Part shown: one piece after another, positions 1 to 41,039 of the stretch
How the letters are laid out: each line of letters starts with the position of its first letter
Position numbering within the stretch: position 1 is the first letter of the stretch
Source of the DNA: Bacteroidales bacterium
GTDB taxonomy: Bacteria; Bacteroidota; Bacteroidia; Bacteroidales; UBA932
NCBI GenBank assembly: GCA_017549145.1
Contig: JAFYVM010000043.1
Coordinates: forward strand, 1 to 41,039
Direction: 5' to 3'
DNA length: 41,039 nt
Made by a program: the position numbers and the translations under genes
Notes under the pieces: generated by a model
Told to the model about the DNA's origin: nothing
Seen by the model: only the letters and a program-made list of their open reading frames with translations
Databases searched by the model: none

Positions 1-903
1 ATCAAGATGATCGTTGAGATCTCTAAGCAGCCACGTTTCATCGGTAAGATCGTATTCGTTCCTAACTACGATATCACTGTGGCTAAGTACCTCGTTCAGG
101 GTGTTGACATCTGGATGAACAACCCTACTCGTCCACTCGAGGCTTCAGGTACTTCAGGAGAGAAGGCTGCCATGAACGGTGTAATGCACTTCTCAGTACT
201 CGACGGATGGTGGGTTGAGGGTTACAAGCCAGGTGCTGGTTGGGCTCTTCCAATGGAGAGAACTTACGATGACCAGAACTACCAGGATGAGCTCGACGCA
301 GCTACTATCTACAACATCATCGAGAACGAGATCGCTCCTACATTCTACAACAAGTCTCTTTCAACAGGTCGTTCAGCTGACTGGATCGAGATCATCAAGA
401 ACTGCGTAGCTCAGGTAGCTTGCAACTTCACAACTAACCGTATGCTTACAGACTATATCAACCAGTACTATGTACCACAGTCTGCAAGATTCGAGACAGT
501 AGTTGCTGATGACTTCGCTAAGGCTCGTGAGATCGCAGCTTGGAAGAAGAAACTCCGTCGTGAGTGGAAGAACGTTGAGGTTGTATCTGCATACATGCCA
601 GACAGCAACAACACTGTAGCTCTTGGAAACGATTTCCAGGCTGAGGTTGTTCTTAACATCGGTGACCTTAACGCAGAGGAGATCGGAGTAGAGGTACTCT
701 TCGCAACTTCTGATAAGAAGGGCAAGCTCCACATCCAGGAGAGATATGACTTCACTCCAGTGGAGACAGTTGATGGAAGAGCTAAGTATGTAGCTTCAAT
801 CAACCCTGACAGGTCTGGTCTGTACCAGGTAGCAGGTAGAATCTACGCTAAGAACGCAGATCTTCCTCACAGACAGGACTTCGAACTTGTAAGATGGTTG
901 TAG
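1..903 (+). CDS. glgP: alpha-glucan (glycogen/starch) phosphorylase, C-terminal part
   Basis: The gene is cut by the window edge; the frame is open from base 1 and about 300 C-terminal residues are visible. It would remove glucose-1-phosphate from glycogen or maltodextrin in the cytoplasm. The segment NPTRPLEASGTSGEKAAMNG, followed by a VLDGWWVEGY-type stretch, is the signature of the short DUF3417-type GT35 phosphorylases; the lysine of SGEK corresponds to the pyridoxal-phosphate lysine of the family. The tail looks like a small beta-rich domain. The stop codon overlaps the start of ribF by 10 bp, so the two are probably co-transcribed. The N-terminal half, which in Bacteroidota can include a glycogen-synthase-like domain, is outside the window. 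Confidence 0.88.
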   Translation: MKMIVEISKQPRFIGKIVFVPNYDITVAKYLVQGVDIWMNNPTRPLEASGTSGEKAAMNGVMHFSVLDGWWVEGYKPGAGWALPMERTYDDQNYQDELDAATIYNIIENEIAPTFYNKSLSTGRSADWIEIIKNCVAQVACNFTTNRMLTDYINQYYVPQSARFETVVADDFAKAREIAAWKKKLRREWKNVEVVSAYMPDSNNTVALGNDFQAEVVLNIGDLNAEEIGVEVLFATSDKKGKLHIQERYDFTPVETVDGRAKYVASINPDRSGLYQVAGRIYAKNADLPHRQDFELVRWL

Positions 904-1790
904 CAACTGGATTTTTCGACGGTGTCCACGTCGGACACCGTCTTGTAATAGAGCAGCTTGTAAAGGCTGCAGCAGCTCGCGGGGATGAAAGCATGGTCAT
1001 CACATTCTGGCCACATCCCCGTAATGTGCTGCAAAAGGAGGCCCGCTCCCTAAGGCTTCTCACCACGCTCGCGCAAAAGAAGCAGATGCTTCACGAGCTG
1101 GGAGTAGATAGGGTAGAGGTGCTTTCATTTACAAAAGACTTCAGCGCTATGACGATGGAACAGTACCTTCGTCATATCATGAAGGAATACGGCGCGACAG
1201 CCATACTGTTGGGATATGACAACAGAATCGGAAGTGATGCCGCAAATTCGGATCAGGTGGCGCGCACGGCAGAAATGCTCGGGCTGGAGGTGATCAGGAC
1301 TGAAATGGTTCCATCGCAGCAGGGCTATGCTGTAAGTTCTACTAAGATTCGTGAAAAACTTGAGGAGGGAGATGTAAGAAGGGCAGCAGAAATGCTTGGA
1401 TATGACTATTCTATGCACGGAGTAGTCGTAGCAGGCAATAAATTGGGCAGGACAATAGGTTTTCCAACCGCGAATATGCAGTTGTATGAACCATTGAAGC
1501 TGGTACCGGGCAACGGAGTATATTTTGTGAAGGTCAAGGTGTTGGACCGAGAACTGTATGGAATGTGCAACATCGGTTGCCGTCCGACAGTGGGAGCAGG
1601 CAACGCCCGCACAATCGAGACCAATATTTTTGGCTTTGATGAAGATATATACGGACTTGACATTGATATAACATTCATTGCAAGAATCCGAGAAGAGCGT
1701 AAGTTCGACTCATTGACCGAACTCAAAGCTCAGCTCGAACTCGACCGCGATGAATGCCTTGTCATCCTGAGTTTGCACTTGTCATCCTGA
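894..1790 (+). CDS. ribF: bifunctional riboflavin kinase / FAD synthetase
   Basis: This 298-residue cytoplasmic enzyme converts riboflavin to FMN and FMN to FAD. The adenylyltransferase domain (about residues 1-165) has GFFDGVHVGH near the start, LGYDNRIGSD at about 106-115 and SSTKIRE at about 148-154. The flavokinase domain (about 170-285) has GRTIGFPTAN at 185-194 and RTIETNIFGFDEDIYG at about 239-254, which holds the expected catalytic Glu. The start is taken as the ATG overlapping the phosphorylase stop; the protein begins almost at the nucleotide-binding motif, about 10-15 residues shorter than many relatives. The last ~11 residues (LVILSLHLSS) are encoded by one partial and one full copy of a dispersed repeat, so the native C-terminus has been rewritten without harm to the catalytic fold. 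Confidence 0.95.
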   Translation: MVVATGFFDGVHVGHRLVIEQLVKAAAARGDESMVITFWPHPRNVLQKEARSLRLLTTLAQKKQMLHELGVDRVEVLSFTKDFSAMTMEQYLRHIMKEYGATAILLGYDNRIGSDAANSDQVARTAEMLGLEVIRTEMVPSQQGYAVSSTKIREKLEEGDVRRAAEMLGYDYSMHGVVVAGNKLGRTIGFPTANMQLYEPLKLVPGNGVYFVKVKVLDRELYGMCNIGCRPTVGAGNARTIETNIFGFDEDIYGLDIDITFIARIREERKFDSLTELKAQLELDRDECLVILSLHLSS

Positions 1791-1810
1791 GCGAAGCGAA
1801 GGATCTTTAA
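1759..1810 (+). repeat. dispersed 32-bp repeat (partial plus full copy) at the ribF 3' end
   Basis: A 13-bp partial copy (1759-1771) is followed by a full 32-bp copy (1779-1810) that begins TTGTCATCCTGAG and ends GGATCTTTAA. The full copy is identical to one at 2720-2751. The core holds complementary ATCCT and AGGAT arms and can fold into a short stem. Repeats of this type are common between genes in Bacteroidota and other phyla. Here the TGA inside the repeat is the stop codon of ribF. Confidence 0.85.
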
Positions 1811-1820
1811 ACATATAGCT

Positions 1821-2213
1821 ATGGAAGAGATAATAGGAATCCTACTTGCATTATTCGTACTTATCTTTAAGGTCGCTAAGAAAATCAATGGTGCGGACAC
1901 CCCAGTGCGCCCAGCGCAGCCTGTGCAACCAACTGCTACTCGTCAATATCAAACATTGGAGGATATTTTTCCAGAACTTCGTGTAGATTCTGAAGAAAGT
2001 AATGAAGAAATCTACGAAGAAGTTCCGGAAGAACCAGAGCCAATAGTGGAGGAGGCGCCTACATATTATTTCTATGAGGCCCCTAAATCCGTAAAAGAAA
2101 AACCAGTCGTTTCCAGACCGATAGAGGTAGAACCAGAAACCTCTGAGAAGAAGGGAAAGATTGATCCGAAGAAGCTTGTCTTGTATTCGGAAATTATGAA
2201 TAGAAAATATTAA
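1821..2213 (+). CDS. small membrane-anchored hypothetical protein
   Basis: This 130-residue protein has one N-terminal hydrophobic segment (about residues 4-17, IIGILLALFVLIFKV), a short basic stretch, a long acidic and proline-rich linker (about 50-90, rich in E and P) and a conserved-looking basic end, KIDPKKLVLYSEIMNRKY. Bacteroidota genomes carry many small proteins that pair one membrane helix with a C-terminal LVLYSEIMNRKY-like motif; their role is unknown to me. It sits between ribF and greA in the same direction, 30 bp after the repeat. The topology suggests a membrane tether with a cytoplasmic tail, but I assign no function. Confidence 0.75.
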   Translation: MEEIIGILLALFVLIFKVAKKINGADTPVRPAQPVQPTATRQYQTLEDIFPELRVDSEESNEEIYEEVPEEPEPIVEEAPTYYFYEAPKSVKEKPVVSRPIEVEPETSEKKGKIDPKKLVLYSEIMNRKY

Positions 2214-2231
2214 ACACAAAAAACAATAATT

Positions 2232-2699
2232 ATGGCACTACAGTATATGACCCAGGAGGGTTTGGACAAACTGAAGAGGGAGCTTGCAGAGGCGATTGCA
2301 CAGCGTCCTGTAATTTCAGCTCAGATTGCAGAGGCGAGAGATAAGGGAGACCTTTCTGAGAACGCTGAGTATGAGGCTGCTAGAGAGGCCCAGGGCCTTT
2401 TGGAGCTTCAGATTGCTAAGCTTCAGAACCTTGTAGCTAATGCGCGTGTGATCGATGAGTCACAGATCGGTACTGACAAGGTACAGATGCTCAATAAGGT
2501 GAAGGTTAAGAATCTTAACACTAACCAGATCATGAACTTCACTCTTGTGAGCGAGCAGGAGGCAGACTTTATGGCAGGTAAGCTTGCTGTGAAGACCCCA
2601 ATCGGACAGGCTCTTCTCGGACATGGTGTTGGCGAAGTCGTTGACGCTAAGGTTCCTGCTGGAGTTATCAAATTCGAAATTCTCGAAATCACACTCTAA
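2232..2699 (+). CDS. greA: transcription elongation factor GreA
   Basis: The protein has 155 residues, a normal GreA length. It binds the RNA polymerase secondary channel and stimulates cleavage of backtracked transcripts. The N-terminal coiled coil spans about residues 8-75 and contains the diagnostic ARDKGDLSENAEYEAAREAQ, whose acidic tip (D, E, E) coordinates the catalytic metal. The C-terminal FKBP-like domain ends in KTPIGQALLGHGVGEVVDAKVP, written here only as the family feature PIGQALLGH plus GEVV. The ATG lies 18 bp after the preceding stop, after an A-rich leader typical of Bacteroidota starts without a Shine-Dalgarno sequence. Confidence 0.96.
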   Translation: MALQYMTQEGLDKLKRELAEAIAQRPVISAQIAEARDKGDLSENAEYEAAREAQGLLELQIAKLQNLVANARVIDESQIGTDKVQMLNKVKVKNLNTNQIMNFTLVSEQEADFMAGKLAVKTPIGQALLGHGVGEVVDAKVPAGVIKFEILEITL

Positions 2700-2719
2700 G
2701 GGATCCAAGTTTGACTTAA

Positions 2720-2751
2720 TTGTCATCCTGAGCGAAGCGAAGGATCTTTAA
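2720..2751 (+). repeat. dispersed 32-bp repeat, second copy
   Basis: The sequence is identical over 32 bp to 1779-1810 and in the same orientation. It lies between greA and the HIT-family gene, ending 10 bp before the HIT start codon. Here it is entirely intergenic. Confidence 0.85.
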
Positions 2752-2761
2752 TAACAGTATT

Positions 2762-3169
2762 ATGTCAACAATATTTACTAAAATAGCCAAGGGCGAAATC
2801 CCATCGTACAAGGTAGCAGAGAACGACGAGTTCTACGCATTTTTGGACATCGCCCCAATGGCAAAGGGTCACACACTCGTGATCCCAAAGAACGTTGAGG
2901 ATGACTATATCTTCAATCTTGATGAGGCAACATACATGGGTCTCTGCGCATTCGCTCGTAAGGTAGCGCATGCTGTCAAGGCGGCTGTGCCTTGCAAGAG
3001 AGTGGGCGTAGCAGTACTCGGAATGGAGGTTCCTCACACTCATATCCACCTTGTGCCTCTCCAGACAGAAGGTGATATGGACTTTAGAAAATCAAAACTT
3101 GAGCTCTCATCTGAAGAATTCCAGGCGATTGCTCAGTCAATTTGGAATGAATATGTCAAGATTCAGTAA
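2762..3169 (+). CDS. HIT-family nucleotide-binding protein (Hint/HinT-like)
   Basis: This 135-residue cytoplasmic protein belongs to the histidine-triad family of purine nucleoside phosphoramidases and hydrolases. The N-terminus STIFTKIAKGEIPSYKV matches the family (usually IFxKIixGEIPs), ahead of FAFLDIxPxxKGHTLVIPK-like strands, and the triad is H92-T-H94-I-H96 in PHTHIHLVPL. The nucleophile is the middle triad histidine. The protein is complete. Its 3' end overlaps the start of the following thioredoxin-like lipoprotein by about 17-23 bp, which suggests translational coupling. The exact physiological substrate cannot be read from the sequence. Confidence 0.93.
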   Translation: MSTIFTKIAKGEIPSYKVAENDEFYAFLDIAPMAKGHTLVIPKNVEDDYIFNLDEATYMGLCAFARKVAHAVKAAVPCKRVGVAVLGMEVPHTHIHLVPLQTEGDMDFRKSKLELSSEEFQAIAQSIWNEYVKIQ

Positions 3170-4253
3170 AATCTTTTTCTTTGCAGCAGCTGTTATTGGC
3201 TTCGCTGCATGTACTCAGACTGCAAATATCAAAGGTGTAATCTCAGATGCTCCTGCGTCAGAGGTTGTTGTTAAGTTGCTGAATGTTAATCAGTATCAGG
3301 TGGTTGACACACTTAAGACCGACGTTGCCGGAAAGTTCAGCTGCAAGGTTGAGGTGGCTAAGGGACAGCCAGAGTTCGTATATGTATTCTATAAGGACAG
3401 AAAGGTGGCATCGCTTCTTCTTGAGGCCGGTGACAAAGTCTCTGTTCAGACTGACACTCTTGGTAACAGTGTAGTTGAAGGATCGGAGGAGTCTGTAAAG
3501 CTTGCTTCTGTTGAGGCGGACTTTGCAAAGGCTAAGGCTGCAATGGCAGATGCAACAGCTTCGAGAGAGCAGCTCAGCAAGACTTATGTTGATTACTACA
3601 GAAGCAGAGTAGCTTATGTAATGCAGAATAAAGGCTCATTGACAGTTGTACCTGTTCTATATCAGTCATTTACAGAGTCTCTTCCTGTATTTGCTCAGAC
3701 TACTGATGCAATCATCTTCTCAAACGTAGCTGACACACTTGAGACAATATATCCAGAGTCAAAGTATGTTAAGGCTCTCAGAAAAGAGGCTACTACTCGT
3801 CTTGCTCAGATGAACCTCATCTCACGCATCGAGTCTGCAGAGCAGATCAACTACTTGGATATCGAACTTCCAAACCAGCAGGGTCAGAAGACTAAGCTCA
3901 GCGATGTTCACAAGAAGGTAACCCTTCTTTATTTCTGGACTGCATCAGACGCTGCACAGAAGATGTTTAACCTCGACGTTCTCGCACCTGTTTACGAGCA
4001 GTACAAGGACAGAGGATTTGAGATCTATCAGGTGTCTCTTGACGTAGATAACGGTATGTGGGCACGTGTAGTACGTGAGCAGAAACTCCCTTGGACAAAT
4101 GTCTCAGACATCACAGGAGTAACTTCCAACTACGCTACAATCTACAACCTCACTGCGCTCCCTGCAGCATTCCTTATTGGTGGCGACGGCATGGTTAACG
4201 CTACCATCAAGGACGCAGCATCGCTCTCTGCAGCGATTGAGCAGGCTCTATAG
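3147..4253 (+). CDS. DUF4369/thioredoxin-fold lipoprotein lacking the CXXC cysteines
   Basis: The protein is about 368 residues, starting at ATG 3147 or the in-frame ATG at 3153. An upstream TTG extension was rejected because it buries the signal peptide. A lipoprotein signal is followed by Cys22 (GFAACTQ). Residues about 26-110 resemble DUF4369 (beta-rich, VVDTLKTDVAGKF), 115-235 are helical, and 237-368 form a TlpA/AhpC-like thioredoxin fold starting LDIELPNQQGQKTKLSDV. Family members normally show FWASWCxxC. Here the stretch reads FWTASDAAQK, so both redox cysteines are replaced (D268 and Q271), while the cis-proline region ALPAAF (Pro339) is kept. It cannot be a conventional thiol-disulfide oxidoreductase; a binding or scaffold role at the outer membrane is my inference. 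Confidence 0.88.
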   Translation: MNMSRFSKIFFFAAAVIGFAACTQTANIKGVISDAPASEVVVKLLNVNQYQVVDTLKTDVAGKFSCKVEVAKGQPEFVYVFYKDRKVASLLLEAGDKVSVQTDTLGNSVVEGSEESVKLASVEADFAKAKAAMADATASREQLSKTYVDYYRSRVAYVMQNKGSLTVVPVLYQSFTESLPVFAQTTDAIIFSNVADTLETIYPESKYVKALRKEATTRLAQMNLISRIESAEQINYLDIELPNQQGQKTKLSDVHKKVTLLYFWTASDAAQKMFNLDVLAPVYEQYKDRGFEIYQVSLDVDNGMWARVVREQKLPWTNVSDITGVTSNYATIYNLTALPAAFLIGGDGMVNATIKDAASLSAAIEQAL

Positions 4254-4622
4254 TGGATGTAGGGCAGTAGTGAAAGGGTAGAGGATATCTTCCACCTGCC
4301 ATAGAAGAAATAGCGTTTCTTCATTTTTAAGATGCGCTTCTATGAATGTGACGGTAACGCCATCTATCTCAATCTGAAGATTGCTAAATGTCGTGGTCGG
4401 TCCATCGTTGTGATATGTTCCGTGGAGTTCTTCCCGGTCGCTCAGACAAATGGTCACATTGACATCATCTTCGAAACTAAGAATCAGTTCATTTACATTA
4501 ATAGGACCCAGTGGACGCTCTTCGGAAGTCCACTGGGTCTTTGAACATAATTCATACTCTGAGTAAAGACATATGCATGAAGAGCATATCAAGTCTGCAA
4601 TCAGAAGCAATGCGGTTTTCAT
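4248..4622 (-). CDS. small predicted lipoprotein, function unknown
   Basis: The protein has 124 residues from the ATG at 4622; a TTG four codons upstream is possible but less likely. The N-terminus MKTALLLIADLICSSC is a lipoprotein-like signal with Cys at about 14 or 16. The mature part is beta-rich, with repeated VTxxF and DGVTVTF segments and a central ELHGTYHNDG turn. It is convergent with the thioredoxin-like gene and overlaps its stop by 6 bp. I do not recognise the family. The coherent signal peptide and the absence of internal stops support a real gene. Confidence 0.6.
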   Translation of the reverse strand: MKTALLLIADLICSSCICLYSEYELCSKTQWTSEERPLGPINVNELILSFEDDVNVTICLSDREELHGTYHNDGPTTTFSNLQIEIDGVTVTFIEAHLKNEETLFLLWQVEDILYPFTTALHPL

Positions 4623-4741
4623 CTTATTCGTCAATTAGAGTCCGATTCGCCGGATTCCAATCTCTGTGCCGAACGTTTATTTGCTATATATCAAACCCAT
4701 CGCCCACCTCCACCCATCCCTCTTTCTCTTGACTCCATAGT

Positions 4742-4872
4742 CTGTCCACAAAATCGCCTGTTCGGTGGACAAACACCCAAGATTGCTCCCCGTTGTCCAC
4801 GAAATTGCCCTTTTGGTGGACAGACACCCAGGATTGCTACCCTTTGTCCACCGAATCGCCCTTTTGGTGGAC
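4742..4872. repeat. 51-bp palindromic repeat array A (3 hairpins)
   Basis: Units begin at 4742, 4793 and 4844, exactly 51 bp apart. Each unit carries the arms TTGTCCAC (CTGTCCAC in the first) and GTGGACAA or close variants around an AAA/TTTT-flanked core, then a ~20-bp spacer like ACACCCAGGATTGCTACCC. The last unit stops after its right arm. It belongs to the same family as arrays B, C and D. About 100 bp before the array (4635-4741) I see no gene or site. Confidence 0.9.
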
Positions 4873-4904
4873 GATTTCCGATATTGATTTTGCGATCATG
4901 GCAC

Positions 4905-4985
4905 TCAGCAGGCGGAGCAGCCCTTGGGCTGAGCTGCGCAGCTTGCTGAGAAGCGCTGGCTGGCGTATTTGCCAGCGCTGGTGCC
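4905..4985 (-). repeat. module tail, inverted copy
   Basis: Read on the minus strand this segment matches the conserved tail that follows arrays B, C and D. Shared stretches (plus strand) are AGGCGGAGCA, CCCTTGGG, GCTGCGCAGCTTG and GGCTGGCGTATTTGCC. In the other modules the same words appear as reverse complements. The copy is diverged and is separated from array A by about 30 bp, so part of this module appears to have been inverted or independently inserted. Confidence 0.65.
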
Positions 4986-5032
4986 TTACCACACGTTATT
5001 CTTAGCTTGCATTCGCTAGATGATGCAATCGG

Positions 5033-5155
5033 TACTGGACTCAGGTTATCAAGCTTTAGCTTTATTCTATCTTCATTATAGTACTTCAGATAGGCTTTAA
5101 GCTTCTCTCTGAAGTGATCGAATGACTCGAACTTCTGCAAATATAGCAGTTCCAC
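5033..5155 (-). pseudogene. IS3-family transposase (OrfB) C-terminal remnant
   Basis: The minus-strand translation [18 protein letters not shown], followed by [21 protein letters not shown], is the typical C-terminal end of IS3/IS150-type OrfB integrases, where the usual pattern is FxSxExFxxxLxxYxxYYNxxRIKxKLxGLSPV. Only about 41 residues remain; the DDE catalytic core is missing. A stop codon lies just upstream in frame, and the module edge that leads into array B begins at about 5143. No IS terminal repeats are visible. It is a non-functional trace of an insertion sequence truncated by the repeat module. Confidence 0.75.
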
Positions 5156-5182
5156 AAATCGCTAACCGCTTCCAGCTCCCTC
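5143..5182. repeat. leading edge of module B
   Basis: These 40 bp start ATAGCAGTTCC and end CCAGCTCCCTC. They match 6612-6651, the segment just before array C, with about six substitutions. Similarity to the other copy stops abruptly at the ATAGCAG end, which marks a probable module boundary. Arrays A and D lack this edge. Confidence 0.7.
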
Positions 5183-5312
5183 TTGTCCACAAAATCGCCT
5201 GTTCGGTGGACAAACACCCAAGATTGCCACCACTTGTCCACAAAATCGCCCTTTCGGTGGACAGATACCATGGATTGCTCCCCTTTGTCCACGAAATTGC
5301 CCTTTTGGTGGA
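5183..5312. repeat. 51-bp palindromic repeat array B (3 hairpins)
   Basis: Units begin at 5183, 5234 and 5285, again exactly 51 bp apart, with arms TTGTCCAC and GTGGACA(A/G). The final unit ends at its right arm (GGTGGA) and runs directly into a conserved tail. The array lies downstream of the first Rpn gene. Confidence 0.9.
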
Positions 5313-5420
5313 TGAATTTGTGCGATACGCACTGCAGATGTCAAATACGCTCGCCAGCTGCTCGAGCCAACCCTCGCAAGTAACCTCCAAGGGCTTGCTC
5401 ATCCTGGCTCATGCTGAGGA
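5313..5420. repeat. module tail B (diverged copy)
   Basis: This is homologous to the tails at 6733-6839 and 8267-8373 but more diverged. Shared words are GATACGCAC, AAATACGCT, GCCAGCTGCTCGAGCCAA, CAAGGGCTTGCT and CCTGGCTC. In the less diverged copies the segment folds into two stem-loops. No gene is supported across it. Confidence 0.75.
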
Positions 5421-5445
5421 TTGATGTTCCCGTGGTGTAATATAA

Positions 5446-5477
5446 AATTAGCGAGCAATTGTGACTGCCCGCTAATT
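5446..5477 (-). terminator. hairpin terminator after the first Rpn gene
   Basis: Arms AATTAGCGAGCA and TGCCCGCTAATT (one mismatch) flank an 8-nt loop. The hairpin starts 22 bp past the stop of the minus-strand Rpn gene and is related to the hairpins at 6879-6910 and 8398-8431. Confidence 0.7.
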
Positions 5478-5499
5478 AGATGTATTTGGATACAGATAG

Positions 5500-6438
5500 T
5501 TATACCTGTAGAGACTTGATTTCTTCTATAGACAGTTTCGTATAAGTAGCAATCTTATCTGCTGGCATGCCGTCAGCTAACATCTGTTTAGCCACTTCCG
5601 TTAGACCTTCCATTAGACCTTCTGCACGACCTTCTGCACGACCTTCTGCGAGCCCTTCTGCACGACCCTTTGCGAGACCTTCTGCACGGCCTTCAGCTAA
5701 GCCCTCTTCAATTGCCTCCTGTCGGGCATAAGCCATCTGGTTTCTTAAATCTCTTTCTGTAGTCATTTTATTTATAATTTTATCTCGTGTTTCTTGATCC
5801 ATATTATATAGCTCCGACACCTCAAAGATTTTGTTAAAGATCTGATGTGTCAGTATCTTTGGACGCTCATCTAGAACAGTCATATTCTTAAAGCAGAAGT
5901 ACATGCCCTCAAGAATATTACCATCGAGCTCATCAATGGTTTTCTGGAACCTCGGCAGCTCAATAAAGATAAACGTCACCCTGTCAGTAAGAAGTCTATG
6001 CGAACCCTCCTCATATAGCCTATAAACTGTCTTGACTTCTGTGCAATCATCATGCGTATCCATCTTGAAATTCAAGATATTGATAACATACACTGGTAAG
6101 AAACCGTAGCTGTCAGCTCCAGCCTCCACTTGCCTCTGAATTTGAAAGGTTGAGTAGTAGAGAGCTCTTTCTGGATAGAACGGTTGCTTTCTTCGCTGCA
6201 CCTCAACAATTATTCTCGCACCGCTATCTGTCTTGCAGAACATATCATACACCACACCTTTCGCATCGCGTTCAACAGGATGCATTTCCTTGTCAATGAA
6301 CTCCAGGTCTATAATCTTCCTGTCTGGAATAACCTGATTAAGGAACTCAATCATCACGTCCTTTGTGGACTCTCGTCCAAAGACCAGCTTGAACACATCA
6401 TCATCAAGCAAGTCTGCATACTTACATTCGTACGACAT
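5500..6438 (-). CDS. Rpn-family PD-(D/E)XK nuclease / putative transposase 1
   Basis: This 312-residue protein of the recombination-promoting nuclease (Rpn, transposase_31-like) family has the start YADLLDDDVFKLVFG and the PD-(D/E)XK core, with D65 in VVYDMF and E79-x-Q81 in IIVEVQRRK. ERALYYS follows at about 90-96. Family members cut DNA in a metal-dependent way and promote RecA-independent recombination. The C-terminus (about 244-280) is a run of EGLAEGRAEG-type tetrads encoded by 12-bp DNA repeats, then LADGMPADKIATYTKLSIEEI, which is shared with the second copy. ATG at 6438 is the only good start. No promoter was found. The gene lies among 51-bp repeat arrays. Confidence 0.88.
   Translation of the reverse strand: MSYECKYADLLDDDVFKLVFGRESTKDVMIEFLNQVIPDRKIIDLEFIDKEMHPVERDAKGVVYDMFCKTDSGARIIVEVQRRKQPFYPERALYYSTFQIQRQVEAGADSYGFLPVYVINILNFKMDTHDDCTEVKTVYRLYEEGSHRLLTDRVTFIFIELPRFQKTIDELDGNILEGMYFCFKNMTVLDERPKILTHQIFNKIFEVSELYNMDQETRDKIINKMTTERDLRNQMAYARQEAIEEGLAEGRAEGLAKGRAEGLAEGRAEGRAEGLMEGLTEVAKQMLADGMPADKIATYTKLSIEEIKSLQV
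5606..5701 (-). repeat. 12-bp tandem repeat inside Rpn gene 1
   Basis: Eight 12-bp units of the type CCTTCTGCACGA (plus strand) start at 5606, 5618, 5630 and so on, and encode E-G-[LR]-A tetrads on the minus strand. The length is a multiple of three, so unit gain or loss would keep the frame. Confidence 0.85.
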
Positions 6439-6611
6439 ATAATTTTAGTTTTAAGTTAAACATTGGGCACTATGCCCCGCTAAAATTTTATGTCGTCGCC
6501 TCTCCCCATCCTTCCCCACAAAAGTGCAAAAAAAACTGCATGAGCACAATACCACACATGCAGATTTTTCTGTTTCTTATCAATTTGTAACTTTTTTAAT
6601 GATAAAGTTGC
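6439..6611. other. gene-free spacer before array C
   Basis: This AT-rich spacer lies upstream of Rpn gene 1. I see no convincing minus-strand TAnnTTTG promoter, RNA gene or ORF. Apparent ORFs crossing it read through the repeats and have no family resemblance. Confidence 0.5.
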
Positions 6612-6651
6612 ATAGCAGCTCCGCAAATCACTACCCGGTTCCAGCGCCCTC
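6612..6651. repeat. leading edge of module C
   Basis: These 40 bp start ATAGCAGCTCC and end CCAGCGCCCTC. They are about 85% identical by eye to 5143-5182. They lead directly into the first unit of array C, so this edge, the array and the tail form one repeated module. Confidence 0.7.
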
Positions 6652-6732
6652 TTCTCCACGAAATTGCCTGTTCGGTGGACAAACACCCAGGATTGCCACC
6701 CTTTGTCCACAAATTTGTTCATTTGGGTGGAT
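6652..6732. repeat. 51-bp palindromic repeat array C (2 hairpins)
   Basis: Units begin at 6652 and 6703, 51 bp apart. The second hairpin is the terminal variant, with TTTGTTCATTTGGGTGGAT in place of the usual right side; the same terminal variant closes array D. The conserved tail follows directly. Confidence 0.88.
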
Positions 6733-6839
6733 AAGCCCAAGTGGATACGCACCGCAGCTGGCAAATACGCTAGCCAGCTGCTCGAGCCAAGCTGCGCAAG
6801 CAAACCCCAAGGACTTGCTCCGCCTGGCTCGTCCTGCGG
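6733..6839. repeat. module tail C
   Basis: This 107-bp tail differs from 8267-8373 at only about three positions. It contains a perfect 9-bp stem GCAGCTGGC / GCCAGCTGC (6754-6762 with 6773-6781) and a longer imperfect stem between GAGCCAAGCTGCGCAAG and CTTGCTCCGCCTGGCTC. No ORF in it is convincing; it looks like a structured repeat. Confidence 0.85.
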
Positions 6840-6878
6840 TCGGGGATAGTTCATGACAAAGACTGACAATATCAACGC

Positions 6879-6910
6879 AAAAGTAGCGAGCAGCAATGCT
6901 CGCTACTTTT
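6879..6910 (-). terminator. perfect 14-bp hairpin terminator after the second Rpn gene
   Basis: The arms AAAAGTAGCGAGCA and TGCTCGCTACTTTT pair perfectly around the loop GCAA. The T-run on either strand makes it potentially bidirectional. It is 22 bp past the stop of the minus-strand Rpn gene. Confidence 0.85.
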
Positions 6911-6932
6911 GCTATATTCCGTTAGTCGTGAA

Positions 6933-7931
6933 TCAAAGTTTCAATGCTTCGATCTCTTCAATTGACAAGTCTGTATACTTGGAAATCTTGTCGACAGGCA
7001 TCCCGTCTGCAAGCATTTCTTTGGCAACATCCTTGGCTGCTTCTGTTCTTCCTTGTAAGACTCCCAGCGCAAGACCTTTCTCAAGACCTTTCTGAAGGCC
7101 TTTTTCAAGGCCTATTCTTTCAGCCTCTTCTTTTGCTGTGTGGATTATGTTGTCGTAATCACCCATGTTATTCAATGAATTATAGTAATGTTTCAACTCA
7201 TCAGCCGTAAAATTACCAATTTCTGCCAGCAAAAACAAGCGCTGAAACAAAGGTTCGTCAAATTCAGGTGGGATTCCCTTCATGTTGTGCATATTCTTAA
7301 GCAAGTACACCCACTTTTCAAATTTAGTCTCAAGATCAGATATGCGCTTGTTGAAGCGTCCCAATTCCAAAAACACAAACCTTAAGGCATTCGTCATCGG
7401 CTCGTGCACAGTATCCTCCATTAATCTGTAGGATGACAGGTATTTATCGTCCGGCCACTCCTCTGAGTGTTTGAACTCGAAGTTCAGCAGTGCCACCACG
7501 ATGACAGGTTTAAGGTTATAGTCCCATTTGAACTTCTCATTACTCCTGCCTTCAATTCTTTTGGCCTCGTACATATCTCGTGCTTCTTTTCCTTGCGCGT
7601 TGATCGGATAGGTAGTGTAGTACAGAGCTCTTTCCCTGAAATACCTCTGATATCCTTTCTGCATCTCGATGATGAACGTCTTGCCATCGCTGCATTCGCA
7701 GGAGATGTCAAAAATGACCTTCCTATCCTCCTTGGTCAAACCCAGATGTTCGGTAGGGATGAAATCGACACTCTTTATGTCCAGGTCATCCAGCACCATG
7801 TTTAGGAACCAAATCAACACATCCTTGTTTGCCTCGCTGCAAAACATCCTTTTGAACATGAAGTCGCATAATAGGTGGGCGTACTGTTTCTCCTGGCATT
7901 CCGAGGCCTTCTCTTCATTTTTTTCTTCCAT
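6933..7931 (-). CDS. Rpn-family PD-(D/E)XK nuclease / putative transposase 2
   Basis: This 332-residue paralogue of the first Rpn protein is diverged over most of its length. Nuclease core residues are D75 in VIFDIS and E89-x-Q91 in FIIEMQKGYQ, followed by RERALYYTTYPI at about 99-110. A central segment ends LLNFEFKH. The C-terminus has a shorter GLEKGLQKGLEKGLALG run, then LADGMPVDKISKYTDLSIEEI, which closely matches the end of copy 1. ATG at 7931 begins a charged, Lys/Glu-rich leader. A weak GAACTTTG element lies about 26 bp upstream but lacks a good -33 box. The gene is flanked by arrays C and D. Activity is plausible because the catalytic residues are intact. Confidence 0.88.
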   Translation of the reverse strand: MEEKNEEKASECQEKQYAHLLCDFMFKRMFCSEANKDVLIWFLNMVLDDLDIKSVDFIPTEHLGLTKEDRKVIFDISCECSDGKTFIIEMQKGYQRYFRERALYYTTYPINAQGKEARDMYEAKRIEGRSNEKFKWDYNLKPVIVVALLNFEFKHSEEWPDDKYLSSYRLMEDTVHEPMTNALRFVFLELGRFNKRISDLETKFEKWVYLLKNMHNMKGIPPEFDEPLFQRLFLLAEIGNFTADELKHYYNSLNNMGDYDNIIHTAKEEAERIGLEKGLQKGLEKGLALGVLQGRTEAAKDVAKEMLADGMPVDKISKYTDLSIEEIEALKL

Positions 7932-8083
7932 ATCTTTTTATTTAATGTTAGCACTACAAAGTTCGGAAGAGGAAATCTATCAGATGATAAAATAAAGAAA
8001 AACAGCAATTTACGAATTTTAATATTCCGGCATTTCGCCCCGTATAGACCGCTTTTCGCCACATTTTTCTTTTTTTTGCTCTT

Positions 8084-8265
8084 TTCTCCACGGAATGGGC
8101 TGTTTGGTGGAGAAACACCCAGGATTGCCACACTTTGTCCACGAAATCGTTCATTTGGTGGACAAGTACCTTGGATTGCTACCGTTTGTCCACGGAATTG
8201 CCCTTTTGGTGGACAAACACCCAGGGTTGCCACCCTTTGTCCACAGAATTGTTCATTTGGGTGGA
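8084..8265. repeat. 51-bp palindromic repeat array D (4 hairpins)
   Basis: Units begin at 8084, 8135, 8186 and 8237, each exactly 51 bp apart. The first has altered arms (TTCTCCAC, GTGGAGAA) that still pair with each other, which is compensatory change. The last is the terminal variant ending TTTGGGTGGAT. Bases 7932-8083, upstream of this array, hold no recognisable feature. Confidence 0.9.
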
Positions 8266-8266
8266 T

Positions 8267-8373
8267 AAGCCCAAGTGGATACGCACCGCAGCTAGCAAAT
8301 ACGCTAGCCAGCTGCTCGAGCCAAGCTGCGCAAGCAAACCCCAAGGGCTTGCTCCGCCTGGCTCGTGCTGCGG
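8267..8373. repeat. module tail D
   Basis: This 107-bp tail is nearly identical to 6733-6839 (about three substitutions, one of them inside the first stem). The close match points to recent duplication or transfer of the module between the Rpn locus and the end of the pilus operon. Confidence 0.85.
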
Positions 8374-8397
8374 ACAGAGTTCCCGTTTGGGTATAAT

Positions 8398-8431
8398 AAA
8401 AGTAGCGAGCAGAGAGATGCTCGCTACTTTT
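8398..8431 (-). terminator. hairpin terminator of the pilus operon
   Basis: Perfect 14-bp arms AAAAGTAGCGAGCA and TGCTCGCTACTTTT flank the loop GAGAGA. It lies 28 bp after the last stop codon of the 12-gene minus-strand operon. The stem is the same as at 6879-6910; only the loop differs. Confidence 0.85.
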
Positions 8432-8459
8432 ATGTTAAATCAATCGTATCTGTTGGTTA

Positions 8460-11400
8460 CTACTCATAGTAACCCAGTTCGAAGTCATCAATAAAAATCT
8501 CACCGACAAAATATCCAAAATGCATTACCAGATAGTCTCCCGTACCTGTACATACGCCACTCACAGTTATTTTGGTAGGTTGACTTGGAACCTCTATCGG
8601 TCCAAAATCAACAACTCTTTTATAATTATCGCTATTATTCTGCAAATAAGCATAGATCTTATTATCTGCGTCATTACCCCTATTAGTTCCTGAGATGGTG
8701 AATGTCAGATAGTATTCTCTTCCTGTAACAAAATATCCACTACCAAAATTATAGGCCAATTGTTCAGTATGGGCTTCAGCTCCTCTAGTCCTTACTTCCA
8801 CTCTCAACCTCTGATTGTTAATTCCTACCGAAGCATTATTGGTACCCCACCAAGTAAATGGCTGGTTATTTCCAGAATTAAAATCGAACTCCAGGAACGG
8901 ACGAGATGTTCGCACGATCTGAGTTATATTGATAATCTGACCAATGAAATAGTCGGCATTGAGTGTTACTTTACAAGGTCCTGCTGTCGTTTCAGATGGC
9001 TTGACAGTAAAGTTGTAACTATTACTGTTGTCCTTAGTGACATTGTACACGTAATTTCCGTTAGAACCGTTGAGTTTATTATCTGCTGGAACCAATCGGT
9101 CAAGTGTAATATTCACCGGCATTGTAGTCTGTCCTGCCTCCCATGCGTTTGCCGGAATCTTGAAGGTTATTGTGACTGTGTTCGAACTTGTAACAGTGTA
9201 TGTGTTTGCAATAGCTTCAAACTTATGGATTGCCTTAGAAATACCGGCGTCTGCAGGCTTAAAGCCATAACTTTCAGCTGCCAGGCCGACACTATAACTT
9301 GAAGACGTTGTATTGATTGCTCTAAGCTTCAGCTTACAGTTCTTCTCAAATGGAGTGAATACATATGATGTTGCAGCACGAGTAGCAGCCAGAACAAGTG
9401 AACCATCACCTGATGCCGGCATGTCATATGGCTCAAATCCATCAAGAGTGACATTCACTGTCATACCAGGCTCATAGTAACTCATTGTGAAGTTGAAGTC
9501 AACGGTTTCACCTTCGTTAATGCGAGACACGATATCTCCGTCACGCGTGAAGCTAAGGTTTTTGAACTCGACTTCACTACGTTGAGCTCTAGCGGTTGCA
9601 TCATCATATCCTGATGTACTTACTGTGAACGATACTTCATCGGCATCACTTGTTGTTACCAGATCACCGATAGTCATATATCGTGTCAACTTAGGGAACT
9701 GAGATGGCGTGAATACTAATTCAGTAAGCTCTTCTTTTGTCTGCGGATGCACGTACTTCATTCCAGTCAGGTTAACAGTAATCTCCCTTGTGGCAAAATT
9801 CTTATCATCTTCATCCATGTTAAAGGAAATTGATAACTTTTTGCCAACACCCTGAGCGACTTTGCTAGGATTTATTGTAAGTCCCCAGAAGTCTGCATTT
9901 TCTCTTGTCGCTACCTTTGATTTTCCGGATTCAGCGTTGTACTTACCGCCATTGTCGACCACAGTAAATGAAACATTGCCGTTAACGGTAGATGTAACGA
10001 GACTGTCAATCAGAATTTTAATTGATCCTTCTGCAGGTCTTACATCAAATCTTGTAAGCCCTCTATGTGCAGTCTTAAGGCCATCCAGATGAATAGTAAG
10101 ATCTCTATTGAAATAATCTTCATCATCAGCATCCATGTAGAACCTTATGCTAACAGGTATATTTTCACCTGTCAAAACTGGATTCGGCTCAATCATAAGC
10201 ATAGTGAACGCTGGCTCGATTCTATTTGCTACATCTGATGTAACCTGATAATATGCCTCATCATAGACTCCACCTTCCGACGGATTCTCCGGATTCAATG
10301 TAAATCTGATAGGACCTGTATCATCGGTAATATCAGAAGTACCCTTTCCATCATATACATCACTGTGACTTGCTACAGTTGTCTTGAGACCATCCACGAT
10401 TACCGATCTTGTACCTTTCTGCATCTTCACGATCTTTGTTGTCTTCGGCAAATTACGCCCAATCGTATCGGTCATAGGGTTTTCACTCAGAAACATATCG
10501 AACTCAGTGTCACCATGCTTTGTACATACCATTCCCTCCAACCTGACGCGTACGGTCTTAGGAAGGTACTTCTGCTCTCTTGAATCAAGGTCAAACATGA
10601 TCTTGACAGGTTGATCGACACCATAGAACACAGGATTCGGATCGATACGAAGGTCGGTATAGCGTTTTTTATGTCCAAGAACCTCCGTTTCTTCCTGCTC
10701 TCCTGAATTTCTGAAATATGATGCCGCAATATTGAAGTACTTATTGTCCACAACAACGTATGAGGCGCTATTGACCATATTTGTCAGCCATCTCGTAATC
10801 ACGAACTTCTTATGATTTGCTTCGTCATACAAAAGGCTCTGATAGATCTCATACGTCTCGATTGTAAACAAATAGTGGAACGAAGGATCTGTCTTTCCTG
10901 GAATAATAGACTGTCCGCTAATCACAGGCACGGTGTTGCCTTCGGAAACATCCGGACTGATACTAAGTTTATCAGCCTCTACCATAAACTCCAGCGGGAA
11001 CATATCTCGTGTCAAGTCGTCCGGGATACGGAGGGCGACACCAACAAGTTTACCAATACCTGTCTCTATGACGTTATCCGGCTCTTCAAAGGTCACACCC
11101 TCACCCTGATTATTTGGGTCATAGCAGATGATATCCAGCGTATACGGCTTCATCAACGTGAAGGTAATCGTTTTCTGCAAGTTCAGGTTCTCGCCTACGT
11201 TGAGCACAATCTTCTGCACCTGCTTGATGTCGGTTGGATCGTTTACTCGGAATGTAACAGTTGCCCAACCATCAGAGCTGTCTTCGCCATAATCAATAGT
11301 GTACTTCAATCCTTTCAACACATTGCCGGTACCGTCAAGCTCACCCACGAGTGAAACCTGCCTGTTGGAAGGCTCATATTTAGTGATATCTGGGATATAC

Positions 11401-12620
11401 TTGAACTTGAATTCAATATCATGGTTAGACACCAAAGTGGTGTCAGTATAACTTACCATGATTCGGCCAGTACCGTCGGATACGTCTGTCAACTTCTGCG
11501 TTTGGGTTGATCCAGCAAGGTTATTTCCGGCAGGATTCTCCATTGCTAGTTCCCATGTTGTATATCCGGCACCTGTCACTGACCTGAGCCTGAATGTATA
11601 ATCAAAATTCCTTAATAGATTGTAATATTGATTACCATCGCTCATCTCTCTGATCAGGTCAACCTTATAATATGTTGGAGTCGTATTGTTTTCATATCCT
11701 TTACCGGTATATATACCCTTGATAATGATATGCGTAGGAGACTCTGCCCATTCTGACTCCTCAGCGTCATGGCGTACTGAGATTTTTCTCTCATACAGAT
11801 AATATGGAGTTCCTGGAGTCATGAAGTCATCTTCTGTAAGCTCAGAATCAAGTACTGCCGAAGTCAGCACATGTCCTTCGAATCCATCTGCAAGGAGACG
11901 GTCATAAGAGAACAAAAGACCCTTCTCACCAAACATCTGGAATGCTGCTTTCGACTTGTTATATGGAGCTACTGTACCGATGTCGATTGTATTGTAAACA
12001 GCATAAGAAAGAAGAAGGAAGTTATCATCGTTATCGTCGTTGTCCTCTACTGTAATCTGAGTATAATTCCTTAAAAGAGGTACATTGTAAAAAGGATTAT
12101 TCTCCTTAGGATAGAGTTCCAGATTGGAATTAAGCAGATTTCCGTCTTTGTCAGCAATAATATATGGAACCTCGATTCTATGCCAATATGCCGTTTCAAT
12201 GCTTTCACCCTTTTTAACGTAGAGCTTGGATATAACTTCGCTTTCATGGCCATATCCAACCTGATTGACAGGGCAATTGGCCACGAAGTGTATTATTCTC
12301 TTCTGGTTGGTCATAGTAAGAGTTACTTTGAAATCGGCCATGTTATTCACGCGGTTAGTGATTTCAGCCTGACGAGACTCTACATAATACCCGTTGGAAT
12401 CAAAGATTATCAGGTACAGATTGTTGATATCTGTAACAGGAGAATCTCCCATAGCCTTTGTCTGAGCCATTCCCCCAGGCAATGTCACACTGAAACTAAT
12501 CGTCGCCTCACCTGAAACATACGGAATTTCAGGCGCAGAAGAAGGGCCTTCAAGCTCCACCCTCTGGCAAGCAGTCAGAAAGCAAAGCAAAAGGAATATG
12601 TATATTGTAAACTTTCTCAT
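8460..12620 (-). CDS. giant fimbrial tip/adhesin lipoprotein with Ig-like repeats and CBM-like C-terminus
   Basis: This 1386-residue lipoprotein (lipobox FLTAC, Cys18) ends the minus-strand pilus operon. Residues about 38-380 resemble the N-terminal region of Bacteroidota fimbrial tip proteins (DUF4906-like): TKAMGDSPVTDINNLYLIIF, later HFVANCP. A candidate maturation site is T-K55|A56. Several Ig-like domains follow from about 390 to 1235, repeatedly showing IxPNPVxxGxxxPVxIxF then VxLxGM/LDGL strands (for example RIDPNPVFYG, IEPNPVLTGE, INPSKVAQG). The final ~145 residues (FLEFDFNSGNN to FIDDFELGYYE) look like a jelly-roll carbohydrate-binding module. It starts 1 bp after the preceding stop. 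A sugar-binding adhesin at the fibre tip is likely by inference; the ligand is unknown. Confidence 0.8.
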   Translation of the reverse strand: MRKFTIYIFLLLCFLTACQRVELEGPSSAPEIPYVSGEATISFSVTLPGGMAQTKAMGDSPVTDINNLYLIIFDSNGYYVESRQAEITNRVNNMADFKVTLTMTNQKRIIHFVANCPVNQVGYGHESEVISKLYVKKGESIETAYWHRIEVPYIIADKDGNLLNSNLELYPKENNPFYNVPLLRNYTQITVEDNDDNDDNFLLLSYAVYNTIDIGTVAPYNKSKAAFQMFGEKGLLFSYDRLLADGFEGHVLTSAVLDSELTEDDFMTPGTPYYLYERKISVRHDAEESEWAESPTHIIIKGIYTGKGYENNTTPTYYKVDLIREMSDGNQYYNLLRNFDYTFRLRSVTGAGYTTWELAMENPAGNNLAGSTQTQKLTDVSDGTGRIMVSYTDTTLVSNHDIEFKFKYIPDITKYEPSNRQVSLVGELDGTGNVLKGLKYTIDYGEDSSDGWATVTFRVNDPTDIKQVQKIVLNVGENLNLQKTITFTLMKPYTLDIICYDPNNQGEGVTFEEPDNVIETGIGKLVGVALRIPDDLTRDMFPLEFMVEADKLSISPDVSEGNTVPVISGQSIIPGKTDPSFHYLFTIETYEIYQSLLYDEANHKKFVITRWLTNMVNSASYVVVDNKYFNIAASYFRNSGEQEETEVLGHKKRYTDLRIDPNPVFYGVDQPVKIMFDLDSREQKYLPKTVRVRLEGMVCTKHGDTEFDMFLSENPMTDTIGRNLPKTTKIVKMQKGTRSVIVDGLKTTVASHSDVYDGKGTSDITDDTGPIRFTLNPENPSEGGVYDEAYYQVTSDVANRIEPAFTMLMIEPNPVLTGENIPVSIRFYMDADDEDYFNRDLTIHLDGLKTAHRGLTRFDVRPAEGSIKILIDSLVTSTVNGNVSFTVVDNGGKYNAESGKSKVATRENADFWGLTINPSKVAQGVGKKLSISFNMDEDDKNFATREITVNLTGMKYVHPQTKEELTELVFTPSQFPKLTRYMTIGDLVTTSDADEVSFTVSTSGYDDATARAQRSEVEFKNLSFTRDGDIVSRINEGETVDFNFTMSYYEPGMTVNVTLDGFEPYDMPASGDGSLVLAATRAATSYVFTPFEKNCKLKLRAINTTSSSYSVGLAAESYGFKPADAGISKAIHKFEAIANTYTVTSSNTVTITFKIPANAWEAGQTTMPVNITLDRLVPADNKLNGSNGNYVYNVTKDNSNSYNFTVKPSETTAGPCKVTLNADYFIGQIINITQIVRTSRPFLEFDFNSGNNQPFTWWGTNNASVGINNQRLRVEVRTRGAEAHTEQLAYNFGSGYFVTGREYYLTFTISGTNRGNDADNKIYAYLQNNSDNYKRVVDFGPIEVPSQPTKITVSGVCTGTGDYLVMHFGYFVGEIFIDDFELGYYE

Positions 12621-12621
12621 C

Positions 12622-15240
12622 TTAGTATATTAATTTGTCTCCCCATGTGAAGAGATACTCGTCTCCATCAGTATTTGGATTCTGGCCAGTATTCGGAATT
12701 GCTTCTCTTTCTGAGCCCCAATACCATTCATCATATACGCATCTTACAGAAATCCTCTCAGCAACATTATTCCATATAAGGGTATTGTTGTTTTCGTTTA
12801 AAGACAGAGTAATTCGTCTTGTTTTATCTGTGTTGCCATACGAAGCCGTTGCATAACAACTGCTGCTCGAAGAGAAAATTTCTTGTATGACATTTTCTCC
12901 CTGAAGGAAGATAATGTATTGTACCTCAGCTACAGTTGGGAGTCTCCAACGACCTGCCGGAAAACCATCCTCCTGCAATGACGCACATCTCATAGCGGCG
13001 CTTACTGCCGTACATTCCTTTCCACTGGCGTTATTGAATGATACAATCCTAAATTTCGGAGCTATAACTTGGAATGAATTTCCAAAACTCTCAGTCGGAT
13101 AGTAGTATTTTAATTTTCTATTAGTGGAGCCATTTACTGGATACAATGCCTGTGCTGTCGCCCAATGATTTGCAATATCTCCACCATCTAGATTAATATC
13201 AGATGTTCTTTGCCTTGGATCGCCAATGATATATTTATATGGTTGTGTTGTAGGTGTACCACCGGGATTACCTTGAGTGCCATTGGGAACAACAAGGCAA
13301 CCATTAGCATTTAGTGCCGGAGCTCGGAATGTATCTCCGGCATCAAATGACGTTACGTTAATGCTATACATTGAAAAATTAGTGTACTCGTTGTCACCAT
13401 CAAAATTTCTAACTCCATCTGCATAACCTAATGGATAATAATTCGTATTATTCTGTCTAAATAAATATGTGTTAGTTAGCTGAGTAGTGTTATAGTTACG
13501 TACCCCATTCACATACACCGACCTCAGTGTACTTGGATCAGGTGTAACATACATTGCAGGATTATATACAAAAGTCAAATGATATACATAGTCTTTCTCA
13601 TTATCATCTAACTGATCGTCGTTATCCATATCAAGCCAAACCTTGACATGTACATATACAGGTGAGTATATCTTCATATCTGACTGATCAGTAATTCTTT
13701 CAGGAATGGTAAAATTAAATGTTCTACCATCAACAGAAAAACAATTATTGTTTATCAAATTCGTGTTATCACCACTATTGAGAGATACTGGAGTTGCATT
13801 CAACTTACTGCAATCCAAATAATATGAATCATACCTGGTCGAAAGATTGTACTGTCTCTCTAACTCATCGAAACCACTCACCAGATTATTGTATCCATTT
13901 CCTTCAAACTCATCCTGATCAGGCCACTCGAGATTCCATGCAAGATTATGAGAAGCATCAAAGTAGAAGGTACCTGTGGATTTATTATTCATCACCACCT
14001 GCGACTCGTCGATAATCAGATACTGCCACTCATCAAGGTGGATGTCTTCCTCCTCCTTATCGAATACGGTTACGATGGATGACCAATCAAGTACCTGGTA
14101 TGAGCAGGTCTGGATCTCCACAGGAAGAGTCGCCACAGTACTACCGAGCACACCGACATTCAAAGTAAGGTCATACCAATGGTTTGGAGCAAGCTCCTTA
14201 CCGAATGAGTTGATCTGCACCTGATAATAATGTGTAACGTAGTTGTCACCTGTAGAATCCTGAGTTTTCCATGGAATACGAAGAATGAAGCATGGTGCAT
14301 TCATATCGCCGGACTCCCATTCAGACGAATATGAGTAGAATGTCATATCGCATGAATAAGTATGGATTTTAGCACCACTTGAGTTGTCAGCATATGATTC
14401 TGCAGATGATTCATATGTAAAAGAACTCACATCTATTGTGTTGAAATACTCCTCAGATATTGGGGTGTATTCACCTGCGAGATAATCAGCAGAGACACCA
14501 TTGTGAAGACTTGCAAAAGTGTGTTCTACTCCACCTGTAGGGCCTGAAGCACTGAATTCAGGAATCCAAACCTGATTTTTTACCTCTCCGTTATCCAATA
14601 ATGGGTTGCCCTCAGCATCATATATTGGAACGAGGATATAATCCGGTAGCTTGAGACGTAATGTTATCTTAGATGCTGCACGCTTGAGCTCTACCTCACC
14701 TGTAACCGAATTGGCTACATTAGATGATCTTGTAAGCGTCTTTTCACCTTGCATCACAAAAGAAGAAGGTGTCACCGGGTTGCCATTTTCATCGATAAAA
14801 TCTTCATCAAGTCGGATTTGTTTCAATGCCTGAAGCGTTGTTGGGCCTCCCTCGGCTGGAAGAGACTCTGCAGGCAGATTGGCGATTACATATACAACAC
14901 AGTTGTTCTGATTTGCCTGAGGAAATATTGCAGAAAATTCACCGTCTGTGATATATAGATGCACATCTGCCACATCCTGTATGCCCCCCTCAAAAGTAAC
15001 GCGTCTATAGAATGTGCTATTGGCTTCTGTGCCGCCCTGAGGGAAGAAGAAAAAGTCCAAGGTTTCAATCTTATTCTCAACCTCTGTTCCCTTCATGGTC
15101 GCTTTAGTCTTCATTGAAGAGTTGCTGATCTTCAATGAAATACAGTTCTCTCTTTCACCATAGCCAGGAAGATTCTCACGGGCGCATGACGAAAGGATAA
15201 CTGAAATAGTTAATATTATATATATTAGTCTCTTCATCAT
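12622..15240 (-). CDS. fimbrial tip-type lipoprotein (FimE/Mfa-like, DUF4906-like)
   Basis: This 872-residue lipoprotein has signal MMKRLIYIILTISVILSSC (Cys19). The N-terminal fimbrillin-like part has the candidate cleavage site T-K46|A47, then VENKIETLDFFFFPQGG, VVYVIANLP and MQGEKTLTRSSN; VELKRAASKITLRL is typical of Bacteroidota fimbrial tip or accessory pilins. The middle (about 370-620) is beta-rich. The C-terminal ~200 residues contain GRWRLPTVAEVQYI and ERISVRCVYDEWYW, a pattern seen in FISUMP/lectin-like C-terminal domains of such proteins. It is translated 11 bp after the preceding gene and 1 bp before the giant adhesin. It probably forms a tip complex with the last gene product. Confidence 0.8.
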   Translation of the reverse strand: MMKRLIYIILTISVILSSCARENLPGYGERENCISLKISNSSMKTKATMKGTEVENKIETLDFFFFPQGGTEANSTFYRRVTFEGGIQDVADVHLYITDGEFSAIFPQANQNNCVVYVIANLPAESLPAEGGPTTLQALKQIRLDEDFIDENGNPVTPSSFVMQGEKTLTRSSNVANSVTGEVELKRAASKITLRLKLPDYILVPIYDAEGNPLLDNGEVKNQVWIPEFSASGPTGGVEHTFASLHNGVSADYLAGEYTPISEEYFNTIDVSSFTYESSAESYADNSSGAKIHTYSCDMTFYSYSSEWESGDMNAPCFILRIPWKTQDSTGDNYVTHYYQVQINSFGKELAPNHWYDLTLNVGVLGSTVATLPVEIQTCSYQVLDWSSIVTVFDKEEEDIHLDEWQYLIIDESQVVMNNKSTGTFYFDASHNLAWNLEWPDQDEFEGNGYNNLVSGFDELERQYNLSTRYDSYYLDCSKLNATPVSLNSGDNTNLINNNCFSVDGRTFNFTIPERITDQSDMKIYSPVYVHVKVWLDMDNDDQLDDNEKDYVYHLTFVYNPAMYVTPDPSTLRSVYVNGVRNYNTTQLTNTYLFRQNNTNYYPLGYADGVRNFDGDNEYTNFSMYSINVTSFDAGDTFRAPALNANGCLVVPNGTQGNPGGTPTTQPYKYIIGDPRQRTSDINLDGGDIANHWATAQALYPVNGSTNRKLKYYYPTESFGNSFQVIAPKFRIVSFNNASGKECTAVSAAMRCASLQEDGFPAGRWRLPTVAEVQYIIFLQGENVIQEIFSSSSSCYATASYGNTDKTRRITLSLNENNNTLIWNNVAERISVRCVYDEWYWGSEREAIPNTGQNPNTDGDEYLFTWGDKLIY

Positions 15241-15251
15241 ATGTTGTCTGA

Positions 15252-16727
15252 TTAAATCATATTCTGTACAATAGTGAATTCTCTAAAGCTGGCACCACTA
15301 GGAGCGAGCTCGTTTACTACCATTGTCCTTCCGTCAGCGGTAGTTACAGTGATACGGAGAATTGCCTTTTGAGTATTAGCAAGGTTGTCAGTGTTTTTAG
15401 CTCTGATCTGAATCATACCATGCTCATCTCCAACTTTACCATAATTAGGTCCGACAAACTCGAATGCATCGACCTGACCTTCTCCAATCGGAATCAAAGA
15501 TGCACTCCATATAGCTCCTACGGGAGTCTCAATGTGGAACTCTGCAACAGCCGGAACTCCATTACTCTTGATAAGCACCTCACCTGTCTCTATATTCAAC
15601 GAGTTTATCGAGTTCTCCTCCCAACGAATCTTTCCGTCTTCATGAATAGTCACAACATCAGTAAACTGCATCTCTTCCTCTTCATATTCCCAGTCCTTTA
15701 CTGTGCATATCAAGTGAACCTCCTTATCAATGAAGACTATATTGACGTTGTTTTTCTTACCTGCTTCCCATGCATCCTCTGAAAGTGTAAGAACTTTTGT
15801 TGATGAGTTAGTACCGGTTCCAGTATCATAAACTACAGTTATCTTGACCTGTCCTGCCTGCTCTGCAGTCATCGGCCATGTAATATAATACTGACGGTCA
15901 TCTTCTGCGGACTGTCTAGTTGCTATGTCAGTCAACTCTTCTGAAAGCTCAAGCCTTTGGTTCTGGGCAAAAGTGAAGGTATAGTCAGCATTATTAGCAC
16001 CATTAGCATTACTCTGATCGTTATAGGCTACCCTAACCTCCTCATCGTCACTAAAGTCAATAACGGCAGAAGCACGGGTAACCAGACCTTCGATTGATAC
16101 AGAATGAAGTCTGTAAGTATAATGCTCTGACATATTCTTAGCCGCAACACCAAACGCAGTGAAAAGATGGCTGAATTTCAGCTCGACAGGGCTCATATAG
16201 TCTGGATTGACGACGTTGAGATTGCGCTCATAAATATCCGAATACATGAAGTCTAGCTGTGTGGTGGACTGATTGATGGTCTTTGCAGGCAATGTGAGCT
16301 TCTGCGTTGACTTATCCAACTGGAGTTCACTTCCAAAGAATGCAGCAGCTGTCTGCTGGCCATCCTGCAGCTTCACATCCTTATGCATCCAACCGTAGAA
16401 CTTATGCACACCGTCAGGGGTCCAACTGTATCTTTGTCCCACGAAAGGCCATATTGATGCGCCCTGAGATTCAACCTGATCGTCAATGTGGAAGGTTGGA
16501 GCTACGTTAGCATCAGACGAAGTATAATAGTCATAGATATGCAACTGATTGCCTGTAGTGGCAAATGTAGTCGCATCAAGCAAGGCTTTTGTCTGCGCCT
16601 CGTAGATGTACATATTAATAGGATAGTCAGTCAACTTCTGAGCATTGTTCTTTTCGCAAGCTGAAACAATAATCATCAAGATGACTGCTGTAATGCATGT
16701 ATATATGTATCGACTTTTCATTGTCAT
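15252..16727 (-). CDS. fimbrillin-family lipoprotein (491 aa)
   Basis: This lipoprotein has signal MTMKSRYIYTCITAVILMIIVSAC (Cys24); Met3 is an alternative start. The candidate cleavage site is T-K47|A48. The Mfa_like_1 pattern is visible as WPFVGQRYSWTPDGVHKFYGWM, LDFMYSDI and VELKFSHLFTAFGVAAKN, where other fimbrillins have FDFLVA and FxHALSWITLKV. A second beta-rich domain spans about 345-491 (EWEYEEEE-type linker, then an IHEDGKIRWEENS start). The order suggests an adaptor or minor pilin between the stalk subunits and the tip proteins. It is separated from its neighbours by 11-12 bp. Confidence 0.82.
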   Translation of the reverse strand: MTMKSRYIYTCITAVILMIIVSACEKNNAQKLTDYPINMYIYEAQTKALLDATTFATTGNQLHIYDYYTSSDANVAPTFHIDDQVESQGASIWPFVGQRYSWTPDGVHKFYGWMHKDVKLQDGQQTAAAFFGSELQLDKSTQKLTLPAKTINQSTTQLDFMYSDIYERNLNVVNPDYMSPVELKFSHLFTAFGVAAKNMSEHYTYRLHSVSIEGLVTRASAVIDFSDDEEVRVAYNDQSNANGANNADYTFTFAQNQRLELSEELTDIATRQSAEDDRQYYITWPMTAEQAGQVKITVVYDTGTGTNSSTKVLTLSEDAWEAGKKNNVNIVFIDKEVHLICTVKDWEYEEEEMQFTDVVTIHEDGKIRWEENSINSLNIETGEVLIKSNGVPAVAEFHIETPVGAIWSASLIPIGEGQVDAFEFVGPNYGKVGDEHGMIQIRAKNTDNLANTQKAILRITVTTADGRTMVVNELAPSGASFREFTIVQNMI

Positions 16728-16739
16728 TTCAATTCTATT

Positions 16740-17618
16740 TTATCTCTCGTCCCAGCTGCTGATGCCGGTGGTGTGGGTCAGTTTGTCCATGCGGAGGTTG
16801 AGGGTGTAGGTGTAGTGCTTGCTTGGGTCCCAGTAGGTGTTGAGGGGCTCTGTTATCTCAGTCTGAGGTACCCAGTTGGCTGTACCGTAGCGCAACTCGT
16901 ATGTCACCTCCAGCACTGCTGTGCATATCTGCGGGATTACGTAGAATTCCTCGCCTACATATTGTGCACTTGCGGAATATACGTCTACGCCGTCTCCCTG
17001 TCCTGCGTCATAGACATGATATGTAAAGTCGTTATTCTTCACATCCCAGCCGTTTGTATGCTTGACATTGTAGTTGCCTTCGCTACCGTAGCCGATCATG
17101 TCTATCTTCTTTACTCGTACCGACATTCCCTCTGGAAGCGAATGGGTCATTCGGAAATCCACGCGAGAGAGGATGTGGTCAAAACGGAGTGTCACCACTT
17201 CGTTATCCTCGATATTTGCGTTTGCGCTGGCAACGAGGATGTCAATGTCGCCTTTGCTGCAGTCAAAGTCCTTGAGCTGCAATCCCTTGGCAGGGGAGTA
17301 CTCCATTGGTATTTCTGTAGGCCAATAGGCCGCGAAGCTGAGTTCGTGGCGTGGCCAGAGTTTCGATGCCACCCAACCGTCAGAGCCATAGGAAACTTCC
17401 TCCTTGTCAAGGTATATGTCATTCAATAGGCCGACAGCCCAAACGTTGAAGCTGCGGTCCTGAGGAAAAGGCACAGACTCCACAGCCCTTGTATCATGGC
17501 CGATCAAAGGCTTGAAGGTTATATTTACAGGTGCCCAGGTCGCCTCCTGCTTCACGCATCCCGAAAGGAGCAAAGCAGCAGCAACCAAAACGCCTAGTAT
17601 GTTTGTGAACCTTTTCAT
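16740..17618 (-). CDS. fimbrillin-family lipoprotein (292 aa)
   Basis: This compact fimbrillin has signal MKRFTNILGVLVAAALLLSGC (Cys21), candidate cleavage site T-R44|A45 (the only arginine version in the operon), NVWAVGLLND, WPRHELSFAAYWP, DILVASANANI and VTLRFDHILSRVDFRM. It ends YWDPSKHYTYTLNLRMDKL and a short tail. These are the fimbrillin landmarks (WPxxxxLxFAxYxP, hydrophobic H-x-LS strand, P-x-KHYTYTL strand). Codon choice looks slightly more GC-rich than in the genes upstream. Predicted to be a surface pilus subunit. Confidence 0.85.
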   Translation of the reverse strand: MKRFTNILGVLVAAALLLSGCVKQEATWAPVNITFKPLIGHDTRAVESVPFPQDRSFNVWAVGLLNDIYLDKEEVSYGSDGWVASKLWPRHELSFAAYWPTEIPMEYSPAKGLQLKDFDCSKGDIDILVASANANIEDNEVVTLRFDHILSRVDFRMTHSLPEGMSVRVKKIDMIGYGSEGNYNVKHTNGWDVKNNDFTYHVYDAGQGDGVDVYSASAQYVGEEFYVIPQICTAVLEVTYELRYGTANWVPQTEITEPLNTYWDPSKHYTYTLNLRMDKLTHTTGISSWDER

Positions 17619-17635
17619 TTGTTAAAATTGGTACC

Positions 17636-17659
17636 CATCAGCCCGGTCAGGGGCTGATG
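17636..17659 (-). other. CTGACC-loop hairpin downstream of a beta-helix gene
   Basis: In the minus-strand RNA a perfect 9-bp stem (CATCAGCCC / GGGCTGATG) encloses the hexaloop CTGACC, followed by GGTACCAA. It starts 18 nt after the stop of the beta-helix fimbrillin gene. No T-run follows, so it is not a normal intrinsic terminator. Confidence 0.8.
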
Positions 17660-17677
17660 GATAATATGTGATCTGAA

Positions 17678-20600
17678 TTACTTTACAGATTCAATGTTCT
17701 GCCTGTTGCCAGTTACGAGAGTGTTGATGTTAGCTGCAGTAAGAGCAACACCGTCAAGAGTACAGTTCTCGAATGACACCTTTGCGCGTGCGTCGATTGC
17801 ATGACCTGCCTCGAAAGTACAGTTCACGTAAGTTGTAGGAGCGTATGGACGGCTGAAGTTGTAGCCTGCACCTGCGCCGAATGTACAACCCTTGAAATAA
17901 CCAGTTCCGATAGTAGCTGCATATGATGTCCAGCCATAGAACTTAGAGTTGTAAGCCTCAAATCCCTGCTTTCCTGCCTGGTCACATGAAATTGTGTATG
18001 TAGGGCCCTTAACAATTACATTCTCAAGAACGATCTTCTCAGTACCGTTCTTGAAGAAGATACCACGGAAACCCTTAGCAACAGTTACGTTCTTGATAGT
18101 ACCGCCCTTGATAGCGATTGCGCTGTCCCAAGTAGAAGTAGCGCCTTCTACCTCGATTGTATGGCCGTTGCCATCGAATACGCCACCGTTGATGTTGATA
18201 CCTGTAGCACCATAACCGTTAGACTCTGCGTCAGTTGTAGTAATGTCAGAAGTAAGGATTACGTCACAACCGTTCTTAAGTGCCTCTCTGATCTCAGTGT
18301 CAGTGTCAGCAGCAGTAACATTAGCGCCCTCTACCTTGCATACACCGCCGTTTACAACAACCTTGTCAGCGTAAGCAGCTGCGTCTTCGTCTACCCATAC
18401 TGCGAACTCCTGGTCTGCGGCAACATCTGCGATGTTTACATTCTCAAGAGTGATGTTTGCACCAGCTACAGACTTAACAAGGATTGCAGCCTTCTTTGCA
18501 GTCTTGAAAGTAGAGTTCTTAACCTTGAGGTTTACAAGAGATGCAGGGTTTACATACTCTTCGTCGATCTTGATACCGCGGCCAGCAGACTCTACTGTCA
18601 AACCATCAATAACTACGTTCTGACCCTTAGCAGAGATCCACATTGCATAATAGTCATGAGTCTCTGTGATAGTTACATTCTTAAGAGATACATGCTTGGT
18701 AGCATTTGTAAACGCGATAGCCTTAGCGAATTTAACATTCTCAATTTTGTAGTTACAGTTCGCGAAAGTAAGGTCGTATGAATTCCAAGTACCTGTAGGC
18801 TGCTCGCTGGTCATTGTACCGTTCTTGATAGTGAAGAGAACGTTGTCGTTCTTTGCTCCGAGAGACGACCAGTATGTTGTACCGATTTTGAGGTTCTTGC
18901 CGTTAAGGTCGATAGTGATGGTCTGTGTATTCTCTGAACCAAGCTTGTACTCACCGCTTCCGCCGGTCATCTGACCGAGAGAAGAGATAGGGAGCACGAT
19001 GTCTGTTGTAAGAACAACTGAGATGTTCTCCTGGTCAGCTGTCAAAGCAGCAGCAAGCTCCTCAGCGTTTGTAATCCATCCCTCTGGAGTTGGGAATACC
19101 TTGTAAGTAGTAGCTGCGTTGAGAGTAAAGGCAGCTGTTGGAGCCACATAAGGGTCGCTGTCGTCAGCCTTAGTGAAGATGATCTGATAGTCGTCAGCTG
19201 TTGCTGGAGTAAGAGTAGTCTCGTCAACAGTAAGAACATAACCGTCAGTTGTCACTTTGCGAACGATAATTGGCTGCTTAGCAGCGATAGTTGTCTTCTC
19301 GATCTGAGTGTCAGCAACACTACCGTTAGCACGGATACCGTACTCATCTGCAGTGATGTTAGACTTGAGGATAGTTGCCTTGCCTGTGTTGCCGAGTGAA
19401 ATACCGTTTTTACAGTTGCTAACAGTAAGATTCTCTACTGCTACAGTGGCCTCACCGCATGATGTGAGCTGCATGAATGAATGAAGACCTGTTGCTGTAC
19501 AATTCTCAACTGCGAGTTTGCCATTGAGAGCCCAAAGCTTAACAGCAACTGCAGCTTTCTCGGCAGCGCCTGTTGCAGCGAAAGTACAGTTCTTAATTAT
19601 CATTCCATCAGGATAACGGAAGTTTGTTCCCTGACCCTCACCACAGTAGATGAATGCTTCGCCAGTCATTGTAGAAGCATCTGCAGTCTCGAAGTTGATG
19701 TTCTCGTATACAGTAGCAGCATTAGCATATGTAGTCTTACCGTTCATGAAGAATGAACCTGTAAGCTTTTTACCGTTACCGTCGATAGTGAGTGATCTGC
19801 CAGCCACCTCATTAACTGTGAAGTTACCAGCGATGTCCTTCTGGAAAACGATCTTTGTTACAGCGTCGTTTGCAAGCGCAGCCTTAAGCTGAGCAGCTGT
19901 TGATACGTTGATTGCACCTGGCTCAAGGTTTCCTACGTTCTCCTCGTCCCAGTCAACAACTGAAGGGTTGATGAGGATCTCGTCAAGACCGAAGATAAGG
20001 TTGTAGTTGTAGTGCTTGCCAGGTACCCATGGAGTGTTGTCTGTATCAAGAACGAGGTCAAGCTCTACAGTCATGCCAGGAGTGTCAGCAGTACCGTTGA
20101 TACCGTACTGGTCGAACTCAACTACTACCTTTGTTGTAGCCTGTGGGATAATAACTGTACCTGCAACAGTGTTCTCGATGTCAGTAAGAGTCTCAGTTAC
20201 CATCTGTGAGCCTTCGAATACTACGTAATCCTTAGCAACAGACCAGTTTGACCAAGGGTAGTTAGCTGCAGTATAATCCTTTGGCATACCATCTACCATA
20301 GTTGCCTCGAAATCAGCTGTAGTGTAGATGTCCTTGATAGTTACTTTCTTGATGTCGAATGCCTGAGCTGCGTCAGCGTCCTTAGCGATAACCTTAAGAG
20401 TAATCCAAGAAAGAGCGTGCTCGAACTCTACAGCAACCTTCTCAGCAGCAGTCATCACTGAGTAAGCTGGAGAAGTCTTAGCTACGAGGAAGTCCCAAGT
20501 CTCAGCAGTCTTGTATGGCTGAACATAAGGCTTGATAGAGTAAACGTCACCTGCCTGCTGGTGCTCTACCATAAGGTCAGCTGGGCTATAAGCTGCAAAA

Positions 20601-20941
20601 CGGAGGTAACCGTTCTTTGGCCAGTAGTACTTAACCTCACCACCCCAGTAGTTGCCTTTGTTTGTGAACTCAGCACCACCATTGTCATAGAGGTTCTTGA
20701 GGAAAAGCTCACCGTCAGTGAACATTCCGTTGTCAGTCTTGCTCCAATAAGCGAAAACGTCGAAGTTCTCCTCAGTTGGGTAGGTTGTTCCGTCCACGGC
20801 TCCCAAAACGTTAGCCTTGGTCTGCACAGCTGTTACGGGAGCGAGCTTGATCTCAGCCTCACCTGCCTCGTAAACAGCCTCAGTCTTAGCGCATGATGCT
20901 ATCGCAGCAATTGCTAAAAATGAAAAGAAAATCTTTTTCAT
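17678..20941 (-). CDS. fimbrillin fused to right-handed beta-helix domains (1087 aa)
   Basis: The lipoprotein signal is MKKIFFSFLAIAAIASC (Cys17) and the candidate cleavage site is T-K42|A43. Residues 1-340 are a full fimbrillin domain: YYWPKNGYLRFAAYSP, WDFLVAKTSPAYS, FEHALSWITLKV and WVPGKHYNYNLIFGLDEILI. Residues ~344-1087 are pectin-lyase-like beta-helix coils (VENCTATGLHSFM, IKNCTFAATG, LENVIVKGP). Three helix-cap-like starts of the form xELxxALxxxxxxIxLxxDI occur near 349, 645 and 895, so there are probably three beta-helix segments. The coils resemble those of the plus-strand gene at 37421. It looks like an unusually large pilin or fibre-displayed adhesin; glycan binding is inferred only. 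Confidence 0.85.
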   Translation of the reverse strand: MKKIFFSFLAIAAIASCAKTEAVYEAGEAEIKLAPVTAVQTKANVLGAVDGTTYPTEENFDVFAYWSKTDNGMFTDGELFLKNLYDNGGAEFTNKGNYWGGEVKYYWPKNGYLRFAAYSPADLMVEHQQAGDVYSIKPYVQPYKTAETWDFLVAKTSPAYSVMTAAEKVAVEFEHALSWITLKVIAKDADAAQAFDIKKVTIKDIYTTADFEATMVDGMPKDYTAANYPWSNWSVAKDYVVFEGSQMVTETLTDIENTVAGTVIIPQATTKVVVEFDQYGINGTADTPGMTVELDLVLDTDNTPWVPGKHYNYNLIFGLDEILINPSVVDWDEENVGNLEPGAINVSTAAQLKAALANDAVTKIVFQKDIAGNFTVNEVAGRSLTIDGNGKKLTGSFFMNGKTTYANAATVYENINFETADASTMTGEAFIYCGEGQGTNFRYPDGMIIKNCTFAATGAAEKAAVAVKLWALNGKLAVENCTATGLHSFMQLTSCGEATVAVENLTVSNCKNGISLGNTGKATILKSNITADEYGIRANGSVADTQIEKTTIAAKQPIIVRKVTTDGYVLTVDETTLTPATADDYQIIFTKADDSDPYVAPTAAFTLNAATTYKVFPTPEGWITNAEELAAALTADQENISVVLTTDIVLPISSLGQMTGGSGEYKLGSENTQTITIDLNGKNLKIGTTYWSSLGAKNDNVLFTIKNGTMTSEQPTGTWNSYDLTFANCNYKIENVKFAKAIAFTNATKHVSLKNVTITETHDYYAMWISAKGQNVVIDGLTVESAGRGIKIDEEYVNPASLVNLKVKNSTFKTAKKAAILVKSVAGANITLENVNIADVAADQEFAVWVDEDAAAYADKVVVNGGVCKVEGANVTAADTDTEIREALKNGCDVILTSDITTTDAESNGYGATGININGGVFDGNGHTIEVEGATSTWDSAIAIKGGTIKNVTVAKGFRGIFFKNGTEKIVLENVIVKGPTYTISCDQAGKQGFEAYNSKFYGWTSYAATIGTGYFKGCTFGAGAGYNFSRPYAPTTYVNCTFEAGHAIDARAKVSFENCTLDGVALTAANINTLVTGNRQNIESVK

Positions 20942-20978
20942 GTTGAATAGATTTTTGGTTAATAATTATTGTTTATAG

Positions 20979-22001
20979 TTACATTAATTCATCAATATTT
21001 GTCTCATCGAGGTCAACCTCAGTCCAATCTGTAACAGTCGGCTTGATAAGAATCTCTTTAAGACCGAAGATAAGCTTGTAGTTGTAGTGCTTGCCTGGCA
21101 CCCAAGGAGTTCCCTGAGGCTGGAGGTCAAGCTTGAGGTTGAGTGACGTAGTCGGGAGAGTTGCAGTACCATTGATTCCGTGCTGTACGAACTCGATTGT
21201 TACGTCTGTTGTGTTCTGAGGAATGATAACTGTTCCTCTTGCAGTATTCTCGATGTCAGTAAGAGTCTCAGTAACCATCTGTGAACCCTCAAACACCACG
21301 ATAGAAGCTGGATTGCTCTGGTTCTTCCACTCTTCGTACTGAATACCGTCTGTCATAGAAGCAGTAAAGTCTGCCTTTGTATTGACATTATTGATAGTTA
21401 TCTTCTTGATTTCAAATGCCTGAGCTGCATATGCGTCCTGAGCCTTCACCTTGAGAGTAATCCAAGAAAGAGCATGCTTGAAATCCAATGTCACCTTCTC
21501 TGCCTCTGTCATCATTGAGTATGACGGAGTAGTCGGAGCTACAAGAAAATCAAATGTCTTGTCAGTCTCAGATGGCTGCTCGTAGTTAGAGATTGAATAT
21601 ACATCATTCGCCTGCGAGTGTTGTACATTAAGATGCGAAGGGCTATATGCGGCAAAACGGAGTGAACCGACCTTTGGCCAGAAGTATGGCTTCACGCCTC
21701 CCCAGTACTCGCCTTTGTTTGTGAACTCCGCGCCGCTATTCTGCGCATCATCGCTCTGGATATAAAGCAAGCCATCGGTGAATGTGTCTCCGGCCTCAAC
21801 CTCCTTCCAGTATCCATATACATCGAAGTTCTCCGCAGTTGGGTATGCGTTACCATCCACAGCACCAAGGAAATTAGCCTTGGTCTGCATCTTTGTAATA
21901 GGAGCGAGTTTAATCTCAATTCCATCAGACTCCACTTCACTTGTCTTAGCGCATGATGCAATAGCAGCAACAGCAAGAAGTGTATAAAAAATCTTTTTCA
22001 T
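20979..22001 (-). CDS. fimbrillin-family lipoprotein (340 aa)
   Basis: Signal MKKIFYTLLAVAAIASC (Cys17), candidate cleavage site T-K41|A42, FWPKVGSLRFAAYSP, FDFLVAPTTPSYS, FKHALSWITLKVKA and WVPGKHYNYKLIFGLKEILI. It is a very close paralogue of the fimbrillin domain of the beta-helix fusion immediately downstream: long shared stretches such as VFEGSQMVTETLTDIENT occur in both. The protein stops about where the beta-helix begins in the fusion. This supports duplication followed by gain or loss of the beta-helix. Likely a stalk subunit. Confidence 0.87.
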   Translation of the reverse strand: MKKIFYTLLAVAAIASCAKTSEVESDGIEIKLAPITKMQTKANFLGAVDGNAYPTAENFDVYGYWKEVEAGDTFTDGLLYIQSDDAQNSGAEFTNKGEYWGGVKPYFWPKVGSLRFAAYSPSHLNVQHSQANDVYSISNYEQPSETDKTFDFLVAPTTPSYSMMTEAEKVTLDFKHALSWITLKVKAQDAYAAQAFEIKKITINNVNTKADFTASMTDGIQYEEWKNQSNPASIVVFEGSQMVTETLTDIENTARGTVIIPQNTTDVTIEFVQHGINGTATLPTTSLNLKLDLQPQGTPWVPGKHYNYKLIFGLKEILIKPTVTDWTEVDLDETNIDELM

Positions 22002-22051
22002 TAATAATAATGTTTGGTTAATAAAGTTACTCGTAATAGTGTTTTGGTACC

Positions 22052-22075
22052 CACCAGCCCGGTCAGGGGCTGATG
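22052..22075 (-). other. CTGACC-loop hairpin downstream of a beta-helix gene (second minus copy)
   Basis: In the minus-strand RNA the arms CATCAGCCC and GGGCTGGTG enclose CTGACC, followed by GGTACCAAA. One base differs from the 17636 copy; the change gives a U-G wobble in the sense RNA but a C-A mismatch on the other strand. It starts 10 nt after the stop of the beta-helix gene at 22086. Confidence 0.8.
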
Positions 22076-22085
22076 GATAATATAT

Positions 22086-24350
22086 TTAGAACTTAAGGTT
22101 GTCTACGTCACCGTTAAGGTAAGCAGCAACGTTGCCAGCAGTAAGAACTACGCCGTCAACTGTACAGTTCTTGAGAGTTACAGTTGCATCCTTAGCAAGA
22201 ACTGAAAGGTCGAAGCTGCAGCCCTTCTCGAATGAACATCCCTCGAATACTGAAGTCACGTAAGGCTTAACAGTTGCGTTCCACTCGTTGAGGACAGTAG
22301 GATCCTCGTTCTTGAAGAAGTCACCGATATAGAATGCAGTGTTGATGAACTTAGCTGACTTGAATGAAGAGTAGCTTGTCCAACCCTCGAGTGAGGAGTT
22401 CTCAACTGTGAGAGTGTAGTCGCAATTACCTGAAGTCTGAGTGTTGAGAGCGTAAGCTGTGTTAGAAACGTGAACGTTGTTAAGAACAACATTACCCTCG
22501 TTCTTATTGATTACGACACCGTAAAGAACCTTACCGTTAGTGTTTCTCTCGTTGTAACCGTTGATGAAGAGGTTAGTGATATAACCCTTAGATGTTGTCA
22601 CACCGAACATAACATCGCTCTTCTCCATGTTGAAGAAATAGCCGTTACCATCAAGGTCGTTTCCGTTAAGAACCATCTGAGCACCGTTGTAGTTGCCATT
22701 GAGGATAGCAGACTGGCTGAGAGCGCCCTTGTAAGGAGCAGGAGTTACGAAACCTCTGAGTGTGAGGTTGTTATAGTTGAATACGTCGCTGATCCAAACG
22801 TTAACTGTGTTAGCAGGAGTTGCAGTTGAGTTAGCCTCGAGGATCATGCGCTCGTGCTCGAAACCGTAGATAGTTACATAAGAGTCGCTGTAAGTACCCT
22901 CAAAGATATTGTTAGTAACCTTAACCTCAGCGTTGCTTGCATTCTTAACCTGCATGTGGAGAGCGCGAACTGCGTCGCTCTTGAATGAACAACCTGTTAC
23001 GCATGCCCAGTCAGCATTCTCAGCAACATACTGGATTGCCTCCCACTTGTAACCCTCGAATGAGCAGTTGTCGAAAGTGATGTTCTTGTTACCAGTGTTA
23101 ACATAAACAGAAGACTCGTTACCCTCTGTAGCGTTAGCGAAATCTACGTCGTAGAAAGCAACAGTCTCACCTGTTACGTGAACTGGCTTGCCAGTGAAGC
23201 CACCACCTACGATTGTAGTGTTGTAGTCAATTGTAAGTGCAGATGAAAGAGCGATAACGTCAGTAAGCTCGATCTCCTCTACATTAGCTGCGAGAGCCTC
23301 AAGAAGCTGCTCCTCTGTAGCTGCAGTGTTGATGTAACCATCATCGTTGTCATCCTTCTCGTCAACGATCACGTCCTCCCAGTCAGCAACTGAAGGGTTG
23401 ATCACGATCTCCTCGAGGTCGAATACGATAGTATAGATATAGTGCTTGCCTGGGTGCCACTTGTTGTCCTCCTCGTTGTTGAGCTCGAGTGGAATAGTAA
23501 GAGTCTGCTCCTTAAGCTCAGGAGTTGCAGTATCACCGTTGTCCTCCTTCATCTCGTTCTGAGTGAAGTTGATGGTAAGAGTTGTAGGAACCTGTGGGAT
23601 AACCACTGTACCGTTCTCAACGTTCTCAGCTACGCGAGCGATAGTTGTGAGGTTGATGTCACCGTCAAGTACTACGTTGTAAGCAGCTGGAGTATTAGCG
23701 TTCTCCCACTCCTTGTACTGTACGCCGTCGTTCATGTCAGCTGTAAGGTCAGCGTTAGTGTAAACGTCGTTGATGATAAGGTCGTGGATAGTGAAAGCCT
23801 TAGCAGCGTCAGCGTTAGCAGCCTTAACCTTAATAGTGATCCATGCAAGAGTGTGCTCGAACACTACAGCAACGTTCTCAGCAGCTGTGTGAGCGTTATA
23901 TGGAACAGTGATAGGAGAAAGCATGAAGTCAATAGTCTCAGCTGTGTTGCTTGACTGTGTATAGTTCACTGTAAACACGTCGTTCTCAGGATCGTGAGCT
24001 ACGCCAGGAACTACAGCAGGGCTATAGCAAGAGAAACGGAGGTTACCGTTCTTTGGCCAATAGTAAGTGTCGTTCTTACCTGCCCAGTAGATACCGCTGT
24101 TAGCGAATACCTTGTTCTCGAGGTAAACCTTGTTAGGATTAGCTGCGTCGCCATCCCAGTAAGCCCATACGCCGAATTCCTCAGCCTTAGGATACTTTAC
24201 ACCGTCAATAGCATTGTAGACAGTCTTAGTCACATATGAAGTCACAGGAGCCATCTTGATCTCGTTCTGACCCTCTGTGTATGCTTCTTCTGTCTTAGCG
24301 CAAGATGCAAGTGCTGCAACTGCGAGAAGTGCGAATATAATCTTTTTCAT
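22086..24350 (-). CDS. fimbrillin fused to right-handed beta-helix (754 aa)
   Basis: The lipoprotein signal is MKKIIFALLAVAALASC (Cys17) and the candidate cleavage site is T-K42|T43. The fimbrillin domain covers ~1-330 (YYWPKNGNLRFSCYSP, IDFMLSPITVPY, FEHTLAWITIKVKA, WHPGKHYIYTIVFDLEEIVI). A linker rich in Asp (VDEKDDNDDGY) leads to a beta-helix from ~345 (EEQLLEALAANVEEIELTDV cap, then FDNCSFEGYKWEAIQYV, LNNVHVSNTAYAL). The last ~60 residues (FEGCSFEKG to LKNCTVDGVVLTAGNV) match the C-terminal end of the larger fusion at 17678, so the terminal cap is a conserved module. Predicted surface appendage subunit. Confidence 0.85.
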   Translation of the reverse strand: MKKIIFALLAVAALASCAKTEEAYTEGQNEIKMAPVTSYVTKTVYNAIDGVKYPKAEEFGVWAYWDGDAANPNKVYLENKVFANSGIYWAGKNDTYYWPKNGNLRFSCYSPAVVPGVAHDPENDVFTVNYTQSSNTAETIDFMLSPITVPYNAHTAAENVAVVFEHTLAWITIKVKAANADAAKAFTIHDLIINDVYTNADLTADMNDGVQYKEWENANTPAAYNVVLDGDINLTTIARVAENVENGTVVIPQVPTTLTINFTQNEMKEDNGDTATPELKEQTLTIPLELNNEEDNKWHPGKHYIYTIVFDLEEIVINPSVADWEDVIVDEKDDNDDGYINTAATEEQLLEALAANVEEIELTDVIALSSALTIDYNTTIVGGGFTGKPVHVTGETVAFYDVDFANATEGNESSVYVNTGNKNITFDNCSFEGYKWEAIQYVAENADWACVTGCSFKSDAVRALHMQVKNASNAEVKVTNNIFEGTYSDSYVTIYGFEHERMILEANSTATPANTVNVWISDVFNYNNLTLRGFVTPAPYKGALSQSAILNGNYNGAQMVLNGNDLDGNGYFFNMEKSDVMFGVTTSKGYITNLFINGYNERNTNGKVLYGVVINKNEGNVVLNNVHVSNTAYALNTQTSGNCDYTLTVENSSLEGWTSYSSFKSAKFINTAFYIGDFFKNEDPTVLNEWNATVKPYVTSVFEGCSFEKGCSFDLSVLAKDATVTLKNCTVDGVVLTAGNVAAYLNGDVDNLKF

Positions 24351-24384
24351 TGTTTATTTGGTTTTTTGTTTGTCTTAGATTGGA

Positions 24385-25473
24385 TTACTTCAAGCTTGTA
24401 ACAGGAACCTCAACATTTGCCCATTCATCGACTTTTGGAGCAATGAGAATTTCAGATGTTCCGATTTCAATGTTGTAGGTATAGTGCTTTGCAGGTTCCC
24501 ACTTGCTCAATTTTGTAGATTCGTCTTTAGCTGTGAATTCATTAAGCTTAGCAGTATATGTTTCTGTAAAAAACTCTGTATCAGAAGAGAAGATAGTATA
24601 TTTAATGACAAGATCACCTAGCATATCCTGTGGAATGAACAATGGCTCAATTAGAGTTTTATAGTCTACGCCAAGTTCTTCATTGCGACCAAATACTGTT
24701 TCTGCATTCTTATGCTCTTCCTCAGTCCTTGTCACCCACTCAATTGTTGCATCATCTACAGTGTTGTCCACAGTGCCAGTTCCCATATCGTTTACTTTTG
24801 TAAATTTAATTTCATCGATGACAATCTTAGGGAATTCTGATGATTTCTTTACTTTTACTGTAATCCAAGAGAGAGCGTGCTTGAAAATAACGCTTACAGG
24901 GCCAGCAGAATGTGAGACTTTTGTCATGTTGAAATACATGATGTCCTCATCATATTTTATTGGTTGGCCCTCTGCTTGTGTTGATACATTTGCCTGCCAA
25001 ATATCTGTAAATACCATTTTATTTGCACCTCTTTCAGTTACGTTCTCACCATCTAAAGTGCTGTTTTCTAATGTGTAAGATACGCTACCGGCTAATGTGG
25101 ATGGATAATATCCAGCAAACAAGAGTGAACCTAGCTTTGGCCAATAATATGCAGCATCCTTTCCTGACCAATCTTTATTACCATCTTTTTTGCTAAAAGT
25201 TTTATTAACGATATAAGCTTGGTTGGCTGATTGATCTTTCTGCCACTTTTCGATAGTAGTAGTCTGTGCTGGTAATTGCTTATACCAAGCCCAAACATTA
25301 AATGACTCTGTTGTTGGAAATGCACCTTCAGTACCAGAAATCATTGTTTTAGTAATGTTCTCAGCAACAGGAGCAAAAGCAATCTCATTCTGAACATCAT
25401 CATATGTAGCTTCGCTCTTTGTACATGCTGCGAGTGTTGCTACTGCTGCAAGTGCAAAAAATATCTTTTTCAT
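24385..25473 (-). CDS. fimbrillin-family lipoprotein (362 aa)
   Basis: Signal MKKIFFALAAVATLAAC (Cys17), candidate cleavage site T-K42|T43, YYWPKLGSLLFAGYYP, FKHALSWITVKVKK and WEPAKHYTYNIEIGTSEILI, then PKVDEWANVEV at the end. The C-terminal strand is thought by analogy with FimA to act in donor-strand-like assembly. It is AT-richer in codon choice than the beta-helix genes. It is one of three consecutive plain fimbrillins near the promoter-proximal end and probably forms the shaft. Confidence 0.87.
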   Translation of the reverse strand: MKKIFFALAAVATLAACTKSEATYDDVQNEIAFAPVAENITKTMISGTEGAFPTTESFNVWAWYKQLPAQTTTIEKWQKDQSANQAYIVNKTFSKKDGNKDWSGKDAAYYWPKLGSLLFAGYYPSTLAGSVSYTLENSTLDGENVTERGANKMVFTDIWQANVSTQAEGQPIKYDEDIMYFNMTKVSHSAGPVSVIFKHALSWITVKVKKSSEFPKIVIDEIKFTKVNDMGTGTVDNTVDDATIEWVTRTEEEHKNAETVFGRNEELGVDYKTLIEPLFIPQDMLGDLVIKYTIFSSDTEFFTETYTAKLNEFTAKDESTKLSKWEPAKHYTYNIEIGTSEILIAPKVDEWANVEVPVTSLK

Positions 25474-25487
25474 AATGTTGTATCTTG

Positions 25488-26531
25488 TTAGTTATTTGGT
25501 ACAGGAATGTTAACGACTGTCTGATCTGCCCATCCTTCAACCTTTGGTGCAACGAGGATTTCTGTTGCTGTAATTGTGATTGTATAAATGTAGTGCTTAC
25601 CTGATTCCCAAACATTTGCGTCACCTTCACCTACTGCAAGAGGAAGATTCTTAACGGTTTCAGTTATAAGATCTGCACCTGCTTGAGCATAGTATGAATA
25701 AGTTACATCAATTGTTGTAGGAGTTTGAGGTATAACAACAAAGTTATTTGGTACGTTTTCAAATACTACCGCATCACCTGATTTAGGGAATGTTGCTCCA
25801 GGAGTGTTAGAGTAGATAATTTCATTCCACTTAGACTCTGTAACATAGTCATCCCATAATGCTTTTGTGTCGTCACATACTGCTGTTCCCTTATGATAGA
25901 GATTATTGATGGTAAGATCATGCAGTTTGTAATTCACTCCTGTTGTAGCGTCACCAATAACTTTTACTGTAATCCATGAGCATGCGTGCTTCAAAGTTAC
26001 ATTAACAGCAGTGCTTCTTCTTGAATATGACGCGCCATCCCAAGGGAACCACATCAAGTCATTTTTGCCTGGCTCAGTCATAGTATTATCCTGAACATAA
26101 CCTGCAATTGTAAGTTCATTAGCTACGAAATCCATTGTCGGAGTTAGCGCCGCTGAATTACATGCCTCAGAGTATCCAGCAAAAATCAAAGACTTTACAT
26201 TTGGCCAATACTGAGCAGGTGTACCATCATAGATGTTTGAATCACCTCTCCATTCAAACTGAGCCTTCTTGAAATATACGTCTGGAAAGCTTCCATCAAC
26301 GAGCGCACCGGCAGCATTCTGCTCCTGAGCATTTGCATAGATGAACAGGTCCTGAGTTGTTGGGAAAGTTTCATCGTGACCATCTGTTGTTGGGAGTCCA
26401 GCGACACTCTTTGTTACGTTATGTGCAACAGGAGCAAATCCGATCTCTACCTGGTCGGTATACTCAACTTCAGACTTAGAGCAAGCTGCGATAGCAGCGA
26501 TTGCTACGAGTGAAAAGAAAATCTTTTTCAT
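25488..26531 (-). CDS. fimbrillin-family lipoprotein (347 aa)
   Basis: Signal MKKIFFSLVAIAAIAAC (Cys17), candidate cleavage site T-K41|S42, QYWPNVKSLIFAGYS, LKHACSWITVKVIG and WESGKHYIYTITITATEILV, then PKVEGWADQTVVNIP. It lies 14 bp before the next fimbrillin and 71 bp after the previous one, a gap that holds a CCGGGG hairpin. Same family and likely same role as its neighbours, but diverged enough to form distinct pilin positions. Confidence 0.87.
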   Translation of the reverse strand: MKKIFFSLVAIAAIAACSKSEVEYTDQVEIGFAPVAHNVTKSVAGLPTTDGHDETFPTTQDLFIYANAQEQNAAGALVDGSFPDVYFKKAQFEWRGDSNIYDGTPAQYWPNVKSLIFAGYSEACNSAALTPTMDFVANELTIAGYVQDNTMTEPGKNDLMWFPWDGASYSRRSTAVNVTLKHACSWITVKVIGDATTGVNYKLHDLTINNLYHKGTAVCDDTKALWDDYVTESKWNEIIYSNTPGATFPKSGDAVVFENVPNNFVVIPQTPTTIDVTYSYYAQAGADLITETVKNLPLAVGEGDANVWESGKHYIYTITITATEILVAPKVEGWADQTVVNIPVPNN

Positions 26532-26562
26532 ATTGTTATCGTTTTATATTGTTTCGTTTGGG

Positions 26563-26583
26563 ATCCCCGGTCAAGCCGGGGAT
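26563..26583 (-). other. intergenic hairpin between fimbrillin genes
   Basis: The 8-bp arms ATCCCCGG and CCGGGGAT enclose, in minus-strand sense, CTTGA; the sense RNA therefore reads CTTGACC across the top, close to the CTGACC loop of the other hairpins, and is followed by CCCAAAC. It begins 19 nt after the stop of the 26603 fimbrillin. The sequence also resembles a widely dispersed GGGGATGAC-type repeat. Confidence 0.7.
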
Positions 26584-26602
26584 GACTTGCTATATCTTAA
26601 GA

Positions 26603-27697
26603 TTACTCTACTGTTACTGACTGATTAACAGAATCCCATTCACCATATGAAGGAGCTACGAGAATCTCGTTTGCCTTAAATACGAGGGTGTATGTGTAGT
26701 GATTTCCTGAAAGCCATGTGTTAATATTGTTTGCATCTGGAATATCCTGACCGGCCTCATTCTGATGTCCATTCAATGTCAAATTCACAATTGTCTTTCC
26801 ATCCTTCATTACTCCTGAAACAGGGTATTGATATGTAATCTCGAGCTGTACTGGTGTCTGTGGGATAACTACAACACCATAATCAACAGATTCATATTCT
26901 TCAGCTGTTTTAGTCAAAGTGTATGGTTCATCTTCAGTAAGATCCATATCTGCTGGGGTATTAGAAACCCATGTCGCACTTGCTTTCAGTGTCTCTTCAT
27001 CATCAACTATAACTGTATTGAAAACGCAAGTTCCGGTTCCTACAGTTTTAACGCCTTTAAGCGTTGCACCTGTGATAACCCATGTGCCAGCAGTTGACTC
27101 ATCTCCCTTAACCTTAATTGTAACCCAAGTCAATGCATGCGACATGGTTACAGCTACAGGAGCACCATCTGTTCTGTTGTTATATGAACGATTAGTTCTT
27201 CCAAACCAGCAGAGGTCGAATGTTTCAGCAAGGAGATTTGACTGCGTATAGTTAGTAAATGTCATTGTATTCTCTTCATTGACGTCAGTAGTTTCTGTAT
27301 TATCAAGGAAAGAATATGAGGCTGAAAAGGTTGCCTCTTCCGGCTTGTTGTAACCTGCAAATACCAAGGCGCCGTTTGTTGGCCAAGGATATGATGTCTC
27401 ACCACCCCAATTGGCTGTTGAAGTACGGTTAACAAACAGAGCATTTGCAAGATACGAATCGGTATAATTAGCATATGTCGCTTTAGTTTCTTCTACCGAA
27501 CCGTTAACGCCATTCCAGAATGCCCAGATACCAAGGTCATTTGAGGCGTCAAGAACTCCACTTTCGTTTGCTGCCTTAGTGACATTCTTCACTGCAGGAG
27601 CAAAGCCGATTTCCGCTGAGGCCTCATAAGCCACCTCAGACTTAGTACAAGCTGCAAGAGCAGCGAGTGCTACGATTGAAAAGAAAATCTTTTTCAT
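26603..27697 (-). CDS. fimbrillin-family lipoprotein (364 aa), first pilin of the minus operon
   Basis: Signal MKKIFFSIVALAALAAC (Cys17), candidate cleavage site T-K41|A42, YPWPTNGALVFAGYN, FDLCWFGRTNRSYN, MSHALTWVTIKVKG and WLSGNHYTYTLVFKANEILV, ending APSYGEWDSVNQSV. As the first fimbrillin after the DUF3575/DUF5119 pair, it occupies the place of the major pilin in related loci. A 196-bp gap with a large stem-loop separates it from the upstream gene, which may allow different expression of anchor and pilin. Confidence 0.87.
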   Translation of the reverse strand: MKKIFFSIVALAALAACTKSEVAYEASAEIGFAPAVKNVTKAANESGVLDASNDLGIWAFWNGVNGSVEETKATYANYTDSYLANALFVNRTSTANWGGETSYPWPTNGALVFAGYNKPEEATFSASYSFLDNTETTDVNEENTMTFTNYTQSNLLAETFDLCWFGRTNRSYNNRTDGAPVAVTMSHALTWVTIKVKGDESTAGTWVITGATLKGVKTVGTGTCVFNTVIVDDEETLKASATWVSNTPADMDLTEDEPYTLTKTAEEYESVDYGVVVIPQTPVQLEITYQYPVSGVMKDGKTIVNLTLNGHQNEAGQDIPDANNINTWLSGNHYTYTLVFKANEILVAPSYGEWDSVNQSVTVE

Positions 27698-27753
27698 AAT
27701 TGTTTGTTTTTAATTGTTAATATTTTTTCGTTTTGTTTTTCTTGTCTTGGCTC

Positions 27754-27818
27754 ATTAGAACCTTCGCCCCGTTCCGGATGATAATCGCTATAGATGAATT
27801 GAAGCGAAGGGTTCTAAT
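27754..27818 (-). other. long inverted repeat between anchor and first pilin gene
   Basis: Arms ATTAGAACCTTCGC (27754-27767) and GCGAAGGGTTCTAAT (27804-27818) pair with a single bulge and a 36-nt loop. No T-run follows in the minus direction within a few bases. No promoter consensus was found in 27698-27893. It may be an RNA processing or attenuation site, or a dispersed repeat. Confidence 0.65.
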
Positions 27819-27893
27819 AATGTGGTGTAAGTTCGTAATTTGTGGTAATGAATCGGTTAATGTTGTGTGCTTTAAGTTAGGATTGAACTTACG

Positions 27894-28844
27894 TTAAATA
27901 ATGATGTCGGTATTAATTTCGCCCCAGTCTTCTACCTTCGGCACGAATCCTCCGTCGCCTGAGGTCATTGGTTCTGGGATGTCTATTTCTGTTTCTATTC
28001 TGATTATCTGTTCTTTGTTGCCCGGGAACTGGTTCGAAACATCTATGTTGAACACATGTCCCTTTCCGGCAATATCGGTGAATACGAGTGAAAGTACCTG
28101 TGACGCGTTTATGTCTTTATTCCATCCGAAGGTGTTGAACCTTGCTGTCAGCACTCCGTTCTCATCAATCACCTGGTTGTCAAAGTAGACCGAGACGTTT
28201 TCGGTGGTTCGTTGGTTGTAACCGATCTTGTTACTACCTGTGAGGTTGGTGATTACCGCCGCGATGGAACCGATGTTCTCAACTCCCGTGATTGTCTTCG
28301 CTTCAAGGATCCAGGACTCTACCACTGTTTCGCAGACCACATCGAGGATTACCGGTGGTGCGTCGACGCTTCGTGACGGGATGAAGACGTCGTGCAAGCG
28401 GCCCACATAAAGGTGGTCAGGGTCGTATACGATCTGCTCTTCGTCAGTCTTTGTCGCTCGACTTCGGAGCTTGGTTCTGAAGGAGTCAGGGATCAACGAG
28501 GTCGATGCATAGATCCTCTGGAACCAGTTCTCGTTTTCGAGCCATGTGGACTCGGTGTCGAAGTTGTACACCAGCACATCGTACTCTCTTCCTGGGATAA
28601 GGCTGACCTGACCGCCGGTGGCTGGAAGGAAGGCCTGTGTGACGAATGCACCGTTTTCGCTGTCGTAGAAGATGCATCGCATCAGCGAAGGATCCTTCTC
28701 ATATTTATAGTTGACAATTTCCTTTTCAATGTCGATGTTGACTATGACTGTGTAGTCAGCGACTGTAAGAGGACGTCTCTTACATGAAATCGGCAGGATG
28801 CACAGAAGCAGCATCGCCAGATATTTAACGATGTGCTTAGTCAT
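27894..28844 (-). CDS. DUF5119 lipoprotein, probable pilus anchor/accessory
   Basis: The protein has 316 residues from ATG 28844; the longer reading is rejected because MTKHIVKYLAMLLLCILPISC gives a clean lipobox (Cys21). The sequence LMRCIFYDSENG, GGQVSLIPGREYDVLVYNFDTEST and DHLYVGRLHDV fits the DUF5119 family found beside Bacteroidota fimbrillin genes. It lacks the T-[KR]-[AST] site seen in all the structural subunits, which suits an outer-membrane anchor (Mfa2/FimB-like role) that keeps its lipid. The start overlaps the stop of the DUF3575 gene by 8 bp, so translation is probably coupled. It ends DGGFVPKVEDWGEINTDIII. Confidence 0.82.
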   Translation of the reverse strand: MTKHIVKYLAMLLLCILPISCKRRPLTVADYTVIVNIDIEKEIVNYKYEKDPSLMRCIFYDSENGAFVTQAFLPATGGQVSLIPGREYDVLVYNFDTESTWLENENWFQRIYASTSLIPDSFRTKLRSRATKTDEEQIVYDPDHLYVGRLHDVFIPSRSVDAPPVILDVVCETVVESWILEAKTITGVENIGSIAAVITNLTGSNKIGYNQRTTENVSVYFDNQVIDENGVLTARFNTFGWNKDINASQVLSLVFTDIAGKGHVFNIDVSNQFPGNKEQIIRIETEIDIPEPMTSGDGGFVPKVEDWGEINTDIII

Positions 28845-30210
28845 TTTTACCTCCCGCTTTTTTCTCCTGTCTTTCAGCTTTGCGCAGCATGCGCTCACCC
28901 ATTTTGATCCATGGGCTCTTCTTGACAGGAACTGTGATAGGATATACCAGAGATATGCCGGCTCTTGTAGGACCGAAGAAATCGGTTGAGCGGTACTTCA
29001 CACCTGGCTCTTTGATCAGATCTTCAAAGTCTGATGAAGGTGTGTACGGCCTGTACCATGTCTTGATGAATCCAATTCCGAGATTGAATTCGATGCGGAG
29101 CTTGTCGTTGGCTACTGGCAGAGCGTAGAGATAATCAACTCCGAAGTTGATGAACTCGCCCTGAGCTCCTCTTTCGATGTTCTGGAAATCGTAGTAGCCT
29201 GTGCCGGCATAGAGGCCGACACCGTGTCCCTTAAGACGTGAGTCTGGTGTCCAAGCGGTCTTTTCGTTTGTAAACCAGTACTTTGCGTCGAGGAACAAAG
29301 AGAGTTTTTCAACGCACCATTTGTTGTATTTAGAAACGGCCCAAGGGTAGTTGTAATTAATACCGATAGACCAATTCTCGTGAATCGGGAATTCCAATCC
29401 GATGCTAAGTCCTGGCATCAGAAGGTTAGAGCGTGCAGCAAAGATTGTCTTGCGATACTTGCCTGGCCCTGGGTAAGTAACTGGAATGGTGCTGGCAGGC
29501 TGGTCGAGGGTCGGTGTGTGTGAGAATGCAATAGGCTCGATAGCTTTAGCTGTGTCTCTCTGAGAGCTTGGTGCTTCTACCTTGCCTCGTACGAACTCAT
29601 CGTCGCTGTTGTCAGCGGTCATCACGACTTTGATTGTGATAGAAGAGTTACGTAGTGCGTAGATGTGATTTTCAACTAGATATCTCCAGCCTTTTTTGAG
29701 TGCGCGTAGGCGCTGTTCCTTATGTTGAACGTCATTGTCGTTGTCGATGATCTTAAGCATCTCATCTCGCTGTGGGAACTCCGGATGGGCGAGCAGTACC
29801 TGCTTCAATCCATCCCAGTCTTCCTCGAGATGCTCAACAACAATATGGGCGTTTTTGAATTCAGGGAAAAGTTCAAGTAAAAGTTTTTTTGTGCTTCTTG
29901 CTCGATTGTTGGCAAGCCTTTTGTTCAGCGCGACGCTACCGTCAGGAGAAGCTGTTGCGAGAATGGTGAGAGAATCAGGGACTGTGCCGTCGAGTTCGAG
30001 AGTAGTTTCAATGTCCTTACGCATCTGGTCAAGAGTGCGTTTGTTGTCTTTGAAACCCTCCTCAATAGTGGCGCTGTTGATGCGGAAGAAAAGGTTGTAT
30101 CGCTTCTCGATGTGCGGATTATACGACGAAGAAGCTTGTGCACAGAGGGTAACACAAGCTATCAGTTCGGCGAGAACCAATATTAAGATACGATAATAAA
30201 AGCTTTTCAT
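28837..30210 (-). CDS. DUF3575 outer-membrane protein, first gene of the minus pilus operon
   Basis: The protein has 457 residues from ATG 30210; a longer in-frame start was rejected because it precedes the promoter leader and the signal. The signal MKSFYYRILILVLAELIACVTLCAQA has a normal (non-lipid) cleavage region. The N-terminal half (about 30-200) is OmpA-like: LFFRINSATIEEGFKDN, ATASPDGSVALNKRLANNRA and the ARSTKKLL helix. The C-terminal half is a DUF3575 beta-barrel-like region (GLSIGLEFPIHENWSIGINY, GVGLYAGTGYYDF). Proteins of this pair type open many Bacteroidota fimbrial loci and may act as the outer-membrane platform. It ends in a basic tail. Confidence 0.85.
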   Translation of the reverse strand: MKSFYYRILILVLAELIACVTLCAQASSSYNPHIEKRYNLFFRINSATIEEGFKDNKRTLDQMRKDIETTLELDGTVPDSLTILATASPDGSVALNKRLANNRARSTKKLLLELFPEFKNAHIVVEHLEEDWDGLKQVLLAHPEFPQRDEMLKIIDNDNDVQHKEQRLRALKKGWRYLVENHIYALRNSSITIKVVMTADNSDDEFVRGKVEAPSSQRDTAKAIEPIAFSHTPTLDQPASTIPVTYPGPGKYRKTIFAARSNLLMPGLSIGLEFPIHENWSIGINYNYPWAVSKYNKWCVEKLSLFLDAKYWFTNEKTAWTPDSRLKGHGVGLYAGTGYYDFQNIERGAQGEFINFGVDYLYALPVANDKLRIEFNLGIGFIKTWYRPYTPSSDFEDLIKEPGVKYRSTDFFGPTRAGISLVYPITVPVKKSPWIKMGERMLRKAERQEKKAGGKND

Positions 30211-30224
30211 TAAATTCACACACC

Positions 30225-30260
30225 GGCGATCCTCATCGCCAAAAAAGCGCGTCGCGCGCT
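30225..30260 (-). promoter_or_regulatory. attenuator-like tandem hairpins in the leader of the minus operon
   Basis: In the minus transcript a GC hairpin (arms AGCGCG / CGCGCT, loop CGA, 30246-30260) is followed immediately by six U, and then by a second hairpin (GGCGAT / ATCGCC, 30225-30240) ending 14 nt before the ATG. The first fits an intrinsic terminator inside the 5' leader. Confidence 0.55.
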
Positions 30261-30279
30261 CCAAAAAACCGATTCTCTA

Positions 30280-30313
30280 CAAAATTACGTAAAAATTATA
30301 TTCGTTGTTCAAA
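30280..30313 (-). promoter_or_regulatory. predicted promoter of the minus pilus operon
   Basis: On the minus strand a -33 TTTG (30313-30310) and a -7 TAATTTTG (30287-30280) are separated by 22 bp, matching the Bacteroidota primary sigma consensus. The expected transcript start is about 30273, giving a leader of about 60 nt. Confidence 0.6.
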
Positions 30314-30400
30314 AAAATCGAAAAATATGTGAAAAATATCGAAGTGGCGCCCAAATGGACAATTATGCGCCTTTTATACCAACGATAGTGTTTGGGAGTC

Positions 30401-30409
30401 GGGGGGGGG
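30401..30409. repeat. G9 homopolymer tract between divergent promoters
   Basis: Nine consecutive G lie between the two divergent promoters, about 62 bp upstream of the plus -33 box and about 88 bp upstream of the minus one. Such tracts are prone to slipped-strand length change. Confidence 0.85.
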
Positions 30410-30470
30410 TAAGTAACTGATAATCAAGCGTTTAGGTGATTTACGGGATTGCTGAATTTTTTGCCCGAAA

Positions 30471-30502
30471 TTTGTTTTCCTCGGATTGTTTTATTAATTT
30501 TG
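30471..30502 (+). promoter_or_regulatory. predicted promoter of the plus pilus operon
   Basis: TTTG (30471-30474), 20 bp, then TAATTTTG (30495-30502) match the Bacteroidota consensus well. The expected start is about 30509, leaving a leader of about 80 nt before the ATG at 30588. The -7 octamer is identical to that of the divergent operon. Confidence 0.65.
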
Positions 30503-30587
30503 CACGTTAATATCCATTAATGAACCCTGTTGTCATTAAACTTCGTTTAAGGGTAACGCTTTCTAGGGTGTTTAGATACATCGGTTT

Positions 30588-31823
30588 ATGAATAATTTAC
30601 GCAAAACAATTATCCTTATTGTGGGGGTGCTCCTCACGTGCTCGGCATGGGCACAGGAAGTGAGCCCTTTGCGTGTAGAAAAACGTTATACGCTCTACTT
30701 TAGGGTGAATAGCGATAAGATCGACGAGGATTACATGGGTAACTCGGAGACTATCGCAAAAATGCTGGAAGAGTTGGCAATGGCCCTCGAAACTCCGGAA
30801 ATGATAGATTCGTTGATTCTGAAATCTACGTCATCTCCTGAGGGTAGCGTCGAGCGAAACAGAACGCTCGCTCAGCAGCGTTCGAAGAGCGCCAGGGCTC
30901 TTGTGGAGGAACTCTTCCCAGGTCTTGACCGTTCGCGCATGAAGATCGGTTTCCAGGAGGATGAGGACTGGGGTGGACTCGAGGTGTTGGTGGAAAGAGA
31001 TACCTTGTTGGATGGAAGAGACAGAATCCTCAAGATCTTGCGTACGTCGTCAACAGTGGAGGAGCGTAAAGAAAAACTTCGTCGTCTGGATAGAGGAAGA
31101 GTTTACGCAAACCTCATCAAGAAATACTACAACGACCTTCGATACTGTAACGTGCAGGTGAGGGTAGTTCTTAAAACTCCTGAGAGTGCAAACCTTGTAA
31201 AGGAAGTCACATTCGTTGCTCCTTCGCAGCCTCTCAAGATTGTATGGCCAAAGGCTACACCTGAGCCACCTGCTTTCCACAGACATCTCACATTGAAGAC
31301 TAATGCTCTCGGTTGGGTGCTCGCAGGTTCCAATGTTGCTGTTGAAGTCGATTTGGCTAAACACCTTTCGCTTTCGGTACCGTTCTACTATTCTGGCGGT
31401 CTCGACTATTTCAAGGAAACAATCAAGTTCAGAGGCATCGTCCTTCAGCCTGAGCTCCGTTATTATCCGAAGCTTGCGGAGGATATGACAAACAGCGGAC
31501 TCTTTGTGGGAGCGCATTTCGGTCTCGGCTGGTACAACTTTGCTGTAAATACTGATTATCGTGTACAGGACCACGGTGGAAACAGACCTGCATTTGGTGG
31601 TGGCCTCGGTGTCGGTTATGCGATGAAGTTCAAGAAGAACCCGCGTTGGGGAATGGAATTCGTTCTCGGTGCCGGTGTCTATGATGTTCTTTATGATACA
31701 TTCTACAATGAGAACAACGGACCGTTCAACGAAAAGGCGGTGCATGATGTCTGGTTTGGTATCGACAACGCCGCAGTTTCGTTTACATACAATTTTGACT
31801 TAAAGAAGGGAGGGAAGAAGTAA
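30588..31823 (+). CDS. DUF3575 outer-membrane protein, first gene of the plus operon
   Basis: This 411-residue protein has signal MNNLRKTIILIVGVLLTCSAWAQ, an OmpA-like half (YTLYFRVNSDKIDEDYMGN, STSSPEGSVERNRTLAQQRS) and a DUF3575 barrel-like half (KTNALGWVLAGSNVAVEVDL, LFVGAHFGLGWYNFAV). It is paralogous to the first gene of the divergent operon: both share the order LYFRxNSxxIxE, ASPxGSVxxNRxLA and a GLxxGxxxGxGxYxF barrel. Each operon thus has its own outer-membrane component. Its stop overlaps the next ATG in TAATG. Predicted assembly or anchoring platform. Confidence 0.85.
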   Translation: MNNLRKTIILIVGVLLTCSAWAQEVSPLRVEKRYTLYFRVNSDKIDEDYMGNSETIAKMLEELAMALETPEMIDSLILKSTSSPEGSVERNRTLAQQRSKSARALVEELFPGLDRSRMKIGFQEDEDWGGLEVLVERDTLLDGRDRILKILRTSSTVEERKEKLRRLDRGRVYANLIKKYYNDLRYCNVQVRVVLKTPESANLVKEVTFVAPSQPLKIVWPKATPEPPAFHRHLTLKTNALGWVLAGSNVAVEVDLAKHLSLSVPFYYSGGLDYFKETIKFRGIVLQPELRYYPKLAEDMTNSGLFVGAHFGLGWYNFAVNTDYRVQDHGGNRPAFGGGLGVGYAMKFKKNPRWGMEFVLGAGVYDVLYDTFYNENNGPFNEKAVHDVWFGIDNAAVSFTYNFDLKKGGKK

Positions 31824-32899
31824 TGAAAAGAATTTTGACTCTCGCTTTCGTTGCTGTAGCACTTCTTACAGCTTGCGTCCATCAGTTCCCTGTTACTACA
31901 CCAGCTGATGTAAAACTCACATTGACATTTGACAGAGACCTGCCATACTATAACACCTTGCTCTTCCCTGATGAGACCAAGTCAGGCGTGACAAGGGAGA
32001 ATGGTATTTTCGATCAGGACTTCTCTGATTCTAAATCTTACGCCATCCGATATATCATCGAGGCATATCCTATCCTTGGTAATGGTAACCCAAGCCGTGA
32101 TCCTGAGGCAAGATGGGTGTTCACTGAGGAAGATGCGCTTAATCTTGACGACCACACCGTGACTATTTCTATCGGTGAGGGTAAATATGAGTTCCGTGCA
32201 TGGACTGACTTTGTCAAGGCTGGTACAGATGATGACTATTTCTATAAGACAGATGACTGGAAGGATGGTATTCGTCTTTATCACAACAATGGACACCATG
32301 GTAACACAGACTGGCGTGATGCATTTGCAGGTAAGGTGACTGTGGATGTTATCCGTTACGGTTCTATTGTGGAGCCTGTACACGGTGTCATCAACATGGC
32401 TCGTCCTCTCGGTAAGTATATCTTCGTTACAAACGACCTTGACGACTTTATGACGAAGGTACTTAGAACCAAGACCGAGGAGGCTGAAAGCCAGGGAGCG
32501 TCTGTTTCTCCGACATTCAACATCGAGGACTACTCGCTTACAATTGCCTATACCGGCTTTATGCCAAGCTCATATAGTATGTTGGTTGACCGTGCGAATG
32601 ACTCCGAAGTCAACGTTCGATTCACATCTAAGCTCAGACAGATCGATGCTTCTCGTGCGATAATGGGATTTGACTATGTGTTTGCTAACCCAGATAACAC
32701 AACTCAGACTACCGTCGTCATGGGTATCGAGCTCCGCGATAAGGATGGTACAGTCCTCGCGTCCCACAATTCGGTGCGTGTTCCTCTTAAACGAAGCGCA
32801 TACACAGTGATCGAGGGACGATTCCTGATGCAGGAGTCAAGCGGTGGTATCACCCTCAATCCTGACTTCGACGGCGAGTTTATTGTGCCGGTTTACTAA
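31823..32899 (+). CDS. DUF6562-like lipoprotein, probable anchor/accessory of the plus operon
   Basis: This 358-residue lipoprotein has signal MKRILTLAFVAVALLTAC (Cys18). Recognisable features are YAIRYIIEAYPILGNG, YEFRAWTDFVKAGTDDD, NTDWRDAFAGKV, ARPLGKYIFVTNDLDDF and YTGFMPSSYS, ending GRFLMQESSGGITLNPDFDG. I recall this pattern from Bacteroidota proteins labelled DUF6562 beside DUF3575 genes; the exact family number should be checked. A T-K-S occurs at ~52-54, later than in the structural subunits, so processing is uncertain. It is coupled to the preceding gene by a 1-nt overlap. By position it corresponds to DUF5119 of the other operon. Confidence 0.75.
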   Translation: MKRILTLAFVAVALLTACVHQFPVTTPADVKLTLTFDRDLPYYNTLLFPDETKSGVTRENGIFDQDFSDSKSYAIRYIIEAYPILGNGNPSRDPEARWVFTEEDALNLDDHTVTISIGEGKYEFRAWTDFVKAGTDDDYFYKTDDWKDGIRLYHNNGHHGNTDWRDAFAGKVTVDVIRYGSIVEPVHGVINMARPLGKYIFVTNDLDDFMTKVLRTKTEEAESQGASVSPTFNIEDYSLTIAYTGFMPSSYSMLVDRANDSEVNVRFTSKLRQIDASRAIMGFDYVFANPDNTTQTTVVMGIELRDKDGTVLASHNSVRVPLKRSAYTVIEGRFLMQESSGGITLNPDFDGEFIVPVY

Positions 32900-32941
32900 T
32901 TGTCGAATGTCATTCGAACTTGTTGAGAAATCTTATATACC

Positions 32942-32961
32942 TATATATATACGCGCGCATG
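32942..32961 (+). other. 20-nt alternating pyrimidine-purine run ending in a start codon
   Basis: The run of TA steps followed by CGCGCGCATG is perfectly alternating and includes the ATG of the next gene. Such sequence can adopt Z-form or be easily melted. Confidence 0.6.
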
Positions 32962-33783
32962 GAATTGCTCAAAAATATAGCAGTATTCTCTATTCTGGCC
33001 ATCTCTGCATTTTGTTCTTGCAACAAGGTGGAGGAAGTCGTGTCAGGTGAGGAAATATCTGTAAACTACACCATATCTCTTACAGATACAAAGAGTGTAA
33101 ACGCTGATGGTTCGGCGATAAATAAAGTTTGGTACGGTCTTTATAATACCGATGGCACAATGGCTACTAACTACGCTCCCGTAGATTTTGTAAATGGTAG
33201 CGCAAAGTGTGAAGTGGTAATGATGAGAGGACATTCGTACAAAATCGTGTTTGTTGCACAGTATTATAAGGATAGTGCAACGCCTACATACCCAATCGAT
33301 GGCTCGACTGCTACTATTGGCGTGCCTGCAGCTCCGGTTGCTAACTCAGATCAGATGGACCTGTTCTATGGTACTGACGAAGTCGTGGCTTACAACGGCG
33401 CCGCAACAGGAAATGTTGTTCTCGACAGAGTGGTTGCAATGGTGAATTTTGTTAGCAGTGATGAGGACTGGAATAATGCTAATACTCAGGGAGTTGTGCC
33501 TACTCACAGCTCGATAGAACTCACAGGTGTATCTACAGGATTTAATCTTTTGACTGGCGCTGCACTCGCAGAAAAGACAAATTTGACATTTGCAAAGTCG
33601 GAGATTCCAGGATCGAAACATATTGGTGCAGCTTACTGTATCGCTCAGGGTGAAATCGGAGCAACAATCAATATTTACACTTCAGCAGATGCGAATGCTG
33701 CTCCAGTAAAGACAGTCTCCCTTACAGAAGTACCGGTTGAGAAAAACAAACAGACAAATATTGTCGGAGGAATAATTTATTAA
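32959..33783 (+). CDS. DUF6562-like pilin-type lipoprotein, stand-alone form (274 aa)
   Basis: ATG 32959 is chosen over an upstream TTG because MELLKNIAVFSILAISAFCSC is a complete lipoprotein signal (Cys19 or 21). The candidate cleavage site is T-K45|S46. The domain (ISVNYTISLTDTKS, VWYGLYNTDG, YKIVFVAQYY, DLFYGTDEVVAYNG, IELTGVSTGFNLLTGAA) parallels the N-terminal ~300 residues of the next two genes, and it ends VPVEKNKQTNIVGGIIY where they have VPVKPNYRTNI(V/I)GNL before the beta-helix. It is thus the same pilin-like domain without a passenger, perhaps the shaft or base subunit. Confidence 0.8.
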   Translation: MELLKNIAVFSILAISAFCSCNKVEEVVSGEEISVNYTISLTDTKSVNADGSAINKVWYGLYNTDGTMATNYAPVDFVNGSAKCEVVMMRGHSYKIVFVAQYYKDSATPTYPIDGSTATIGVPAAPVANSDQMDLFYGTDEVVAYNGAATGNVVLDRVVAMVNFVSSDEDWNNANTQGVVPTHSSIELTGVSTGFNLLTGAALAEKTNLTFAKSEIPGSKHIGAAYCIAQGEIGATINIYTSADANAAPVKTVSLTEVPVEKNKQTNIVGGIIY

Positions 33784-33800
33784 CACAAAATAAAACAAGT

Positions 33801-36800
33801 ATGAAAAAGATTATTTACAGTGCTCTCGCAGTGGCGCTCGCTTTCTTCTCTGCTTCATGTCAGAAGGAGAATCTTGAGCCTGCAGTAAGCGGAAACACCG
33901 TGACCTACACTGTGGAGGTTCCGGGTGCACTCAAGACAAAGGCTCTTGGTGATGAGGTGACAGCTGTTGATAAGGTGTACTATCAGGTATACCGTGCAAC
34001 AGAGGTTGATGACCTTACCAAAGCTTTCGTTTATGATGGTGAGGCTGATGTTAATGCAGGTACTGCATCATTCGAGCTCGAGTTCGTTAAGAATCAGAAC
34101 TTCGTAGTTCTTTTCTGGGCTCAGGATGAAGATCTTCAGATGTTTAACATCGATGACCTTCGTAAGGTTCAGCTTACAAATCCTGGCGCTTCAAACAATG
34201 TTAACGCTCAGGTTTTCGCTGGTAAGGATACAGTTTCTGACTGTGTTTCGGCAAATGGTGGAAAGGTAGAACTTACTCGTCCTATCTCTCAGCTTAACAT
34301 CTTCACAACTAAGGAGAGCCTTATGTTTGGAACCAAGAGCATTACACTCATAGAGTCAACAGTTACAGTTAAGGGTCTTTACACTACTTACAACGTAGCT
34401 GAGGGCGAGGCTGTTACCGAGAATGTTGAGGCTGCAAACTTCACTTACGGTTCATATGCAGTTCCTGCTACAGAGGATGCAGATACATACGCTTATGTAG
34501 CAATGAACTATGTAGGTTTCGCTCCAAAGCAGGCTGCAACAGTTGAGGTTGACTTTACTATCAACACTTCTGAGGGTAACGTAAGTCACAATGTATCAAG
34601 CGTTCCAGTTAAGCCTAACTACAGAACTAACATCGTAGGTAATCTCCTTACTGAGGCAACTGACTACAACGTTACTCTTGACGCTGAGTGGGCTGACGAG
34701 GAGTATACAGAGGTAGTTGTAAGCACAGCTTCAGACCTTCAGACTACAATCAACGAGGCTCCAGATGGTGAGGCAACAGAAATCACACTTTCTGGTGACA
34801 TCGATTTCGGTGACCTTCTTGGAACTCTTACTAAGGCAGCTTCAGATCCAGCTTCTCTTGTCATCCCTGCAACTAAGACAATTGTTCTCAATCTTAACGG
34901 TTGCACTCTCAGCCAGACAGCTGAGCAGACTGGCGCTCATTCAATGATTGAAAACAATGGTCATCTGACAATCGTTGATACAAAAGGAAACGGTAAGATT
35001 TCATACTCGGATACAGGAAACGGTGGAAACTATGTTTCAAACACAATCATTAACAGTGGTACATTGGTAATTGAGAGTGGTCTTATTGAGAACAATAGCT
35101 CAGCAGAAGTAGCGGCAAATGGTTACCCACATCCGCTTGACAACAATGGCGAGTTGATTATTAACGGTGGTACATTGACCAATAACGCAAATTATGCATC
35201 AATGCGTATCTGGTGTACTACTGATGATAATACTTCTGTAACAATCAATGGAGGAACATTCAATGGTTCAATTGATTTCCAGACTCCTAGCGCTTCTGCA
35301 AACAAGGGTTCCCTTACTATCAATGGCGGTACTTTCAATGCTGATACATATACTAAATGTGCCGTACGTCTTCTTGGCTTCGGTGCTGATGTGGATGAAA
35401 TGTTAGGTGACATCAAAGGCGGTACTTTCAATGGTGAAATCGCTCTTCGCAACTGGTCTGGTTCTGATTTGAACTCTCAGGTATTCTATATCACAGGTGG
35501 ACAGTTCTCTGTAGATCCTACAGCATTTGTGGTAGATGGTTATCCAGTAATCGCTCCTGAGGCAGAGGGTGGCTATTACACTATCGGTCAGTTCGTTCCT
35601 GTAGCAATGGTCGGTGATCAGGAGTACGGTTCACTTAAGGCAGCAGTAGCTGCAGTTCAGGATGGCGAGACTATTAAACTCGTTAAAAATATTGAGCAGG
35701 CAGATGGTGTTACTATCACTGACAAGAATCTCACTATTGATCTCAACGATAAGACATACACTGTTACAGAAGGTGCAACTACCAATAACCGTAACTTCAA
35801 GATCAATGGCTCTTCTATTGTAACTATCAAGAATGGTACAATGGTCGCTGCTGGTGAGTTAACATCTGGAGCTTATGGTACAGTTCGTACTGAAGGTAAA
35901 GCAATCGTAACTTTAGAGGATGTCAAGTTATATAGCTATCGCGGTTATGGACTCAATGTGAAAGCTAATACCGGAACAACTGTCAATATCAATCACTCTG
36001 AAATCTATTCTCAGTATAGCGGTGGAGTAGAGGCTGCTGGCGGTGAAATCAATTTGACTGATGTGAAAATCGAACAGAGAGGAATATATTCCGGCGCAGC
36101 TTGGTGCTCTGTTGCAATCGGTGTTAATGGTGGAGGAAAGGTGACAGTAAATTCAGGAGAATATTCTGCTAGTGCAATCAGCACAGATTCTAACTTTTCA
36201 CAGGGAACATGGGTTGCCTATGTAATGAGTTCAGGTGGCACGCTCGAAATCAATGGTGGTACATTCAATGGCACAGTAGCAGAGACTGCAGCTGCAGCAA
36301 ATGCTTGTGGACTCATCTGTGCAGACAGAGCAGCTGTAGTAAATATTAAAGGAGGTACATTTAACTCAAATGGTGCTATCCTTGATATGCGTAATAATGT
36401 AGGTTCACAGCCAAATCCAGTAGCAACCCTTGCTGGTGGTACATTCTCATCAGACCCTCGAGTGTCAGGACTCTACAGTTCAGATCTCATTAAGGTTGCA
36501 GAAGGCTACAAGGTAGTAGAAAATAATGGAGTATGGAATGTAATTGTTGATCCTGCAGCAAAGATCGGTGAAACAGAGTATGCTTCTCTCCAGGAGGCGT
36601 TCAATGTAGGTGGAAACATTATTCTTCTTCGTGATGTTGCTACAGCGGAGACTGTTGTTCTTGCTGAAGGAATGACTGTTGTACTTGATCTAAATGGTAA
36701 GACATTGTCAGCTGCTGACAAGAATACACTCCGAAATGATGGTGGAAACCTTACTGTAAAGAATGGTACAGTTACTCGTACTGGTGATAGTGTTGGATAT

Positions 36801-37355
36801 TCAGTAAACAATGCATCTGGAGAAATAGCAGTTGAGAACGCAACAATAGAGCGTGGTCTCTACACTAGCGGAAGCAAGATGACAGCTACTAATGCAAATA
36901 TTAGCCATGAGCAGTCTTCAAGACATGCTATTTATTCATGGAATTGTGAGGTTACCATCAACAGTGGTACGTTCCATAATGATAATGCCGGAAACGCAAC
37001 ATTGATGGCATCTGGTTCATCAGTTGTTACTATCAATGGCGGTACATTCAGTATTGCTGATGGACGTTCTTCACTAGGTTGGACATCCTCAATGATTGAT
37101 CAGAATAGTACTGCTCAGGTATTGGTTAAGGGTGGCCTTTTCAATGGTGGATTCCGTATCAATTCTGCCGATACAAAGCTTACCATTGAAGGTGGTGAAT
37201 TCAATACCAATAACGGTAGCGCCTTTACAGACTATTCAGGAACAAAGGTTGTCAAGGGTGGTAAATTCACTGATGCAGGAGCTCAGAATTGGGCTAAGAA
37301 GTATATTGCTGATGGCTATGAAATGAATACAGACGGTGAAGTAGTAGCTAAATAA
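33801..37355 (+). CDS. DUF6562-like pilin domain fused to beta-helix repeats (1184 aa)
   Basis: Signal MKKIIYSALAVALAFFSASC (Cys20), candidate cleavage site T-K47|A48. The pilin-like domain (to about 305) has NTVTYTVEVPGALKTKALGD, FVVLFWAQDEDLQ, LTRPISQLNIFTT, YVAMNYVGFAPKQ and VPVKPNYRTNIVGNLLTEAT. From ~315 it is beta-helix: cap-like ASDLQTTINEAPDG, then about a dozen INGGTFNG-type coils (INGGTLTNN, IKGGTFNGE, INSGTFHND, IEGGEFNTN), with two more VGxxEYxSLxxA entry motifs near 610 and 920. No catalytic motif of a polysaccharide lyase is evident. A surface fibre or adhesin role is likely by context. It is followed by a CTGACC hairpin. Confidence 0.85.
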   Translation: MKKIIYSALAVALAFFSASCQKENLEPAVSGNTVTYTVEVPGALKTKALGDEVTAVDKVYYQVYRATEVDDLTKAFVYDGEADVNAGTASFELEFVKNQNFVVLFWAQDEDLQMFNIDDLRKVQLTNPGASNNVNAQVFAGKDTVSDCVSANGGKVELTRPISQLNIFTTKESLMFGTKSITLIESTVTVKGLYTTYNVAEGEAVTENVEAANFTYGSYAVPATEDADTYAYVAMNYVGFAPKQAATVEVDFTINTSEGNVSHNVSSVPVKPNYRTNIVGNLLTEATDYNVTLDAEWADEEYTEVVVSTASDLQTTINEAPDGEATEITLSGDIDFGDLLGTLTKAASDPASLVIPATKTIVLNLNGCTLSQTAEQTGAHSMIENNGHLTIVDTKGNGKISYSDTGNGGNYVSNTIINSGTLVIESGLIENNSSAEVAANGYPHPLDNNGELIINGGTLTNNANYASMRIWCTTDDNTSVTINGGTFNGSIDFQTPSASANKGSLTINGGTFNADTYTKCAVRLLGFGADVDEMLGDIKGGTFNGEIALRNWSGSDLNSQVFYITGGQFSVDPTAFVVDGYPVIAPEAEGGYYTIGQFVPVAMVGDQEYGSLKAAVAAVQDGETIKLVKNIEQADGVTITDKNLTIDLNDKTYTVTEGATTNNRNFKINGSSIVTIKNGTMVAAGELTSGAYGTVRTEGKAIVTLEDVKLYSYRGYGLNVKANTGTTVNINHSEIYSQYSGGVEAAGGEINLTDVKIEQRGIYSGAAWCSVAIGVNGGGKVTVNSGEYSASAISTDSNFSQGTWVAYVMSSGGTLEINGGTFNGTVAETAAAANACGLICADRAAVVNIKGGTFNSNGAILDMRNNVGSQPNPVATLAGGTFSSDPRVSGLYSSDLIKVAEGYKVVENNGVWNVIVDPAAKIGETEYASLQEAFNVGGNIILLRDVATAETVVLAEGMTVVLDLNGKTLSAADKNTLRNDGGNLTVKNGTVTRTGDSVGYSVNNASGEIAVENATIERGLYTSGSKMTATNANISHEQSSRHAIYSWNCEVTINSGTFHNDNAGNATLMASGSSVVTINGGTFSIADGRSSLGWTSSMIDQNSTAQVLVKGGLFNGGFRINSADTKLTIEGGEFNTNNGSAFTDYSGTKVVKGGKFTDAGAQNWAKKYIADGYEMNTDGEVVAK

Positions 37356-37364
37356 TTTCAATCT

Positions 37365-37386
37365 CACGGCACCTGACCGTGCCGTG
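37365..37386 (+). other. CTGACC-loop hairpin downstream of a beta-helix gene (plus operon)
   Basis: The arms CACGGCAC (37365-37372) and GTGCCGTG (37379-37386) enclose CTGACC; the stem extends outward by a U-G and a C-G pair. It starts 9 nt after the stop of the 33801 gene and is followed by GGGTTCCAAA, with no U-run. Confidence 0.82.
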
Positions 37387-37420
37387 GGGTTCCAAATAAT
37401 AACTAATTACACTAAACATT

Positions 37421-40400
37421 ATGAAAAAAATTCTTTACAGTGCTGCCGCAATGGCGCTTGCATTCCTTGCTGCTTCATGTCAGAAGGAAGTGCTCGAGCC
37501 AGTTGTAAGCGCAAACACCGTAACTTACACAGTTCAGGTTGCGGATGCAGTCGCTACCAAGGCTCTTGGTGACGATGTAGCTGCTGTTAATGAGCTCGTG
37601 TACGAGGTTTATCGTACAGCTGCTGAGGAGACAACAGAATTCACATCTGCTGACAACCTTCTCTATCACAAGACAGCAACTATCACAAACGGTACAGCTA
37701 CAATCGAGCTTGAGTTCGTAAACGATCAGAACTTTACAGTTCTTTTCTGGGCTCAGACTGCAGTAGCAGAGGGTGAGACTCCAATTTACAATGTTGAGGA
37801 TCTTACAAACGTAACAATCACTTCTCCTGATGCTGCCAACAATGCAAACGCACAGGCATTCGTAGGTCGTGACTTCGTAAGAGACTGCGTTTCAGACGCT
37901 AATGGTAAGGTAACTCTCGTTCGTCCAGTTTCACAGCTCAACATCGCTACAACTCCTGCTAGCCTTAACATCGAGGGTCAGACAACAGTTGCTCTTGAGG
38001 GTTCTTCAGTAAAGGTTACAGGTCTTGCAACCTCATACAACATTGCAACTCTCAGCGCTTTCGGCGCTACTGCAACTGAGTATACTTACACTGAAACAGC
38101 TGTTCCTGCTGATGTTCTTACTGTCAACGGCAAGGACTACACTTATGTTGCAATGAACTATGTAGGTTTCGCACCAGAGATGGGTACTTCAGATGTAACT
38201 GTATCATACGTGATCAACACATCAGAGGGTAACATCGACAACGAGATCCTCAACGTTCCAGTTAAGCCTAACTACCGCACAAACATCATCGGTAACCTCA
38301 TCACTTCTAAAACTGATTATACTATCACTCTTGAGAAGACTTGGGGCGAGGGTGATTACTATGGTCCTGAGTTCGTTAAGACTCCTGCTTATGATGAGGC
38401 TACAAAGACTTGGACCATCACATGCCGTGATGAACTTCTTTATGTTGCTCAGCAGGTGAACACAGGTGCAAACTCATTTGTAGGACAGACTGTAAAGGTT
38501 GTTAATGACATTGACCTTAAGAACATTCCTTGGACTCCTATTGGACATTCAACTTCTGTTACTTTCAGAGGTATGTTTGAGGGTGCAGCGGTTACAAAGG
38601 CTGCAACTAAATATCCTACAATCAGCAACCTTAAGATCGAGAACGGCAATTGTTCTGGTTTCTTCGGTCTTATGTGCAACGGAGGTAAGGTTAGAAACAT
38701 CAACTTTAACAATGTAACTATCAGCGGTGAGCGTCAGCTTGGTGTTGTTGTCGGTCAGGTATATGGAAATCTTGAGCAGCCAACAATTGAGAATGTGACA
38801 GTAGAGAACGCTGTTATTACAGCAGTTCCTGCACTTGATGGTACAGTGTACGATAACGGTGACAAGGTCGGCGGTATTGCAGGTCTTATCGGGCAGCAGG
38901 CTTATATCAAGGATTGTACGGTAAAGAATTCTACATTCACTGGATATCGTGACCTTGGAGGTATACTTGGATGTTCTCAGAACGGATATTCATGCAATCT
39001 AACAGGTAATCATACAGAAAATATCGACTTCGTCGTAACTTCTCAGTTTGTCCCTTATAGCGGTAATACTCCACACGGCGCAACTGGCGCTATCCGTGGC
39101 GGTACACGTTCTAATGCAGCTGATGTAATTGAAGGAAATACTAGTTCAGAAGTTGCTGAAGTAGTTCTTGTAAATGATCAGGTTAGTCTTCAGAATGCAA
39201 TCAATGCAGCAGTTGGCGAGACAAATATTAAGTTCGTTTCTGATATCACAGGAAATGTAAGTGTAACTGTTATTCAGAAGCCTGGCGTAAAGATTAATAT
39301 TAACGGTGACAACAAGAAGTATAATGGTTTCATCAAGGTACACAGCAACTCTAATTACTATGCTGATGCTGCTTTGACTATCAAGAATGTAAATTTCGAG
39401 ACTTCTGTTGCCAGCACTAATTTCATTGAAGCCCTTGAGAATGGATCTGAGAGATATTCAACCAACATTACTGTTGAGGAGTGTACATTTACCGCAACTG
39501 GAGAGGGTGAAAAGACTTCAGTAGGTGTCCAGATCAAGGCATCTAAGAATGCGAAGGTATTGAACTGTACTGCAACAGGTGTTCACTCGCTTCTCCAGGC
39601 TCAGAGCTGCGACGAGACTGTCGTTGTTAACGGATGTACAGTAAATGGTAAGAACGGTGTCGCTTTCAAGCAGGTTAAGGCAGCCACTGTTGAGGGCACT
39701 ACAATCACAGCTCTTGAGTACGGTATCCGTTTCGACGGTAACACTGACAACTACGGTATTGTAGTTAAGGATAACAACGTAACAGCAGTTCAGCCTCTCA
39801 TCGTTCGCAAGATGACAGGCAAGAACAATACTATAGCTCTTGAGGGTACAAACACACTTACTACTGAGGCCGAATATCAGATCGTCATTACCAATGATAG
39901 CGATGATCAGCCTTATGTTAAGCCAACAGGTTCTTACACTTTGACAGGTGCTGATAGCTTCAAACTTTTCCCTGCGATACCAGTAGCAAAGATTGGCAAC
40001 ACCGAGTATACTAGCATTGACGAGGCTATCGCTAATTGGACAAACGGTACAACTCTTACTCTTATTGCGAACGTAACACTTAGCAATGTTATTGAACTCA
40101 AATCTACTGAGTACCATGTTCTTGATCTCGGTACATATACAATGACAGCCGCAAGTAAAAAGGATGCCATTCAGATTACTGCTGAGGGTCGCACTTCGGC
40201 AAGTTATGCATTGGATATCAAGGCTGATGCAACTAATCCAGGTGGTATTATTGCGACAGGTAAAGCAGTTGTGAAGACTACCGGTAAATCAGGTGTAAAG
40301 GATCGTCCTATTATCAGATTCTACAACGGTGTATTCACTGGAACCAATGTAATTAGCCACAGTGGAAGTAATGGCACCAATTGCCCTCAATTCCAATTCC

Positions 40401-40819
40401 ATGGTGGAGTTTTTAATGGTACAATTACAGCTAACCGCGCATTGATTCAGTTTTATGGTGGAACATTCAATGGTTCATTGATGATGTCTGTGGATTCTTC
40501 TGCATACGCATTAATCTCTGGCGGTAGATTTAAGCAATTGAATAATAACTATGGATCTGCTCTGAATTCTGATAAGTTTACCATCGGTTCTGCAAAGGGT
40601 GTATTTGACCGCGGTGTTTATGTGGATGATGAAGGATATTTCGTTGTCGGTGGTCCAGTAATCACTGACTTCGGTGATATGTTCGCAGCTAAGGCAACAA
40701 ATGCAAGCAAAGCCGGTTCATATTTGCCATACAGCAGTGCCGCAGCAAACGGATTGTATTATACAAATGCTGCAGCAGCTATCGCTAAGCATGGTGAGGC
40801 TAATGTTGTACTGAAATAA
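37421..40819 (+). CDS. DUF6562-like pilin domain fused to beta-helix repeats (1132 aa)
   Basis: Signal MKKILYSAAAMALAFLAASC (Cys20), candidate cleavage site T-K47|A48. The pilin-like domain (to ~310) matches its upstream neighbour (FTVLFWAQ, LVRPVSQLNIATT, YVAMNYVGFAPEM, VPVKPNYRTNIIGNL). Residues ~330-560 are GLUG-like (GNCSGFFGLM, VGGIAGLIGQQAYIKDCTV). Residues ~600-860 (ECTFTATGEGEKTS, LNCTATGVHSLLQAQSC, VQPLIVRKM) strongly resemble the beta-helix of the minus-strand gene at 17678. The last ~260 residues start VAKIGNTEYTSIDEAIANW and have FHGGVFNGTI and FYGGTFNGSL coils. It is a mosaic of at least three beta-helix types on one pilin-like head. Confidence 0.86.
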   Translation: MKKILYSAAAMALAFLAASCQKEVLEPVVSANTVTYTVQVADAVATKALGDDVAAVNELVYEVYRTAAEETTEFTSADNLLYHKTATITNGTATIELEFVNDQNFTVLFWAQTAVAEGETPIYNVEDLTNVTITSPDAANNANAQAFVGRDFVRDCVSDANGKVTLVRPVSQLNIATTPASLNIEGQTTVALEGSSVKVTGLATSYNIATLSAFGATATEYTYTETAVPADVLTVNGKDYTYVAMNYVGFAPEMGTSDVTVSYVINTSEGNIDNEILNVPVKPNYRTNIIGNLITSKTDYTITLEKTWGEGDYYGPEFVKTPAYDEATKTWTITCRDELLYVAQQVNTGANSFVGQTVKVVNDIDLKNIPWTPIGHSTSVTFRGMFEGAAVTKAATKYPTISNLKIENGNCSGFFGLMCNGGKVRNINFNNVTISGERQLGVVVGQVYGNLEQPTIENVTVENAVITAVPALDGTVYDNGDKVGGIAGLIGQQAYIKDCTVKNSTFTGYRDLGGILGCSQNGYSCNLTGNHTENIDFVVTSQFVPYSGNTPHGATGAIRGGTRSNAADVIEGNTSSEVAEVVLVNDQVSLQNAINAAVGETNIKFVSDITGNVSVTVIQKPGVKININGDNKKYNGFIKVHSNSNYYADAALTIKNVNFETSVASTNFIEALENGSERYSTNITVEECTFTATGEGEKTSVGVQIKASKNAKVLNCTATGVHSLLQAQSCDETVVVNGCTVNGKNGVAFKQVKAATVEGTTITALEYGIRFDGNTDNYGIVVKDNNVTAVQPLIVRKMTGKNNTIALEGTNTLTTEAEYQIVITNDSDDQPYVKPTGSYTLTGADSFKLFPAIPVAKIGNTEYTSIDEAIANWTNGTTLTLIANVTLSNVIELKSTEYHVLDLGTYTMTAASKKDAIQITAEGRTSASYALDIKADATNPGGIIATGKAVVKTTGKSGVKDRPIIRFYNGVFTGTNVISHSGSNGTNCPQFQFHGGVFNGTITANRALIQFYGGTFNGSLMMSVDSSAYALISGGRFKQLNNNYGSALNSDKFTIGSAKGVFDRGVYVDDEGYFVVGGPVITDFGDMFAAKATNASKAGSYLPYSSAAANGLYYTNAAAAIAKHGEANVVLK

Positions 40820-40839
40820 GCGGCATGATAATCTAACCT

Positions 40840-40861
40840 CACGGCACCTGACCGTGCCGTG
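40840..40861 (+). other. CTGACC-loop hairpin downstream of a beta-helix gene (plus operon, second copy)
   Basis: The arms and loop are identical to 37365-37386, starting 20 nt after the stop of the 37421 gene and followed by GGGTTCAAA. It separates this gene from the next paralogue. Confidence 0.82.
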
Positions 40862-40910
40862 GGGTTCAAAGACAAAACAACAATAATTAATATTAACTAA
40901 TTCAAATTTT

Positions 40911-41039
40911 ATGAAAAAAATTCTTTACAGTGCTGCCGCAATGGCATTTGCATTCTTCGCTGCTTCATGTCAGAAGGAAGTGCTCGAGCCAGTTGCTTCA
41001 GGAAACACCGTGACTTACACTGTGCAGGTTGCGGATGCA
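40911..41039 (+). CDS. third DUF6562-like pilin/beta-helix paralogue, 5' end only
   Basis: The visible 43 codons begin MKKILYSAAAMAFAFFAASC and continue with EVLEPVASGNTVTYTVQV. This is almost the same as the start of the 37421 gene, differing at only a few codons, mostly in the signal peptide and just after the lipobox. The rest is beyond the window; a beta-helix C-terminus is expected but not seen. Confidence 0.85.
   Translation, partial: MKKILYSAAAMAFAFFAASCQKEVLEPVASGNTVTYTVQVADA

Follow-up and report, generated by a model that had tools for sequence, protein, structure and literature searches.

What does a hairpin with one fixed loop and changing stems do when it recurs between the genes of Bacteroidales operons? 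The question arises from a 41,039-nt stretch of Bacteroidales DNA, analysed here over its whole length (the window), in which the initial annotation had described four hairpins with the loop CTGACC behind genes of two divergent operons. We confirmed all four hairpins, including their position, their sense orientation and the CTGACC loop in each.

Four copies of one element in the window

Copy 1 (17627-17665, minus strand) comprises a 13-bp stem, the loop CTGACC at 17645-17650 and a CCAA tail, and scores 51.4 bits with the covariance model R3; its call rests on sequence and covariation. It separates the stop codon of a gene at 17678-20941 (minus strand), which encodes a 1087-aa adhesin-like protein with a beta-helix domain (Pectate_lyase_5, PF20585, E 1.3e-14), from the start of a fimbrillin-like (Mfa_like_1, Pfam) gene at 16740-17618 (minus strand). 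Copy 2 (22043-22081, minus strand), identified by sequence and R3 scan as were copies 3 and 4, has the same stem as copy 1 save for one G-U wobble, which had been noted previously and is real. It stands between a gene for a 754-aa lipoprotein (22086-24350, minus strand), 40% identical to the 1087-aa protein over 470 aa, and a gene for a fimbrillin-like lipoprotein (Mfa_like_1, Pfam; 20979-22001, minus strand). Copy 3 (37358-37396, plus strand) has a different stem (CACGGCAC) and separates the gene of an 1184-aa protein with DUF6562 in its N-terminal part (Pfam; 33801-37355, plus strand) from that of an 1132-aa paralogue (37421-40819, plus strand; 52% identity over 330 aa), in which no Pfam family was matched. 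Copy 4 (40833-40871, plus strand), whose tail reads CAA in place of CCA, follows this paralogue and precedes a lipoprotein-type gene that begins at 40911 and leaves the window.

An unfiltered R3 scan of the window returned the four copies at E values of 6e-12 to 5e-10, two of them being part of the R3 training set, and the next best match had E ≥ 0.38. A model-free pattern, CTGACC-N{4,12}-GGGTNCCAA, matched four times in the whole genome, three of these inside the window, and the reversed control gave no match. A chance origin of the four copies is excluded. The hairpin at 26563-26583, previously proposed as a further relative, does not belong to the element: this CGTC-type REP (GTCATCCCCGGCTTGACCGGGGATCCCAAA; 26557-26586, minus strand), placed similarly between genes 26603-27697 and 25488-26531, has the loop CTTGA on an 8-bp stem and reaches only 11.4 bits (E 0.95) with R3.

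Rfam 15 gave no match in the window at the gathering threshold and none in eight loci at E ≤ 1; in seven viral loci it found two tRNAs alone, neither overlapping the element. No description of the element was found in the full-text literature searched. Judged by the sources searched, the element thus appears to be a class without earlier description, intercistronic stem-loops as such being already known.

Conserved loop, covarying stem

On the sense strand, the consensus spans 39 nt, TTN-[12 bp]-CUGACC-[12 bp]-N'-CCAA, where N and N' usually pair; each window copy forms 13 bp if wobbles are counted, longer than first described. Length is strict, with 169 of 180 deduplicated copies measuring 39 nt, and the 150 distinct sequences among these 169 underlie the loop, tail and pair counts that follow. 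The loop is CTGACC in 130/150 and its central GA is kept in 150/150, in agreement with the earlier notion of a conserved loop on a variable stem. CCA is found where expected in 128/150 sequences, the base 5' of the helix pairs with the base 5' of CCA in 109/150, and the loop is closed by C-G in 94 and by G-C in 46 of the 150. The "GGGTxCC flank" of the initial annotation is present as sequence, but most of it is the 3' arm of the stem, which pairs with a 5' TATCC, AATCT or AACCT, and the rest is the CC that begins the CCA tail.

The helix is regular, and its minimum free energy (MFE) averages -22.5 kcal/mol. All 13 pairs covary, with 404 double changes against about 111 in shuffles, and covariation was already visible in the first alignment of 16 sequences. 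In pairs 4-15, G-U outnumbers A-C by 246 to 46, an excess partly inherent in covariance-model searching. Summed over the four lowest pairs, we counted 166 G-U and 0 A-C, compared with only 80 G-U and 46 A-C in the upper stem, where 34 of the 80 G-U fall at a single pair. G-U without A-C in the four lowest pairs is the pattern expected of a sense RNA and counts against a folded single-strand recombination site as the main reading. Integron attC sites carry R and L boxes and extrahelical bases and are tied to integrase-linked cassette mobility; this helix is free of extrahelical bases. We consider the hairpin well supported as a genuine RNA element.

Position between cistrons

Gene context was assessed for 120 copies, three of which had E > 0.1 in the search that collected them; stop and start distances refer to all 120, and flank and array sequence counts to the 112 of exactly 39 nt. 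A same-strand stop codon lies at most 60 nt before the element in 114/120 copies (median 10 nt), and same-strand ORFs flank it on both sides in 111/120. Among the nine copies for which no same-strand ORF was called on at least one side, four sit in locus L070 beside inserted units and two at contig ends. The next start follows at a median of 20 nt (range 0-131), and the median junction spacer is 69.5 nt with the element and 13 nt without it. Element-free junctions with a 45-200 nt spacer and a downstream lipoprotein mostly fold weakly (MFE above -10 in 15/21).

Which genes adjoin the element? Within the same loci, a lipoprotein lies downstream at 64 of 72 element junctions and at 114 of 155 other junctions, a modest enrichment. 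Pfam calls came from subsets hand-picked, near-duplicates omitted, from 114 upstream and 116 downstream proteins, drawn from the first 70 upstream proteins below 1000 aa and the first 80 downstream proteins of 100-1000 aa; because of these size limits, long proteins, including the 1087-, 1184- and 1132-aa proteins of the window, are under-counted. With this proviso, upstream proteins (n = 49) comprised Mfa_like_1 (13), TIG (7) and others at one or two each, and downstream proteins (n = 58) Mfa_like_1 (20), BACON (9), BACON_2 (6), GH26 (5), GH13 (4), GH18 (4) and smaller groups. We therefore reject specificity for beta-helix genes, since fimbrillins, BACON/TIG lipoproteins and glycoside hydrolases are common neighbours. 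The element does follow all four genes that had been named as complete beta-helix genes, of which just one is assigned to a beta-helix-like family by Pfam (PF20585), and outside the window fimbrillin-like and glycan-use lipoproteins predominate among the neighbours. Many kinds of gene precede the element, with beta-helix genes not favoured, so that frequency after unrelated genes speaks in part against the original proposal, in which loop conservation was also at stake and is evident.

Strong hairpins placed like polarity-setting terminators might act as a factor-dependent attenuator, that is, a pause or partial terminator that lowers downstream transcription without a U-run. Consistent with this, judged by eye, a shared GTTCTTTGACATACTG-like stretch follows the element in L083, L091, L069 and L089, and in the first three an unrelated ORF comes next. 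An intrinsic terminator has a U-run after its hairpin, and we found one (at least four T in the 8 nt past the stem) in only 1/112 copies, in accord with the earlier statement that this is not an ordinary terminator. The flanks are T-rich 5' and A-rich 3' of the element, reversed with respect to an intrinsic terminator on either strand. On balance, attenuation is quite unlikely.

The hairpin, with a binding protein, could instead act at the leading edge of the terminating ribosome to govern termination, reinitiation or coupling. In 89 of the 114 copies with a stop codon the element begins less than 15 nt past it, a distance within reach of a terminating ribosome, and in Escherichia coli REPs close to stop codons influence translation. 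However, the wide variation in the distance to the next start fits poorly with a fixed coupling geometry, and the CCA tail is left unexplained, which makes a translational role rather improbable.

Stem divergence and mobility

A DNA-level reading would make the element a site at which surface-protein modules are shuffled by recombination or transposition of a folded single strand, much as at attC or in REPs mobilised by RAYT; a milder version sees a REP-derived palindrome without RNA function. Some observations point this way. Stem similarity reaches 90% or more in 37% of 51 within-array pairs and in 2% of pairs between loci, identity drops at the element edges, and toxin-antitoxin (TA)-like modules lie between near-identical copies in L070. 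Of 41 genomes from the genus, 31 have RAYT-like genes (PF01797). Once pairs are matched for protein identity, however, a clear excess within arrays is left only for pairs below 30%; genomes of six species share an identical 39-mer, and a similarly arranged locus shows a paired change (L098 group versus L084). Since stems change slowly and often in pairs, the element seems not to be mainly mobile, and the reading as a cassette or mobile site is weakened. In L065, upstream paralogues 62-79% identical are followed by unlike stems, an observation that fits neither reading simply.

Comparison with REPs leads in the same direction. The CGTC REPs reported in Bacteroidetes are described (PMC3733652) as having a CGTC tag (or TGTC/CCTC) at the 5' foot, 8-9 bp stems and 4-5 nt loops, mostly in head-to-head dimers. 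They resemble the element as small palindromes with a CCA tail, TGA in the loop and a similar placement; the five in our fetched loci had the loop C(C/T)TGA, four of them after a same-strand stop. The element, in contrast, is tagless, and its 12-13 bp stem carries a 6-nt loop and differs by locus: CGTC or NGTC stands directly before the stem in 0/112 copies, and CGTC, TGTC or CCTC anywhere in the 12-nt stretch around the element start in 5/112. The GTAG REP/RAYT systems (PMC3733652) share with it an intergenic palindrome, and RAYT-like genes are present in the genus, but GTAG directly 5' of the stem was likewise found in 0/112 copies, and the RAYT-like loci examined (14 sources, 12 distinct places) were without the element (best E 0.74). 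Taken together, we regard a DNA-level site as very improbable.

Distribution in Bacteroidales and viruses

The observation extends well beyond the claim first made for it: covariance-model matches occur in 71 of 121 genomes of Candidatus Cryptobacteroides, with up to 10 per genome, and four further Bacteroidales families have the element in single copy, the hosts being uncultured gut and rumen bacteria. In an order-wide sample, R3 matched the source genome plus 4 of 393, three of these four being in the R3 training set and having been found earlier by a model built without them; in a phylum-wide sample, the source genome alone matched out of 296. In searches over 40 genomes, strict filters left about 17-55 candidates per genome to be scored, which makes the counts minimum values; with R3, the order-wide and phylum-wide runs recovered 8 of 10 copies in the source genome. 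With a pattern scan blind to pairing, 58 Bacteroidales-type matches paired on average at 7.43 of 8 inner positions, while 14 of 16 matches in other records paired at four or fewer. The two remaining non-Bacteroidales matches, L203 and L221, paired at 6/8, L203 with E 3.2e-4 under the model R2, and confinement to Bacteroidales is accordingly not complete.

At least three viral contigs carry the element: L246 after a single-stranded DNA-binding protein (SSB) gene; L247, at a contig end, behind the acidic-tailed end of an ORF; and L245 between two ORFs, where a weak second copy comes after the following stop. Among 14 viral stretches checked, L244-L247 pair at 12/13, L273 at 11 and seven others at 5-8; L262 and L265 pair at 13/13, and we left them out of the viral count as they lack gene context. 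Membership of L244 is doubtful, its surroundings being tRNA-like.

A minimal tRNA mimic is another conceivable reading: the 12-bp helix with N-CCA would imitate the acceptor/T-arm minihelix, and the message would be cut there by RNase P or a different tRNA enzyme. Strict length and the CCA in place agree with such mimicry, and three related phages differ in what follows their SSB gene, with the element in L266, a sequence judged tRNA-like by eye alone in L267 and a tRNA-Tyr in L268, although this is a single case. RNase P RCCA substrates (PMC12710915, PMC9433436) share the helix followed by N-CCA, and PMC12710915 reports cleavage of non-tRNA RNA by RNase P RNA that depends on a 3' RCCA. Nevertheless, a tRNA-like minihelix has a 7-nt T-loop closed by a fixed G-C pair, whereas the element has a 6-nt loop, no T-loop and a closing pair that is more often C-G. 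Its pre-helix base is mostly paired, and pairing of the leader with RCCA is reported (PMC9433436) to inhibit RNase P binding. ARAGORN found no intergenic tRNA in the host element loci scanned, its sole match being a tRNA-Ser near an end of L090. We consider a tRNA mimic quite doubtful.

A proposed role in intercistronic punctuation

We propose that the element is intercistronic mRNA punctuation that processes or stabilises the upstream message, so that neighbouring genes differ in level, a reading that we hold to be about evenly poised between right and wrong. As a cis-acting structured element of polycistronic mRNA, located past one cistron's stop codon and ahead of the following start, it would be read by a putative host factor at the loop (YUGACC) and at the helix base with its CCAA tail, 12-13 bp apart, with almost any paired sequence tolerated in the remaining stem. 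The element might block exonucleases and/or direct endonucleolytic cleavage at the junction; the upstream segment would then persist as an mRNA with a stability of its own, and fimbrial and glycan-use operons could express neighbouring genes at different levels, with a presumed effect on stoichiometry. The fixed loop argues against a pure stabiliser, which would not need one. Of what the initial annotation had inferred, a protein-bound RNA element or an mRNA processing signal is supported, and a travelling beta-helix cassette or a recombination site as the main reading is not.

A precedent is the cip-cel operon of Ruminiclostridium cellulolyticum, where, according to PMC10311766, intergenic stem-loops process and stabilise mRNA and set stoichiometry. 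Both cases involve GC-rich, stable stem-loops between cistrons, in cip-cel within a surface-complex operon. They differ in that cip-cel is one operon with two stem-loop types, whereas the present element shows one loop and tail consensus with covarying stems across a genus and some viral contigs. A bolder and, in our judgement, unlikely extension is a genus-wide punctuation code, in which one factor would read loop and CCA across the 12-bp spacer helix, as in a stripped-down tRNA, and cut or cap surface-protein messages, and viruses of the community would use the same mark after the SSB gene where their relatives carry a real tRNA.

A sequence-recognisable, strongly covarying RNA element gives defined junctions of fimbrial and glycan-use operons in uncultured bacteria. 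Unequal expression within one Bacteroidales operon thus becomes directly testable at known positions, and the element points to an RNA-binding or RNA-cutting factor yet to be found.

Structural evidence for a conserved hairpin

The initial annotation had described four hairpins with a CTGACC loop after beta-helix genes, and all four are present in the window sequence (17627-17665 and 22043-22081 on the minus strand, 37358-37396 and 40833-40871 on the plus strand), which is contig C41 of a 2.35-Mb genome. The GGGTxCC sequence that it had set apart as a flank is also there, but it is not a separate flank, being the 3' arm of the stem and the start of the CCA tail; with wobbles included, the stem reaches 13 bp in all four copies. 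A pattern scan (CTGACC-N4-12-GGGTNCCAA) hit 13 of 61 genomes, with some of the hits, in other families, due to chance, and the reversed control gave a single match over all 61. Sixteen copies from the genus (Candidatus Cryptobacteroides, name inferred) aligned without gaps, with 95.7% paired cells and 53 double changes versus 18.8 after shuffling, and served to build covariance model R1. Among 120 matches (E ≤ 1, 81 sources), double changes occurred at all 13 pairs, amounting to 404 cells against 110.7 in shuffled and at most 105 in slid alignments. Because this alignment had been fitted to the structure, we tested pairing independently by searching the species-genome collection with a pattern in which ATCC, the loop and GGGTNCCAA were the sole fixed parts. 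In records with Bacteroidales, Bacteroidia or similar titles it matched 58 times, and these matches paired on average 7.43 of the 8 free positions, far above their shuffled partners (mean 4.46, maximum 4.97), so the element is a real structured feature. Among 16 matches in other records, 14 pair at most 4 of 8 and two pair 6; by this pattern, the element is almost wholly a Bacteroidales feature.

Distribution and consensus

With R1 at E ≤ 0.1, the element is found in 71 of the 121 genomes of the genus, the window's own genome having 10 matches. Outside the genus, one copy each occurs in G293, G328, G397 and G161 (E 0.0011), located after a stop codon and before a gene whose start looks signal-like by eye; the genera of the first two carry the element in 2/7 and 2/6 genomes, respectively. 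In the phylum sample of 296, it appeared nowhere except in the own genome. One of the two pattern matches outside Bacteroidales-type records that pair at 6/8 inner positions (L203, 486-524, minus strand, in a Candidatus Obscuribacterales-titled record) also scored E 3.2e-4 in a covariance-model search and is either chance or a distant relative. Rfam gave no match in the sequences tested, and no published description was found in the full-text literature searched; we file the element among intercistronic mRNA stem-loops.

Across 150 distinct 39-nt sequences, G18, A19 and C35 are invariant, the CCA tail is present in 128, and the loop is CTGACC in 130 (TTGACC 8, CCGACC 4, GTGAAA 4, GTGATA 3, CTGATC 1). 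In the GTGAAA/GTGATA variants (L077 2620; L080 6449 and 1665; L111 2603 and 6468), loop positions 1 and 6 switch jointly from C..C to G..A. The N3/N34 pair is Watson-Crick in 109 of the 150 (T-A 39, A-T 39, C-G 31, G-C never), and pairs 4-15 include 246 G-U and 46 A-C. The 3' side of the lower stem is mostly G, opposite C or U, as would be expected for a sense RNA. Flanks are T-rich on the 5' side and A-rich on the 3' side.

Position between genes

Upstream of 114 of 120 copies, an open frame on the same strand, 100 codons or longer, ends within 60 nt, the median distance from that stop to the stem being 10 nt; an ORF lies downstream of 116, and both neighbours are on the same strand in 111. 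A regular expression detected a lipobox in 97 of the 116 downstream ORFs, and about 10 of the other 19 are lipoprotein-like by eye. Within the same loci, which were selected for carrying the element and whose ORF calls are crude, a lipoprotein lies downstream at 64 of 72 junctions with the element versus 114 of 155 without. On these counts, the link to lipoproteins mostly belongs to the operons themselves, and the distinguishing mark of the element junctions is the long spacer (69.5 nt versus 13 nt). Among 21 element-free junctions whose spacer is 45-200 nt and whose downstream gene encodes a lipoprotein, folding is weak in 15; one contains the window's repetitive palindrome (REP), and one (L136) has a 13-bp hairpin with a different loop. 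The copies in L081 and L113 stand before similar ORFs, that of L081 being a class II aldolase, and a carbohydrate kinase is among the proteins encoded upstream; therefore, the element is not restricted to exported-protein genes. At four loci (L083 4040+, L091 4073+, L069, L089), the next ORF being unrelated in the first three, a common GTTCTTTGACATACTG-like stretch 3' of the element looks like a promoter or the beginning of a mobile unit.

Stem divergence and relation to REPs

One identical 39-mer occurs in six species genomes (L098-L101, L103, L105), and L084, a similarly laid-out and possibly orthologous locus, carries it with one paired change. Stem identity drops slowly with protein identity: different-locus pairs retain 0.73-0.74 at 30-40% protein identity, and 0.54 over all between-locus pairs. 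Below 30%, stems within arrays are more alike (0.77 and 0.81; 11 and 13 pairs) than elsewhere (0.61 and 0.64); at 30-40% no such difference was seen. Local conversion may account for this. L065 has the opposite pattern, with similar genes and dissimilar stems. Near-identical copies in L070 (G032 C12) are separated by small repeated units (6937-7790, 10975-13171) in which GNAT-like ORFs have short partners, toxin-antitoxin-like by eye; the arrangement looks like insertion together with the copies or into the space between them.

CGTC-type REPs share the element's CCA tail but differ from it in their tag and in the lengths of stem and loop. Four of the five in the extracted loci also follow a same-strand stop, so place and orientation separate the two poorly and a distant common origin is possible. 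The window's REP (26557-26586, minus strand) shares this kind of place and orientation, lying after the stop codon of gene 26603-27697 and before the point where gene 25488-26531 starts; similar REPs occur directly after an element in L078 and before two in L070. Two 16-bp palindromes (6877-6912, 8396-8433) with AAAAGTAGCGAGCA in common adjoin two PDDEXK_2 transposase-like genes (5500-6438, 6933-7931). REP-associated transposase-like Y1_Tnp proteins (PF01797, frames mostly ~300 aa) occur in 31 of 41 genus genomes, e.g., on C9, C15 and C71 of the own genome (G000), where palindromes of other types lie near two of three copies (L231, L232).

Viral copies and proposed function

Well-paired copies occur in three viral contigs: in L245 between 267-aa and 82-aa ORFs, the stop of the latter being followed by another, weak copy (17.1 bits, loop TTTGACC); in L246 after a gp2.5-like SSB gene (phrog_112); and in L247 at the contig end, after an ORF ending in an acidic tail. 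Among named phages, the SSB search returned only relatives below 60% identity. In related phages, the post-SSB slot holds the hairpin (L266), a tRNA-like sequence recognised by eye and called by neither ARAGORN nor Rfam (L267), or tRNA-Tyr (L268), the SSBs of the latter two being 87 and 79% identical to that of L246. This slot, together with the CCA tail, makes RNase P a possible reader of the element, but its loop and the pairing of the base that precedes its helix argue against this.

Because loop and foot are fixed at a fixed distance while the stem is mostly free, we favour a candidate reader that would touch both the loop end and the foot of the helix. RbpB, a global Bacteroides RNA binder, and the FopS RNAs, whose site of action is the beginning of PUL messages (PMC11697453), have no evident link to the element. 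Given its place, its stability and its lack of terminator features, the element would most likely separate or protect the upstream message, an effect like that reported for the cip-cel operon stem-loops (PMC10311766).
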